A stretch of DNA of 64,000 bases, from positions 15,476,001 through 15,540,000 of the forward strand of contig CM034412.1 of the NCBI GenBank assembly GCA_019925095.2, read 5' to 3'. The stretch's first letter is position 1. Every line of letters begins with the position of its first letter. Under the pieces are notes generated by a model. It was not told the DNA's origin, searched no databases, and was given only the letters and a program-made list of their open reading frames with translations. Positions 1-64,000 of the stretch are shown here, in pieces. Made by a program: the position numbers and the translations under genes. Source of the DNA: Dendrolimus kikuchii. Taxonomy: Eukaryota; Arthropoda; Insecta; Lepidoptera; Lasiocampidae.

Positions 1-190
1 TAGGTTGGCCGTCTGCCGGCTTGCCAACTTGGAAATTACAAAATTCTCTAGCATCATCAACACTACAAACATCTCCACGTATACGACTTATAAGAGTAAT
101 CCTAAGAATTTCCAAGTGTCCTTCACATCATTCGCCTGGGGTGATTTTAACGTCAGCCCCTTGACTAAGCGTGTACCTCTGAATATGTAA
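1..190 (+). CDS. Possible terminal coding exon of an upstream gene (partial)
   Basis: An open frame runs from the window edge to a TAA at 188-190 and ends in FAWGDFNVSPLTKRVPLNM. AATAAA polyadenylation signals follow within about 30 bases (about 210-225), as expected for a last exon. The first three bases are TAG, so a splice acceptor could lie exactly at the window edge. A second frame is open for about 58 codons, so the frame choice is uncertain. No family is recognised and no TE hallmark is seen. It may belong to a gene lying mostly upstream of the window. Confidence 0.3.
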   Translation, partial: RLAVCRLANLEITKFSSIINTTNISTYTTYKSNPKNFQVSFTSFAWGDFNVSPLTKRVPLNM

Positions 191-251
191 CGCAGAGGGA
201 CAGTTTTTAATAAATAAATAATACTACTATTCGGACATTGATAAATATAAT

Positions 252-350
252 GCAGTTGACTCTCGATAATTTGAATTTCTCAATAATTTGAAATTTTTCG
301 CGGTCCCTTGAAGAATAGTCGATAAATTGGCTAAAATCAATATTAATTGG
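252..350. mobile_element. pogo/Tigger-like terminal fragment
   Basis: The stretch begins CAGTTGACTCTCGATAATTT and continues with A/T-rich imperfect repeats of the same motif, like the terminal inverted repeats of pogo/Tigger-type DNA transposons. Only one end is recognised. It is cut off by the SINE-A copy at 365. Confidence 0.35.
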
Positions 351-364
351 TCCCCTCGGTAATT

Positions 365-633
365 TTTTTTTTATTTATTGCAGGAGATCAGCAGACAGGC
401 AGACGGCCCACTTGATGGAAAGCGGTTACCATCGCTTATGGACATTTGCAACACCAAAGGTGCTACAAATACGCTGCTGCTCTCTTAATGGAGACTGGAA
501 CCTGGTCACTAATGCCGGAACACAACTCAAGGTTGTTATGGCGACATACTTTAGACCAGGGGTGGTATCCATCCAGTCGGGCAAATGGCCCTACCACCCG
601 GCTGTGGGTTTCTTTCTCCGTTCCTGCACGGAT
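365..633 (-). mobile_element. SINE-A copy 1
   Basis: A T-rich start (complement of the A-rich tail) is followed by the GCAGACAGGCAGACGGCCCA block and ends at CCTGCACGGAT. The GTAAGAGGCGAC segment near the 5' end is deleted. Confidence 0.85.
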
Positions 634-639
634 GAAATG

Positions 640-1219
640 ATTCGGTTTGTCTAGAAGAGATCGCTTTATAGCGATAAGACCGCTCTTTGTGCATAATGAG
701 ACATAGTTTTAGTCTGTAAGTTCTTTTTTGTATTGGTATACAATAAAGAATTATTGGTTAGTTGAATTACACAGACGACGGCATCTCAGACGCTGCCAAT
801 CACGATCTCTCCACGTCCCTGCGAAGGACGCCAGGAGACATAGTCCCCATTCCCAGCCATTTCTTTCGCCGTTTCTTCTCTCCCAGCCACAGCACGTTGC
901 GAAACGGCAGTAATACAGTGTAGACCGCCTCGAATCGCCGATCCCGGTCCGCCGGGATCCTTCCCCTCGGGCTTTATATTACCCGTCGCCCGTTCTCAAT
1001 TAGTATATTGTGTCGCCTTCTAGTCGGCATCGTTAGATTCATCCCCCTCTCATGGCAAGAGTCCAGCCGAGGTAAAGTCCCCTAGGGAGCTCCCTCGAAC
1101 AAGTTACCCCCCAGGCTCGAGCGCTTTCACCTCGCGAAGGTGCTCGTCTCGGAAACCCCGGTAAAGTTATGAGGTCTTCGGACCAACAACATAAAGTCAA
1201 GTCCAATAAATAAAAAAAT
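640..1219 (+). mobile_element. LINE 3' end-like fragments (unclassified)
   Basis: A motif around 650-690 (AGAGATCGCTTTATAGCGAT) is typical of LINE 3' tails and occurs inverted near 6510. It is followed by a GC-richer block running to an A-rich end (AATAAATAAAAAAATG, about 1205-1219). No translatable domain is recognised, so the LINE origin rests on the A-tail and base composition. Confidence 0.35.
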
Positions 1220-2088
1220 GTTTGATTTACGTTCCGAGGATTGGCCAGGGGTATGGCAAACCGTGGCGTGGCAATAGCATTCGTGCGGCACGATGACCAC
1301 GATTTTCCCTCTCGCTCGGCTGATGGTCGTCAATCGGATATCCCATGTTAAAAAAAGCGATTTTCAATGGCTGAATATTTGCAGCGTTTTAGGGTCTTCT
1401 GTTGTGCAGGCCTCTTTCCTACTATGAAACTAAATTAATATATTTTTTTATGGAGGTGGTTAGGCGCCTTATATTACCTACCTTTCCCCTCCTTTCCGCA
1501 AATCCGCACGCTGGATAGAGACAGGTGGTGCCACCTGTCGGCTAACCACGACTCGTGCCGGCGGGCGGCCCAGTACGTCGACGGCCTCGCGAGCACCGCA
1601 CGCGCATAAGTGATTTGCATAGAACGCTTTTACCTTAAACCCGCTCCTGTTGTTGGTGTGATATACGCAACCCCTGAAGACGTGCTTTACGACGAGGATT
1701 GGGGATCCGCAGGTGAGTGCCGCTTAAATCTACCCGGCTGTGGATTTTGCCTCCTTCCACCACCAACAAATTCTACCTTCGTCACCCGCACCACCAGGAG
1801 GTATAGGTTTGTGTTTGACCACTGTTTCATCTGATGTCGAGTGATGACGCGGTCTGGGTGGAGCTCGTTTACCTAGAAGCAGAATATACCTATTCGCTCG
1901 TGACTTGAAGACTTCAAGATATGAAAACGAGAAGAATTAGCACACAGTGTCAATAACCTATTACGCGCAGATTTGTGTTGGTCTATTTATTAGCAACGTA
2001 TCTACCCTCTGTGTTATATTTAATCACATGTGTTATGTCGGATTACACTCGTTAATACCAGTTTGAAACTTTCTCAATTACGTTGCAG
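1220..2088. other. Mixed intergenic/TE sequence with one candidate exon
   Basis: GC-rich sequence (1220-1860) of unknown origin, then AT-rich sequence leading into the 12-nt exon at 2089. At 1622-1711 an open stretch containing VIYATPEDVLYDEDWGSA ends at a consensus donor (GCAG|GTGAGT) in phase 1 and would splice in frame to 2089. It has no similarity to the A exons, and its acceptor (TTTGCATAG) lacks a pyrimidine tract, so it is not called as an exon. Confidence 0.3.
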
Positions 2089-2100
2089 TGTCACGTGATG
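2089..2100 (+). CDS. Cassette gene, 12-nt microexon B1
   Basis: The exon is TGTCACGTGATG, between acceptor ACGTTGCAG and donor GTAAGA. In phase 1 it reads Val-Ser-Arg-Asp, the Val codon being completed by a G from the previous exon and the last G starting a Gly codon. It is nearly identical to the 12-nt exon at 30457 (TCTCACGCGATG), and the first bases of the two downstream introns are also alike. A 12-nt exon alone is weak evidence. Support comes from the same structure recurring at 8632, 30457 and 36519 and from in-frame joining to the exon at 3262. Confidence 0.55.
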
Positions 2101-2882
2101 GTAAGATTTATTTAGTTTCCTTTAGTTTTCATTAATGTAATGCTTCTTAGTAGTCCTAAAGTTGTTTAGGCTCGTAACAGTACTCATTCCCAACTGACCA
2201 TTGCACGATAATCCGTCCAAATTAAAATTATACTACGAACTGTTAAAATGGTGGCTGTCCGGGGTGCTCTTGAAAGAAACTGATTTATTTGCTTAAAAAA
2301 TAATTAACAATCTTAATTATCACATGAAAGAGATACAAGTTTGCGGTATTAGAAACAAAATTATTGTCTGTGCTTCTACTAGCTCCAAAACTAGTATGAA
2401 TTGATCTTTGGAGCTACTAGTGCTCTCTGCTGCATTGTCTACTTATATAATAACAAAGTTAGTGCTCTAAACACTCTTCCTTGGCTAAAGATTTATTATC
2501 AAACAGTTGTTGACTGTCGGCAATTCAGCTTTTTTTATCACAGTAAGTAATACTTACAAAACAATTTTATATAAGAAATTTTTAATCATATAATTTGCAA
2601 TTAATTATTTACAAAAAAGAACTCCGAAATTCTAGGCTAGAGTAGATGGCGCCACAGGTCGCTCTTCTTATACTGTTGACGTTTTGATATTGAAATATTT
2701 TTTTACAATTTCTGTTCATTGAATAATGAAGTCTCAACAAATGTATTTAAAGTATATTGTCCAATTGCTACCCCCACAAAACTATTATCAGTAAATTTCA
2801 ATTCGATTACAAGGACTTCGCTTATTTTTATATATTTACATATACGTACATAAATAGATGTATAGTAACAATGTGTAGAGGT
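2101..2882 (+). other. Intron sequence of the cassette gene
   Basis: AT-rich sequence between microexon B1 and the RTE-1 insertion. No coding potential or recognisable repeat is seen, apart from a short AGATGGCGCC motif near 2643 that recurs elsewhere in the window (for example near 12250). Confidence 0.35.
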
Positions 2883-3150
2883 ACATACATACATACATAC
2901 ATAACTTCACGCCAGTTCCCTTGCGGGGTAGGCACGAACAACAGAGCGCCATTTAGGCTTATTCTTACACACCTCACTTGCTTCTTTGAAATTCATAGCT
3001 CTTGTCATGCACACTCGTCTGTTCTTAAGGCTCCTGACATCACCTTCTGCTAGTACACGATCAATTTAATCATGGAAGGTGTGTCGTGGCCTTCCACAAC
3101 TTCTGCATCCATCCACTTTTGCATTATATATCTGTTTAGTCATTCTTTCT
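2883..3150 (-). mobile_element. RTE-1 LINE 3' fragment
   Basis: (CATA)n followed by the complement of the RTE-1 C-terminus (GRPRHTFHDQID region) and 3' UTR. 5'-truncated. Lies in the intron between exons B1 and C1. Confidence 0.8.
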
Positions 3151-3261
3151 GTGTAGAGGTAATAAAATTTATGTCCTAAACTATATTGACCACGTAGGGA
3201 ACGTTGGGTGCGTTCCCTACTACTTCTATGTAACCCATTTTTTTAACTTTTCACTTAACAG

Positions 3262-3321
3262 GAAATTCATCTGTTTATTTCAAATATGAAAACGAATCTC
3301 GGAAAATGGCAGTTTTTGATC
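3262..3321 (+). CDS. Cassette gene, exon C1
   Basis: 60 nt between acceptor TTTTCACTTAACAG and donor GTAAGT, phase 1 at both ends. It encodes Gly (completed from exon B1) then NSSVYFKYENESRKM and AVFD. It is clearly related to exon C5 at 30920 (GESSVYYNFIKESRKF): both have the pattern G-x-S-S-V-Y-[FY] ... E-S-R-K. The final C joins with CT of exon A1 to make Pro. The acceptor has a good pyrimidine tract. Function unknown. Confidence 0.65.
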
Positions 3322-3385
3322 GTAAGTACCTTTACGAGTTTTTGTTGAAAACAAAAAATGAACTTCTTCAGATAAGTTCTCTGTG

Positions 3386-3595
3386 GTTGGGCGGACTAAG
3401 CCTTTGCTGGCCGAACTTGCAGGAACGCAGAGGTTCGATACGTAGCATGGTAAATTTCGGAATCGAATTTTCTGTTACTTACCATGGTCTGGGTGTCCGG
3501 GATCGGCGCCAGAGTGGTCCGTTGTACTCATAACACAAGCGTAACTTGCTTAGCTTGGGGATATATAATGTGTGTGTTTGTCTGCCGATTTAAAA
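3386..3595 (+). mobile_element. SINE-G copy (tRNA-like SINE)
   Basis: Contains a B-box-like GGTTCGATAC near 3433 and the family 3' block TTGGGGATATATAATGTGTG. Related copies lie at 60150 (+), 47488 (-), 44085 (-) and 40690 (-). Confidence 0.6.
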
Positions 3596-4137
3596 TAAAT
3601 CTAAAGGGGGTGACCCTACTGGTTGGAGGAGCGAGATGGAATACACCTCCGTCTCAAAGGAAGATCTTTCAGCGAGGCTAATGTTGTTCCTCGCAGGCCT
3701 AGGCCCGATCTGTTATATTTGAAATTTCGTATCTTCTATCTATCTTTGTGTGTTTCGGGAAAAGTTTGTGACATCAATTATTGCACAGCGCCATCTATTG
3801 GCTTGTAAGTGTTCCACTACAAATCTATGAAATTACCCATTTTCCAAACTCCCGATAAACATTCTAGATAAAACTCCCAAATGATTATACTGTATTAGGA
3901 GATATCACATTTTAATACAGTCTTTAAGAACTACGTGTTTTGGTAATCAATACTCCGGCAAATGCTCAGTAAGCAAATTTATTTAAAACACAGTGTCAGT
4001 TGCTAGGTTTTAAAATTGCCCAGCTGAGAAGTTTAGCAGACATTTGGTACATTTGTGATGTATGATAAGAAGAATAGAGTAGAAGAGATGTATATAGTTC
4101 ACCTTTACATTCTGTATTACTGTGTATCTTTAAACAG
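3596..4137 (+). other. Intron sequence before exon A1
   Basis: Mostly AT-rich sequence with a GC-richer patch at 3605-3710 that may be an old retroelement piece. No coding exon recognised. The last bases (CTGTGTATCTTTAAACAG) form the acceptor of exon A1. Confidence 0.35.
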
Positions 4138-4266
4138 CTTGGCGCTGGAGTTCTACGCGTCCACCGGGGTTCTTCTGGTTGAATAAACTGAAGTATCTGA
4201 TTGAACATATCTGGAAACTGTACGGTGAAGAAGGTCTTGATTATCACAGGAAAGACATGTTGAAAG
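4138..4266 (+). CDS. Cassette gene, exon A1 (Trp-containing helical exon)
   Basis: 129 nt between acceptor TATCTTTAAACAG and donor GTTAGC, phase 1 at both ends. The core is WLNKLKYLIEHIWKLYGEE, followed by GLDYHRKDMLK. It aligns with exon A5 (31477) and exon A3 (25922) on a Trp, the Leu three or four residues later, a hydrophobic helix pattern and a Gly about 16 residues after the Trp. It is one codon longer than those two. The donor GTTAGC is not ideal but keeps phase 1. The predicted segment is an amphipathic helix; no family is recognised with confidence. Confidence 0.65.
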
Positions 4267-4390
4267 GTTAGCCTTTGCTAAAGCCAGGCGCGGATCCACC
4301 GTTGTTGGCACGATGGGCTTGCTTGCCCACAACCCTAATAGACATGTGACGTCACACTACGGTCTATTGAGCTCGATAGGCTTGTGATAT

Positions 4391-4864
4391 TGTTACGAGC
4401 TACAGGACTCGAATTAAAAATGCCGTTGGAACTACTATAGAATTTATTAGAAGTATACAAACACTTATAACATAGGTACAAATACAACTAGACACTACTA
4501 GTACAAACTGCACGATTCAATAACATGCGCAGAGTCCGTCACTATATCGCTTATCGAATGTACGTCTTGCTAGTATCTTAATCGCCGCTTGACTGCCCCA
4601 CCCCTACGTTCGAGCATTGTTTTATACTAAACTATACAATACACAATCGATTGCGGGGGCTGGGTTCTTCCAAGAAAATGTACCTAATTTGCACACCTGC
4701 GAACGGCCAACATGTTGAAAAAAATAACAATAAGGATTAGTTCGACACTAATGACAGCCATAAAACAAGTAGATAAACAATAGCATGTTTGTGTTAATTA
4801 TAAATTCTAAACACAAAGTAAACAAGACAGGCAGCTGTGCGTTTATCTTCGACGGCATGTAACA
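4391..4864 (-). mobile_element. Solo LTR, LTR-T family
   Basis: 474 bp with TGTTACGAGC at one end and GTAACA at the other, flanked by a 4-bp target duplication ATAT (4387-4390 and 4865-4868). Same length as the copy at 22307. No internal region adjoins it, so it is a recombined solo LTR. TG...CA ends with a 4-bp duplication fit Ty3/gypsy-type elements. Confidence 0.7.
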
Positions 4865-5121
4865 ATATTATATCCAATGCCTTAATGAAATTTAAAAAAG
4901 CAAAGTAACATTCTACAGTTTTATTAATTTACTAGTGTTCGCAATTGCGTAACGTTTCATCCATCAATTTATTGATGTATAGTGCAATTAAAGACTATTG
5001 TCAATACATGAACGTGATGCTATGTAAATACGTATAGATGATATCGCTGTTAGAGCTGCCGATATGATTAGGCATTTGTCTAAATCATCAAAAATGTCCA
5101 ATCTTATATACGTGTAAATAT

Positions 5122-5560
5122 TGTTACGAATTTAGCGGGACTCGAATTAAAATGATGTTGGAATTATTATAGAGTTTATTAGAACTATAAAAACACGTAT
5201 AACACAGGTACAAATATAACCGAACACAACAAATCGATACGTAATGCAGAAGGTCGTAATTCAATAAACCGCGCAAAGTCCGTCACTAATAGATTATCGA
5301 CTGTACACACCTCTCACTTTGATCGTGGTTCTCGCTCGACTGCCCCCTCCCTCAATCAGGCCATCGTTTTATACTGCACAAATGCAATGTGCCCGTATCG
5401 TAGTCGACGTAATCCGAAACACCTGGCTAACGAGTCGGCCATAAATGAGTACAATAAAACAATGGGCTGTTCTCTAGAAACGTATGCCAATAAATAAGTA
5501 AGCAAAAGAAGACGATCATAAAAGAATTACAATTAGTTCAAATGCCGACAGGTAATAAAA
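5122..5560 (-). mobile_element. Solo LTR, LTR-T family, truncated variant
   Basis: Begins TGTTACGAATTTAGCGGG and follows the LTR-T plan. Its far end stops at the ATGCCGACAGGTAATA block found near the start of the 60813 copy, so about 35 bp are missing. It directly abuts an RTE-1 fragment. Confidence 0.6.
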
Positions 5561-5574
5561 TGTGTTTCTTTCAG

Positions 5575-5880
5575 ATATACATACATAAATAACTTCACGC
5601 CAGTTCCCTTGCGGGGTAGGCATGAACAACAGCGCGCCATTCAGGCTTATTCTTACACACCTCACTTGCTTCTTTGACATTCATAGCTCTTGTCATGCAC
5701 GCTCGTCTGTTCTTAAGGCTCCTGACATCACCTTCTGCTAGTACATGATCAATTTGATCATGGAAGGTGTGTCGTGGCCTTCCACGACTTCGGCATCCAT
5801 CCACTTTTGCATTGTATATCTGTTTAGTCATTCTTTCCACATGCCCGAACCACCGGAGCATTCCTTTCCTTACCTTCACC
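5575..5880 (-). mobile_element. RTE-1 LINE 3' fragment
   Basis: Reads on the - strand as KGMLRWFGHVERMTKQ..., the RTE-1 C-terminus, with a small deletion (the HDER codons after ERM are missing) and a short (TATG)n tail at 5575. Confidence 0.8.
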
Positions 5881-6145
5881 TAGCTATAATATATTATTAA
5901 TATGAATCATAGCAAGGCATATTACGACATATATTCCATATAAATTTTCGAGTGACCGCACACGCAGCTATAATATATGTTTCTATGACATCACAAAAAT
6001 ATGTCGACATTAATATCTCAGTATATTTTGGCATATTATACCGCAGACCGAGCGAGGGCAAAATATATATTACACTATAGCTCCGGTGTGTGGTAGCTTG
6101 CTATACAATAATTTATATCTCGATATATTAATATAATTATAGCTA
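5881..6145. mobile_element. AT-rich MITE
   Basis: Imperfect terminal inverted repeats: TAGCTATAATATATTATTAA at the left and TTAATATAATTATAGCTA at the right. 265 bp, no ORF. It inserted at the truncation point of the RTE-1 copy. Superfamily unclear. Confidence 0.45.
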
Positions 6146-6600
6146 CGTCTGTGACGGGCTTAAAATCTTGGTCAGGGCCTCAAACTACATCATGAGTGAG
6201 TTCATACTGCGACTCACACTTAGCCGAGTTTCGGGTGGCTGTGGTCATAACTTTTTTAGGTCTGGATCCACGCCTGACTAAAGCCCGTATTCTAAAATTC
6301 ATTAGCAAACGAAACTTTGAATTGATTGTTCTTATACATTTTAAAGTACTATCGAATGCTCTTCAGGTTACAGGGGTGCGTGGTATTTTAATTTTTGGTT
6401 ATTGTTCTTAAATATAGTACGGTTCCATTTATGCTTTTAGTTAAATTAATATAGATAGATAGATAGCACAAGAAAAACTTATAGCCTAAAAATATTCTAA
6501 ATGTGCACAATGGGCGGTCTTATCGCTAAGAAGCGATCTCTTCCAGACAACCCGTAATTGATATAATACGGTATCTATGAGTAATTAGGTCAAATCGACA
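6146..6600. other. Unassigned intron/intergenic sequence
   Basis: No gene recognised. A LINE 3'-tail-like motif (AGAAGCGATCTCTTCCAGAC) near 6530 is inverted relative to the copy near 650. Confidence 0.3.
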
Positions 6601-6880
6601 GATATCGTATTTATAATAATCGCAAGAAACTCTTCAGCAAAGACGCCTAGCTCTAATAATTTTATGTAACATTACAATGGGTGGGAGGTGGGTTTTCTCT
6701 TCAAGCCACAACATATTGTGAAGCGGTGGAGATTAGACTAGGCTCCCATAGAGTAAATAATGACCATAGACAAAATTAAAAGTAAATAATTAAAATGCAC
6801 ACGGCGCCACCGTAGGCTAAATAAAAACTTTAACAAAACTCATTGGCACTTAACATCTTTGTCTTCCATGATCACGGGTA
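6600..6880 (+). mobile_element. Penelope-like element, 3' UTR fragment
   Basis: Matches the 3' part of the element at 59084 (AAACTCTTCAGC, CTCCCATAGAGTAAATAAT, TCTTCCATGATCACGG). The coding part is missing. Confidence 0.6.
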
Positions 6881-7040
6881 TTGAAAAGTCGGAGAGGCCC
6901 GCCCCTTGCTGGGGTGGGCCCACGCTAGCCGGGGTCGCGGTGGGTATTCCGGCTTCTCTAGCCGGCGAGTCCCACACTCCCCCGCCGAAGTCTCCCCGGC
7001 GGGGGGTCCGCAAATGGATTTCCCCTTGTAAAAAAAAAAA
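6881..7040 (+). mobile_element. GC-rich retroelement 3' piece with A-tail
   Basis: A strongly GC-rich block ending in an A11 run at 7030-7040, unlike the AT-rich surroundings. No protein domain is visible; origin inferred from composition and tail. Confidence 0.35.
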
Positions 7041-7046
7041 GGGAAA

Positions 7047-7552
7047 AATCACTCACCAAGAAGAAAAGAGTGATATATATCTTTTTGATAGAAAGATATA
7101 TGTCACTCTTTTATATCTTTAACTCTTTATCTTTACAGTGAATAGTTTCAGTGTCAATTGCAGACAAGATGAGTTATTATCTGTGAGTGATATACTGAAT
7201 ACTGATAAACTGATATGAAAAAAATATAAACAAATAGAGTGAAGAATATAATAAAATTAATTACATTAAAACAAAATTGCACCATAAAACTAATGTTACA
7301 ATTTATTTTGGCTTGCTATTATATTCGGTTTCCTCGTTCACTTACTACGCATGCGCAGTGCGCGGGCTAATCATTCTTTCTCTTTTCTTTCTAGTCTAGT
7401 TTCTTCTCATTCGGACCTATAGTCATCGCGTGGAACAGGAATGAACTAAAGAGTTAAAGATATAAAGACACATTTTGAACGCAAGTGATATACAGATCTA
7501 ATCACTCTTCACGTCGGATATATATCTTTTGAGTTAATCACTCAGGAGTTAC
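7047..7552. mobile_element. TIR-like MITE with hairpin ends
   Basis: The left end holds a near-perfect hairpin (7067-7110: GAGTGATATATATCTTT paired with AAAGATATATGTCACTC). The right end repeats these motifs (GGATATATATCTTTTGAG, AATCACTC). TTTAACTCTTT and AAAGAGTTAAA pair across the element. No transposase. Boundaries approximate. Confidence 0.4.
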
Positions 7553-7894
7553 ACACCGCTATTTAGGGTTATTCCTAATTAAGTCGCATTTAATCATAGT
7601 CAGTAACACTAACTGTGGGGCGCTGTCAGTCCACGGGTAGTTGTCTGGTTCTATCGTTATGGACTGTATGAGAGAGATATGACTCAGATCCTCGCAGTAG
7701 AGAAGCAAAAGCTCCACCAGCCTTGAGATCAGTCTTCTCCTGGCTCGATTCAGGTTGCACTCGGGAACAGCCACGCCACTAAGGTTCCGCTTGAGAACTA
7801 TCACTTTGTACACAGATTAGAAAACGGATGAGAGCACGGCGGGATGTCGTTGAATGTTGGCAACGAAGTCTCAAAAGGCTGCCTATACCCTCCT
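7553..7894. other. Unassigned sequence, target of a retroelement insertion
   Basis: An 84-codon - strand frame (7559-7813, contains SHISLIQSITIEPDNYPW) is open, but no homology or splice pattern was recognised. The stretch ends in the target duplication of the next element. Confidence 0.25.
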
Positions 7895-8373
7895 TTTTTT
7901 TTTAACCAGGGGAAACCCGATTGAGGACTAAGCCGCGACAAGGGCAGAACCTTGGTGGGATAATTCGCGACCTAGTGTGGGATTCGCCAGATCGGGGGTG
8001 GCACTAGCGTGCCCGGTCAGAACTGGTGCCATGCTATTGCCACTCCCGGTTAGGGATACCCACTAAAACCCCTGGATGATCCGTCCTTCGCCTTATGCCA
8101 GGGCTACGTGAATGCGGGCTTCCCAACTCCGCGTGCCCTGGTAGGCGTGGGCCCCCCTCACTGGGCCTCTTCCTATGCCAGGGGACGTATCCCCTGGCTA
8201 CTTCTTGGTCTCGTTCGTGCGTGGGGCGGTCTGTAACGCGCCTTACGGGAAGAGAATGAGCGCGCGCGGAACACTCGCGTTGTCATCTCGACGGCATGTG
8301 CGGGTGAGTGAGAACCCCTATACCCCTAGGGGCTGCTTACGGTGGCTGAAGGTCCTGGCTGGCCCTCCGGCGC
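7895..8373 (-). mobile_element. GC-rich retroelement insertion with 16-bp TSD
   Basis: A 479-bp block whose left end is poly-T (complement of a poly-A tail), flanked by the exact duplication CTGCCTATACCCTCCT (7879-7894 and 8374-8389). This is the signature of target-primed retrotransposition on the - strand. No RT motif is retained; probably a 5'-truncated LINE or a SINE. Confidence 0.65.
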
Positions 8374-8631
8374 CTGCCTATACCCTCCTGCGTTAACCTT
8401 CGCCTCACACACCAAGAGGGTATACAGCACAATTTATGGAGAGATGTGGTATCTACTTTATAGTAGGCAACGACGTAACACTAACGCAGGTGGCATTATA
8501 TATTGCATTTCAGTAACTTTTATATTATTTTCATAAAACCTTAAATTACAAAAAAAGCTAGTCACTTCCCTATAAGATGATTTATATAGTAATTTACAAA
8601 CATAGTAATAATAAAAAAAATAATATTGCAG

Positions 8632-8643
8632 TTGATAAAAATG
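8632..8643 (+). CDS. Cassette gene, 12-nt microexon B2
   Basis: TTGATAAAAATG between acceptor TAATATTGCAG and donor GTAAGT. Joined to exon A1 it reads Val-Asp-Lys-Asn, and its last G starts a Gly codon completed by exon C2. It resembles B7 at 36519 (Val-Asn-Glu-Tyr) in length, phase, the G|T junction to Val and the T-rich start of the downstream intron. The acceptor is A-rich, which lowers confidence. Confidence 0.5.
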
Positions 8644-8712
8644 GTAAGTTATTTCTTTTTTTTAATACTTTCCATTCTACGTAGTTCATCGGAGGTCGTC
8701 TTTATAAAAATA

Positions 8713-9042
8713 CTAGCGGCCGCTGCAGACGTTGTCCTGCTCTGAAAAAATAAAAATATAAGACCCGATCTCAGCGCCACCTACCGGTTCTAATTGTGAA
8801 TCTAAACCATCCGGGAACCCACTCAAACACACAAAAACAAAATCACCAAAATCGGTCCCGGTGATTAGGAAGATTCTAGAATCCGATTTCAGCGCCACCT
8901 ACCGGTTCCAACGGAATAAAAAGTATCCTATATCCGTCTCCTGGTTCTAAGCTACCTCCCCACCAATTTTCAGCCAAATCGGTAGAGCCGTTCTTGAGTT
9001 ATAAATAGTGTAACTAACACGACTTTCTTTTATATATATAGA
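8713..9042 (-). mobile_element. Non-autonomous Helitron (complete)
   Basis: On the - strand it starts TCTATATATATAAAAGAAAG and ends CTAG after a GC-rich hairpin, inserted between A and T as Helitrons do. 330 bp. Same family and length class as 19720-20051. Contains the repeated block GCGCCACCTACCGGTTC. Confidence 0.75.
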
Positions 9043-9049
9043 TGCTTTA

Positions 9050-9210
9050 CATACATACATACATACATAACTTCACGCCAGTTCCCTTGCGGGGTAGGCA
9101 CAGACAACAGAGCGCCATTTGGCTTATTCTTACACACCTCACTTGCTTCTTTGACATTCATAGCTCTTATCATGCACGCTCGTCTGTTCTTAAGGCTCCT
9201 GACTTCACCT
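9050..9210 (-). mobile_element. RTE-1 LINE 3' fragment
   Basis: (CATA)n tail followed by about 140 bp of the RTE-1 3' end. Confidence 0.8.
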
Positions 9211-9290
9211 GAATGCTTTACTTTCCATTATTATTTAAATTTTAAATATAGATCTTTTATTGTTATTATCTATGATCTTGTATAGCATAC

Positions 9291-9503
9291 TAGCGGCCCG
9301 GCGCGGTTTCACCTGCACTCTGTCCCGCTCCCGTGGTAAATAGCGTCATGTTGCATAGCCTATGACACTCCATAGCTTTCAAACAGTAAAAGAATTTTTA
9401 AAATCGGTTTAGCAGATCCAGAGATTACCCCCTACAACGTCACAAACTCACAAACTTTACCTCTTTATAATATTAATAATAAATATTATATATATAGTAT
9501 AGA
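9291..9503 (-). mobile_element. Helitron fragment
   Basis: CTAG followed by a GC-rich stem (GCGGCCCGGCGCGG) at the left; a TATATATAGTATAGAT block forms the 5' side at the right. A different subfamily from the 8713 copy. Confidence 0.5.
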
Positions 9504-9540
9504 TAATTATTTTAAATTTCGTAAATTTCATGACATTTGT

Positions 9541-9805
9541 GTGTCCCAACCTCGAAGCGCTCAGTTTCGATTCCTAGCCGGAATGCATGCACCACTTAGG
9601 CAGTGTTCTGACCTAATGTGCCTATTGTTACAATTATTACGTACCTAGTAACGGTGAAGGAAAACATCGCGATGCAGCCTGCACATCGAGACAACCGATG
9701 CGTCAAACTTGCCAAGCCGCTTTGGACAATCGTGGCGTGTATACTGACCATTCCTCAATAGTGGGAGGCCCCAGCCGAGCAATGGGACGTTAATGTGATC
9801 TACAA
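9541..9805 (+). mobile_element. tRNA-derived SINE (tSINE)
   Basis: B-box-like GTTTCGATTC near 9568, family core CACATCGAGACAACCGATG, and 3' block GGGAGGCCCCAGCCGAGC. Same family as 52319. Confidence 0.65.
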
Positions 9806-9941
9806 CGGACAACTTTGAAGCCGATTCGGACTAGAGAAATAATTGAAAGTTGTTTTACGAATTTGGCCTATCGAGAATCAAATGCGGGACCCCTGCGTCT
9901 CAGTATTATTCAGCCCATTGACCCTTTATAGTAATTTTTAG

Positions 9942-9995
9942 GCAAAGCTGTTGTAGATTTTATTAACAAAAAAAGAACAAAAGCCACGAAGAATG
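9942..9995 (+). CDS. Cassette gene, exon C2
   Basis: 54 nt between acceptor TAATTTTTAG and donor GTAAGC, phase 1-1. With the G from B2 it encodes GKAVVDFINKKRTKATKN. It aligns over its whole length with exon C7 at 37829 (GEVIVDYLKNKKRYKSGK), also exactly 54 nt: G-x-x-[VI]-V-D-[FY]-[IL]-x-[NK]-K-[KR]. Equal length, phase and motif at sites 28 kb apart, with acceptor and donor in each case, make chance unlikely. Confidence 0.65.
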
Positions 9996-10440
9996 GTAAG
10001 CTATTTTCTATAATAAATAAAAGTAACACTCAGTAAGACCTAATCCTCGCAATCAGGTAATCCCCGCGAGATGGTTATGTGTTCAATATATGGCCATCAC
10101 TTATTCCCCAATTAAAAACTGGTGCCCGGAGAATACAGGAGTCTTGCACTTACCTCGCAATCGGCCACCGACCCACGACAACGCTGGTTCGGGGGTCTGC
10201 CTCTGCTTATCCACGTGGCGAGACCCAAAAGGTGACAAGGTCCTTCTACACAAGCCCCGGGGCGCAAAGGACGCTGATACACTGACCACTTGGTTGATGC
10301 GAATGTCCTAGTAACTAACTGGACGCGGAAATCTTCGATAGCAAAGTAATATGCAGTTATAATAGCGTGGCGTTTGGCGATGTAATGACTCATGCGCAGA
10401 GCGGGCGGCGGCAACATGGAGGTTGCAAGACGCTATAAAC
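9996..10440. other. Unassigned intron sequence
   Basis: A GC-richer block (10090-10300) is open in several frames on both strands, none resembling a protein. Probably an old TE piece. Confidence 0.3.
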
Positions 10441-10668
10441 CCAAGGCATAATTGCTAACTGGGATATAAGTGGCGCCAACACCATGAGCATCTACAAAAA
10501 ATATCAAAACGACTCATTGACTCTTCAGGTGATCAAAAGGCTGGTGCTTACCTCGGGCAGCGGATCAGTATGGCGATCCAGCGAGTAAACGTAGCCAGCC
10601 TTCTGGGCACCTTACCCATAGAAGACGGTGATCTAGGCTCATTATTCTACTTGTAGTTTTGAGGGACT
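10440..10668 (+). mobile_element. LINE-X C-terminal fragment
   Basis: Encodes AYLGQRISMAIQR and NVASLLGTLPIEDGDLG before a stop. The same C-terminus occurs at 60395 (+), 44360 (+), 28250 (-), 28760 (-) and 32155 (-). It is the end of a retroelement polyprotein whose RT lies outside all the copies here. Confidence 0.55.
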
Positions 10669-10744
10669 ATGAGTAGAGTATATTACATATATTTCTATCA
10701 ATTAACTGCGGCCGTATGCCCTGTCCTAAGAGGCTACAAAATAA

Positions 10745-10921
10745 CCAACAACCAAGCGGTACGGTGTTTGCCCGTCTGGATGGCTACCACCCCTGGTCTA
10801 GGGTGTGCCGCCATGACAACCTTGAGTTGTGTTCCGACATTAGTGGCCAGGTTGCAGTCTCCCTTTGTCCTTTCCATTAGGTGGGCCGTCTGCCTGTCTG
10901 CTGAACTCGTGCAATAAAAAA
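10745..10921 (+). mobile_element. SINE-A copy 2
   Basis: CTACCACCCCTGGTCTAGGG through CTGCCTGTCTGCTGAACTCG to the A-tail, with an internal deletion of the GCAGCAGCGCATTTG region. Confidence 0.8.
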
Positions 10922-10995
10922 AATATATTAGTTTATAAATTCGTTGTAATTATATTAAAAATTGAAGTAACTTTTTAACATTAACAAAAAAATGT

Positions 10996-11367
10996 TGTAG
11001 CGGCCAGCAGGCTGCGTAAGCGATATAACCGTGGCAAGCCGCCATTACGTTATTCGCCGCCCGCGCCGCATCACGTCGCCCCTCTTCCTCCGACAGCTAA
11101 ACGCTGTCGACAGACACAGTCTGTCTTGGTCAGCGCGCGAGAGCAGTCTTGTCGCGGTTACTTTGAATGCGGTAGGACTTTTACGCGCATCAGCTGTTGT
11201 ACCTTTTTTTTCAAATATAAAATGTGCTGCAAAAAGTATAGTTTTATTACACAAACCGGCAACCATACACCACATCTGGCGCCCAACGTAAGTGCGGCGC
11301 GGGCGGCGAATAACGTAAAGGCGGCTTGCCACGGTTATATCGCTTAGGCAGCCTGCTGGCCGCTACA
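10996..11367. mobile_element. MITE with ~76-bp terminal inverted repeats
   Basis: 372 bp. The left end TGTAGCGGCCAGCAGGCTGC is mirrored at the right over about 76 bp with about three mismatches. Flanked by a 4-bp duplication ATGT (10992-10995 and 11368-11371). The right half contains TGGCGCCCAACG, which resembles a retroelement primer-binding site. A 4-bp duplication would fit Sola or Chapaev-type DNA transposons. Confidence 0.65.
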
Positions 11368-11471
11368 ATGTCTTATAATGAATGGTTCCGTAGAAGCGTG
11401 GAAGAAGATCTTAAGACCTGACCTGTTTATCAATGACTTCAATACGCTATCGGCTGTGCCAATTTGCTAAG

Positions 11472-11564
11472 TTTCTTATACTGTAAAATTGTTGGAGGGA
11501 TGGCGAGGTATCCTAAAAATGCTTGTCGAATGTGTAGAGTCAGTGGATGAAATGTTCTTAAACC
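11472..11564 (+). CDS. Cassette gene, exon A2 (candidate)
   Basis: 93 nt ending at a consensus donor (AAACC|GTAAGG), phase 1-1. It reads [V]SYTVKLLEG then WRGILKMLVECVESVDEM and FLN. The Trp, the following Leu residues and the L-V pair match the helix of exons A3 and A5. The acceptor (AATTTGCTAAG) has a weak pyrimidine tract and the exon is shorter than the 126-129 nt of the other A exons, so the 5' border is less certain. Confidence 0.45.
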
Positions 11565-11801
11565 GTAAGGTTCTCTGATTATGAGTATTATGCTGTTCTT
11601 TTATTACCATAAACCCTTCTGAGTTGTTGCAACTATTACACTACGGAGTTCGAAAAATTAGAAATATTACAGTCAACTCCAAAAGCTGGCAACACCACGA
11701 CAGGCGATTAGTTGCTCGTACAAACGAGTGTTTTAGTCCACTACAACGTTTTGTCTTTTTGTAGTCTTGATTAATACTTACATTACCTATTTTTATTTCA
11801 G

Positions 11802-11825
11802 GCATTGATATGTTTGTTACAAAAA
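11802..11825 (+). CDS. Cassette gene, exon C3 (candidate)
   Basis: 24 nt after a strong acceptor (CTATTTTTATTTCAG) and before GTTAAC, phase 1-1, encoding IDMFVTK after a shared codon. Position (downstream of an A exon) and phase fit a shortened C exon, but no motif is conserved and the donor is weak. Confidence 0.3.
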
Positions 11826-12375
11826 GTTAACCAATGAGACATTCTTCATAATATATTTATTTTAAAATAAGAGAGAGAGAGAGAGAGAAGTATGAAACAA
11901 ACTCCCAACAACATGTTTTCTATTTAACACGTATTAATATGTATATAGTATATAAATACATGCTTATAATACACAAATGTAATATTAAATGTATTTATTA
12001 TATCGTAGAGTACTTAAACCAGATGTTCTATGCGTAATAAGGTTTGCAACTTTCCTTTATTTGGTATAAAACATAATCCTGACTAACAGATGGCGCTTAA
12101 ACTTGGTTATGTTTACAGAGAAAAAACATTGTATATTAAGTTTGAATAAAAACTCCTAACATAAAACATTTTTTAATTCTTAGTTCCCTAAATGTGGCAT
12201 AACCAATTATAAAAAAAAAACAAAAAAATTGTTTTAATTCTTACACGACTAGATGGCGCTACAGGTCTGCTTTGTCTTGCCTTTTAAGTTTTATTATTTA
12301 AAAAATACTTTTTAGACTAAATCGATTGAAAGTTTCGATAAGTTTAACTTTAATACTTGAATAGTTTAATAAGAC
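11826..12375. other. AT-rich intron sequence with a (GA)n microsatellite
   Basis: A (GA)n run lies at about 11871-11888. The rest is AT-rich, with AGATGGCGC motifs near 12090 and 12250. No gene recognised. Confidence 0.35.
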
Positions 12376-13700
12376 TATGTTTTAACGGTTTTAAGCGCGC
12401 TAATTTATTTGATTTTTATTATTCCGACGTTTCGGCCACTTTTCAGTAGCCGTGATAACGGAAGACAAAGATGTCAAGTGTCAATGAGTATTGTTAAAGT
12501 TTTATTTAGCCTACCGCCAACTTGTTCATTTTAATTATTTAGTTTTAATTTTGTTTATGGTTATTATTTACTCTATGGGAGTCTAATCTAATTTACCACC
12601 GCTTCCCAACATGTTGTGGCTTGAAGAGAAGAAACGGCGCAAGAAACTCGTCAGCAAACATGTCTAGCTCTAATAATTTTATATAATATTAAAATGGGTG
12701 GTAGGAAAAATAAAAGAAATTATCAGTCAAGTTGGTTTGTGTTCCGTTCCAGGCAGAAAGAGCTCACAGTGTTTTGAAGTCTGGTAGTTAGTTTTTGCTG
12801 GGTTTGGGTCTTAATAGTTTTGATGATGGGATCCCAAGCAGGTGGTACTTGCAAACCATTTTCTCTATTGAAATTTGAATGTTTTTTGATTTCAATAGCC
12901 TCACGCATCATTCTAGGTATGAAATGATTCTCTTTCGCGAGGATTTGTGGTTTATCGAATCTGATGTTGTGGTTGGGTTTATCCAGCGTGTGTTCACTGA
13001 TCGCAGACTTTGCAGATCTTGTGTTTCATGTCTGGAATATATGCTTTTACCCGTGTTTTTATGCTCGTCTTTATTTGCCCAATGTATTGTTACGAGCTAC
13101 AGGACTCGAATTAAAATAAATGTTGTTGGAATTACTATAGAGTTTATTAGAACTGTACAAATACGTATAAAACAGGTACAAAATAAAGCTGGATGCAACC
13201 AGTTCACACTGCACGATTCAATGCAATTCAACACGCGCAAAGTCCGTCACTATGTCGCTAATCGAAATTACGTCGTTACACACGTCTTAACCGTAGCGTA
13301 GTCGTCGCTTGACTGCCTCACCCCTCAGTTTGGGCATTGTTTTATACTAAAATGTACAATTCCGACAAAGGGGCCGCGTTAACCCGCACATCTGGCAAGC
13401 TTCGATGCAATGCAATAAAAACAAGAATTATCCGACACTAATGGCGGCCATAAAAGAAAGGATTAGTTCGACTTTAATTACAGCCAGAAAATAACAATAG
13501 ATGTTTTTAAAGTTTAAACACGAAGTAAACAAAAGAACTCCGAATGCGGGAGGGGCAATAAACAAGGTGCGCAACATTTCATTTTCGGTATGAAACAATA
13601 GGTATGCAGGTGGGCCAACTTGTAGCAGTATGACAATCTACACTCACAATCGAACTTGTAGACACCTGCACCCTGGAGTGGGGATATTGCATTTCACAGG
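12376..13700 (-). pseudogene. Penelope-like element relic, interrupted by a solo LTR
   Basis: The - strand carries the same GIY-YIG endonuclease end and 3' UTR as the copy at 59084, and the ACGGTTTTAAGCGCG inverted-repeat motif lies at its 3' end (12380-12420). The - strand frame 12723-12911 reads MMREAIEIKKHSNFNREN, matching MMREAIKIKKHPNFNRED at 59 kb. The element is split at CCCAATGTAT by the LTR at 13088-13627 and resumes as TATGACAATC. Broken and not functional. Confidence 0.65.
13088..13627 (-). mobile_element. Solo LTR, LTR-T family, inside the Penelope relic
   Basis: TGTTACGAGC ... TGTAGCA, 540 bp, flanked by GTAT (13084-13087 and 13628-13631). Comparison with the uninterrupted Penelope copy at 59 kb gives the empty site directly, confirming ends and duplication. 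Confidence 0.75.
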
Positions 13701-14500
13701 TCTCAAAAACTGGGTAATCTTTTTATGCGGCTTGAAATATGTTTTGATTGGACCTTTTTCACCCCTTTAGGGGTTGATCTTTCAAAAATCCTTTCTTACC
13801 TACAGTATAGAGAAAGCCCGCCTGTAAATCTTCACTGTCTTAGCCCCGGTATTTTGGGCTAGTGGTTTTTGTATCTTATCTATATAGATATATAAAATTG
13901 AATTGTCTGTTTGTAATATCAAATTAACAGCTTTTTACTAAATGCATATGAAAGTATTGTTTTGTTTGTACGATTTGTTTGGGTCAAACATGGCACTATT
14001 TTTGTCAGGGCTAGCGAAACTGCTCCTGTTACTGCAATCAGATCCCAAAGTGATTTACTTAAAATTAAGAACATCTAAAATAAGTTTAATCCATATATAC
14101 AAAATCTTCTCAATATTTATATTGTACCTATCAGTAAAATTGCTCTGTCAAATTTATGTAGAATATTTTTGTAATTTCTGTAGTCTCTTAAATGTACACT
14201 ACTCTGTGCATTTGTATGTATGCGACGATTTGTACTCTTTGTCACTATGCATATTTTTTTCACCTACCCGCATTTTGGAGAATATCGTGTTTAGTTCTTA
14301 TTTGATTTTAGATTTTAATTTTCTATATAGTTATCTAATATTTAACGTTTATATAAATATATATTTGTTACTGTTGAAGCTTACAAAGTTGTACACGAGT
14401 ATTGGTTCGGGAGAAGACTCATCTCATGACAATTTTAATACCAAATTAAACTTATCAGTTCATCTTTGCATTAGTAATATTTTGACAAATATTAGTAAAA
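13701..14500 (+). other. 5' region of the CR1-like LINE
   Basis: AT-rich sequence upstream of the RT ORF. It includes a Helitron-like start (TATATAGATATATAAAATTG near 13880) and a 189-codon open frame (13942-14511) that overlaps the RT start by 11 nt. That frame is Leu/Ile/Tyr-rich with no zinc-knuckle or other ORF1 feature, so I treat it as 5' UTR or spurious rather than ORF1. Confidence 0.35.
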
Positions 14501-17371
14501 ATGACGGATAAAGTATCTATTTATTATCAGAACTGTCGAGGACTTAGAACAAAGTTAAATACTTTATACTCTAATATTCTAACTGAATGTTATGACATAC
14601 TGATTTTGTCTGAAACATGGCTGACGGCGAATATCTCGGATTGTGAAGTAGTTGATCCCCGTTACGTATTACATCGCTGTGATAGGGATCGTATGGCAAC
14701 TGGCAAGCAAGACGGTGGTGGAGTACTGATTGCCACACGCCGCGACCTATCCGCTGATAGATGTTTTCTCACACTCGGCGATAATGAACAGCATAACATG
14801 GGTATGTTATCTTTAATTGATTATGTTTTTCTGAAACTTAAAGTCGGTAACAAGTATTATGTAGTTTGTGGCGTTTACATTCCTCCTAATACAAATACAA
14901 AAATATACTCACTGTTCTTAAACGCTCTCTTAAATGAGTTAAACGATATCAATACTGAAAACTTTTACATGGTAGGTGATTTTAATCTACCTCACTTAGA
15001 ATGGAAGGAGTCTACCATAAACTTATCACGTACTTCATACTGTAACCTTAATATTGCAACCTTAATATATAATTTCCTGCAGTCGACAAAAAGTAAACAA
15101 TATAACGACATTAAAAATAGTATGGGTCGTGTCTTAGATTTATTTATTTCCAATTGTGAATCAGTGTGTGAGCCAATGTTGAGACCATTGGTAGCTGTTG
15201 ACTGCCTACACCCTTCTTTTAGCACATTCGCCTGTCTAGGAGCACCCTATCGGATTATGAGTTCATCTCCTATTTTCAAATATTGCTTTCTAGAAGGGAA
15301 ATATGCAATTATTAACGATGAAATTCAAAGCATTGATTGGTCCAGTAGACTAAATAATTCATCTATGGATCTTTCAGTTAATAGTTTCTACGAAGTTATC
15401 TACGATATAATTCGCAAATATATACCTAAACGTCGCACCAAAACCAATAATTTTCCAATTTGGTTTTCGCGTCCTCTTATTCATATCTTTAAAAATAAGG
15501 AAAAGGCCTGGATTAAATGGAAAAAGTATAATACTACATATCATTACGAACAATTTTCTATGTTTCGCCGGAGATTTAAAACGCAAAGCAAAATATGTTT
15601 TAATAATTACATAGATACCGTTGAGGACAATTTAAAAAGAGATGTTAAAACTTTCTGGTCTTACGTGAAGTCGCACAAAAGAAAATGTGGGATTCCGCAT
15701 ATTATGAATTACGAGGATGTGAAGAGTAAAAAACCTGAGGAGGTTTGTCAACTTTTTGCTAACTTTTTTGCCTCAGTTTATGAACGCAGTCAGTATGACG
15801 GTAATCCAGAGAATTTAGAAACTATGCCCATTAATACAAACTGTGATTTTGCTTTATCCGAACTTCTAATCACTAAAAAACAAATTGTTACAGAACTTAA
15901 GGCATTAGATATTACCAAGGGACCTGGTCCTGATGGTCTTCCCCCCTTTTTTCTAAAAAATACCGCTGAAACTGTTGCTGTTCCTTTACTTATTCTCTAT
16001 AATAGAAGTCTCATGGAAGGTATTGTTCCTAGCAATTGGAAAATGGCTAATATTACCCCGGTGTATAAAGGCGGGAATATAACTGACGTCACAAATTACC
16101 GTCCAATATCCTTACTGTCCACCTTGTCGAAAGTATTGGAGCGCTTAGTACATAATTATATATATCCTGTCTTGCACAAACAAATTATGGAACAACAACA
16201 TGGATTTGTTAAAAAACGGTCTACAGTTAGTAATCTTCTTATTTTTACAGACTTTGTGTTTAAATCTATGGATAATCGCATTCAAGTAGATACTGTTTAC
16301 ACAGACTTTCGTAAGGCTTTTGACAAGGTGGACCACGACATACTGCTAAGGAAGCTTGCCTTCAATGGTATTCGAGGGAACCTACTGAGATGGTTCACCT
16401 CATACATAAAAAATAGGTCGCAACGTGTGGTAATTTATGGTCTCCACTCTGACATAATTTATGTAACGTCCGGTGTTGCCCAAGGATCAATTTTAGGGCC
16501 ATTGCTTTTTGATATTTTTATCAATGATATTAATCAGTGTTTTAAACAAACTAATTTCTTGATGTACGCAGATGACCTCAAAATTTTTAAAGAAATTTTT
16601 ACAATTCAGGATTGCATCAAACTTCAAGATGATTTAAATTCACTTTCGGACTATTGTGTAGAAAATAAATTATATCTCAGCATAAATAAATGTAAATCAA
16701 TTAGTTTTTCAAAAAAAACAAACAAAATCGACTTTACATATTCACTCTGTAGTAACTCTCTAGAAAAAGTCACAGTAATAAAAGATTTGGGCATCTTTTT
16801 GGATTCAAAATTGCATTTTGATTTCCATGTAAACTATATTTTAAATAAGGCATTCCAATTATTCGGCTTTGTAATGCGAACATGTAAACCGTTTAAGAGA
16901 CCTTCTTCATATCTTCTCCTATACATGTCCTTAATTCGATCTCAGCTTGAATACGCCACAGCAATTTGGAACCCATTCTATACCAAATATAATAAGCAGT
17001 TAGAATCCGTTCAACGTAAATTCTTACGTTCCGTTAACTATCGCTGTTTCCATTCTAAGTCCTCGTACGAGACACTCCTTAGCAAGTACTCTATGCATAA
17101 ACTTGAGACAAGGCGAAATCTCCTGGATGCTATGCTTTTATACAACATTTGTCATGATAAATTTGATTGCATTACATTATCGAACCAAATAAGTTTTAGG
17201 GTTCCGCAAAGATTTCACGTGATACGGAAGAACCGTACGCGTGATATGTTTGCGGCTAAGATATCTAGAACTAACGCAGGTGAACGTGCCCCAATTAACA
17301 GGGTACAAAAAGAAAATTATAGAGTTGTCAATGGACGTACCTGTTATCCATCACTAACAGATATCAGTTAA
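14501..17371 (+). CDS. LINE endonuclease/reverse transcriptase, intact 956-codon ORF
   Basis: This is the ORF2-type protein of a non-LTR retrotransposon, which nicks target DNA and copies its RNA there. The N-terminus is an apurinic-like endonuclease: YYQNCRGLR (about residues 8-16), ILSETWL (about 35-41), VYIPPNT and GDFNLPHLEW (about 159-168). The reverse transcriptase follows: GPGPDGLPPFFLK, NYRPISLLSTLSKVLERL, QHGFVKKRST, DFRKAFDKVDH (catalytic Asp602), GVAQGSILGPLLF and YADD at 689-692. No stop or frameshift interrupts it, so the copy is young or recently active. The short 3' region ends in ACTGACTGACAGACAGAC (about 17448-17465), as in CR1-type elements that end in short repeats. Clade (CR1-like versus Jockey-like) is judged by eye. 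No ORF1 is visible. Confidence 0.9.
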   Translation: MTDKVSIYYQNCRGLRTKLNTLYSNILTECYDILILSETWLTANISDCEVVDPRYVLHRCDRDRMATGKQDGGGVLIATRRDLSADRCFLTLGDNEQHNMGMLSLIDYVFLKLKVGNKYYVVCGVYIPPNTNTKIYSLFLNALLNELNDINTENFYMVGDFNLPHLEWKESTINLSRTSYCNLNIATLIYNFLQSTKSKQYNDIKNSMGRVLDLFISNCESVCEPMLRPLVAVDCLHPSFSTFACLGAPYRIMSSSPIFKYCFLEGKYAIINDEIQSIDWSSRLNNSSMDLSVNSFYEVIYDIIRKYIPKRRTKTNNFPIWFSRPLIHIFKNKEKAWIKWKKYNTTYHYEQFSMFRRRFKTQSKICFNNYIDTVEDNLKRDVKTFWSYVKSHKRKCGIPHIMNYEDVKSKKPEEVCQLFANFFASVYERSQYDGNPENLETMPINTNCDFALSELLITKKQIVTELKALDITKGPGPDGLPPFFLKNTAETVAVPLLILYNRSLMEGIVPSNWKMANITPVYKGGNITDVTNYRPISLLSTLSKVLERLVHNYIYPVLHKQIMEQQHGFVKKRSTVSNLLIFTDFVFKSMDNRIQVDTVYTDFRKAFDKVDHDILLRKLAFNGIRGNLLRWFTSYIKNRSQRVVIYGLHSDIIYVTSGVAQGSILGPLLFDIFINDINQCFKQTNFLMYADDLKIFKEIFTIQDCIKLQDDLNSLSDYCVENKLYLSINKCKSISFSKKTNKIDFTYSLCSNSLEKVTVIKDLGIFLDSKLHFDFHVNYILNKAFQLFGFVMRTCKPFKRPSSYLLLYMSLIRSQLEYATAIWNPFYTKYNKQLESVQRKFLRSVNYRCFHSKSSYETLLSKYSMHKLETRRNLLDAMLLYNICHDKFDCITLSNQISFRVPQRFHVIRKNRTRDMFAAKISRTNAGERAPINRVQKENYRVVNGRTCYPSLTDIS

Positions 17372-17470
17372 GTACTGTAGTGAATTTTATATCTATTGAC
17401 GACTGTATACCAAATCTTTCATTCAATTCGTAATTCTCTGGGTAGTAACTGACTGACAGACAGACGGATT
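17372..17470 (+). mobile_element. 3' UTR and repeat tail of the LINE
   Basis: About 95 bp after the stop, ending in short ACTG/ACAG repeats instead of poly-A. Confidence 0.5.
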
Positions 17471-17587
17471 TATTTCTTAATTTTTCTATTATAGTTGTGG
17501 GCAACATCGCTGGTTGCGCCACGAGTAATATTTACCTATAGTTTGTATTTTTTAGTTTTCTTAGTGGTGTAATTGTTCGTTGCCCTA

Positions 17588-17790
17588 AACCCACAGCCAA
17601 GTGGTAGGGCATTTGCCCTATGACTCGATGGCTACCACCCCTGGTCTAAAGTATGTCGCCATAACAACCTCGAGTTGTGTTCCGGCATTAATGACCAGGT
17701 TCCAGTCTCCCTTAAGAGAGCCGCAGCGCATTTGTAGCACCTTTGGGCCGTCTGCCTGTCTGCTGAACTCCGGCAATAAAAAAATAAAAA
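17588..17790 (+). mobile_element. SINE-A copy 3
   Basis: 5'-truncated. Runs from CCCACAGCCAAGTGG to the tail GGCAATAAAAAAATAAAAA. Confidence 0.85.
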
Positions 17791-18180
17791 TCTTTTTTAT
17801 TTATTTAGTGTGGCATAGTAGTTACTGGCCGCCAAATATACTAAATGTTTGAATTTAGAACATAGATTTTCTTTTGTTTTTTTATCTGTATATTTTTCCC
17901 GCCATTGCTATTAAAATCATCATATATTACGCACGTGCAGTTTTCTTTTATGAATAAAATATTCACAGTCCACAAACAAATTCATATTTAAAGAAGTGTT
18001 TAACAAAGTATATACGGTACTTATATCAAAAAAATCATTTTTTACATTTTTTATCAGTCTGTCTGTCTGAATGTTCCGGCTAATCTCTGAAAAAGCTAGA
18101 GCGATTTTGACGGGACTTTCACTGGCTGATACTTGATGTTATAAAAAGTAACTTAGGCTACTTTTTTAGGGTTCCGCGAA
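17791..18180. other. Unassigned AT-rich sequence
   Basis: No gene recognised. The CAGTCTGTCTGTCTGAATG block near 18055 looks like the start of a Helitron-type repeat leading into the next feature. Confidence 0.3.
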
Positions 18181-18411
18181 AAAATATCCACTCCGATGAA
18201 GTTGCGGGCGCAGGTAGTATATAAAGAAAAATGAATTTTTGTATGTTGTCCTTTAGGCGTTCCTAAACCATTGATCAGAATGTGATGAAATTTTGTTAGA
18301 GTGTGCGTCCTTAGACGCCCGCGTGGGTTTCTGAATTAAAAAACAGAATTTACAACCAAAAATTTTTTTTAGTCTACGTTGCATTGCAACGTATGCTGGG
18401 TGCAGCTAGTT
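18181..18411 (+). mobile_element. Helitron-like 3' fragment
   Basis: Contains GGGCGCAGGTAGTATATAAA and ends GGGTGCAGCTAG before T, the Helitron CTAG|T end. A preceding self-complementary GTTGCATTGCAAC could serve as the end hairpin. Confidence 0.45.
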
Positions 18412-18449
18412 TTCTATAAAAACAAAAATGGGTTAGTGACGCCAAAGTG

Positions 18450-18771
18450 TTATTTTTTTATTTTTTATTGCAGGAGTTCTGCAGACAGGCAGACGGCCCA
18501 CTTAATGGAAAGCGGTTACCATCGCCTATGGACATTTACAACACCAAAGGTGCTACAAATGCGCTGCTGCTCTCTTAAGAGTCACTGGAACCTGGTCATT
18601 AATGCCGGAACACAACTCAAGGTTGTTATGGCGACATGGTTTAGACCAGGGTTGGTAGCCATCCAGTGGGGCAAATCCCCTACCACCTGGCTGTGGGTTG
18701 TTTAGTCGCCTCTTACGACAGGCCGCCCGGCCGCAGGAAATTGTATTATTTCTCCGTTCCTGCACGGATAT
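18450..18771 (-). mobile_element. SINE-A copy 4 (near full length)
   Basis: A T-rich tail complement, then all family blocks to CCTGCACGGAT. About 320 bp. Confidence 0.88.
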
Positions 18772-19109
18772 TACGGAGTGTGGTACAAAATACTTTTTGC
18801 TAGTCGATTGTGATTCCATAAGTAGTATTCTTCTTGCAAGCTATCAGGTGGAACTCCAAAAAGCCAGCCTACCAAAACGTAAAAAAAAAAGTTAAATGCA
18901 ACGCGGCGAGGTAGCAATTAATTTTCCAATTTGTTTTTTCAATTAAATTCTGTCAAACTCCGTTGAACAAACTTATTATCTTTTCGAAATAATTTAAAAT
19001 GTATATTGCATTTCTCATTTTAAACTTGGTAAGTCTTTTTTAAAAGCAGTCGTAAGTCAGTGGTTGAAAGAAAGAAAAAAACATTTATTTAGAACAAGAT
19101 ATAAAAAGT
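18772..19109. other. Unassigned AT-rich sequence
   Basis: No coding sequence or repeat family recognised between SINE-A copy 4 and the RTE-1 fragment. Confidence 0.3.
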
Positions 19110-19501
19110 GCGGAGTGACGCTCGCGGACCGCGTTCGTAATACCGAAGTAAGAAAGAGAGTTGGTCTGAAAGAGAGTGTCGGGGTGAAGGTAAGGAAAGG
19201 AATGCTCCGGTGGTTCGGGCATGTCGAAAGAATGCATGATGAAAGAATGACTAAACAGATATACAATGCAAAAGTGGATGGATGCAGAAGTCGTGGAAGG
19301 CCACGACACACCTTCCATGATCAAATTGATCGTGTACTAGCGGAGGGTGATGTCAGGAGCCTTAAGAACAGACGAGTGTGCATGACAAGAGTTATGAATG
19401 TCAAAGAAGCAAGTGAGGTGTGTAAGAATGGGCCTAAATGGCGCTCTGTTGTTCGTGCCTACCCCGCAAGGGAACTGGCGTGAAGTTATGTATGTATGTA
19501 A
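19110..19501 (+). mobile_element. RTE-1 LINE 3' fragment
   Basis: Open + frame for the RTE-1 C-terminus (LADRVRNTEVRKRVGLKESV ... RWFGHVERMHDERMTKQ) through the stop, then (TATG)n. 5'-truncated. Confidence 0.85.
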
Positions 19502-19719
19502 GGTATAAAAGTCTTACATCATAATATATCTAACAATTAATTGTGATGTCCTAAAAAGGCTCTTGCTCAGCATAATGCTAGTTTCACAACCAGCGCTGAT
19601 CTTCCGCAAGTACCTCTAGTGATGCCACGGCTTAGCTCCACAAAGCAAATTAAAACAATAAACATTCGTTATAAAATTATGCAAAATAATTACTAGTGTA
19701 TAATGAACATTGTTATCTA
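19502..19719. other. Short unassigned repeat piece
   Basis: The TTGCTCAGCATAATGCTAG and CCAGCGCTGATCTTCCGC blocks (about 19560-19610) recur diverged near 47350-47400, so this is an old dispersed repeat. Confidence 0.35.
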
Positions 19720-20051
19720 TCTATATATATATAAAAGAAAGCCGTGTTAGTTACACTATTTATAACTCGAGAACGGCTGTACCGATTTGGTTGAAAATTG
19801 GTGGGGAGGTAGCTTAGAACCAGGACACGGACATAGGATACTTTTTATCCCGTTGGAACCGGTAGGGGGCGCTGAGATCGGGTTCTAGAATCCTCCTAAT
19901 CACTTGGAGCGATTTCGGTGATTTTGTTTTTGTGTGTTTGAGTGGGTCCTCGGATGGTTTAAATCCACAATTAGAACCGGTAGGCGGCGCTGGGATCGTG
20001 TCTTAGATTTTTATGTTTTCAGAGCAGGACGACGTCTGCCGTGGCCGCTAG
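19720..20051 (+). mobile_element. Non-autonomous Helitron (complete)
   Basis: Starts TCTATATATATATAAAAGAA and ends CTAG after the stem GTGGCCG, inserted between A (19719) and T (20052). 332 bp, orthodox Helitron termini, same family as 8713-9042. Confidence 0.75.
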
Positions 20052-20124
20052 TTATAAATGAAAGGAAACAAAAAAAAAACAACGGATAGAAGTGACGAAC
20101 AAAACAGAAATAGTAAATTGATAA

Positions 20125-20301
20125 TACATACATACATACATAACTTCACGCCAGTTCCCTTGCGGGGTAGGCACGAACAACAGAGCGCCATTTAGGCTTA
20201 TTCTTACACACCTCACTTGCTTCTTTGACATTCATAACTCTTGTCATGCACGCTCGTCTGTTCTTAAGGCTGCTAACATCACCTGCTAGTACACGATCAA
20301 T
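20125..20301 (-). mobile_element. RTE-1 LINE 3' fragment
   Basis: (CATA)n then the RTE-1 3' end, with a few bases deleted near 20284. Confidence 0.8.
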
Positions 20302-20603
20302 TCATAATGGTTTGTTATAGCGTACTAATCGACATATTATAACACTATAAAATACTTGTGTTGTATTTAAGGTCTCTCTGGCGAAATTGGTGGTCAAATA
20401 AGATTTTTTTTAAGTTAGTTCGGAACCCAAAGACAGACTGCAGGTTCCTTATCGGCGGCGGTACCTATGTTACTCCAGCACTTTGATGCAGCGTAACGAA
20501 AACTCCCCCGGAAGGCAGCCGAACAATGCTGCTGCGTAGCGAGCTGCACCGAGCTTTGCCTACAACCGAGTGACCATCTTGTTGACGTCCACGAAAGCTT
20601 TTC
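20302..20603. other. Unassigned sequence
   Basis: A GC-richer block (20410-20590) of unknown origin; no protein recognised on either strand. Confidence 0.25.
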
Positions 20604-21366
20604 ATACATACATACATACATAACTTCACGCCAGTTCCTTTGCGGGGTAGGCACGATCAACAGAGCGCCATTTAGGCCCATTCTTACACACCTCACTTGC
20701 TTCTTTGACATTCATAACTCTTGTCATGCACACTCGTCTGTTCTTAAGGTTCCTGACATCACCCTCCGCTAGTACACGATCAATTTGATCATGGAAGGTG
20801 TGTCGTGGCCTTCCACGACTTCTGCATCCATCCACTTTTGCATTGTATATCTGTTTAGTCATTCTTTCATCATGCATTCTTTCCACATACCCGAACCACC
20901 GGAGCATTCCTTTCCTTACCTTCACCCCGACACTCTCTTTCAGACCAACTCTCTTTCTTACTTCGGTATTACGAACGCGGTCCGCGAGCGTCAGTCCGCA
21001 GATTTTGCGCAGTGCTCGCATCTCAACCGCGTTTACTGTACTTTCATGCTCTCTCTTCCATACCCAACTCTCGCATCCATACGTGAGCGTAGGTACCAGT
21101 ACCGCGTTATGTATGGCGAGCTGGGCCTTCTGGCTGAGGTTCTTAGCGCCTAGAAGTTTACCTAACGCTCCATTCAAACTATTCCCCAAATTCACTCTTC
21201 TTTCTATACCAGCGGTGTACCTTCTATCACTGCTAAAAGCACATCCAAGATATACAAACTCATTCACTTGCTCCAGCATAACATCATCGACCATTATCCT
21301 TCCATTCGTTCTGGTTTCTTCTCTTTCGAACACCATAATCTTCGTTTTCTTCGCATTCAAATATTA
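20604..21366 (-). pseudogene. RTE-1 LINE, longest copy (C-terminal part of RT)
   Basis: A 244-codon - strand frame carries the end of an RTE-clade reverse transcriptase: NAKKTKIMVFERE, VNEFVYLGCAFSSD, LTYGCESWVWKRE, a WFGYVERM motif and GRPRHTFHDQIDRV. It ends at YPAKELA, then a 3' tail of TATG repeats. The palm motifs including YxDD are upstream of the truncation, so it cannot be functional. It is the reference for the other RTE-1 pieces in this window. Confidence 0.85.
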
Positions 21367-21544
21367 GCCTCTCGCCTGACAGTCATCTTTAGAAAGCTTT
21401 TCGTAGAGATATAAAGGTGTTTTATTATTTATAACACCGCAAGCAAGCTAAATGTAATTTTTGACGATGTCTTATTTTTAAAATAGAATGTTTGTTTAGG
21501 AATGGTGTAACTTGATCTCTTGATGGAACTTTGGTTGGTTAAAG

Positions 21545-21735
21545 TAAGGTAAATGGTTAAAGTATTTCGGTCCCAACTCAAATGGCGTTGGTTCAAATCT
21601 CGGCTGGAAAAGCATGCACTTTTTAGGCAGTTTTCGGACCTAATGTGCATATTGTTACAATTTTACTTACGTACTTGACGATGAAGGAAAACATTGTGAT
21701 GAAGCCTGCATATAGAGATAACCGAAGACTGGCAC
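21545..21735 (+). mobile_element. tRNA-derived SINE (tSINE), 3'-truncated
   Basis: B-box GGTTCAAATC near 21590 and the ACCTAATGTGCATATTGTTA block match 52319. The 3' part stops near 21735. Confidence 0.6.
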
Positions 21736-21934
21736 ATTGGTAATAGTAGCAGTCATGTTCCGGGCAGAACAAGACTGCTACTATTGTCAATGTTATTTAC
21801 TTGGATTAAACAGTGGTAAACAAACGTAATGCATAGTAGGTAATTCATATAATTATGCCTATCCTATCATTCAACAGATTTTCCGAAAGCCCCTTATATA
21901 TGAATGAATGAATGAAAACACAGTTATCTGTGCA

Positions 21935-22210
21935 GTAACTGAGAAAGAATACAATTTCCTGCATCCGGGTGGCCTGTCGTAAGAAGCGACAAATCAACCC
22001 ACTGCGAGGTGATAAGGTATTTGTCCAGACACCTGCCACGCCTGGTCTAGACTATGCCGCCATAACAACTTTGAGTTGTGCTCCGGCATCAGTGGCCAGG
22101 TTCCAGTTTCTCCTTCAAGGCCGGCAACACATTGGCATCACCTTTGGTCACCACTTTCCATCACAGCTGGGCCGTCAGTCTATCTGCTGTGCTTCAGGAA
22201 TAAAGAAAAT
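21935..22210 (+). mobile_element. SINE-A copy 5 (divergent subfamily)
   Basis: Recognisable GGCCTGTCGTAAGAAGCGAC, GCCTGGTCTAGACTATG and GGCCGTCAGTCTATCTGCTG blocks, but with many substitutions. Ends AGGAATAAAG. Confidence 0.7.
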
Positions 22211-22306
22211 AATTAAAAGCACACTAATGTTTATTTCAGGTTGTAAACATTTTTTCGTTTGAAGTACCAAGTTACAGATCAAGTAAGATTTTACTAATAT
22301 TACTAT

Positions 22307-22780
22307 TGTTACGACCTACACGCCGACAAAAGTAGATTCACACCTGCATACCATAAAAGCACACTTTGTTACCTTTCCGCATTTGGACTTCTTTTGTTTA
22401 TTTTGTGTTTAAAATTTGTGATTAGAAAACAGCCCATTGTGTATTGTAATCTTTTATGGCAGTCATTAGCCAGGTGTCTCGAAATGATTCTAAGAAATTC
22501 GGTCTGCGCGGTTGGGCAGCCATATTGTATCGGTGCACTATAAAGCAATGGCCCAATGGAGAGATCGGCAGTCGAGCGATAACCAACCGCGTGGCAAGAC
22601 TTGTGTACATTCGGTAATCTATTTAGTGACGGACTTTGCGCGTGTTATTGAATCGTGCATTACGTTTGGATTGGTTGTGTCCAGTTATATTTGTACCTGT
22701 GTTATACGTGTTTGTATAGTTCTAATAAATTCTATAGTAATTCTAACGGCATTTTAATTCGAGACCTGCAACTCGTAACA
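22307..22780 (+). mobile_element. Solo LTR, LTR-T family
   Basis: 474 bp from TGTTACGACC to CTCGTAACA, flanked by CTAT (22303-22306 and 22781-22784). Confidence 0.75.
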
Positions 22781-22837
22781 CTATTTGTACGGTTTAGAAT
22801 GCGGAATTTGGAAAACGCCAAATGCACAACCACTTAC

Positions 22838-23026
22838 CTTGCTTGCTGCGCTGCGGGAACCCTTCGATGGTGGATTGCAAATCACATTCACTGGCACGAC
22901 TTCTTGATTGGCTAGGGGATTAGCTAATTGTTGTGAAAACACTTGAAGATGGACGAAAAACCAGGAAGGTCGATGCGGCGCGTGCGGTGTAGAAAGTTGC
23001 ACTGAGTGTCCGCGCGAGGGCAGCAT
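22838..23026 (-). CDS. Orphan exon candidate on the - strand
   Basis: A - strand frame starting at an ATG (23026) contains MLPSRGHSVQLSTPHAPHRP and runs to a consensus donor (GCAAG|GTAAGT at 22837). The region is GC-richer than its surroundings. No partner exon, family or promoter is recognised; it could be a host first exon, a TE leader exon or chance. Confidence 0.25.
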
Positions 23027-23298
23027 CGGCGTCGTTAGCTCACACGGGGTGGCGATGCATTTGTTTAAAATATATTAAAATTGGAAGTTATGAAAGACGC
23101 GGAAAAATTGATTGTGCTAATGTTACGGAACATTATTATTTTAATTTATTTTTATTTTAAAAATATAAAAACGAGTACTCTTCCGTAGAATGTGTATTAT
23201 GTATCTTACAGAGAAGTTGTTAATTTAGGCGTTTGGATGTATATTAAGAGTTCAATTACTAACAGTCAATTTAAATAATTTTTAAATATTTTTATCAA

Positions 23299-23447
23299 GT
23301 ACATACATACATACATACATACATAACTTCACGCCAGTTCCCTTGCGGGGTAGGCACGAACAACAGAGCGCCATCTAGGCTTATTCTTACACACCTCACT
23401 TGCCTCTTTGACATTCATAACTCTTGTCATGCAAGCTCGTCTGTTCT
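23299..23447 (-). mobile_element. RTE-1 LINE 3' fragment with TSD
   Basis: (CATA)n tail and about 120 bp of 3' end, flanked by the direct repeat TCAAGTAC. Confidence 0.8.
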
Positions 23448-23676
23448 TTGTCAAGTACCCTATAGTTTTCACAAATTTAATTTTAAATGTTAATTATATC
23501 TCTTTTTATTTTGTTACATAGGCTTAATAGATGGCGATAAACCGATATTGCGGATGCCACATGAATCGTCGAGTGTTGAACAGTCATTATCCTTGAATCG
23601 TATGCATATTTGAAGATTATATGAAACAAAACGTTTAGTATAAATCAGAAATAATTGCAAAAAAGTAAAAAACAAT

Positions 23677-23749
23677 TGTTTCCGCCCGGGATCGAACCGG
23701 GGACCTTGTGCGTGTGAAGCACACGTGATAACCGCTACACTACGGAAAC
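23677..23749 (-). tRNA. tRNA-Val (anticodon CAC)
   Basis: The complement gives a full 73-nt cloverleaf: acceptor GTTTCCG/CGGAAAC, D-arm GTGT...TCAC, anticodon stem TGTGC/GCACA with loop TTCACAC (anticodon CAC), variable AGGTC, and T-arm CCCGG TTCGATC CCGGG. Stems are perfectly paired except for the usual D-stem mismatch. A T6 Pol III terminator lies just downstream on the - strand (23666-23671). No intron. The gene looks intact and is unrelated to the SINE families nearby. Confidence 0.95.
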
Positions 23750-23821
23750 GTGATTAACTTAGTTGAAATTGTTAATTAATAAGAACAAGAAATTAAAAAA
23801 TACTAAATTTTATAGAATGAC

Positions 23822-24059
23822 TAGCTATACCCGGTAGACGTTGTCTTGCCCTTAAAAAATAAAAAGTCTAGAAACCGATTGCAGCGCCATCAACCGGGAC
23901 CAATTGGAACTAAACCATTCTCGAATCTACTTGAAAAAAACACAAAAAACTTCATCAAAATCGGTCCCACCGTTAAAGAGGCGCCACCTACCGGGTCCTA
24001 TCGTGAATCTAAACCATCCCGGGTTCCACTTGAACACACACAAAAATAATTCACCTTGT
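23822..24059 (-). mobile_element. Helitron 3' fragment, cut by RTE-1
   Basis: CTAG at 23821-23824, a stem-like ACCCGGTAGACG region, and two GCGCCA-CTACCGGG blocks as in 8713-9042. The element stops at the RTE-1 insertion (target duplication at 24060-24070). Confidence 0.6.
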
Positions 24060-24070
24060 TAATAAAAGGC

Positions 24071-24613
24071 GCTAAGAACCTCAGCCAGAAGGCCCAGCTC
24101 GCCGTACACAACGCGGTGCTGGTACCTACGCTCACGTATGGATGCGAGAGTTGGGTATGGAAGAGAGAGCATGAAAGTAGAGTAAACGCGGTCGAGATGC
24201 GAGCACTGCGCAAAATCTGCGGAGTGACGCTCGCGGACCGCGTTCGTAATACCGAAGTAAGAAAGAGAGTTGGTCTGAAAGAGAGTGTCGGGGTGAAGGT
24301 AAGGAAAGGAGTGCTCCGGTGGTTCGGGCATGTGGAAAGAATGCATGATGAAAGAATGACTAAACAGATATACAATGCAAAAGTGGATGGATGCAGAAGT
24401 CGTGGAAGGCCACGACACACCTTCCGTGATCAAATTGATCGTGTACTAGCAGAAGGTGATGTCAGGAGCCTTAAGAACAGACGAGCTTGCATGACAAGAG
24501 TTATGAATGTCAAAGAGGCAAGTGAGGTGTGTAAGAATAAGCCTAAATGGCACCCTGTTGTTCGTGCCTACACCGCAAGGGAACTGGCGTGAAGTTGTGT
24601 ATGTATGTGTATG
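24071..24613 (+). mobile_element. RTE-1 LINE 3' fragment with 11-bp TSD
   Basis: Encodes KNLSQKAQLAVHNAVLVPTL through ELA and stop, with a (TATG)n tail, flanked by TAATAAAAGGC (24060-24070 and 24614-24624). The reading frame is open over 170 codons but lacks the RT core. Confidence 0.88.
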
Positions 24614-24624
24614 TAATAAAAGGC

Positions 24625-24984
24625 ATATATTTATTTCGATATTTAATTCCCAATCACAAGGTTTTTACAGTTTTTAATGGCACATAGTAATTTTAACATA
24701 TTGTTAGTACAATGGCTTCGCCGGAAGAGGATATTCTAGGTTAGAAATATTAAAAATAAAATTATTTGGTGTTGCCGCTATGATGTTTAAAAATAACAAA
24801 AATTTTATCTGTTTAATTATTAAACAACCTAAATCAGACAAATAAAAATGAGTTTGAATGCAGTCAGTCACCATTGCCGAAATCGGCCGGAAAAAATCAT
24901 AACAAATGAATGGCTAGACTGATATTGTGGCTGATGTTTTTTTAATGATAATTTTTTTATTAATGAATATCATATTTTAATACT
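24625..24984. other. Unassigned AT-rich sequence
   Basis: No gene or repeat family recognised. Confidence 0.3.
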
Positions 24985-25075
24985 TATTATCCTATTCAGG
25001 ACGAAGACAATTCCAAAAACACAAAAATCATAAAAATTGTTTCAGCCGTTCTTGAGTTGTTAAAAATTAATTTAT

Positions 25076-25397
25076 CTGTGCAGGAACGGAGAAAGAATAC
25101 AATTTCCTGCGGCCGGGCGGCCTGTCGTAAGAGGCGACAAAACAACACACAGCCAGGTGGTAGGGCATTAGCCCGACTGGATGGTTACCACCCCTGGTCT
25201 AGAGTATGGCGCCATAACAACCTTGAGTTGTGTTCCGGCATTAGTGACCAGGTTCCAGTCTCCCTTAAGAGAGCAGCAGCGCATTTGTAGCACCTTTGGT
25301 GTTGCAAATGTCTATAGGCGATGGTAACTGCTTTCTGTCAAGTGGGCCGTCTGCCTGTCTGCTGAACTCCTGCAATAAAAAAAAAATAAAAAAAATG
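25076..25397 (+). mobile_element. SINE-A copy 6 (near full length)
   Basis: From TGTGCAGGAACGGAGAAAG to CTCCTGCAATAAAAAAAAAA, all family blocks present. Confidence 0.9.
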
Positions 25398-25422
25398 GTG
25401 TAACTAAGTCGACTTTGTTTTA

Positions 25423-25574
25423 CATACATACATACATACATAACTTCACGCCAGTTCCCTTGCGGGGTAGGCACGATCAACAGAGCGCCATTTAGGCCCA
25501 TTCTTACACACCTCACTTGTTTCTTTGACATTCATAACTCTTGTCATGCACACTCGTCTGTTCTTAAGGCTCCT
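25423..25574 (-). mobile_element. RTE-1 LINE 3' fragment with 12-bp TSD
   Basis: Flanked by GACTTTGTTTTA (25411-25422 and 25575-25586). Confidence 0.85.
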
Positions 25575-25605
25575 GACTTTGTTTTATATATATATAAATA
25601 TATAT

Positions 25606-25921
25606 ATTTGTTACGTATAATTATAATATAATGTTCATTATATTAACAACAGTTTATCCTTTAAAACTTGGGATTCAATTGTATGTAGCCTCGCCATTAT
25701 ATAATTTTTTTCAGGCCCTAAAGTCACAATTATTAAAACATGAAAATTGTTAACTACACAGATCTATTTTTAAAAGACAATAATTTTACAAATTAGAATA
25801 ACAAATAAAAATAAAAATTTAAAAGATGTTAGTTACCTATTTATACATAAAAATAATCCAGAAGGTTCACAGTATAAAAGCGAAAAAACCATGATTAATA
25901 GCTAGTATGTTATATTTTCAG
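25606..25921 (+). other. Intron sequence before exon A3
   Basis: AT-rich. A strong acceptor (TAATTTTTTTCAG) at 25714 is followed by GCCCTAAAGTCACAATTATT, which reads GPKVTIIKT then a stop in phase 1. This may be a dead C exon, since C exons precede A exons elsewhere. Confidence 0.35.
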
Positions 25922-26047
25922 AACCTCTAACCCGATCTTCTGAAGCAGATCCAAGATGGATACCAGCGCTTCAGTCCAGAATTAAGTGGCTCGTCTCAAC
26001 TCTAGGCTATAATGCAGCCAAGTCGTTTATAAGTGACTTGGTAAACG
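25922..26047 (+). CDS. Cassette gene, exon A3
   Basis: 126 nt after acceptor GTTATATTTTCAG, phase 1-1 if the donor is AACG|GTGGGG. The alternative donor 7 nt earlier (CTTG|GTAAAC) looks better by consensus but gives phase 0. The core is WIPALQSRIKWLVSTLGY, then NAAKSFISDLVN. It aligns without gaps to exon A5 (also 126 nt): Trp at the same position, Leu four residues later and Gly sixteen residues after the Trp. Its last G joins AT of exon B4 to make Asp. Confidence 0.65.
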
Positions 26048-26069
26048 GTGGGGAATATTTTTTATATTA

Positions 26070-26387
26070 CATTTTTTTATTTTTTTTATTGCAGGAGTGT
26101 AACAGACAGGCAGACGGCCTACTTGATTGGAAGCGGTTACCATCGCCTATAGATATTTGCAACACCGAAGGTGCTACAAATGCGCTGCTGCTCTCTTAAA
26201 GGGGACTGGAACCTGGTCATTAATGCCGGAACACAACTCAAGGTTGTTATGGCGACATACTTTAGACGAGGGGTGGTAGCTATCCAGTCGGGAAAATGCC
26301 CTACCACCTGGCTGTGGGTTGTTTTGTCGCGTCTTACGACAGGCCGCCCGGCCGTAGGAAATTGTATTCTTTCTCCGTTCCTGCACA
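26070..26387 (-). mobile_element. SINE-A copy 7 (near full length)
   Basis: T-rich tail complement, all family blocks, ending TTCCTGCAC. Inserted just after exon A3. Confidence 0.88.
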
Positions 26388-26572
26388 CATACAAACATAC
26401 TTATTAAGACACTTGTCTGCCAGAGACAATAGATGTCCACTTACTACGATCTTGATACCCAACTTTCATGTTACTTTCATAAAATGTATATACATGCACG
26501 TTTATTTGAGATGCTTTTTACCTGATTTTAAGAACTTCTTCAAATATTGATAAACGACAGTTAAACACTTAC

Positions 26573-26843
26573 GGCCTTACTTATAATAATCTCGTTAAGA
26601 AGCGATTAGGCATGTCTTAAGTAAGAGAATCAGAATCAGACCCTAATCAATGAATATCTTTTTTTTTCACTTATAAACGTGTATTACCTGTTGTTTATCT
26701 AAGAGGAGCACAGAATGAAATTTGAATGATTAACGTAGGTTGTACCCAAAATATTCGACTAAAGTGGAGTTTATGGGTAACATTTACACTAATCAGTTGC
26801 TGAGCGGTTTCTTTAAATTTAAGAAACGATTATAAGTAAGGCC
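26573..26843. mobile_element. MITE family M, copy 1 (empty site for SINE-A)
   Basis: Ends GGCCTTACTTATAAT ... ATAAGTAAGGCC. Near-identical to the copy at 45267-45858 except that the latter carries a SINE-A. The right end is followed by an inverted partial M copy (26844-26910). Confidence 0.65.
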
Positions 26844-26924
26844 TATAATCGTTTCTTAAATTTAAAGAAACTGCTCAGCAACTGATTAGTGAAAATCTTA
26901 CTCATAAACTTCTCTTTTTTCGTC

Positions 26925-27345
26925 GTCAGCCATTTGCAGTCCACTGCTGGACGTAGGCCTCCCCAAGACGGCGCCAGTCATCCCTGTCCTCCGATTTCCT
27001 CAGCCAGCGCCTACCGGCGACCTTGCATAGGTCGTCGGTCCATCGGGCTGGAGGGCGTCCGACACTACGTTTACCGAGACGCGGTATCCACTCCAGGACT
27101 CGTTTGCTCCATCGGCCATCGGTCCTGCGGCAGATGTGACCGGCCCACTGCCACTTCAACTTGCTAATTTTGCGAGCTATGTCCGTTACCTTGGTTCTCT
27201 TACGGATATCCTCATTTCTAATTTTATCCATAAGAGAAACACCCAACATAGCTCGCTCCATAGCCCGTTGAGCGACTTGGAACTTGTGGACCAATCCTGC
27301 CGTAAGTGTCCATGTCTCGGCCCCGTAGGTCAGGACTTCTCTTTA
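26925..27345 (-). pseudogene. RTE/BovB-type LINE C-terminal fragment
   Basis: A 122-codon - strand frame: AMLGVSLMDKIRNEDIRKRT, WQWAGHICRR, SVGRPPARWTDDL, WRRLGEAYVQQW. This is the RTE-type RT C-terminus, a different lineage from RTE-1; a second copy lies at 62415-63078. Confidence 0.75.
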
Positions 27346-27490
27346 GTCGAATATTTTGGGTCTATACCTACCTGGTCTATTTGGTCTATACCCCGTCTAT
27401 ATGGAAGTTTCACTTTAAAAAAAAAACAATTTGAATATAAATGATTGTTCAGTTGCGATACTAATCCTTTTGAGAATTATCTATTTACAG

Positions 27491-27529
27491 ATACTGAAAT
27501 TGCTCTGGGAGTGTCTTTACATGTCGAAG
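27491..27529 (+). CDS. Cassette gene, exon B4 (39 nt)
   Basis: Acceptor ATTATCTATTTACAG, donor GTGAGT, phase 1-1. It encodes [D]TEIALGVSLHVE and a split Gly. The alternation of hydrophobic residues suggests a beta strand. It takes the B position (after an A exon) but is longer than the 12-nt B exons, like B6 at 34785. Confidence 0.6.
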
Positions 27530-27545
27530 GTGAGTAAAAATCTTT

Positions 27546-27612
27546 TGTTTTTTATTGCTTGAGTGCTGCAGACAGGCATGCGGCCCATCTGATGGAAAGC
27601 GATTACCATCAC
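27546..27612 (-). mobile_element. SINE-A copy 8 (tail-end fragment)
   Basis: A 67-bp 3' piece (GCAGACAGGCATGCGGCCCA) interrupted by the next SINE-A copy. Confidence 0.75.
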
Positions 27613-27917
27613 CTTTTTTTTTATTGCACGAGTTCAGCAGACAGGCAGATGGCCCACTTGATGGAAAGCGGTTACCATCGCCTATAGACATTTGCAACAC
27701 CAAAGGTGCTAGAAATGCGCTGCTGCTCTCTTAAGGGAGACTGGAACCTGGTCACTAATGCCGGAACTCCAGGTTGTTATGGCGACATACTTTAGACCAG
27801 GGGTGGTAACCATCCAGTCGGGCAAACGCTCTACCACCTGGCTGTGGGTTGTTCTGTCGCCTCTTACGACAGGCCGCCCGGCCGCAGGAAATTGTATTCT
27901 TTCTCCGTTCCTTCACC
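27613..27917 (-). mobile_element. SINE-A copy 9
   Basis: Near full length. Inserted in tandem into the preceding copy, both on the - strand. Confidence 0.88.
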
Positions 27918-28249
27918 TATGGACATTTGTAACATCAAACGTGCTACCAATTTCAAAACAGATCAATTATATATTTTTGCAAAAACGATTTTCACTAATA
28001 GTATCATCTGAAAGTATTATAATATCAGCCACTGATGGGCTCGGGCCTCTCATTATAAGGGGGGAACGGCCAGTATGCCCGCCACGCTTGTCCTAAATTA
28101 ACAATTATACCAGTTTTAAAATAAAATAAAATTATAAACTAAACTATCTTAAAAATACTATTACATAGGTAATTATAAATAAACTAAATTATAAATAAAT
28201 TAAACTATACAATAAATTAAACTAAAAATAAACTATATATACAAACTAA

Positions 28250-28725
28250 AATTAAAGTATAAAATCTAGTTCTAGACCGCTGTCAGTCGGAAACGTGCCC
28301 AAAAGACTGGCCACGTTGCCTCTCTGAATGGCAATGCTGATGCGTTGTCCGAGGTATAAACCAGTCTTTTGCTCACGTGAGACATCCACCAGACGTTTGA
28401 CTATGTCCCGATAAAGCTTGTGCGCCTCAGGCCCCCATGGTCCCAGTCTCGACCCCAAAAGCCGCAAATATGTAGCCATTTAGGGCCTTCTGTTGTGCAG
28501 CAGCTGTACCGGCAGACATGCTAGTGGCTGGAAGATGTGACGCTGCCAAATTATCAACGCAAGACGCGTCCCATACTAAGGGGCGACCCATCTTCCAGGG
28601 CACCAATGACATTCCATCGGGTCTCCTGCCATCGTCGCGGCACAGGCTGCTCGGTTCTAGGACGGCAGGTATCCCAGCGGTGACAAGAGCCCGACGGATT
28701 ATGTCATTAAGTGTTGCATGCATTA
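28250..28725 (-). pseudogene. LINE-X C-terminal domain (frameshifted)
   Basis: Two overlapping - strand frames: [40 protein letters not shown] and [11 protein letters not shown] in one; [40 protein letters not shown] in the other. The block PDG...G-x-x-LVWD-A-x-CVD looks like a PD-(D/E)xK-type nuclease core. It is the most complete LINE-X copy here; a frameshift near 28430-28475 breaks it. Confidence 0.6.
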
Positions 28726-28759
28726 ATGAAATAACTAGTTAAAACTAGAGTAAATTACA

Positions 28760-28880
28760 TAGCAGGTCATTGCCAGCGAAGAACGTGCCCAGAAGACTGG
28801 CATTGCTACGCTGTATTGCAATGCTTATTTGTTGGGCGAAATGCGAGCCAGCCTTCTAATCGCGGCTAATGTCAAAGAGT
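28760..28880 (-). mobile_element. LINE-X short fragment
   Basis: AACGTGCCCAGAAGACTGGC and the following bases match the LINE-X C-terminus at lower similarity. Confidence 0.5.
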
Positions 28881-29362
28881 GTCTTATAATAATGTATCTT
28901 TTTTTTTTAACAACTATACAGACTCGAGTTCCGTACCCTTTTTTACAACTTAATTTCTATGAAAGTTTTTAAAGTTCATACACGCTTATTGTTTATTTTT
29001 GTTACTGTGTGTGACATTAATTCAGTGATTATTTGTTGTGGTGTACCTTAAGAATAACTTATTATATTAATGTATTCTAATTTGAATACCAAACTTATAC
29101 TAATGTAGAGTGTATCTGTTACATGCTGGTGTTTGTGAGGAAGTGCATGTGCAGTGTGTGCCTTATGTCTATACCTATATATATTATCTTAACTATAGAT
29201 GTATATTAAGAACTCAACCGGAGGCATTGTAGCGTTTAATTGCATGTGTTAGTTTTGTGTTATGGATGATTGTTTTGTCGAGCCCTAGATGGCGTTAGTG
29301 TCGATTTAACTCGCGCTATGGTTTAAGTACTACAGTTGTATTGGTACCCCGGGTTCAAGGAA
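28881..29362 (+). other. Intron sequence with a possible dead C exon
   Basis: After a good acceptor (AACAACTATACAG, 28921) the sequence reads SSSVPFFTT then a stop in phase 1, resembling the G-x-SSV-Y-[FY] start of exons C1 and C5. Two stops and no donor follow, so if related it is a relic. The rest is AT-rich without genes. Confidence 0.3.
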
Positions 29363-29370
29363 CTTATATG

Positions 29371-30063
29371 TAGGGATGCAACATCGCTCATAAAAAACAT
29401 CGATGTTAGGTTATCGATGTTTTCAAAATTAAAATATCGATGTTAAAAATATCGACGTTTATGAACGATATATCGATGTTTTTTATCACCATTTACATAA
29501 GCTTTTTAACGCTTGTTCCTGTGATACAAATGAAACATCGTTTTTTTTTTAACATGGATGTATCGCTCAAACCATCTTAGTACACCTTTCTTAATTCTTG
29601 CTTTCACTAACATCATCCTTTTATGCCGCTGTTGCTCCATCTTTGCAATCTTTGCATCTCAATGCTCTCATCCTACTAAATACTATGTTTATTCTATTTA
29701 TATGTCTTTTCCCTTACCCATATCCACTATCGTACTTACCGTACCATTCAACAGCGTGGGCACACACTAACATCCCTATCACCATTTAAAATAAATGTAC
29801 ATCTAAGAAAAATGGTTATTTCTAATAGAAATGAATAAAATAGATATAATAATCAACTTTTATATTATGAATTATTACTAGCAATAAGAAAAAATATTAA
29901 AAATAAAGCGCAAGATGGCGCGTTACGCCTATGTACGATAAAACATCGTTCTTGAACAACGATGTATCATCGATGTTTTGGTTCCAACATCGATGTTATA
30001 ACATCGATATTTATGAACGATACATCGATGTTTGGAAACATCGATGTTTTGTTTGCATCCCTA
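29371..30063. mobile_element. hAT-like MITE rich in ATCGAT
   Basis: 693 bp, ends TAGGGATGCAAC ... TTTGCATCCCTA, flanked by the exact 8-bp duplication CTTATATG (29363-29370 and 30064-30071), the hAT hallmark. Both terminal regions hold many copies of the palindrome ACATCGATGTT. No transposase. Confidence 0.8.
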
Positions 30064-30124
30064 CTTATATGAAACTTACGAATTACGAAAGGTGTACTAC
30101 TTGTGTAAAGATAACTATTTGCCG

Positions 30125-30410
30125 ATGGATCCCACGGGCCCAAATCCCGATGTTTCATCCCCAAACAGCACAAATATGTAAATTGTAACCGTTTCCTAAG
30201 GCTCCATATTGGCGCAGTTAGACGTCTTCAGCTGAAGCAGCGGCGTTGCCAGCCCCTGACTCAATCATTGGAAGACGCGACTGCGCTAGTGCATCAACAC
30301 AAGTCACATCCACCGGCCGCTTTATCTTCCAAGGGACGAGTGAGATTCCGTCCGGTCTCTTGCCGTCATCACGTACCAGGCCATTAGGTTCTAGAATGGC
30401 CGATACATAA
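30125..30410 (-). mobile_element. LINE-X fragment
   Basis: The - strand carries a DLGPWDP-like motif and the RPDG...PWK-like block of LINE-X, degraded. Confidence 0.5.
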
Positions 30411-30456
30411 TGAAATAAAAATAAGATAGTAAAATATGTATTTTTTTATGTTGTAG

Positions 30457-30468
30457 TCTCACGCGATG
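30457..30468 (+). CDS. Cassette gene, 12-nt microexon B5
   Basis: TCTCACGCGATG between acceptor TTTTTTTATGTTGTAG and donor GTAAGT. Reads Val-Ser-Arg-Asp like B1 at 2089, with the same phase and similar intron starts. Joins exon C5 through a GGC Gly codon. Confidence 0.58.
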
Positions 30469-30599
30469 GTAAGTTTATTCAAGTTGCTTTTTGAAAATTA
30501 AAATAAATCTTACAGATTATTAATTGAAAATCATGAAGTTTCCAAAGCAAGCTTTTATTCTTGAAGCAATACTTTCATTATGTTTTAATTGTATTAATC

Positions 30600-30880
30600 C
30601 GGGAAAAAAATCTCGAAGAGCTGGTGAATGAGCCCAGTATAATAGGCGAGAGCAAGGCATGTCGCTTGCGCTGACTTGGCCACCTAGAATGGGGAGGATC
30701 GCGCGGTGAAGAGCCTATCTGGACCGGCGGGACGGCGACCGGTTGGTCGGCCCAGATATCGCTGGAGTGACGTAGTTTCAAGCCTTCATGGCAGGAGACA
30801 GCGCTGAACTGAAAGGAGTGGAGTATTCTCATTTCGGTGGCCAGGACTCATTTTGGGTCGTTGAGCCGCGGCAGTTAGTT
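30600..30880 (+). mobile_element. LINE C-terminal fragment (RTE-like, family G)
   Basis: + strand remnant related to 31890-32130: GHLERM-like and RLVGPDIAGV-like motifs and FGGQDSFWVVEPRQL at the end. Contains stops. Confidence 0.5.
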
Positions 30881-30919
30881 AGTTATATTTTAATTGTATT
30901 TGTTATTTTTTTTCTACAG

Positions 30920-30967
30920 GCGAGTCAAGTGTTTACTACAATTTCATCAAGGAATCTCGCAAGTTTA
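30920..30967 (+). CDS. Cassette gene, exon C5
   Basis: 48 nt after acceptor TTTTTTTTCTACAG, donor GTACGT, phase 1-1, encoding GESSVYYNFIKESRKF. Strongly similar to exon C1 (3262): G-x-SSVY-[FY] and ESRK-[MF]. The pyrimidine tract is the best in the set. Its last A joins AT of exon A5 to make Asn. Confidence 0.7.
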
Positions 30968-31020
30968 GTACGTATACTTTTGTTAAATATTTCAAAGTCA
31001 ACATTTTATGTATAATACAA

Positions 31021-31296
31021 GATCCCGCGGCCGGGTGGCCTGTCGTAAGAGGCGACTTAACAACCCACAGCCAAGTGGTAGGGCATTTGCCCGACTGGAT
31101 GGCTACCACCCCTGGTCTAAAGTATGTCGCCGTAACAACCTTGGGTTGTGTTCCGGCACTAGTGACCAGGTTCCAGTCTCCTTTAAGAGAGCAGCAGCGC
31201 ATTTGTAGCACCTTAGGTGATGCCAATGTCCGTAGGCGATGGTAACCGCTTTCCATCAAGTGGTCCGTCTGTCTGTCTGCTGAACTCCTGCAATAC
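31021..31296 (+). mobile_element. SINE-A copy 10
   Basis: From CCGCGGCCGGGTGGCCTGTC to CTCCTGCAATACA. Part of a segment duplicated in inverted orientation at 52.9-53.6 kb. Confidence 0.88.
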
Positions 31297-31476
31297 AACG
31301 ACTAGTTTTTAATTATATTTTGTTTGATACCTTGAATTACTTAAGTATCAGTAAATACATTTTGTGAAATACATAATCTAATGTTACAATTTTAACTCAA
31401 AAATCTTGAATTTAGTTATCACAAATAATAAGGAGATCAATGCGTATTTGTTTGTATCAGACTAATTTGTCAATAG

Positions 31477-31602
31477 ATGATCAAGGATACGATGCAGCCG
31501 CTGAGCCAACGTGGCTGGAAGACCTCAAGACCCTTGTGCGAGAGATGATATCGAAGTACGGCAAAAAACACTTAGATTTGATGCTCAAGCCTGTGATTAA
31601 AT
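31477..31602 (+). CDS. Cassette gene, exon A5
   Basis: 126 nt, phase 1-1, between acceptor GTCAATAG and a strong donor (AAAT|GTAAGT). It reads DQGYDAAAEPT then WLEDLKTLVREMISKYGKKH then LDLMLKPVIK. It aligns gap-free with exon A3 (same length) and with A1. The acceptor is weak; an alternative 16 nt upstream (TTTGTATCAG) breaks the phase. An inverted copy lies at 53094-53219 with a His-to-Arg change. The last T plus CC of exon B6 makes Ser. Confidence 0.65.
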
Positions 31603-31636
31603 GTAAGTTTGCTTATAACGTTAATATTATAATACT

Positions 31637-31778
31637 GTCAGGAGCCTTAAGAACAGACGAGCGTGCATGACAAGAGTTATGAATGTCAAAGAAGCAAGTG
31701 AAGTGTGTAAGAATAAGCCCAAATGGCGCTCCGTTCGTGCCTACCCCGCAAGGGAACTGGCCTGAACTTATGTATGTA
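31637..31778 (+). mobile_element. RTE-1 LINE 3' fragment
   Basis: Last ~140 bp of RTE-1 with the TATG tail, just downstream of exon A5. Its junction with the flank is shared with the inverted duplicate at 53058. Confidence 0.8.
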
Positions 31779-31889
31779 TTATAATACTTACTACATTTAA
31801 TACAATAAAATTATGGTTACTTTAAAAGTTAAACTATACTATAAAATAAAATGAAAAAATTAAATAATTAAACGAAATAAAAGATCTTG

Positions 31890-32130
31890 AAGAATTGGGG
31901 AGATAAAATCTCTCGTCTCCGCTGGATCGGTCATGTAGAACGGATGGAGGAGGATCGGGGAGTAAAGAAAGCATACTTGGGGACCAGTCGGCTGGCGACC
32001 GGTTGATCGTCCCAAGTATCGCTGGAAGGATAGAGTAGCAGCTGACCTGACCGCACTACAAGCCCTCAACTAGCAAGACACTGCACTGTACTCTCGTTTC
32101 GGAGGCCAAGATTCACTTCGGGTCGCTACA
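31890..32130 (+). mobile_element. LINE C-terminal fragment (RTE-like, family G)
   Basis: LRWIGHVERMEEDRGVKKAY and YLGTSRLATG, then stops, ending near GGCCAAGATTCACTTCGGGT, parallel to the 30600 copy. Confidence 0.55.
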
Positions 32131-32154
32131 TATTTAAAGATAAAAAAATGTAGT

Positions 32155-32480
32155 CTAGATCGCTGCCGGTGGGGAGCGTTCCTAAAATGCTGGCCGCATT
32201 TCCACGTTGTATTGCAACGCTGATCCGTTATCCTAAATATAGGCCAGCCTTTTGGTTAAGCGAGACTTCTTTCAATCGTCTTGAAGGGTCTCGATAAAGT
32301 TGATAAGCCTCACGCCTCCATGGCGCCAAGTCTCAACCCTGAAAGCTACAAATTTATATCCATCAGCGATGGATGCATATTTGTGGCGTTTCAGGGTGTC
32401 TGGATCTGTGGCAGATCCTCCAGCAATGACGGCTGTGTTTGGAAGATAAGAAGCCGCTAACGTATTAACATACCGCCGAC
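32155..32480 (-). mobile_element. LINE-X fragment
   Basis: The - strand has the degraded IAIQRGNAAS-like block and the upstream GPW-like region. Confidence 0.5.
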
Positions 32481-33583
32481 TGCTTTGCTTATGGACATAA
32501 TTTTAGTTCGAAACAAGCGCAGTTTTTATAGCACTCGCGATGAGGATGCAGCCCTGACACTCTAGATGGCGAAGATTGCGAATATTTCCACAAAATACGA
32601 AATGCGTCCCTTTTGAGGCGAATTCAACGAACGAACTTGCGAATGTGTCTGTACGCGACGGACGCAGCGAATGACTGTCGCCGCAATTTACTACCCTCAT
32701 TTGCTGCGACAAAAAAAATACTAATCTAATCCAAACGAAAACTGTCGCTAATTCAACAAATAAACATATACTAATTACTAACTAACTGTGAGAGATGAAA
32801 TATATTTTCTAAATTATTGTGGTAAAATAAGGGATGAGTGCGAAATCACGCATTTATAGAGCGCGGTGTGGGGCTTGATGCGCCCGAGACGTTCTACGGC
32901 CATTTTGATTCGCCATTTTTCTCTCTGTATTTATTGCGCGCACCATCAACCACAGTTAGGGTTGCCAACCATACTTTATAATAACGCATCCTACTTTATT
33001 CTTAGTAAATATACTTTATACTTTTGCATAAAAATAAAGAATGTGAAAATACTCTATTTCCAATATTCACTCTGATGCGTAAAACGAAATATTTATATGG
33101 ATAATTACTGAACTATTATCAATCCAGTTTTCACTGAAAGAGTTTATTCAGCAATGAATCTAAAATGGCGAGAAGAACATGACATCTATAAATTTAATAA
33201 AAAATGAATTGTTTGTTTATTTAAATTTAAATTGGGAATGTAAAGATAGCTTCGAAAAATTTAAGGATAATGAAAAGTTGTTAGTGTTTGCAAGAAGCAC
33301 ACAAAATTAGGACATTTTTCTTCCAAATACTTTATTTCTTCCCTACTTAAAAAATGCAATACGTTATTTTTCTCAAAAATCGTTGGCAACCCTTACCACA
33401 TTCAACATGAACCTCGTTGAGTAAAATTAAATATTGTGACTTTATTCTAGTATGTAAAACCGTTTTCAACTTGAAGCTTAATATTTAATGGATAAAAAGT
33501 GTATTTTTCTCAAAAACCAGCACAAACCATCCACACCAACTATTAAATTGTATTAAATCAAATACAATTGAGTAATAAAACTA
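32481..33583. other. Unassigned intron sequence
   Basis: AT-rich. A short GC-richer part (32510-32700) shows no recognised protein on either strand. No exon matching the A/B/C types was found here. Confidence 0.3.
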
Positions 33584-34644
33584 TAGCTTGACCGCAACCG
33601 TTGTATCGCGTCCTAGGTATGTGCGCGGCGAGACCGGGGAGAGTACCGGCCGTTCCTTTCTGTCAGTCGGCTGCCAACGCTTACGGCGGTAGCTAGTGTT
33701 GCTTGCACCGGACAGTGTGTATCGGATGTACATGAAATAAATATTCCAAGATGGGTCGTGCGTTATCTCGTGATGTGAATAGATCTTACTTTCTAAAATC
33801 TAGCACACAAACTATTATTTACCTTAACACATGATCCTTTTTCACGATTTTCACGTTTTGCACTGATTGATTACAAATAAAAGAAATAAAGGAAGAGGAA
33901 GAACTACACTATTTACTGTTATTTGTCTCTCGTCGTGCATAGGTTTCGCATGTACTATGAAAGAAATTAGGTAATTAAATGGACTATTTAGGTATACTTA
34001 TTTAATTAATTCCCTATCCAATTTAATACGTACGACTGGCGTGTAAAGCTAAAAATGTTCAAATAAGTAATTTTAATAATTTTAGACTTTACCGGTTGTA
34101 CCTTAAAACTGATAAATAATAAAAAAAAACTTGAGAGGTGTCAAGGGACACCCGGATGGAACGAATTTCCTTTCGATTAATTAGTGAAGGAATTGTAATA
34201 AAATTTTATTTTTTTAAGTTATAATAATATTATTTTTTATTATTTATTATGTACAAAAAACCTGTATACACTCAACAAAAATAATCGTCGCGACACCACA
34301 CTGTTCAATGCGAAATAGAAAGACGAAACGAAAATAACTGGCTTGCTTTCTATGAGAGAGAGAGACAGACAGAGAAACACGCGCACGCCGCACGGCTTGC
34401 AATAGCTTACTATAGCAAAAAGTGTCGTGACAACTTTTCGTAAGAATTTTTTCCATCTAGCCCCCTTTCACAACGCGCGATAAGGAACTTCGTTCCAACA
34501 ATTTGTATATCGGAAAATTAAAAAAAAATGATATCGTAAAATCCGCCCGGCAAATCGATATCGTGTAAACTCGTGCTCTTTCTTACCTGTCCCCCGCCTC
34601 GCCGCGCGTTCCTAGAGCGCGGTACAGCGGTTGCGGTCAAGCTA
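33584..34644. mobile_element. DNA transposon relic with TA target site
   Basis: 1061 bp with terminal inverted repeats TAGCTTGACCGCAACCG at both ends and TA duplications outside (33582-33583, 34645-34646). GC-rich ends surround an AT-rich middle. No transposase recognised. TA duplication suggests the Tc1/mariner/IS630 group. Confidence 0.6.
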
Positions 34645-34784
34645 TAATGAAAGGACGGTTTGAACACTCGGATTATTTTACAATTCACCCGTTATATTAC
34701 AAGCGAATGTTTGCGTTGCAGGAGCACCTTAAAGTGAATCTATTCGTTGGAGAAATAAATGTCTGAAACTTGATATGTTTTCAG

Positions 34785-34826
34785 CCGTTGAAAAGAAAAA
34801 TGGCGTTACAATAACTGACATTGATG
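34785..34826 (+). CDS. Cassette gene, exon B6 (42 nt)
   Basis: Acceptor GATATGTTTTCAG, donor GTATGT, phase 1-1, encoding [S]VEKKNGVTITDID and a split Gly. The pattern resembles a beta strand-turn. It follows exon A5 as B4 follows A3. No 12-nt homology is evident. Confidence 0.6.
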
Positions 34827-35015
34827 GTATGTATTAAAGGCAAGTGACGCCAGGCATGTTATGTGTGCGAGTTTAGGAAATTATGATATTGAAGCAAATA
34901 AATTGGCTTCCTAGAATTTTACTCGAAAATTGTCTGTCGGTAATTTCAAATAAATGGCGAAAATGCTTTTTACACGAAGCTTAACTATAAATTGTCGTTT
35001 TTGGAATTTTTCAAA
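34827..35015 (+). other. Intron sequence after exon B6
   Basis: AT-rich; a C exon expected here by cassette order was not found. Confidence 0.3.
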
Positions 35016-35027
35016 GCACAGAAAATA

Positions 35028-35409
35028 CATACATACATACATACATACATAACTTCACGCCAGTTCCCTTGCGGGGTAGGCACGAACAACAGAGTGCCAT
35101 TTAGGCTTATTCTTACACACCTCACTTGCCTCTTTAACATTCATAACTCTTGTCATGCAAGCTCGTCTGTTCTTAAGACTCCTGACATCACCTGCTAGTA
35201 CACGATCAATTTGATCATGGAAGGTGTGTCGTGGCCTTCCACGACTTCTGCATCCATCCACTTTTGCATTGTATATCTGTTTAGTCATTCTTTCATCATG
35301 CATTCTTTCCACATGCCCAAACCACCGGAGCATTCCTTTCCTTACCTTCACCCCGACACTCTATTTCAGACCAACTCTCTTTCTTACTTCGGTATTACGA
35401 ACGCGGTCC
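35028..35409 (-). mobile_element. RTE-1 LINE 3' fragment with 12-bp TSD
   Basis: Flanked by GCACAGAAAATA (35016-35027 and 35410-35421). - strand KGMLRWFGHVERMHDERMTK frame, with one codon missing near RVLAGD. Confidence 0.88.
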
Positions 35410-35536
35410 GCACAGAAAATAATAATAATTAATATGGCTAGCAACAGCATTGAGAACACACTTTTAATTTCTTCATACATATACGTTTATATAAACATCG
35501 TTTGTATGTTATATTTATATATATATGAACTAGCTG

Positions 35537-35768
35537 AAAGAATGACTAAACAGATATACAATGCAAAAGTGGATGGATGCAGAAGTCGTGGAAGGCCACG
35601 ACACACCTTCCATGATCAAATTGATCGTGTACTAGCAGAAGGTGATGTCAGGAGCCTTAAGAACAGACGAGCGTGCATGACAAGAGCTATGAATGTCAAG
35701 AAAGCAAGTGAGGTGTGTTGTTCGTGCCTACCCCGCAAGGGAACTGGCGTGAAGTTATGTATGTATGT
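35537..35768 (+). mobile_element. RTE-1 LINE 3' fragment with 12-bp TSD
   Basis: Flanked by ATGAACTAGCTG (35525-35536 and 35769-35780). Opposite orientation to the neighbouring RTE-1 copy 130 bp away, so the transcript could fold back. Confidence 0.88.
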
Positions 35769-35773
35769 ATGAA

Positions 35774-36176
35774 CTAGCTGACCCAGCAAACTTCGTACCG
35801 CCTCAGAATCAATAAATAAAAAACTTTGATTTCTGAACGACGGGACGAACATCAAACGTTTGACATTCGAATCCAAAAAAATATTGTAAAAAAAAACTTC
35901 ACTTTTAAATTTAATTTGATTTCTGAACGACTTTTAAATTTGATTGATTTCTAAACGACGGGCCGAACATCAAATGTTTGACAGGTAGGAATAGTTTCTA
36001 AGGAAAAGCGAAATTGTATTTTTACTATATTCCAAGCAGTTTTTTCATATTTACTCACCTTTTAAACCTTCCCTGGACTTTCACCAATAATTCAAAACCA
36101 AAATTTGCCAAATCAGTCCAGCCGTTCTCGAGTTTTAGCGAGACTAACGAATAGCAATTGATTTTTATATATAAGA
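35774..36176 (-). mobile_element. Helitron (target of the RTE-1 insertion)
   Basis: CTAG end at 35774 on the - strand; 5' side TTTTTATATATAAGA near 36176. Contains CCAGCCGTTCTCGAGTTTTA like other copies. Confidence 0.55.
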
Positions 36177-36411
36177 CTAGCTGTGCCCGCGACGTCGTCC
36201 GCGTGGAATTTGCTTTCAAAATCCTCCGATTTGAACATTCTTCATTGGCGCTCCGCTCCTATTGGTCTTAGGATGATATATAGCCTAGAGCCTTCCTCGA
36301 TAAATGGGCTATCCAACACTGAAAGAATTTTTCAAATAGGACCAGCGGTTCCTGAGATTAGCGCGTTTAAACAAACAAACAAACTCTTCAGCTTTATAAT
36401 ATTAGTATAGA
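36177..36411 (-). mobile_element. Helitron, second subfamily
   Basis: CTAG plus GTGCCCGCGAC at the left, GCTTTATAATATTAGTATAG at the right. Same family as 44488 (+) and 46705 (-). Directly abuts the preceding Helitron. Confidence 0.65.
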
Positions 36412-36518
36412 AGAAAGAGATAATAGTGAAGCCAAAAGGAATATAAATGATGTCATATTCACTACTGTAATTTTAGTAAAATATTTAGTACTTAGTAGTA
36501 ATTACTGTGTATTTACAG

Positions 36519-36530
36519 TCAATGAGTATG
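36519..36530 (+). CDS. Cassette gene, 12-nt microexon B7
   Basis: TCAATGAGTATG between acceptor CTGTGTATTTACAG and donor GTAAGT, reading [V]-Asn-Glu-Tyr and a split Gly (completed by GA of exon C7). Parallel to B2 before C2. Confidence 0.55.
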
Positions 36531-36745
36531 GTAAGTGACTTTGTTTTTTTTTGTAAGATTTTACTTGAATATGAATTAATAAATATTTATCCAAAAAAAC
36601 TATGCTAATTAATTAATATGAGCAAAGTTTCTCAAAAAAGCATAATATGGATGAATAGTGTCAGTGTGTGGCGGCACTATGTGCACAGCACTAGATGCGT
36701 GTCACATCACTAATCAAAAGGAAAAAAACAATTCTGTCATAGAAA

Positions 36746-36972
36746 TTTTTGGCGGGAACCGAAAGAGGACGTTGTGCTGTGCAGTTTTATTTTCTAAAAA
36801 TGTGTAAAATTACTTTAAAATGAACAATAGTTGTAGGATATTGATAGTTTTTGAGTAGTAATTATGTGTTTCGTGAGAAATGTGAACTGTATAGTCAAAT
36901 GTGGCCTTTTGAGTTGTCACAAGAACTCCGATGAGTGGCACCAGCTGATAACCTACAGTTCAGCTGTGCTAC
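36746..36972 (+). repeat. Direct repeat, unit 1
   Basis: About 227 bp starting TTTTTGGCGGGAACCGAAAG, repeated at 37429-37654 with roughly 85-90% identity by eye. No TIR or tail is visible. Confidence 0.7.
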
Positions 36973-37018
36973 ACATAGGCTTAAGAAAATGAATAAACTA
37001 TATTGTAAATGTTTATCC

Positions 37019-37330
37019 GGCAGGAACGGAGAAAGAATACAATTTCCTGCGTTGGGGCGGCCTGTCGTAAGAGGCGACTTAATAATCCACAGCCAGGTGG
37101 TAGGGCATTTGCCCGACTGGATGGCTACCACCCCTGGTCAAGAGCTTGCCGCCATAACAACCTTGAGTTGTGTTCCGGCATTAGTGACCAGGTTCCAGTT
37201 TCCCTTAAGAGAGCAGCAGTGCATTTGTAGCAACTTTGGTGTTGCAAATGTCCATAGGCGATGGTAACTGCTTTCCATCAAGTGGGCCGTCTGCCTGTCT
37301 GCTGATCTCCTGCAATAAAAAAAAAAACTA
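37019..37330 (+). mobile_element. SINE-A copy 11 (near full length)
   Basis: From GGCAGGAACGGAGAAAG to TCCTGCAATAAAAAAAAAAA. Lies between the two direct-repeat units. Confidence 0.88.
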
Positions 37331-37428
37331 AGATCTGGCTTAAAGGCCTAGCTGCCAAGCCATAAACCTAAATAAATAAATATTATAATTTCCGTTAGCA
37401 AAACCGTCAAACATTGAAATAAACGGAG

Positions 37429-37654
37429 TTTTTGGCGGGAACTGAAAGGAGACGTTGTGCTGTGCAGTTTTATTTTCTAAAAATGTGTAAAATTACTCTA
37501 ACATGAACAATAGTTATAGGATATTCATAGTTTTTGAGTAGTAATTATGTGTTTTGTGAGAAATGTGAACTGTATAGTCAAATGTGGCCTATCGAGTTTT
37601 CACAAGAACTCCGTTGAATGGCGTTAGTTGTAGCCTACAATACAACTGCGCTAC
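37429..37654 (+). repeat. Direct repeat, unit 2
   Basis: Second copy of the repeat at 36746-36972, in the same orientation within the same intron. Suggests a local tandem duplication or two insertions of an unknown repeat. Confidence 0.7.
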
Positions 37655-37828
37655 TATACGAAGACTCATCAGAATTGGCTGTATGGACTAAAGATTCCTT
37701 TGCCTGCCTTTGTGGCGAATACAACTACTACTACTACTTGAAATATACTTGTTTTTTTTTAAATTTAGGACCGAGTATCGACTGTTCAAATGTGGCATTT
37801 ATTGATTCTATTATTTATTTATTCCTAG

Positions 37829-37882
37829 GAGAAGTTATAGTGGATTATCTCAAGAATAAAAAACGATATAAATCTGGAAAAA
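37829..37882 (+). CDS. Cassette gene, exon C7
   Basis: 54 nt between acceptor TTATTTATTCCTAG and donor GTAAGT, phase 1-1, encoding GEVIVDYLKNKKRYKSGK. Matches exon C2 in length, phase and sequence (V-D-[FY]-[IL]; N-K-K-R). Basic C-terminal half. Followed 2.3 kb later by the terminal exon. Confidence 0.68.
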
Positions 37883-37989
37883 GTAAGTATTAATATTAAG
37901 ATTTTTATGCGCATTTTTAAATGTACAGGTGTATAGGGATATTGTAAATAAATGCGTGTTCTAGTAAACCAAGATTATTTATTCACTCA

Positions 37990-38640
37990 TACATGTGCAT
38001 TATACTGTATGTCTTTCAAGACCACGGGCCATAAAAATGGCCCGGACTTTTGGGGGGCTTGCGTGGGGCCATGGGAAGGCCAACACGTAGAGGCCCCTTG
38101 ACAAATTTAATGTAAATGTGGCGTGACACTGATCGGCGATTATCCCTGTCCACACCATATAGTAATGCACCCAAGGACAAGCCCCGGCCAGTGTAGGACT
38201 ATTGTGGGAAATGAGGACAAAAAGTACCGGGCTATTGTAGTGAACTGCTAATGGTACTAGGGGTCTGGGAATATGGGGACTATGGCGTCTGCCCGTCGCA
38301 ATGTTCAGGGAACATAGAAAAATGGGCAGACAGTGACTCGCCACTCCCTGCATGGGCCCCAAAAAATGCCATAAAGACGGGGGCAACATGGGTGTGAGTG
38401 GCTAAGGGGTGTCGAGAGGTGGGCTGCAGGTTCACCGAAGCTACTTCCGACGTTAGGCCATTTATCACTTCCACCCCTGGAGCTTGAGTCTTAGCTCTAG
38501 CGATCTCCACTCCGTGCCGGCTGGTTAAGGCAAGCACGGAGGCGGGGGCCTTGCCTTGGCCCCCGGAGTCAGGTACGAGGTGTCGGTACTCACCTAAGGC
38601 TTCGCCACAAAGCCCCCCTGCGGGATCAAAGCCCCTCTGC
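37990..38640 (-). mobile_element. GC-rich retroelement fragment
   Basis: GC-rich block with CTAAGGCTTCGCCACAAAGC near 38600. It shares GGCCAAGGCAAG-type and GCTAGAGCTAAGACTCAAGC motifs, inverted, with 54098-54850. No RT motif; perhaps a LINE 5' UTR. Confidence 0.45.
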
Positions 38641-38819
38641 GGAACGTGTGCATTATATTATTACGATGAGTAACGCGTCGCGGGTGTGAATGATGGTAGA
38701 CAACTGCCACTCTGTGCGCGTCGCATGCCATTCGATGCAATTCGCTGAGTAGGCAGTGTCTCTACATTTTAATCTTAAAAAAATCATACTAGAGGCAACA
38801 TTAAACAGGCCGTGTTTCT

Positions 38820-39230
38820 ACTAAAACAGCCGTTCTCAATCTTTTTTACAAGCTGTCTATTAACTCGCAATGGATGTAAGTTCGGGTGGAATATTGCAAG
38901 GTAAATTTAGGACCAACTTTTCGGTTTCCGATTGAGCTGAAAGCACGAATATGTATATCGCGTGACAATGCAAGAATATGGTGCAATGGAGCTGATCTGA
39001 TGATGGAGTCGGAAGGTGGCCATAGGAACTCCTGTACTAAACAAGATACACCCGTCGTGTTTGGGCTCGTTTTACTTGTCTTGGCTAGCACTCTGCTGCT
39101 ACATGATATCCAGGATCTCAAAAGCTAGTATTTAAATACCTTTTAAAAAAATCTTATTTTACTAGAGCCGCATTGAGGTATTAGATGGGGTACCACGGAC
39201 CAAAGTATTATTTAGATCTTTTTTTAATGC
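38820..39230. other. Open on both strands, unassigned
   Basis: The + frame 38886-39128 has a hydrophobic stretch (VVFGLVLLVLASTLLLHD) and the - frame 38846-39121 is equally open. Neither has flanking splice sites or a recognised family. Confidence 0.2.
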
Positions 39231-39244
39231 TAGGGTAGATAAAG

Positions 39245-39400
39245 TACAGCAGAGAGGTCCACCTGATGGAAAGTGATTTTTTTATTGCGAAGCTGGCAAA
39301 TAGGCAGTCGGCCCAGCTCATGGAAAATAGTTACCGTCGCCTGTAGACGTTTGCAACACCAGGGGCGTAGCCAACGCAATGCCAGCCTTTAAGAGAGATA
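39245..39400 (-). mobile_element. SINE-A copy 12 (divergent)
   Basis: GGCAAATAGGCAGTCGGCCC and TTTGCAACACCAGGGGCG mark a diverged, truncated copy; an extra fragment of the same block lies at 39240. Confidence 0.6.
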
Positions 39401-39499
39401 GAGGAGTTACAATACATCGTAAATATCGTACAAAAGACAGTTAGATCAAGGCTACGTTTCACGTCGATATCCTGTGAGAACGTGGTATTACACTGATCA

Positions 39500-39677
39500 A
39501 GTCGGCCCTCAGAACTAACTCCTAAACGACTGGAACGATTTCGATGAAATTTTTTGTGTGTGTTCAGGTGGATTCGAGAAAGGTTTAAATTCACAATTGC
39601 ACCCGGTAGGTGGCGCTGCAATCGGGTTCTAAATTTTATTTTTTCAAGGCAGGACAACGTCTACCGGGACAGCTAGT
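39500..39677 (+). mobile_element. Helitron 3' fragment
   Basis: GCACCCGGTAGGTGGCGCTG, then GGCAGGACAACGTCTACCGG and CTAG|T. Confidence 0.6.
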
Positions 39678-40137
39678 AATATTATAAAAGTCTAAAAATG
39701 CCGTGTCTGTATATTGAAGCATTAAAAAAAACAACTGGATTAGACTATATAAACGATGGAGAACACGAAGCAATTTATTTTAGATTTCTTATCTGTTTGC
39801 CTGTTTGTCGGTTTGTCTGTTTGTTCAGGTAAAAACTACTGGGCAAACCGCATCGAAATCACAATGCGGTTTTTGCTGAACGACAGCAAATTCTTAGACT
39901 TAATATCTGAGCTATTTTTTTATCTCGGGAATCTTGCGGGAATATCTCTGGGAATCATTGAAAATGCCAAAAATAAATTAATTCCAATATGATTTTTTTA
40001 CTGATCGTTAGCAAATGTAATGTAATAAAATGTATGATATATTTTATCCCGGGAATCCCGCGGGAATTTCAAGTGAAACATGGACGAAGTTCCAGGAATA
40101 TCCTAGTTTATATATAAAATATTTTTTCTCTCTACAG
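39678..40137 (+). other. Intron before the terminal exon
   Basis: AT-rich. Holds a 78-codon frame (39756-39992) of low complexity at its start (TGTTTGTC-type repeats), judged spurious. Confidence 0.3.
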
Positions 40138-40190
40138 GACTTTGAAGAAACTAAAAGTGACTACAAAATTTTGTAAATAAAATATGGATT
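40138..40190 (+). CDS. Cassette gene, terminal exon with polyA signal
   Basis: After a strong acceptor (TTTTTTCTCTCTACAG), GACTTTGA joins the final A of exon C7 to give Arg-Leu-stop (stop 40143-40145). AATAAA lies at 40176-40181. Phase 0 would instead give DFEETKSDYKIL and stop. Phase 1 is preferred because every other exon is phase 1, so the protein would end ...YKSGKRL. Coordinates include about 45 nt of 3' UTR. Confidence 0.5.
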
Positions 40191-40489
40191 TTTGAAATAC
40201 AGCATTTTGTTTGACATTATTTTTATTTCATTGTCTTAACTTATATGTATATAATGTGATTTGCTTTTTATTCGTAAATTAAAAAACTAACAGCCTCTAA
40301 GAAATAACGAAACTACATTTCACAGCTGAGTCTGGTATTGATCAATTGTAGTGGGCGTTTAGCCTTACAGGCTGCGAGTAAAACGTACATGTCGAGCTTG
40401 TATAACATTGTCTGCTTTACTCAACGTGCAAAATGATTTTTTCAAAACGGGTTCATTATTAAAAACTGACAAAAAAAAAGAATTGTTAT
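40191..40489. other. Downstream intergenic sequence
   Basis: AT-rich, no gene recognised. Confidence 0.3.
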
Positions 40490-40660
40490 AATTATCACGT
40501 GCTGACGGTACAGGAAAACATCGTTTTGTAACCGGCGCATCGAGATAATCGATGTGTCAAACCCGCCAATCTGCCTAATACAAGCGTGGCCGTTATACTG
40601 TCCATTCCTCTAAGAAATTGGGAGGTCCGAGACCACCACTGGGAACATTATTGGCTACAA
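40490..40660 (+). mobile_element. tRNA-derived SINE (tSINE), 5'-truncated
   Basis: GCATCGAGATAATCGATGTG and the GGGAGGTCCGAGACC block match 52319; the tRNA-like head is missing. Confidence 0.6.
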
Positions 40661-40689
40661 GCTTAATAATTACAACAATATCTAATAAC

Positions 40690-41170
40690 AAATCGGAGGA
40701 TAAACAGACACATATTTCCAAATTAAACAAGTCGTTACCTATAAATAATACATAACTTCACGCTAGATCCCTTGCGGGGTAGGCACGAACAACAGAGCGC
40801 CATTCGGGCTTATTCTTTCACACCTCACTTGCTTTTTGACATTCATAACTCTTGTCATGCACGCTCGTCTGTTCTTAAGGCTCCCGACATCACCTTCTGC
40901 TAGTACACGATCAATTTGATCATGGAAGGTGTGTCGTGGCCTTCCACGACTTCCGCATCCATCCACTTTTGCATTGTATATCTGTTTAGTCATTCTTTCA
41001 TCATGCATTCTTTCCACATGCCCGAACCACCGTAGCATTCCTTTCCTTACCTTCACAACATAGGCCGATCCTGAACACCCAAACCACAGTGAATTACCCT
41101 ACCGGGGATAGAACCGGGATCTCTAGATTCCAGTGAATTCGGCGAGCTAACAAACAAACTACTGCACAAC
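40690..41170 (-). mobile_element. SINE-G copy split by RTE-1
   Basis: SINE-G 3' block at 40694-40740 (complement) and tRNA-like head at 41060-41165 (GATAGAACCGGGATCTC), separated by RTE-1 at 40750-41057. Confidence 0.5.
40750..41057 (-). mobile_element. RTE-1 LINE 3' fragment
   Basis: - strand KGMLRWFGHVERMHDERMTK frame, then a frameshift in the last 20 codons. Only one TATG unit remains. Confidence 0.8.
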
Positions 41171-41224
41171 GAGGTAAGTATAATAATTGCTACGTTGGTT
41201 ACAATATAAGAGTTACGCCACCGA

Positions 41225-41468
41225 TATATGTTGGAAATACCAACGAAGCGGACGAAACGCTATGCTTCCTCTTTCATCATACGCACCGCTGAAGAGTGGA
41301 ACTCTTTACCGTCGTCTGTTTTTCCTGAAAAATATAATCTAGGTGTCTTTAAGTTTCGCGTGAACAGATATCTTCTAGGTAAGCGTGCTCCACCTTAGAC
41401 TGCATTTCCGCCTGACGTCAGGTGCAATATCAGTCAAACGCGAACCTATCCAATATAAAAAAAAAAAT
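41225..41468 (+). mobile_element. LINE 3' end (CR1/Jockey-type C-terminus)
   Basis: + strand: [20 protein letters not shown], then a [20 protein letters not shown] stretch, stop, short UTR and A11 tail. This WNSLP...FK..V..YL pattern is the usual end of insect non-LTR RT proteins. Confidence 0.7.
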
Positions 41469-41788
41469 TGTTCAAATCTCCGATAATGATTTCTCAGATG
41501 GAGGTCTAATAATGTCTTTGGAAAACGATACGTCGTTACGTGTAATGACGTATCTTTTATCGAAAATAATGAAGTAATAACCACGGCTTAGATTCTATCT
41601 GGGCTATGATAAATCGGACCTTGGAACCCGAAACGTATACTTCATTTAAGACCTTCGGCGTTTGGTAATCTTGATATGCAGGTCACCTTTATCATCAGCA
41701 CGAGGTCATTATAATAATATTATGTAAAATTAAATGTGGAGTTCTTCTAGTTAGTTGTGTATCCGAACTCATAGTTAGTTGTATATCC
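41469..41788. other. Unassigned sequence
   Basis: No gene recognised. GTATCCGAACTCATAGTTAG near 41760 recurs just downstream of the next LTR (42111-42135) as a short tandem motif. Confidence 0.3.
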
Positions 41789-41793
41789 GAACT

Positions 41794-42109
41794 TGTTGCG
41801 GACACAGCACCCCCCTGACCCGCCCGCCGGAGCCCACCTTCTCTCCCCGCCCCGAATAACGCCGACGCCCCTAGCTCGCACAGTTAGCAGCTAGGCGTCG
41901 GACGGAACGGGGATATAAGAAGCGGCCTTGGAGGCCGGAATTGCTCACATACACATAGCGCTTAATCGCACTACTTTACCCGCTGCCATTCATCATTATA
42001 TTCTCTGTAACTTGTTTATGTATAGTTTTAATTTAATCGTAAAAAACGCCAATAATAAGTCATACAGTCCACATCGAGTTGTATTTGGAAGAAGCAACTG
42101 CCACCAATA
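41794..42109 (+). mobile_element. Solo LTR-like element with TATA box
   Basis: 316 bp starting TGTTGCGGACACAGC, flanked by GAACT (41789-41793 and 42110-42114). Inside, GGGATATAAGAAGCGGCC (about 41909) looks like a promoter TATA region. Ends ...CCACCAATA rather than CA, so the right border may be off by a few bases. Confidence 0.5.
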
Positions 42110-42344
42110 GAACTCATAATTAATTGTGTATCCGATCGGTGTGTAAGAGTGAGAACGATAAATAATGAATGAGAGAAAATATATTGAACTTAATTTGACT
42201 TTATTTATACCTTTTGATATAAAATAATACTTTAAGAAATATATTCTGTGGTCTCGTCAATACTATTTTACATAATTCTATCTAATATTACTTGTATTAG
42301 GCAGTGTAATATTTGTACCCCCTATAGGTATGGAGACTTAATTT

Positions 42345-42588
42345 TTTTTTATTGCTTGAATTGAGCAGACAGGCAGACAGCCTGCCTGATGGAAAGCGGC
42401 TAACATCGCCTATGAACATTTGTAACAACGAAGGTGCTACCAATGTGCTGCCGCTCACTAAAGGGCGACTGGAGCCTGGCCAGTAATACCGAAATAATAA
42501 CTCAAAGTTGTTATGACGGCATACTCTAGACCAGGGGTAGACCTTACCACCTAGAGGGTTGTTTGTCGCCTCTTACGACCGCCCGGCC
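42345..42588 (-). mobile_element. SINE-A copy 13 (divergent)
   Basis: T-rich tail complement, ends at GACCGCCCGGCC where it abuts copy 14 head to head. Confidence 0.75.
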
Positions 42589-42862
42589 GGGCGGCCTGTC
42601 GTAAGAGGCGACTTAACAACCCACAGCCATGTGGTAGGGCATTTGCCCAACTGGATGGCTACCACCCCTGGTCTAAAGTATGTCGCCAACAACAACCTTG
42701 AGTTGTGTTCCGGCATTAGTGACCAGGTTCCAGTTTCCCTTAAGAGAGCAGCAGCGCATTTGTAACAAGTTTGCTGTTGCAAATGTCCATAGGCGATGGT
42801 AACCGCTTTCCATCAAGTGGGCCGTCTGCCTGTCTGTTGATCTCCTGCAATAAAAAAATAAA
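42588..42862 (+). mobile_element. SINE-A copy 14
   Basis: Starts CCGGGCGGCCTGTCGTAAG, ends TCCTGCAATAAAAAAATAAA. Together with its 3' flank it is duplicated at 51.65-52.18 kb. Confidence 0.85.
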
Positions 42863-43098
42863 AATAAAATAAAATAAAAACTGGGATTTAACGCTCGGAT
42901 GATCATGTTGACGTCGTTTTAAAAGTAGAAGGTCTTGTAACTGCTCTTTTTATGCGGCCGCATTTAGGCGCTGTCGCCGCTCACTTGCATATGTTTTTAT
43001 ATAATTTACTATTTCTAACTGACTTCCATAAAGTACCTCCTGTACTTAATTTGACTATGATTTAACATCGCTTAATTTAATTTAGAGGTTTTACAGTC
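42863..43098 (+). repeat. Duplicated flank of SINE-A copy 14
   Basis: ACTGGGATTTAACGCTCGGA through AATTTAGAGGTTTTACAGTC, repeated nearly unchanged at 51930-52151. Confidence 0.8.
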
Positions 43099-43305
43099 TC
43101 AATATATATAAATTACGTGTCACGTTGTTTGTCCGCGATGGACTCCTAAACTACTTGACCGATTTTAATAAAATGTTCACACTATGTGCAGTTTGATCCA
43201 ACTTGAAAGATAGGATAGCTTACATTTGGACCTAGTAAGTGGCGCTGCAATCGGGTTCTAAAGTTTATTTCTTCAGGGCAGAATAACGTCTGCCAGGACA
43301 GCTAG
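43099..43305 (+). mobile_element. Non-autonomous Helitron
   Basis: TCAATATATATAAATTACGT start, GGACTCCTAAACTACTTGAC, then GTCTGCCAGGACAG and CTAG|T end. Confidence 0.7.
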
Positions 43306-43563
43306 TATCATATATATTTTGATACAATTTGTTTGCTTATGTATTTTTATATATACAGTTTTTTCACACCTCATTATTTTTTACTGTGTTTACCTATGGA
43401 TCTAAGGCGTAGTAGTGTGGCCGGGTGTTGATGTAATTTCTCCCGAGTTTTAAGCCCGATTGCGTCCGCGGGCGACCCACGCCCTTCGTAGGAATTAAAT
43501 TGTAAATGTTGCCAGCTTAAAAATATTTCGCATTTTTATATATCAAATTATTTATATACAATT

Positions 43564-43876
43564 ATTTTTTTATTGCAGGAGATGAGCAGACAGGCAGACG
43601 ACTCATTTGATGGAAAGCGGTTACCATCGCCTATGGACATTTACAACACCAAAGGTGCTACAAATGCGCTACTGCTCTCTTAAGGGAGACTGGAACCTGG
43701 TCACTAATGCCGGAACACAACTCAAGGTTGTTATGGCGACATACTTTAGACCAGGGGTGGTAGCCATCCAGTCAGCCAAATGCCCTAACACCTGGCTGTG
43801 GGTTGTTAAGTCGCCTCTTACGACAGGCCGCCCGGCCGCAGGAAATTGTATTCTTTCTCCGTTCCAGCACGGATAA
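43564..43876 (-). mobile_element. SINE-A copy 15 (near full length)
   Basis: T-rich tail complement, all blocks, ends CCAGCACGGATA. Confidence 0.9.
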
Positions 43877-44084
43877 TATATTCACTTGAACAATTAATGA
43901 TAGCCTATGTGACTATGTCTGCTTAGAAAGCAGTCTGCAATGCCACGCTAAACACCAACATTACTTATTGGTAAAAAGAAGAAGTAGTATTTTAATTCTT
44001 TAATATTGGAAGAACAGACAAAGAATGTAGACCATGCATCGTCGTCATTTGTATGATAATCGGTAGAACCTTGAGAGGATAGAC

Positions 44085-44285
44085 AAACTCATTTTTTTAC
44101 AAATCGACAAACAAAGACACACATTATACATTTCCAGACTAAGCTAGTTACTTGTGTTATAGATAGACATGGCAACATTGTAGCTAAACCCAGACACCTT
44201 AGTACATAATTGACAGATCGTTAAGGAATTTTACCCTGCCAGGAAACGAACCCGGGACCTATGCGTTGTAGTGAACTATTGTTAC
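44085..44285 (-). mobile_element. SINE-G copy
   Basis: AAACGAACCCGGGACC (complement of the B-box region) and ACAAAGACACACATTATACA (3' block). Confidence 0.55.
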
Positions 44286-44359
44286 ATTACTAATTTAATC
44301 TCATACTTTCTTTAGTTCTAATTTGTTTTGTGCATTAATAAATTAACAAAAAAAGTGCC

Positions 44360-44478
44360 ATAACAGTCAATATAGCGATCCAACGAGGCAACGTAGCCAG
44401 ACTTCTGGAAACCTTACCCATTGACTTCGATGACTTAGGCTCAGTATTCTACTTATAGTCTTAAGGGATTATATGTCG
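44360..44478 (+). mobile_element. LINE-X C-terminal fragment
   Basis: + strand IAIQRGNVARLLETLPIDFD then SVFYL and stop. Confidence 0.6.
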
Positions 44479-44487
44479 AATTTTATA

Positions 44488-44722
44488 CTAATATATAAAG
44501 CTGAAGTGTTTGTTTGTTTGCTTGAACGCACTAATCTCAGGAACTACTGGTCTGATTTGAAAAATTCTTTCAGTGTTAGATAGCCCATTTATCGAGGAAG
44601 GCTATAGGCTATATATCATCACGTTAAGACCAATAGGAGCGGAGCACCAATGAAGAATGTTGCAAAATCGGGTTTTTTTTTAAACTATTGCACGCGGACT
44701 AAGTCGCGGGCTGAAGCTAGTA
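44488..44722 (+). mobile_element. Helitron, second subfamily
   Basis: ACTAATATATAAAGCTGAAG start, GATAGCCCATTTATCGAGGA core, GCGGGCTGAAGCTAG|T end. Confidence 0.7.
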
Positions 44723-45264
44723 CAATATAAGTTAAATTTTGTCCATAGTACTAGTTTTTAATTTACGTATATTTTAGAACATAGTTATGATAAATTTTGG
44801 TAAATTTCAAACTTCACCTGGCAACCTTAAACTTAGCATATATACAAACACAAGCACAGAATTACACAAGCTGGTGTTGATTAAACGTATACGGAATTGT
44901 GAAGATTTTTCCCTCGAAAATAAAAGATTTAAGTAAAAACGAGAAATTGGGGAAAAGATTGCTTGCTTAGCGGGAAAATTCTTTTTCAAATTGTTGTTTC
45001 CACAGAAATATACAAGTTTTTTTGCTTGCTGAGGTTTTTCCATAATTAAACCTTTTGCTTCTTTAACTACGTGTTGGTTAGACTAGGCTTCTCCCGTGAT
45101 TTCTTTCGTGTAAATTTTTACTCTACCACGCTAATTTTAAGGTGATTTCAAATCAACTGATATTTTTTATGATTTTACTAAACGCCGAAGTTGCCTATAT
45201 TTTATACGAGCATAGCAAGTTATGACGTCATATATCTTTAACGAGCCATATAGCATTTAAACAA
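44723..45264. other. Unassigned AT-rich sequence
   Basis: No gene recognised; a 78-codon - strand frame (44807-45043) has no supporting features. Confidence 0.3.
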
Positions 45265-45266
45265 TA

Positions 45267-45858
45267 ACGGCCTTGCTTATAATAATCTCGTTAAGAAACG
45301 ATTAAGCATCTCTTAAGTAAGGGAATCAGAATCAGACCCTAATCAATGAATAACTTTTTTTCACTTATAAACGTGTATTACCTGTTGTTTACCTAAGAGG
45401 AGCAAAGATAAACAAAATTTGAATGATTAAGGTAGGTTGTAGCCAAAATATTTTTTTTTATTGCAGGAGATCAGCAGACAGGCAGATGAACCACTTAATG
45501 GAAAGCGGTTACCGTCGCCTATAGACATTTGCAACACCAAAGGTGCTACAAATGCGCTGCTGCTCTGTTAAGGGAAACTGGAACCTGGTCACTAATGCCG
45601 GAACACAACTTGAAGGTTGTTATGGCGACATACTTTAGACCAGGGGTGGTAGCCATCCAGTCGGGCAAATGCCCTACCACCTGGCTGTGGGTTGTTTTAT
45701 CGCCTCTTACGACAGGCCGCCCGGCCGCAGGAAATTGTATTCTTTCTCCGTTCCTGCACGGATAGATTCGACTAAAGAGGGGTTTATGGGTAAGATTTTC
45801 ACTAATCAGTTGCTGAGCAGTTTCTTTAAATTTAAGAAACGATTATAAGTAAGGCCCT
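45267..45858. mobile_element. MITE family M, copy 2, carrying SINE-A
   Basis: Same element as 26573-26843, interrupted after CCAAAATATT by SINE-A copy 16 and resuming ATTCGACTAAAG. Confidence 0.7.
45451..45765 (-). mobile_element. SINE-A copy 16 (borders fixed by empty site)
   Basis: T9 then ATTGCAGGAG ... CCTGCACGGATAG. The uninterrupted MITE at 26573 shows the site before insertion and so defines the SINE-A ends to within a few bases. Confidence 0.92.
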
Positions 45859-45865
45859 AATTATC

Positions 45866-46365
45866 TCACGGAATATCGCCGTGAAACGGTTTGCCTTGTG
45901 CTAATCGTGATTCGTGCGATGAGAGAGTTCCGGTCGTCCCGTCACACCCCCCTCTATATCCCAATTTGACTGTCCTATCCCCTATACCAATCCCACAACT
46001 CATCCCTTCTGTATGTGCGGATACGAAGTTAAAAAAATCCCCAAATATTCTGTATACACGAAACCGCTGATCGTGTCGCTGATCACCTAAGGCTTCTTTT
46101 TTTTTTTTGCAGGAGATCAGCAGACAGGCAGACGGCCCACTTGATGGAAAGCGGTTACCATCGCCTATGGACATTTGCAACACCAAAGTTGCTACAAATG
46201 CGCTGCTGCTCTCTTAAGGGAGACTGGAACCTGGTCACTAATGCCGGAACACAACTCAGGGTTGTTATGGCGACAAGCTTTAGACCAGGGGTGGTAGCCA
46301 TCCAGTCGGGCAAATGCCCTACCACCTGGCAAAGGGCTTTGCCAAAAAGGCCCCTGCGGGTATTT
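45866..46365 (-). mobile_element. Retroelement fragment interrupted by SINE-A copy 17
   Basis: GC-richer sequence to CACCTAAGGCTTC (46095) and from CTTTGCCAAAAAGGCCCCTG (46337). The joined motif resembles CTAAGGCTTCGCCACAAAGC at 38600, the same family. Confidence 0.4.
46096..46331 (-). mobile_element. SINE-A copy 17 (5'-truncated)
   Basis: T-rich tail complement to CCCTACCACCTGG; the head is missing. Confidence 0.85.
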
Positions 46366-46704
46366 ATTTTATTATTATTTACTTTATTTAAACTTTCATA
46401 ATCTTATGGAAATCTCGCGAGAATATGAAATACTCTTAAGAACAAAACTTTATGGATATGAACCAGAATGTATAATATATACATAACCGTATACACTCGT
46501 AAATATATTTAGAACCTTCTGAATATAATTTCAAGAGATAACGAAGCATATGAACTGTTGCGAACTTCCTAACAAGTCGGGACTCGTAAGCAACGTGTCG
46601 CGTTCCCTTTCCGAAATACAGAACCTTACCTTTGCCCTCTTTGCTCCCTTTTATACGATGCTAATATTTTACGATTATGTAACGTATCGTATGTAAAGTA
46701 ATTT
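46366..46704. other. Unassigned sequence
   Basis: AT-rich; no gene recognised. Confidence 0.3.
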
Positions 46705-46935
46705 TATTTCACTAGCGTCTGCCTGCGAATAGTTAAAAAACCTCCGATTTTGAAACATTCTTCATTAGTGCTCCTATTAGTCTTAGCGTGATGATACATA
46801 GCCTATAGCCTTCCTCGATAAATGGGCTATCTAACACTGAAAGAAGTTTTCAAATCAGACCAGTAGTTTCTGAGATTAGCGCGTTCAAGCAAGCAAACAA
46901 ACAAACTCTTCAGCTTTTTTTATTATATCAATTTC
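46705..46935 (-). mobile_element. Helitron, second subfamily
   Basis: ACTAGCGTCTGCCTGCG end and CTTCCTCGATAAATGGGCTA core, as in 36177 and 44488. Confidence 0.65.
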
Positions 46936-47487
46936 GTAGTCATGAAATTGTAAAGAAGATAAATAGGGCTTTCAAATTATGCTCCCGGAAGGGAGTGAAG
47001 TTGCCCACGTTGCCACATGTTGCCTACGACCGAAGTTGTAGACAACGTGTTGGCAAGTGACGTGCGCAACGACAATAAAGCACTATCGGATACGTTTCCC
47101 TCCTATGTTAACATAAAAATGAACATAAATACAATTTCCTTTCAGACCTGTCTATACTTGGTGTACCCGTTACACACTATTGAATAGACTGTGTTTGTAC
47201 ACTTACGGCCGAGTTTAATTACTCAACTATTATTTATAAAAAAAAAAAAATATTTGGAACTACAACACAAATTACACTAATTTTTTGACATGCAATTTGA
47301 CATGCAGTAAATAAAAAAAAAAACGAAGCAAGTGCAGCTCTAATTTGGTCCTAGCTCAGCATGTTGCTGGTTAGGTTAACCAGCGCTGATTTTCCGCCAG
47401 GGCCATTAAAGTGACATACACAGATAAGGAAGCAAATAAAATACAAAGTGAAAAAAAAAGTCATATTATTTAAAATAAAAAATTGGC
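46936..47487. other. Unassigned sequence with an old dispersed repeat
   Basis: CCTAGCTCAGCATGTTGCTG and CCAGCGCTGATTTTCCGCCA near 47350-47400 match the piece at 19560. Nothing else recognised. Confidence 0.3.
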
Positions 47488-47722
47488 AGACAAACACACA
47501 TATTGTATTATCCCCAAATTAAGCAAGTTACGCTTGTGTTATAGGTAATATACAACGGACTACTCTAAGGCCGACTCCCAGACATCCAGACCATAGTAAA
47601 TAACGGAGAAAATACGTTTCCGAAATTTATTATACCACGAATCGAACCCGGAGCCTCTGCGTTGCAGTGAGGTAGGCCGCCAAAGGCTTAGCCCGCTCAA
47701 CCACAGAGGCCGTCTTAGTAAG
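47488..47722 (-). mobile_element. SINE-G copy
   Basis: CACGAATCGAACCCGGAGCC is the complement of a Pol III B box, and ACACACATATTGTATTATCC is the 3' block. The head (CTCAACCACAGAGG) reads like a tRNA 5' half in complement. Confidence 0.65.
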
Positions 47723-48189
47723 CCGTTTGTATAGTTTGAAATAGTTATATCAATAAGAGTTCAAAAAGAGCAATGTAAAGAAACACACGATATAACAGAC
47801 AGGATAGTTCAAGCACATCCTCCAAATAGGCGCCATACTACTGATACTGTTAACTGCAAAACAATTGAAGACATGAGTAGATGAAGGAGTTATGTGACTA
47901 AAAAAAAATACGTTAAAGGAAAATGTAATGTGTAAAATATGTAATGTAAACAGGCAAGGAAACCATATTAGACCTTAAAACAACGCTTTTTGAATTTCAT
48001 TTTGAAAATTGTAAGTAATGAAGGAGTTATATGTGTAGCAAAGTGATAGTAAAAGAGCTTTGTAGGCCAATTTATCAATATTTACCAATTGTAACATATC
48101 CCTTTCATTCACTCATGTCTTCAATTCTATTATAAAAAAAGTGAAAATTCAATTAGTCTGTGCAGCAACTAGGAGTTAATTTTTATCCG
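47723..48189. other. Unassigned AT-rich sequence
   Basis: No gene recognised. Confidence 0.3.
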
Positions 48190-48480
48190 CGCAGGAACGG
48201 AGAAAGCATACAATTTCCTGCGTTGGGGCGGCCTGTCGTAAGAGGCGACAAAACAACCCACAGCCAGGTGGTAGGGCATTTGCCCGACTGGATGGCTACC
48301 ACCCCTGGTCTAGAGTATGTCTTCATAACAACCTTGAGTTGTATTCCGGCATTAGTGACAGGTTCCAGTTTCCCTTAAGAGAGCAGCAGCGCATTTGTAG
48401 CATCATTGGTGTTGCAAATGTCCATAGTCGATGGTATCCGCTTTCCATCAAGTGGTCCGTCAGCCTGTCTGCTGAAAAAA
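48190..48480 (+). mobile_element. SINE-A copy 18
   Basis: GCGCAGGAACGGAGAAAGC to CTGTCTGCTGAAAAAAAA. Confidence 0.88.
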
Positions 48481-49128
48481 AAAATTTGGAAATGCATTTT
48501 TCGGTATGCGTTTTGTTCTGTGTGTCTGGTGTTAGCCCCAGAGTTATTTATTGTATGATATATATAACACAAGCATAGCTTCTTTCGCTTCGGAGTATAC
48601 GGTGTGTTTAGTCTGTAATCTGTCGAATAATATAATAAGTATATAAATAACAGCCGTATATTTCACAACATGCCAATTCTAGGCTATTGCCCAAACCATA
48701 TTAAAATCCGCAAAAAAATTTGCATGAAATTGAATTTTAAGCCGGTTATTACACTACGCTGATTTTCTGATCCGATATAAATCGGGATGGAATTACAAGA
48801 AAAAAAGACAATCGGAATCTTTACCCAGGTATTTGGCCCTTAAATCACTGTAGTGAAAAAGGTTTTAATCGTTTCTTAGAAAAGAATGAACTATTTATAT
48901 TGCACCGATATGTACGTCGTTGGCCCATTGAGAGCCGACTGTGCGTTGTCACGTCTCCGCGACACGTGTGCCGCTATAATGGCCGTCGTTACATTGTTAT
49001 GTATACTTACTGCTCAGGAAAATGACCCAAATATTCTGTCTTTAAATATTTATTGTATTGAGACGTAAATTTTATTCTTATTTAGAATCGATGATTCAAA
49101 AGCATTTAAAGTCAATATCCCTCAATAT
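48481..49128. other. Unassigned sequence
   Basis: A short frame (48886-49068) includes MAVVTLLCILTAQEN, which looks like a signal peptide, but no donor or second exon is visible. Confidence 0.2.
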
Positions 49129-49445
49129 TTTTTTTATATTTTTTTTTGTAGGAGTTCAGTAGACAGGTAGACGGCGTACTTGAAGGAAAGCGGTTACTAT
49201 CGCCTATGGACATTTGCAACACCAAAGGTGCTACAAATGCGCTGCTGCTCTCTTAATGGAGGCTGGAACTTGGTCACTAATGCCGGAACACAACACAAGG
49301 TTGTTATGGCGGCATACTTTAAACCAGGGGTGGTAGCCATCCAGTCGGGCAAATACCCTACCACCTGGCTGTGGGTTGCTTTGTCGCCTCTTACGACAGG
49401 CCGCCTGGCCGCAGGAAATTGTATTCTTTCTCCGTTCCTGCACGG
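49129..49445 (-). mobile_element. SINE-A copy 19 (near full length)
   Basis: T-rich tail complement, all blocks, ends CCTGCACGGA. Confidence 0.88.
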
Positions 49446-50129
49446 AACTTTACATTACTTCATATAAGGATCTATTCTCATATTTACTAGAACATAAAAA
49501 AATTATACGAACGAAGTTACAAGCACAAGTAGTACACTATAAAGGGTAAACCAAGCACCTGAGAACTCCATTTAAACAAGCCCAAGCCCCTTAAAAGGAA
49601 AATGCTGAAAACAAACGAGTGAAATTGCGCAAAGCATTAAAATACTGGATCTGAACGCGGAGCTGCTACTGAAATGGGACTATCACTTTATATAGTAAGG
49701 TTTGCTGAGTTGTAAAGCAGACGAGCGTTTGAACGCTCAATCACTTTATCCTCAGTATATCAATAATGCGTATGAACCAAAAACTTTGTATCCCTATTTA
49801 CGAAAATTGCGCAGACGGAGGAGTATGAAATTTCGCACACTTATAGTTTATATACAGGAGTGCAGAAAGCTATATTTTTTAATTATGCATAAAAATACAT
49901 TAAATTAATAAATAAAAACATTACACACACTACCATGTATTTGACGCACACACGTATATATAAGTACTTATATAGCCTTGGCGAAATCTGTGATTATAAT
50001 AGTCTTTGACCACAGACTGTTAATAATGTTCAAACTTATAGTTTAAATTAATAATCGACGAATTTTGACCACTGGGCGACCACTAGTTATTATTATTAAA
50101 TAATAGATCCTTGAAAAATAAAAAATAAA
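49446..50129. other. Unassigned AT-rich sequence
   Basis: No gene or known repeat recognised. Confidence 0.3.
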
Positions 50130-50370
50130 CCGCGGTAGCTTTGTGATTAACGCACTTGTGTTCCAAACTTAAAAGGCGCGATTTAAATCCGGGCCGGAAA
50201 ACATGCACTTCGTGCTAATTTACTGACCTAATGTGCATTGTTACATGGTAACTGTGAAAGAATATATCGTGGTGAAACTTGCATATCGAGATAACCGATG
50301 TGCCAAAATCCCTTACCCACCTTAAACAAGCGAGCCGTGTATGCTGTTCGCTCGTTTCCCCCTCCTCTCT
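50130..50370 (+). mobile_element. tRNA-derived SINE (tSINE)
   Basis: CGCGGTAGCTTTGTGATTAA head, TTAAATCCGGGCCGG B-box region and GCATATCGAGATAACCGATG core. Confidence 0.6.
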
Positions 50371-51395
50371 ATATTAAGCGGTTTGTTGTCCAATCGAATC
50401 GAAGCGAATCGCAATAAAATTTTAACATGAAGTTTTACGGGCAAGTTTTCAAGTTTCAAGACAAGTACATTAACAATCTGCCCGTAAAACTTCAACTTAA
50501 ATTTTTGTTGCGATTCGTTTTTCCACTTGTCCGTTGAAGTTTCACTTCTACTGTGTCCCAGCACACATTTCGATTTTTCGCAGGTTCACTGCAAATTGTG
50601 ATTTGGTTAGGTTAGGTAAATTTTAATGAATGCATTTTTTTATTTAAACATATTTTATTTTATCAAACAAAAAAACTGAATTCGATCCGGAACCAAAAAA
50701 CGCATCCATAGTCTACTCTAAAATTACACCGCTTCTCACCACGTCTAGTCTAAATTTATGCCGCTCCTCCACGCGGCCGTGACGCTTTTTCGTGACAGAA
50801 AAATCCTAAGACCCCGTCTATATAGAAGGTTCACTTCAAAAATACTTTTTTCAACACACTTGCTCATAAAGTGGCTCTATGGTCACCGCAATTAGGCACA
50901 GAATGACACCCATTATCAAACTGTGAGTAAAAAACATTATAACTCACTAGTGAGTTATAATTTATTTATTTTTAAATTTTATTGGTTGAGTTGCTTTGTT
51001 CTTAAAAAAGTTTTTATTAAAAAAAAAAAGATCGTGTTCTATAGAACAAATAAATTAATGTTCCTATTGCTTGCTCATCTCATGCAACTTCTTATTTAAA
51101 TAGATAATTTTAACTCGAACGTGTTTAATAAATAAAACTTTCACTCATATATAACTTTTTTTTATCTACTAAATAAAACGAGTTTTTGTTGTTATTTTAT
51201 TCACAAGTGTGTTGAAAAACGTCGTATGATACACGTGTGTATTGATGATTACCGTCCTCGGCTCTCTTAAGACTCTCGCCTACGGCTCGAGTCTCAATGG
51301 CGCCTCGGCGGTAATCACCAATGTTACACACTAGTACCATAATGTACTATTATTTGACAGGTGGTAAATTTATTACTTATTTTTCAGCAAAACGC
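50371..51395. other. Unassigned sequence with inverted repeats
   Basis: TTTTTCAACACACTTG (about 50847) pairs with CAAGTGTGTTGAAAAA (about 51204), and a perfect 26-bp palindrome lies at 50936-50961. Possibly a MITE of about 370 bp (50.84-51.22 kb). No gene. Confidence 0.35.
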
Positions 51396-51619
51396 TAGTC
51401 TGTGGCGTAAAACTGAATTGCATCGTTGAGTGCTGGAAACTTTAGCGAGTTAGGGAAGCATGGACAGCGATCGTTAGCGATATAGCATTGACGTAACTGC
51501 ACTACAGGGCTTAGTATTGATTTAAATTTTAAAACCTGAGTTATTTTTATATTATTTCCATTATGATTAGGTTCATTTATATACATAAAACAAATTCGAC
51601 TATGGCAGAGAACCTTCTT

Positions 51620-51935
51620 ATCCGTGCAGGAACGGAGAAGAAATGGAATTTCCTGCAGCCGGGCGGCCTGTCGTAAGAGGCGACAAAACCATCCACAGCC
51701 AGGCGGTAGGGTACTTGCCCATCTGGATGGCTACTACCCCTGGTCTAAAGTATGTAGCCATAACAATTTTGAGTTGTGTTCCGGCATTAGTGACCAGGTT
51801 CCAGTCTCCCTTAAGAGAGCAGCAGCGCATTTGTAACAACTTTGCTGTTGCCAATGTCCATAGGCGATGGTAACCGCTTGCCATCAAGTGGGCCGTCTGC
51901 CTATCTGTTGATATCCTGAAATAAAAAATAAAAAC
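51620..51935 (+). mobile_element. SINE-A copy 20
   Basis: TATCCGTGCAGGAACGGAG to ATCCTGAAATAAAAAATAAA. Shares the CTTTGCTGTTGC variant with copy 14, consistent with segmental duplication. Confidence 0.9.
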
Positions 51936-52180
51936 TGGGATTTAACGCTCGGATGATGATGTTGACGTCGTTTTAAAAGTAGAAGGTCTTGTAACTGCCC
52001 TTGTTATGCGGCCGCATTTAGGCGCTGTCGCCGCTCACTTGTACATGTTTTTATATAATTTACTATTTCTAACTGACTTCCATAAAGAGGAGGTACTTAA
52101 TTTGACTGTATGATTTAACATCGCTTAATTTAATTTAGAGGTTTTACAATCTTAATATATATAAATTACGTGTCGTCGGT
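51936..52180 (+). repeat. Duplicate of the 42863-43115 flank
   Basis: Near-identical to the downstream flank of SINE-A copy 14, including the Helitron start TATATATAAATTACGTGTC where similarity ends. Confidence 0.8.
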
Positions 52181-52217
52181 TGTCGGCCTGTCCGCTAAAC
52201 TCCTGAAATAAAAAAAA
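52181..52217 (+). mobile_element. SINE-A copy 21 (3' tail only)
   Basis: CGGCCTGTCCGCTAAACTCC then an A-rich tail. Confidence 0.6.
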
Positions 52218-52318
52218 GTCATGAGTTTTTTCGTGCCACAGAGAGTCGTGCATAATACATAAAACTTATAATACGTGGTGACACTATGAAAATTAATTTA
52301 CCCAATATTATTGTCAAC

Positions 52319-52610
52319 AGTCGTGGTAGCGTAATGGCTAGTGCACGCGTCCCAAACTCAGAGGGCGCGGGTTCGATTCTGGCCGGAACGGACGCACCTC
52401 TTAGTCAGTTTTCTGATCTAATGTGCATATTGTTACAATTACCACGTGCTAACAACGGTAAAGGAAATCGTGATGCAACCTGCACATCGAGATAACCGAT
52501 GTGTCAAACCTGCCAAGCCGCCTTAGACAAGCGTTGCAGGTATACGTCCGTTCCCCCTATAATGGGAGGCCCGAGCCCAGCAGTGGGACATTTATGGGCT
52601 GATATTATAT
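52319..52610 (+). mobile_element. tRNA-derived SINE (tSINE), full-length reference
   Basis: tRNA-like head with A-box region GTAGCGTAATGGCTAGTGC and B box GGTTCGATTC (52370-52379). The body has GCACATCGAGATAACCGATG and GGGAGGCCCGAGCCCAGCAG, ending GGGACATTTATGGGCTG. This is the common lepidopteran tRNA-SINE layout. Confidence 0.75.
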
Positions 52611-52912
52611 TTAATTTATTTGTACCATATAAATATCACTAGAAACAGATCTAAATTTAAATTTTGCGTCATTTAGTATTTGTTAATTTTAAGGCTATAT
52701 AGGCATAATTTTAAGACTAAAACTTCAACATTTTTCCAACTCTATCTTTATGAGCAGTGTTTAAATGATTAAATATCTCTTGTTAGTGTTGGTTTATTTC
52801 GATTATTTAGATTAAAATATTAGTGATAATAATTAAAACCAAATATGTATGTACCTTTATAATATGTTTAAAAAAAAAAATGTACGACCAACCTGCAAGA
52901 AACATGTATATA

Positions 52913-53058
52913 CATACATACATAACTTCACGCCAGTTCCCCTGCGCGGTAGGCACGAACAACAGAGCGCCATTTAGGCTTATTCTTACACACCTCACTT
53001 GCTTCTTTGACATTCATAGCTCTTGTCATGCACGCTCGTCTGTTCTTAAGGCTCCTGA
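52913..53058 (-). mobile_element. RTE-1 LINE 3' fragment
   Basis: Matches the copy at 31637-31778, including the junction GACAGTATTATAAT, as part of the inverted segmental duplication. Confidence 0.82.
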
Positions 53059-53093
53059 CAGTATTATAATATTAACGTTATAAGCAAACTTAC

Positions 53094-53219
53094 ATTTAAT
53101 GACAGGCTTGAGCATCAAATCTAAGCGTTTTTTGCCGTACTTCGATATCATCTCTCGCACAAGGGTCTTGAGGTCTTCCAGCCACGTTGGCTCAGCGGCT
53201 GCATCGTATCCTTGGTCAT
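53094..53219 (-). pseudogene. Inverted duplicate of cassette exon A5
   Basis: 126 nt with the same splice borders (ATTTAAT complement of the donor side, CTATTG complement of the acceptor side). The translation differs from A5 by one His-to-Arg change (KYGKKR). It lies on the - strand, 13 kb beyond the terminal exon and without other cassette exons nearby, so it is probably a non-functional duplicate despite being intact. Confidence 0.6.
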
Positions 53220-53398
53220 CTATTGACAAATTAGTCTGATACAAACAAACACGCATTGATCTCCTTATTATTTGTGATAACTAAATTCAAGATTTTTGAG
53301 TTAAATTTGTAACATTAGATTATGTATTTCACAAAATGTATTTACTGATACTTAAGTAATTCAAGGTATCAAACAAAATATAGTTAAAAACTAGTCGT

Positions 53399-53567
53399 TT
53401 TATTGCAGGAGTTCAACAGACAGACAGACGGCCCACTTGATGGAAAGCGGTTACCATCACCTACGGACATTGGCATCACCTAAGGTGCTACAAATGCGCT
53501 GCTGCTCTCTTAAAGGAGACTGGAACCTGGCCACTAGTGCCGGAACACAACTCAAGGTTGTCCTGGC
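53399..53567 (-). mobile_element. SINE-A copy 22 (part of the inverted duplication)
   Basis: Shares the unusual GGCATCACCTAAGGTGCTAC with copy 10. Broken at GGTTGTCC by an RTE-1 fragment. Confidence 0.85.
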
Positions 53568-53568
53568 A

Positions 53569-53702
53569 TCACCCTCCGCTAGTACATGATTAATTTGATC
53601 ATGGAAGGCGTGTCGTGGCCTTCCACGACTTCTGCATCCATCCACTTTTGCATTGTATATCTGTTTAGTCATTCTTTCTACATGCCCGAACCACCGGAGC
53701 AT
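53569..53702 (-). mobile_element. RTE-1 internal fragment
   Basis: - strand LRWFGHVERMTKQ to DQINHVLAEGD. Has neither the 3' tail nor the 5' part. The junction with SINE-A copy 22 at a shared GGCATCACC suggests recombination. Confidence 0.75.
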
Positions 53703-54097
53703 GTAGAAAAACATGTGCTCAGTTTATAACAACAAGACCTATTGTATAACCTTGTTTTTATGCAATAAATTATTTTGATGTGATTTGATTTGATATCAGC
53801 ATGGATTCAGTCAGACTATCACATTGTTTCTTAAACTAACCTTACTTTGGAGGAAAGTTGTCGTAACAGGTTTTTAATTAACCCTATTCACCCCTCCATA
53901 ACTATAATGATAAATATAAATTCAATTTCAAAATGTATATTCTCGGTTGAAAGTCATTACTTTAATTACGGACAGTTGACACGCCTGTATGCGGTAAATG
54001 TTGCCAGGCATACATAATTTCCCCTAATTGAAAAAAAATTAAAAGTACTTATGCAAAATCTGATGAAATGTTTATGAACTATAATAATTAATTAATA
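53703..54097. other. Unassigned AT-rich sequence
   Basis: Contains TTGTTTTTATGCAATAAA near 53753, possibly a LINE or gene 3' end, and no coding frame. Confidence 0.25.
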
Positions 54098-54850
54098 CGC
54101 GACTCCGAGGCACCAAGACAAGGTTCCCGCCTCTGTGCTTGCCTTAGCCAGTCGACACGGAGTGGAGATTACTAGAGCTAAGACTCAAGCTCCAGGGAAG
54201 TGACATATGGCATATCGTCAGAAGTAGCTTCGGAGGATTCGGAGGTAATCTATTTAGTGACGGACTTTGCACGTGTTATTATATTTGTACCTGTGTTATA
54301 CGTGTTTGTATAGTTCTAATAAATTCTATAATAATTCCAACGGCATTTTAATTCGAGTCCTGTAACTCGTAACAATATAAATTGATTGAAATTACTTACG
54401 ACAAATCTGTATTATGCGAATTTCAACAATAATATTACCCGCCGGGGGTTTTGTGGCGAAGCCTTAGGTGAGTAGCGACGTCTCAGACTTGACTCTGGGG
54501 GCCAAGGCAAGGTCTTGCCTCCGTGCTTGCCTTAGCCAGTCGGCACGGAGTGGAGATCGCTAGAGCTAAGACTCAAGCTCCAGGGGTGGAAGTGATAAAT
54601 GGCATATCGTCGGAAGTAGCTTCGATGAACCTGCAGCCCACCTCTGGACAGCCCTAACCCACTCACACCCATTTTGCCCGTCGCCAATCTTGTACAGCAT
54701 TTTTAGGGGTCTATGCAGGGAGTGACGCGTCACCGACTTCCCATTTTATCCATATTCCCCGAATGCTGCGACGGGAAGACGCCATAGTCCTCATAAACCC
54801 AGATCCCGAGTTTGTGGCGTTGCCACCTATTTATTGCGGTGCTTATGATA
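54098..54850 (+). mobile_element. GC-rich retroelement fragments split by an LTR-T piece
   Basis: CTTGCCTTAGCCAGTCGACA and GAGATTACTAGAGCTAAGAC at 54140-54190 repeat at 54525-54560. Related, inverted, to 37990-38640. The interruption at 54244-54374 is LTR-T. Confidence 0.5.
54244..54374 (+). mobile_element. LTR-T fragment (3' end)
   Basis: GGTAATCTATTTAGTGACGG to AACTCGTAACA; the first ~350 bp are missing and a piece is deleted internally. Confidence 0.7.
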
Positions 54851-55083
54851 GGTAGGGACTATAAGTTCTATTTTATCATAGACTAGAATGAGCCATGACG
54901 GCGTATTTGTTTGAATATAATATCAAAGGCGCCGGCACCGAAAAATACGTCACTGCAGCGCTATTTTTGGTTATATTTGTGTATTCAAAGAGAACGACTT
55001 TATTTATCAAGATAAAAGGTATCATAAATTTTGACTCGGGATGTAAGCTTGCCTAGCTCGATTTCGCGTTTCATTTAAATTTA
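54851..55083. other. Unassigned sequence
   Basis: No gene recognised. Confidence 0.3.
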
Positions 55084-55312
55084 GGTGGTAGGGCATTTGC
55101 CCGACTGGATGGCTACCATCCCTGGTCTAAAGTATGTCGCCATAACAACCTTGAGTTGTGTTCCGGCTTTAGTAACTAGGTTCCAGTCTCCCTTAAGAGA
55201 GCAGCAGCGCATTTGTAGCACCTTTGGTGTTGCAAATGTCCATAGGCGATGGTAACCGCTTTCCATCAAGTGGAGCGTCTGCCTGTCTGCTGAACTCCTG
55301 TAATAAAAAAAT
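55084..55312 (+). mobile_element. SINE-A copy 23 (5'-truncated)
   Basis: AGGTGGTAGGGCATTTGCCC to CTCCTGTAATAAAAAAA. Confidence 0.88.
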
Positions 55313-55963
55313 GTTCAGTATTTCTAACAGTTTTATAAACAAAAAACAGAGTTTTAAAGGAGTTTGAGGCCAGATGCGACGAGAAAAAGATCCGCCTTTC
55401 TATTGCCATAATCTACTATTACAGCGGCGGCCTTTGACCTGTTTGAAGTGTGATTCTCACATGGCTAGAATAGGTTGTATAAGCCAAATACGAGCACACG
55501 ACTAGCTTCAAAATCATAGTTTTAATATCCATAATACCTTGCGGTCGTTATAACCGGAATCAGTTTATATACTATTACAATATACTCCTATAAATTATTT
55601 ACTTCATATATCGATCATAATGCTAGTATACAGAATGAAAATATAAGAAAGTTAAAACTTTCTTCAACTTTTTTCATAAAGAGAAAAAGACGAAAATTCT
55701 CATCAAATAATAGTTTCAAACAATGTTCCCAATATTTATTGTAATAAATCTGTAAGCGGTGTTGAGTTAGTACAATATGTTTTGAAAATGCAGTGTTACG
55801 TCACGTACATGGAATAATTTATTGCTACATAATTAGCATAGTTATAACTGAGTAGTACATTTACGTGCCAAATTCTGTCAATACAGAAAACAGATAAAAC
55901 CTATCACACTTTTAGACAAAGTTGTGGAGTCAATTTAAGGCTATTAGGTCAAATTAATTTTGC
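55313..55963. other. Unassigned AT-rich sequence
   Basis: No gene or known repeat recognised. Confidence 0.3.
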
Positions 55964-56197
55964 CAGGTGGTAGGGTATTTGCCCGGCTGGATGGCTACCA
56001 CCCCTGGTCTAGAGTGTGCCGCCATAACAACCTTGAGTTGTGTCCCGGCATTAGTGACCAGGTTCCAGTCTCCCTTAAGAGAGCAGCAGCGTATTTGTAG
56101 CACTTTTGGTGTTGCAAATGTCCATAGGCGATGGTAACTGCTTTCCATCAAGCGAGCCGTCTGCTTGTCTGCTGAACTCATGCAATAAAAAAATAAC
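55964..56197 (+). mobile_element. SINE-A copy 24 (5'-truncated)
   Basis: CCAGGTGGTAGGGTATTTGC to CTCATGCAATAAAAAAA. Its truncation point nearly equals that of copy 23. Confidence 0.88.
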
Positions 56198-56367
56198 AAA
56201 AGTCTAGCAGACCCATCTTCAAATGACGCCAAATTCTATATAAAATGGTAGAAATAAGAAATCAATGATTAGATACTATTTTTTGTTACACTACTTAATT
56301 GTACTTACCAGGGCAGCATGGTCGCTTAAGCGACAAAGCCCTTTAATTATGAATTAAAAAAAAAACA

Positions 56368-57784
56368 GATAAAACCTTCGGAGATGCATTACGAACCGGG
56401 AAGGTTTTTATTTCCCCGGCTGAAGTGCGAAAAGCTGCATTATGCCTCCCAAGGCGAAAAGCTCCTGGCAGCGATGAGACACCTACAGAAGCCCTCCGCA
56501 ATTTGCCGAGGAGAGGCTGTGCAGCACTTGCTCGCCTTTTTAACGGCATTCTTCGGACGTCCTACTTTCCTGACGTATGGAAGACCGGGAAGGTCATAAT
56601 GCTCCCGAAACCGGGCAAGGATCGTCGCCTGCCCTCAAGCTACCGGCCTATTACATTACACATTGCGAAGCTATTTGAGCGCCTGCTGTTGCGGCGGCTG
56701 GCTCCGTGCATTGAGCCACGCCCGGAGCAGTTCGGTTTCCGCAGCGGCCACTCTACGACGCTTCAGCTAACGCGCGTGCTGCATCTTCTAACTTGCGAGT
56801 TAAACAAAGGCAATTGCACGGTCGGGGTTTTTCTAGACATAGAGAAGGCCTTTGATCGAGTATGGCATGCAGGTCTAATATTTAAACTCATCGACACTAG
56901 CACGCCGCCCGCACTCGTTCGGTTAGTGGCGTCGTTCCTAGAGGGCCGAAACTTTTATGTTTCGGTTGAGCAAGCCCTGTCCCAGAAGCGGGTTATTAAC
57001 GCAGGTGTACCCCAAGGCAGCTGTTTATCGCCAGCGCTATACGGACTCTACACCGATGACATCCCGACCCTAGCGGGCTCTTTACACCCCTGGGAAAAGG
57101 ATGTAACGCTGGCGTTATATGCCGATGACAGTGCCTTTTTTGCAACCTCACAAGGTGTAGATATGGCTGCCCGACGTATGCAACGCGTACTGGATAAGCT
57201 CCCGGTGTGGCTTGACAAGTGGCGTGTGGCCCTCAACGTGGGGAAGCGAGTGGCAGACCTCGGTCAAATACCTCGGAGTGCATATAGACAGGTCGCTGAG
57301 CATGTGTCTGCAGGCTGAACGCGTCATAAATGAAACGCGAGCCGCTGGCGCTCTGCTCCGGCCTGTTCTCGACTCCAAATTGCCTCTGAGGACGAAGATC
57401 GGGGTCTATAAGACTTATCTCCGCTCGAGGCTTACATATGCGGCTCCAGCTTGGTACGCGCTGTGCTCGACCACTCGAAGATCCCGAATACAGGCTCGAC
57501 AAAACATCGCCCTGCGAGTGTGTACAGGAGCGGGTCGGTACGTCAGGAACGACGTTATCGCTCGCGATGTGGGCATACCCAGTGTTGAGGAGTTTGTGGC
57601 GAAGATGGCGCGACGAATGTTCGACCGCGCCGACAATGGCGGCCACACGTCACTCCACGGGATTGCTCCACTACACGCACGGCCACCAGACCATCAACGC
57701 ACCTGGCTGCCGACTCCTCGTGATCTCATACGCTCACCTAATCAGGGCGATGGCGTGAGGTCGCAAAATCCACAAAGCTGCTGA
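56368..57784 (+). pseudogene. Jockey-type LINE reverse transcriptase, truncated and frameshifted
   Basis: The RT domain of a Jockey-clade LINE, 5'-truncated just inside the RT (endonuclease missing). First frame: RRKAPGSDETPTEALRNL, SSYRPITLHIAKLFERLL, PEQFGFRSGHSTTLQLTRVL, VFLDIEKAFDRVWHAGL (catalytic Asp), INAGVPQGSCLSPALYGL and YADDSAFF (57118-57141). After ALNVGK (about 57240) the frame changes; the C-terminus continues in another frame as SVKYLGVHIDRSLSM, TYLRSRLTYAAPAWYAL, ending near 57784. The expected residues between LNVGK and VKYLGV are absent, so an internal deletion caused the shift. GC-rich relative to its surroundings. Confidence 0.88.
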
Positions 57785-58085
57785 TAGGCCACCAGATGCC
57801 ACAGATGGCCACCTAAAGCCCGAGATGGCCATCGAACGCCAATGAATGGCCAACTAAGCCGCGGAAGTAGCCAGCGGAAAGCCCGCGAAGGCCACCGAAC
57901 GCCGCAGATTGGCCAACGAGAGCTGCTGAGAAGCCATCGCCATACGGAGAAGACTCCAGCAGCTCCAAACCCAATTACCGGTGGGTAGTTGCCCACTGAG
58001 TTGCAGCCGGGGTAAAGAGGTATACCTCGAGGCCCCAACCTCCTCATAACAAACCGAGGAAGAAGACAGCCCTATTACGTGGGAG
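57781..58085 (+). mobile_element. 3' UTR of the Jockey-type LINE with degenerate tandem repeats
   Basis: Repeats of a GGCCACCGAACGCC-like unit run through 57785-57930, followed by GGTGGGTAGTTGCCC and CCGAGGAAGAAGACAGCCCT. No clear poly-A. Confidence 0.6.
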
Positions 58086-58248
58086 GGCTGAATCCAAATA
58101 TTAATAAGTATGAAAGGGCCGTGTTTATAACGCGACTAGTTAAGATATATTATGTTTTTTCTCCTTAGAATAGTGATAGTATTTCACCTTAAGGCTCCTA
58201 TCGCTGCAAAAGGTCGAAAATGAATTGCAAACGTAACAAAATTTCGTT

Positions 58249-58437
58249 TGCAAATTGATCGTGTACTAGCAGAAGGTGATGTCAGGAGCCTTAAGAACAG
58301 ACGAGCTTGCATGACAAGAGTTATGAATGTCAAAGAGGCAAGTGAGGTGTGTAAGAATAAGCCTAAATGGCACTCTGTTGTTCGTGCCTACCCCGCAAGG
58401 GAACTGGCGTGAAGTTATGTATGTATGTATGTATGTA
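58249..58437 (+). mobile_element. RTE-1 LINE 3' fragment
   Basis: AATTGATCGTGTACTAGCAG to GAAGTTATGTATGTATGTAT. Confidence 0.85.
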
Positions 58438-58566
58438 CAAATTTTCGTTGATGTTCACTGATCAATAATTTACCAAAAAAAATTATCATTAATCTTCACG
58501 ATATGCGACGTAATGTGTTTTTTTCGTAATTTTACTTTAATTATTTCAAGTTAAGAAAAAAAATCA

Positions 58567-59019
58567 TCAAATCACCTTCTTCAAAAATGGTTCGGTTTCA
58601 TTACGTCGTAATAAAGAATCACAAATGAGTACACGGTTCATTAGGTTTCTTTCAGTGAGCTCATGAGGTACCCAAATATCGAGCTTTTTTGTGTACCGAG
58701 CTTTTTTCAAAGGCGCCAAAACCGTTTTGTGGTCAATTCCCAGTTCTCCAGCTACATCGTAACTACTAATATGCCGATCTTGCTCCACTTTTTCAAAAAT
58801 GGCATCAATTTGGTCCGTAACAGGGCGACCAGAGCGACGTGCATCTTTGATATCAAAATTTCCGGATTGAAAACGCTTAAACCAAATTTGCGCTACTCAC
58901 ACAGATACTGCATTAGGTCCATAAACTTCACAATTTTTTTTCGCGGCTTGTGTTGCATTTTTACCTTTTTTGTAGTAAAATTTTCAAATGTACCGAATTT
59001 CATCATTACATTCACTCAT
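58567..59019 (-). pseudogene. mariner transposase N-terminal relic
   Basis: - strand: MSECNDEIRYI at the start (ATG at 59017-59019), a GKNATQAAKK-like region, WFKRFQSGNFDIK and RRSGRPVTDQIDAIFEKVEQ (helix-turn-helix linker), then HISSYDVAGELGIDHKTV and WVPHELTERNLMNR. An in-frame TGA lies before VAQIWFKRF, and the catalytic DDD region is absent (the copy ends near 58567). A Penelope fragment lies in its 5' region. Confidence 0.75.
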
Positions 59020-59083
59020 TTTAACTATAAGAAAAACATAATATTTTCTTAAGTTTTCGCGACTTGTATACATAATTAAACTA

Positions 59084-59883
59084 CGTTTTAACGGTTTTAA
59101 GCGCGGTAATTTTATTTGATCCACTCCAGGATGCAGGGGTCTACAAGCTTGATTGTGAGTGTGGATTGTCATACATTGGGCAAACAAAAAGGAGCATAAA
59201 AACACGAGTAAAAGAACACATTGCTGACATGAAACACACAAGGTCTACGACGTCTGCGATCAGTGAACACACGCTGGATAAACCCAACCACTACATCAGA
59301 TTCGATAACCCACAATTCCTTGCGAAAGAGAATCGTTTCATACCTAGAATGATGCGTGAGGCTATTAAAATCAAAAAACACCCAAATTTCAATAGAGAAG
59401 ATGGTTGGCAAGTACCACCTGTTTGGGATCCAATCATCAAAACTATTAAGACCCAAACCCAGCAAAAACCAGCTGCCAGACCTCAAGACACTGTGAGCTC
59501 TTTCTGCGTACAACAGAACACAAACCAACTTGACTGATAATTACTTTTATTTTTCCTTCCACCCATTTTAATATTATATAAAATTATTAGAGCTAGGCAT
59601 GTTTGCTGAAGAGTTTTTTGCGCCGCTTCTTCTCTTCAAGCCATAACATGTTGCGAAGCGGTAGTAAATTAGATTAGGCTCCCATAGAGTAAATAATAAC
59701 CATAAACAAAATTAAAATTAAATAATTAAAATTAACAGGTTGGCGGTAGGCTAAATAAAACTTTAACAATACTCGTTGACACTTGACATCTTTGTCTTCC
59801 GTGATCACGGCCACTGAAAAGTGGCCGAAACGTCGGAAAAACCAAAATCAAATAAAATTACCGCGCTTAAAACCGTTAAAACG
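59084..59883 (+). pseudogene. Penelope-like element, 3' copy with GIY-YIG end
   Basis: Bounded by perfect 37-bp inverted repeats (59084-59120 and 59847-59883; CGTTTTAACGGTTTTAAGCG at the left). Directly after the left repeat comes the end of a GIY-YIG nuclease: VYKLDCECGLSYIGQTKRSI, KTRVKEHIADMKH, ISEHTLDKPNHYIRFDN, FNREDGWQVPPVWDPI, stop at 59535. The RT part is missing. The 3' UTR carries CTCCCATAGAGTAAATAAT, as in 6600 and 12376. Confidence 0.75.
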
Positions 59884-60050
59884 TAATTTTATTAAATAAG
59901 AAAAACAAATGAAAATCACACATTTTCCTAATTTGAATTTGGAATTGTCTTCTTTAAAATTAAAACTTTTTAATGATACCAAAACCAGCCAGATACAAAT
60001 GGTATAGCCAAAGAGATCTTATTACAAGTTCATACATACTATATGCGAAA
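59884..60050. repeat. Inverted duplicate of 63300-63440
   Basis: ACCAAAACCAGCCAGATACA and CCAAAGAGATCTTATTACAA occur in opposite orientation at 63310-63365. Likely 5' non-coding sequence of the same mariner family, since both copies lie next to mariner N-termini. Confidence 0.6.
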
Positions 60051-60149
60051 AGACTTTTTCCCCAACCTATTATTAGTATAAGAAGTATAAGATATAAAAT
60101 GAGACGCAGTTTTACTCTGTAAGTTCACGAATAAGAAACGTATAACGCT

Positions 60150-60385
60150 CTGTGGTTGAGCGGGCTAAGCCTTTGACGGCTTACAACTGCAACTGCTAAC
60201 TGCAACGTAGAGGCTCCGGGTTTGAATCGTGGCATGGTAAATTTTGGAAACGAATTTTCTCCGTTATTTACTACGGTCTGGGTGTCTGGGACGACCCCAG
60301 AGTAGTCCGATGTATATTACCTATAACACAAGCGTAACTTACTTAATTTGGGGATATACAATATGTGTGTTTGTATGCAGATTAT
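60150..60385 (+). mobile_element. SINE-G copy
   Basis: CTCTGTGGTTGAGCGGGCTA head, GGGTTTGAATCGTGG B-box region, TTGGGGATATACAATATGTG 3' block. Confidence 0.65.
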
Positions 60386-60394
60386 TATGACTAT

Positions 60395-60620
60395 ATTTAG
60401 AAGTGGGGTCCTGACGCCATGAGCCTCTACCAAAATTTATCAAAACGACTTATTGACTCTTCAGGTGATCAGAAGGCTGGTGCTTACCTCGGGCAACGGA
60501 TCAGTATGGCGATCCAGCGAGGAAACGTAGCCAGCCTTCTGGGCACCTTACCCATAGAAGACGGTGATCTAGGCTCAGTATTCTACTTATAGCCTCGAGA
60601 GACTATGAGTAGAATACAAT
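60395..60620 (+). mobile_element. LINE-X C-terminal fragment
   Basis: + strand MSLYQNLSKRLIDSSGDQKA, YLGQRISMAIQRGNVASLLG, IEDGDLGSVFYL and stop. The cleanest copy of the last domain. Confidence 0.65.
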
Positions 60621-60649
60621 ACAAATAAGTTAAGTTCTCTTTTACTGTA

Positions 60650-60784
60650 CATACATACATACATACATAACTTCACGCCAGTTCCCTTGCGGGGTAGGCA
60701 CGAACAACAGAGCGCCATTTAGGCTTATTCTTACACACCTCAATGCTTTGACATTCATAACTCTTGTCATGCACGCTCGTCTGT
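60650..60784 (-). mobile_element. RTE-1 LINE 3' fragment with imperfect TSD
   Basis: (CATA)n tail; flanked by TTCTCTTTTACTGTA and TTCTCTTTTATTGTA (one mismatch). Confidence 0.82.
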
Positions 60785-60812
60785 TCTCTTTTATTGTATT
60801 ACTTTATAATAT

Positions 60813-61813
60813 TGTTACAACTTAGTCCCCCGACAAATTCCACAAAGCATGCTATTACCTGTCGGCATTCGAACCAGTTGTAATACCTTTATGATTTTCT
60901 TCTTTTGTTTACTTATTTATTGGTTAATGTAGGGAACAGCCTATTGTACTCGTCTATGGCCGTTTGCAGGCATAATTAACCAGGTGTGCGGATTACGATT
61001 TCTAGAAATTTAAGTCGACGATACGGTTGGGCACACTTGTATTAGTGAAGTATAAAACGACGGCAGTATGGAGAGAGGAGGCAGTCAAAGCGATAACACA
61101 AGCGAGGAAAGACGTATGTACATTTTAGTGACGGACTTTACGCGTGTTATTGAATTGTGAATTACATTTGGACTTATTGTGTCCAGTTATATTTCTACAT
61201 ACATACATACATAACTTCACGCCAGTTCCCTTGCGGGGTAAGCACGAACAACAGAGCGCCATTTAGGCTTATTCTTACACACCTCACTTGCTTCTTTGAT
61301 ATTCATAACTCTTGTCATGCAAGCTCGTCTGTTCTTAAGGCTCCTGACATCACCTTCTGCTAGTACACGATCAATTTGATCATGGAAGGTGTGTCGTGGC
61401 CTTCCACGACTTCTGCATCCATCCACTTTTGCATTGTATATCTGTTTAGTCATTCTTTCATCATGCTTTCCACATGCCCGAACCACCGGAGCATTCCTTT
61501 CCTTACCTTCACCCCGACACTCTCTTTCAGACCAACTCTCTTTCTTACTTCGGTATTACGAACGCGGTCCGCGAGCGTCACTCCGCAGATTTTGCGCAGT
61601 GCTCGCATCTCGACCGCGTTAACTCTACTTTCATGCTCTCTCTTCCATACCCAACTATCGCTTCCATACGTGAGCGTAGATACCAGCACCGCGTTGTGTA
61701 TGGCAAGCTGGTTATATTTGTACCTTTGTTATATTTGTTATATGTTTGTATAGTTCTAATAAATTCTATAGTAATTCCAACGGCATTTTAATTCGAGTCC
61801 CGTACTCGTAACA
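60813..61813 (+). mobile_element. Solo LTR, LTR-T family, split by RTE-1
   Basis: TGTTACAACTTAGTCCCCCG to CGTACTCGTAACA, flanked by ATAT (60809-60812 and 61814-61817). About 485 bp after removing the RTE-1 insertion. Confidence 0.72.
61195..61710 (-). mobile_element. RTE-1 LINE 3' fragment inside the LTR
   Basis: - strand RVNAVEMRALRKICGVTLAD, GLKESVGVKVRKGMLRWFGH then a shortened ERM region. Target duplication GTTATATTT at both sides. Confidence 0.85.
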
Positions 61814-61817
61814 ATAT

Positions 61818-62155
61818 TGTATTACTTTAATAAAGTTATTTTCTATTTTTTTGTTCGAGTTTTTTAAGCGTGTTTTTTTTTAATTTATTTTAATGTGTAT
61901 AGTCTTAAAAAGTTAATAATCTGACTTCCCCCAGTTAGGCAAGGGGGGTAAGTTGACTCTGTGGGTAGTTGGTTTGTTAGTCAATTCAAATCTGGCGCAT
62001 TCTGGTTTAAATTACTGTTTGTTGTGTAAATAACTATCTGTTTGATTATTTTGACAGTGTGTTTTGGTAAGTAGGTTGTTAAAATAAACATCTAATTGTA
62101 AATTTCAGTTAAGATACCAAGCGTAGTCTCATCTAAATACTTTTTATTATATAGC
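61818..62155. other. Unassigned AT-rich sequence
   Basis: No gene recognised. Confidence 0.3.
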
Positions 62156-62262
62156 TGGAGTACAGTAGACAGGCAGACGGCCCACCTGATGGAAAGCGGT
62201 CACCGTCGCCTATGAACGTTTGCAACACCAGAGATGTCACCAACGCGCTGCCGGCCTCGAAG
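62156..62262 (-). mobile_element. SINE-A copy 25 (divergent fragment)
   Basis: GTACAGTAGACAGGCAGACG to CGCGCTGCCGGCCTCG. Confidence 0.7.
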
Positions 62263-62414
62263 AAATTTTATGACACCCTTTTAAAAGAATACCATATTGT
62301 AGCGCTGTGGGAAAACCACGGCTGGGAGCTCATTCCAAATTCCCATGGTGCGCAAGAGAAGCGTTCTAGAGAACTGTTGCCTACAAGAGCTCTAGGAAGT
62401 AGAAGTAGAAGGAT

Positions 62415-63078
62415 ACTTACTTCGTCGTCAGCCAACCGTTGTCTACTGCTGGACGTAGATCTTCCCAAGTTTGCGACACTTATCCCGGTCCTCTACTCTT
62501 CTCATCCAGCCCCCACCGGCTACATTGTACAGACCTTCGGTCCATCGGGCTGGAGGGCGTCCTACACTACGTTTATTTTATTTATTTTTTATTGCATGAG
62601 TTCAGCAGACAGGTAGACGGCGCACTTGATGGAAAGCGGTTACCATCACCTATGGACATTTGCAACACCAAAGGTACTACAAATGCGCTGCTGCTCTCTT
62701 AAGGGAGACTGGAACCTGGTCACTAATGCCGGAACACAACTCAAGGTTGTTATGGCGACATACTTTAGACCAGGGGTGGTAGCCATCCAGGACCACCTGC
62801 CTGTGGGTCGTTTTGTCGCCTCTTACGACAGGCTGCCCGGCCGCAGGAAATTGTATTCTTTCTCCGTTCTTGCACGGATAGAACGTTTGCCGAGGCGCGG
62901 TCTCCACTCCAGGACTTTCTGCTCCATCGGCCATGGGTCCTGCGACATACAAGACCGGCGCATTACCACTTCAACTTGCTAACTTTTTGAGCTAATTGGT
63001 CACTTTGGTCCTCTTACGGATATCAACATTTCTGATTTAATCCATAAGAGACGCCCCCAACATAGCTCGCTGCAACAT
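62415..63078 (-). mobile_element. RTE/BovB-type LINE fragment carrying SINE-A
   Basis: Same family as 26925-27345 (GTCAGCCAACCGTTGTCTAC; TCCATCGGGCTGGAGGGCGT; CAACATAGCTCGCTGCAAC). Interrupted at ACGTTT by SINE-A copy 26. Confidence 0.65.
62575..62882 (-). mobile_element. SINE-A copy 26 with TSD
   Basis: T-rich tail complement to CACGGATAG, flanked by ACGTTT (62569-62574 and 62883-62888). The RTE/BovB copy at 26925 shows the uninterrupted sequence (ACTACGTTTACCGAG). Confidence 0.9.
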
Positions 63079-63299
63079 GTGTGATTCTGTAACATACTTC
63101 TGTACAATACTTATTAAAAAAAAAGAATTTGAGATATAAATAGACTATGAAATATAAAGAAAATCAATATTTAGCTAGACGTGTTGCTGGGGAGTTTCTT
63201 GTCGCTTCTTCTCCTTTACAGCATCAACACGTTGCGAAGCGGTGTACATAGAATATGAAGAAAAAAAAAAATAACTTACATGTATCGCGTATAGTATGT
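63079..63299. other. Unassigned sequence
   Basis: GGAGTTTCTTGTCGCTTCTT and CGTTGCGAAGCGGTG (63190-63245) resemble part of the Penelope 3' UTR. Nothing else recognised. Confidence 0.3.
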
Positions 63300-63440
63300 A
63301 TGAACTTGTAATAAGATCTCTTTGGCTATACCATTTGTATCTGGCTGGTTTTGGTATCATTAAAAAGTTTTAATTTTAAAGAAGACAATTCCAAATTCAA
63401 ATTAGGAAAATATGTGATTTTCATTTGTTTTTCTTATTGT
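63300..63440. repeat. Inverted duplicate of 59884-60050
   Basis: See 59884-60050. Runs directly into the mariner start codon at 63445. Confidence 0.6.
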
Positions 63441-63444
63441 TAAA

Positions 63445-63561
63445 ATGAGTGAATCTAATGAAGAAATTCGATACATTTTAAAATTTCACTACAAAAAAGG
63501 TAAAAATGCAACACAAGCCGCGAAAAAAATTTGTGATGTTTATGGACCTAATGCATTATAA
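63445..63561 (+). pseudogene. mariner transposase N-terminal fragment
   Basis: MSESNEEIRYILKFHYKKGK, NATQAAKKICDVYGPNAL, then stop (63559-63561) and loss of similarity. 38 codons; no catalytic domain. Confidence 0.7.
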
Positions 63562-63590
63562 AGTACATTGTATTAGAAATAAGATTATAC

Positions 63591-64000
63591 TGTTACGAGC
63601 TACACAGGACTCGAATTAAAATGCCGTTGGAATTGCTATAGAATTTATTACAACTATACAAACACGTATAACATAGGTACAAATACAACTAGACACTACT
63701 AGTACAAACTGCACGATTCAATAACACGCGCAGAGTCCGTCACTATATCGCTTGTCGAATGTACGTCTTACTCGTATCGTAATCCTCGCTCGACTGACTC
63801 ACCCCTCCGTTCGGGCATTGTTTTATAGTAAACTGTACAATACACAATGGAAGCTCGTGGGCTGGGTTCTTCCAAGAAAATGTAATTTGCACATCTGCGA
63901 ACGGCCAACAAAGTTGAAAACAATAAGGATTAGTTCGACACTAATGACGGCCGTAAAACAAGTAGAAAAACAATAGCATGTTTTTCTTAATTACAAATTT
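63591..64000 (-). mobile_element. Solo LTR, LTR-T family (runs off the window)
   Basis: Begins TGTTACGAGCTACACAGG. Very similar to 4391-4864 over the visible 410 bp. Confidence 0.75.

Follow-up and report, generated by a model that had tools for sequence, protein, structure and literature searches.

Two tandem genes with small same-phase exons scattered among mobile elements in the moth Dendrolimus kikuchii

In schistosome micro-exon genes (MEGs), symmetric exons 6-36 bp long make up about 80% of the coding sequence (PMC5825161); their products are described as secreted proteins, for which variation by alternative splicing has been proposed (PMC5825161, PMC10526429). The aphid bicycle genes are characterized in PMC9168663 by many small internal exons, nearly all from codon position 2, and by few sequence homologs. 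In the window (the whole 64,000-nt stretch of D. kikuchii DNA analysed here), we detected two neighbouring tandem genes with small same-phase exons scattered among mobile elements. The exon structure is a real host gene structure, with introns stretched by repeats.

The moth genes share with MEGs the symmetric short exons and the long introns (PMC5825161, PMC10526429), and hydropathy suggests that their products may be secreted, but they belong to another phylum, their exon types are repeated as an ordered cassette, and the second gene (gene 2) has 62 of 540 coding bases (30+12+12+8) in exons of up to 36 nt. Gene 2 resembles bicycle genes in that 8 of its 9 internal exons begin at the second codon position (S2 enters in phase 0), and differs from them by fewer exons and the moth host. 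Bicycle proteins carry paired cysteine-tyrosine-cysteine (CYC) motifs; gene 2 has no cysteine among its 179 residues and thus no CYC motif. The bicycle gene-structure classifier (published coefficients, cutoff 0.72) was negative for gene 2, with a linear value of -3.62 (probability 0.03) with micro-exon B5 and -4.94 without it.

Structure of the two genes and their public models

Gene 2 is complete in the window (18999-40145, + strand, 11 coding exons, frame intact). It opens with start exons S1 and S2, passes twice through the cassette A-B'-B-C and ends with the stop exon:

18999..19028, + strand: start exon S1 (ATG; MYIAFLILNL), first part of a likely signal peptide (hydropathy)
22240..22282, + strand: exon S2 (VVNIFSFEVPSYRS), entry phase 0, exit phase 1
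25922..26047, + strand: cassette 1 exon A, 126 nt, missing from the earlier coordinates
27491..27529, + strand: cassette 1 exon B', 39 nt, predicted helix end and first hairpin strand, missing from the earlier coordinates
30457..30468, + strand: cassette 1 micro-exon B3, 12 nt, predicted hairpin turn, in the public model
30920..30967, + strand: cassette 1 exon C3, 48 nt, predicted second strand
31477..31602, + strand: cassette 2 exon A3, 126 nt
34785..34826, + strand: cassette 2 exon B', 42 nt
36519..36530, + strand: cassette 2 micro-exon B5, 12 nt (VNEY), not in the public model
37829..37882, + strand: cassette 2 exon C5, 54 nt
40138..40145, + strand: last coding bases, entry phase 1, stop TGA

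The cassette exons (about 126-39-12-48 nt for A-B'-B-C) are all multiples of three in phase 1-1 (8/8), and S2 (43 nt) is the exception among the internal exons, 8 of 9 being symmetric. With all exons gene 2 encodes 179 aa (540 coding bases), and spliced without B5 (36519) it is identical to the public protein K1T71_013753 at 175 of 175 residues. AATAAA is located at 40176, downstream of the stop.

Gene 1 is visible up to 11830 on the + strand, with its 5' end outside the window. Its exons matching the gene 2 types follow the order B-C-A-B-C, then the stop:

2089..2100, + strand: micro-exon B1 (xSRD), 12 nt, first gene 1 exon found in the window, omitted in K1T71_013751
3262..3321, + strand: exon C1 (GNSSVYFKYENESRKMAVFD), present in K1T71_013751
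4138..4266, + strand: exon A1, helical by likeness to gene 2 A, present in K1T71_013751
8632..8643, + strand: micro-exon B2 (xDKN), 12 nt, omitted in K1T71_013751
9942..9995, + strand: exon C2 (GKAVVDFINKKRTKATKN), present in K1T71_013751
11472..11564, + strand: doubtful exon A2, 93 nt, open in phase 1, omitted in K1T71_013751
11802..11830, + strand: terminal coding exon D1 with stop TAA (IDMFVTKS*), present in K1T71_013751

All six visible internal exons are symmetric. C1-A1-C2-D1 correspond to residues 38-127 of K1T71_013751 (90/90 identical); the public model has 127 aa, and the visible part would have 128 aa if every window exon were used. The assignment of 11472-11564 to gene 1 is doubtful: it has AG/GT borders and an open phase-1 frame, as originally noted, but its acceptor is weak (score -0.5), its likeness to A exons is weak (z at most 2.0) and K1T71_013751 lacks it. 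No convincing B' was found between 4266 and 8632 by motif, profile and splice scores, and none of the three splice-score candidates resembles a known B', so B2/C2 would lack the first strand of the second cassette. K1T71_013751 also has no A exon in its first cassette, and the six-frame profile scan gave no convincing match in the window for its start.

The original prediction placed these exons in one unrecognised gene of about 38 kb, built from three-exon B-C-A cassettes. The exons themselves held up: an AG acceptor sits at the predicted base of all 13 exon starts, 11 of them listed as such and two, 34785 and 40138, given in the junctions. Each of the 12 internal exons is followed by a GT donor, is divisible by three in length and stays open in phase 1. 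The recurrence of phase 1-1 exon types and the stretching by transposable elements were likewise recognized correctly, the introns holding many repeats. The grouping, the exon list and the cassette make-up have to be corrected, since there are two tandem genes (gene 1 stopping at 11830), the cassette has four exons with 34785-34826 as a separate type (B'), gene 2 has four further exons (18999, 22240, 25922, 27491), and the proteins have 179 aa (gene 2) and 127 aa (gene 1, public model) instead of roughly 280 residues.

Gene 1 and gene 2 match K1T71_013751 and K1T71_013753, respectively, whose locus tags are two apart; public databases thus already list both for D. kikuchii as hypothetical proteins, contrary to the presumed novelty. 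These names give neither family nor function. Nine of the 13 predicted exons are contained in the public proteins and four are not, namely micro-exons B1, B2 and B5 and exon 11472. Five of nine predicted junctions are implied by the public proteins (3321-4138 by K1T71_013751; 30468-30920, 30967-31477, 31602-34785 and 37882-40138 by K1T71_013753), and the other four (2100-3262, 4266-8632, 8643-9942, 36530-37829) each touch a 12-nt exon left out of the public models. According to PMC8589036, the D. kikuchii gene models drew on RNA-seq, homology and ab initio evidence. The absence of the B exons may reflect annotation failure and not biology; gene models of repeat-rich insect genomes may lose micro-exons, and here, of the four 12-nt B exons, only B3 is in a public model.

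Micro-exons and duplication history

The motif YAGT-N8-ATG|GTAAG, composed after the B exons had been seen, has four matches in the window, all of them B exons, against 0.05 expected. The length-only pattern YAG-N12-GTAAG occurs five times on the + strand, four times as B exons, with a mean of 1.64 and a maximum of 9 in shuffles, so the 12-nt length alone is not beyond chance. By approximate splice scoring, the B exon donors are at 8.7-10.2 and the acceptors at 3.9-6.9. Beyond the B donors, T accounts on average for 0.59 of the bases (four sites), compared to 0.31 at 61 GTAAG sites (+ strand, B sites included), and the difference from 11 other exons (A2 left out) has permutation p 0.018; the intron that follows gene 2's first A exon, with T 0.70, is above that of any B exon. 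Over 46 nt, B1 and its flanks share 80% likeness with B3. Because all cassette exons have one phase, most exon combinations stay in frame: 224 of the 256 exon subsets of gene 2 reach the same stop in frame and 32 lose the normal stop. The B exon puts D, N or Y ahead of a G common to all four copies; in copies that have a B' exon, skipping B would leave E or D in front of this G.

Gene 1 and gene 2 are likely the product of duplication. Exon likeness, tested against shuffles and given as z, is high for same-position exons between the genes (C1/C3 5.0, C2/C5 6.3, A1/A3 5.8), as is the likeness of gene 2 cassette 1 to cassette 2 (6.4). Within gene 1, C1/C2 give 0.5, the B' comparison is not significant (1.05), and C3/C5 (1.9, p 0.048) and A1 vs the first A of gene 2 (1.7, p 0.06) are marginal. 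The exon matches predicted over 20-30 kb are real but belong to same-position exons of duplicated genes, not to cassette repeats; internal cassette duplication is also supported, as an older event with a weaker signal. We suggest that an old internal cassette duplication was followed by tandem gene duplication, and that the introns would then have been stretched by transposable elements.

For the alignable codons of the two genes (the first 15 codons of C1, C2/C5 minus one codon, A1/A3 from the shared tryptophan), dN was 0.54 and dS about 2.2, near saturation, with pN 0.39 and pS 0.71. The expectation of a fast-evolving protein has indirect support only, no homolog having been found outside the species in the searches; on these codons silent exceeds replacement change between the genes.

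For the six-frame scan, profiles made from the start exons and from exon types A, B' and both forms of C were run over the window in open stretches of at least 12 residues, so very short exons could be missed. The known exons stand out, together with one further copy, and the other rows are weak (best E 0.034):

53094..53219, - strand: isolated inverted copy of exon A3, open, splice borders kept, 3 base changes (one H->R)

This copy is part of a 601-nt inverted duplicate (52961-53561 of 31135-31735, 97%).

Predicted proteins and competing explanations

Protein database searches, which depend on shared exact 5-residue words, scored 77, 3 and 289 candidates and found only K1T71_013753 and K1T71_013751. 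Pfam gave no family above the curated cutoff for gene 2 (aRib 16.1, cutoff 27, and SapB_2 12.1, cutoff 21, below it), and none was listed for the visible part of gene 1 or K1T71_013751. The PDB sequence search gave 16 rows, the best at E 0.052 and none of them convincing, and Foldseek with a low-confidence model had no match at E up to 0.001 (best E 0.6). The lack of a named family agrees with the initial impression that no described gene had this layout, and no such Lepidoptera gene was described among the open-access titles listed, in one listing 8 of 1,843. The B-C junctions were also read by eye as a possible EF-hand, an idea dropped because Pfam had no EF-hand row.

Gene 2 and K1T71_013751 have a hydrophobic N-terminus. 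Hydropathy suggests that S1 and S2 likely make a signal peptide and that the products are likely small secreted proteins. Both AF2 runs place helices at residues 37-52 and 54-72 and strands at 74-80 and 86-92, with B3 coding residues 80-83; mean pLDDT for blocks 71-80 and 81-90 was 58 and 68 in one run and 65 and 70 in the other, with poor whole-model means (47 and 49). With low to moderate confidence, and for cassette 1 only, the models assign A to the helices, B' and C to the two strands, and B to the turn. The C part of cassette 2 was modelled as helix in K1T71_013753, which is without VNEY. The cassette is probably a helix-plus-hairpin unit of a secreted, cysteine-free protein, in which the 12-nt B exon would code the hairpin turn, may be optionally skipped with the reading frame kept, and would give a long turn when included and a short one when skipped.

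Our preferred reading, which we consider rather probable, is that of tandem duplicate genes likely encoding small secreted proteins; in one of them the exons recur as a cassette of four, and the 12-nt exon is predicted to encode a turn and to be included only optionally. It is quite possible, though we would stop short of calling it probable, that splicing of the same two genes is constitutive, all B exons being always included and missed in the public models, with no switch. Exons of 12 nt are often missed by short-read aligners and gene finders, which favours this explanation, as do the good donors and moderate acceptors of the B exons and the inclusion of B3 in the public model; however, the B5 scores (acceptor/donor 6.0/10.2) are close to those of B3 (6.9/10.2), and the same model, K1T71_013753, includes B3 and not B5.

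Two other explanations appear highly improbable. A moth member or descendant of schistosome-like MEGs or aphid-like bicycle genes would fit the hydrophobic start, the symmetric and 12-nt exons, the codon position 2 starts of nearly all internal exons, as in bicycle genes, and the lack of relatives found by sequence, but not the cysteine-free gene 2, the classifier value (-3.6, probability 0.03 vs 0.72) or the small share of coding bases in MEG-sized exons. Decaying or spurious models, with chance open exons in transposon-rich DNA, would fit the many intron repeats, the gene 1 second cassette without B' and its public model without A in the first; against them are the intact 11-exon frame of gene 2, the independent public model matching at every residue, and replacement change below silent change.

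Beyond the preferred reading of tandem duplicates with a skippable exon, we regard as rather unlikely, but worth stating, that the locus represents a moth gene class, absent from the search results, that evolved a modular secreted protein independently of MEGs and bicycle genes, in which a 12-nt exon exactly at a beta-hairpin turn would be a loop-length splice switch, with added diversity from the shuffling of same-phase exons through transposon-mediated duplication. If true, the small-exon, single-phase architecture known from secreted proteins of schistosomes and gall aphids would have arisen in moths as well, and the locus would offer a small system for testing whether turn-placed micro-exons vary secreted proteins. 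In such an independent class, the A3 copy lying alone at 53.1 kb would represent an exon in transit.

Structure of the gene pair

The locus is a real, annotated gene pair with an unusual modular layout, and its firm part is the gene structure together with the likeness between the genes. Each exon was taken with its splice borders and the chain was then translated. All 13 exon starts of the original prediction were found at their bases, and the internal exons of 2089-11564 (gene 1: 12, 60, 129, 12, 54 and 93 nt) and 25922-37882 (gene 2: 126, 39, 12, 48, 126, 42, 12 and 54 nt) enter and leave in phase 1, as it had proposed, every length being a multiple of three and stop-free. The proposed single gene is replaced by two, an in-frame TAA closing gene 1 in exon 11802-11830 and gene 2 starting anew with a 30-nt ATG exon at 18999; the 43-nt exon 22240-22282 then shifts the phase from 0 to 1 and leads into the chain below.

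Gene 2 exons after 22282
25922, +, A
27491, +, B'
30457, +, B (B3)
30920, +, C (C3)
31477, +, A (A3)
34785, +, B'
36519, +, B (B5)
37829, +, C (C5)
40138-40145, +, terminal exon with TGA

The gene 2 chain is a single open frame of 179 codons, and four of its exons were missing from the prediction; its order therefore gives a repeated unit A-B'-B-C, present twice after a hydrophobic N-terminus, in place of a three-exon B-C-A unit.

Both genes, thought to be unrecognised, are already annotated. The protein search with gene 2 returned a single entry, K1T71_013753, a hypothetical D. kikuchii protein of 175 aa. Gene 2 gives exactly this sequence when its 12-nt exon 36519-36530 (VNEY) is left out and the other, 30457-30468, is kept. 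With the visible part of gene 1 the hit was K1T71_013751, 127 aa long, whose best local match covers 67% of the query at 94%. Its residues 38-127 are C1-A1-C2-D1 (from 3262, 4138, 9942 and the terminal exon), and it omits B1 (2089), B2 (8632) and exon 11472. Residues 1-37, comprising a hydrophobic start and B'-like stretch, have no match in the window and are presumably encoded to the left. Five of nine predicted junctions are implied by the two proteins; the other four are not, each touching B1, B2 or B5. These matches place the window in D. kikuchii. According to PMC8589036, the species' gene models were built from RNA-seq transcripts together with homology and ab initio prediction; in its annotation passages no evidence particular to this pair was seen.

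Probable duplication history

Exon likeness was tested against 2000 shuffles (floor p 0.0005). Between genes, same-position exons are alike (C1/C3 z 5.0, C2/C5 z 6.3, A1/A3 z 5.8; all p 0.0005), and cross-position pairs show no likeness (C1/C5 z -0.6, C3/C2 z 0.8). The strong long-range matches therefore stem from gene duplication, not from the internal duplication originally proposed, which holds for an older event: in gene 2, cassette 1 resembles cassette 2 as a whole (z 6.4, p 0.0005) and in exon A (z 4.3), weakly in C3/C5 (z 1.9) and not significantly in B' (z 1.05), and gene 1 C1/C2 show no likeness (z 0.5). Judged by sequence, gene duplication appears to overlie this older cassette duplication. 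Between the two genes, over alignable codons only, silent sites approach saturation (pS 0.71), with less change at replacement sites (pN 0.39).

An inverted duplicate pair, 31135-31735 (+) and 52961-53561 (-), holds one intact gene 2 exon. The 601-nt stretches are 97% alike, and the copy of A3 retains frame and splice borders with 3 changes within the exon; a profile scan of the window saw no further cassette exon nearby. By eye, the duplicate ends within repeated elements, and it is a possible route of exon copying.

The 12-nt B exons

All four B exons fit one form, YAG|T-N8-ATG|GTAAG (4 matches against 0.05 expected), a pattern devised after they were seen. The length-only pattern YAG-N12-GTAAG matches 5 sites on the + strand, 4 of which are B exons; 100 shuffles average 1.64 matches and reach 9 at most, so 12-nt length alone proves nothing. 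B1 with flanks is 80% alike to B3 over 46 nt (E 2.4e-4). Support for the B exons comes from the shared form, this likeness and the public model's inclusion of B3. The intron 3' of B donors is rich in T, with a content of 0.59 compared with 0.31 at 61 GTAAG sites (p 0.018 in the comparison with 11 other exons), and the intron that follows gene 2 exon A at 25922 is richer still. Such T-richness might aid recognition of very short exons. Micro-exon switching is a prediction.

AlphaFold2 models from K1T71_013753 alone and with K1T71_013751 are of low confidence (mean pLDDT 47 and 49). In each, cassette 1 forms a pair of helices (37-52 and 54-72) plus a hairpin (74-80 and 86-92), and the residues that B3 encodes, 80-83, fall at the turn; no hairpin was modelled for cassette 2, which lacks VNEY there. 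A hairpin with B at the turn is a model-based prediction, and secretion is likewise predicted. The PDB fold search with the low-confidence model gave no match at E <= 0.001.

Relatives and repeats

No Pfam family scored above its cutoff, a profile search turned up nothing beyond K1T71_013753 and K1T71_013751 among 289 scored candidates, and no study of the pair was found in the literature searched. The pair resembles schistosome MEGs (PMC5825161, PMC10526429) and aphid bicycle genes (PMC9168663) in its uniform phase and short exons; membership in either is disfavoured by gene 2's micro-exon share (62/540 coding bases), its lack of cysteine and its value of -3.6 in the published bicycle classifier. 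By analogy, the genes may at most work like these in outline.

Between the genes, 14501-17368 (+) carries an open reverse-transcriptase frame of 956 codons (RVT_1 E 2.4e-30; endonuclease-like N-terminus under the Pfam cutoff) that looks like a non-LTR element. A second long inverted pair, 12404-13024 / 59236-59856, is 621 nt and 93% complementary. By eye, 58500-59050 and 63430-63560 resemble a mariner-type transposase fragment, one per strand. A ~320-nt repeat with inverted copies 86-92% alike occurs at many sites, including gene 2 introns.

Copies of the ~320-nt repeat
18450-18770
25073-25393
26072-26391
37020-37334
43561-43876
49125-49446
51619-51934
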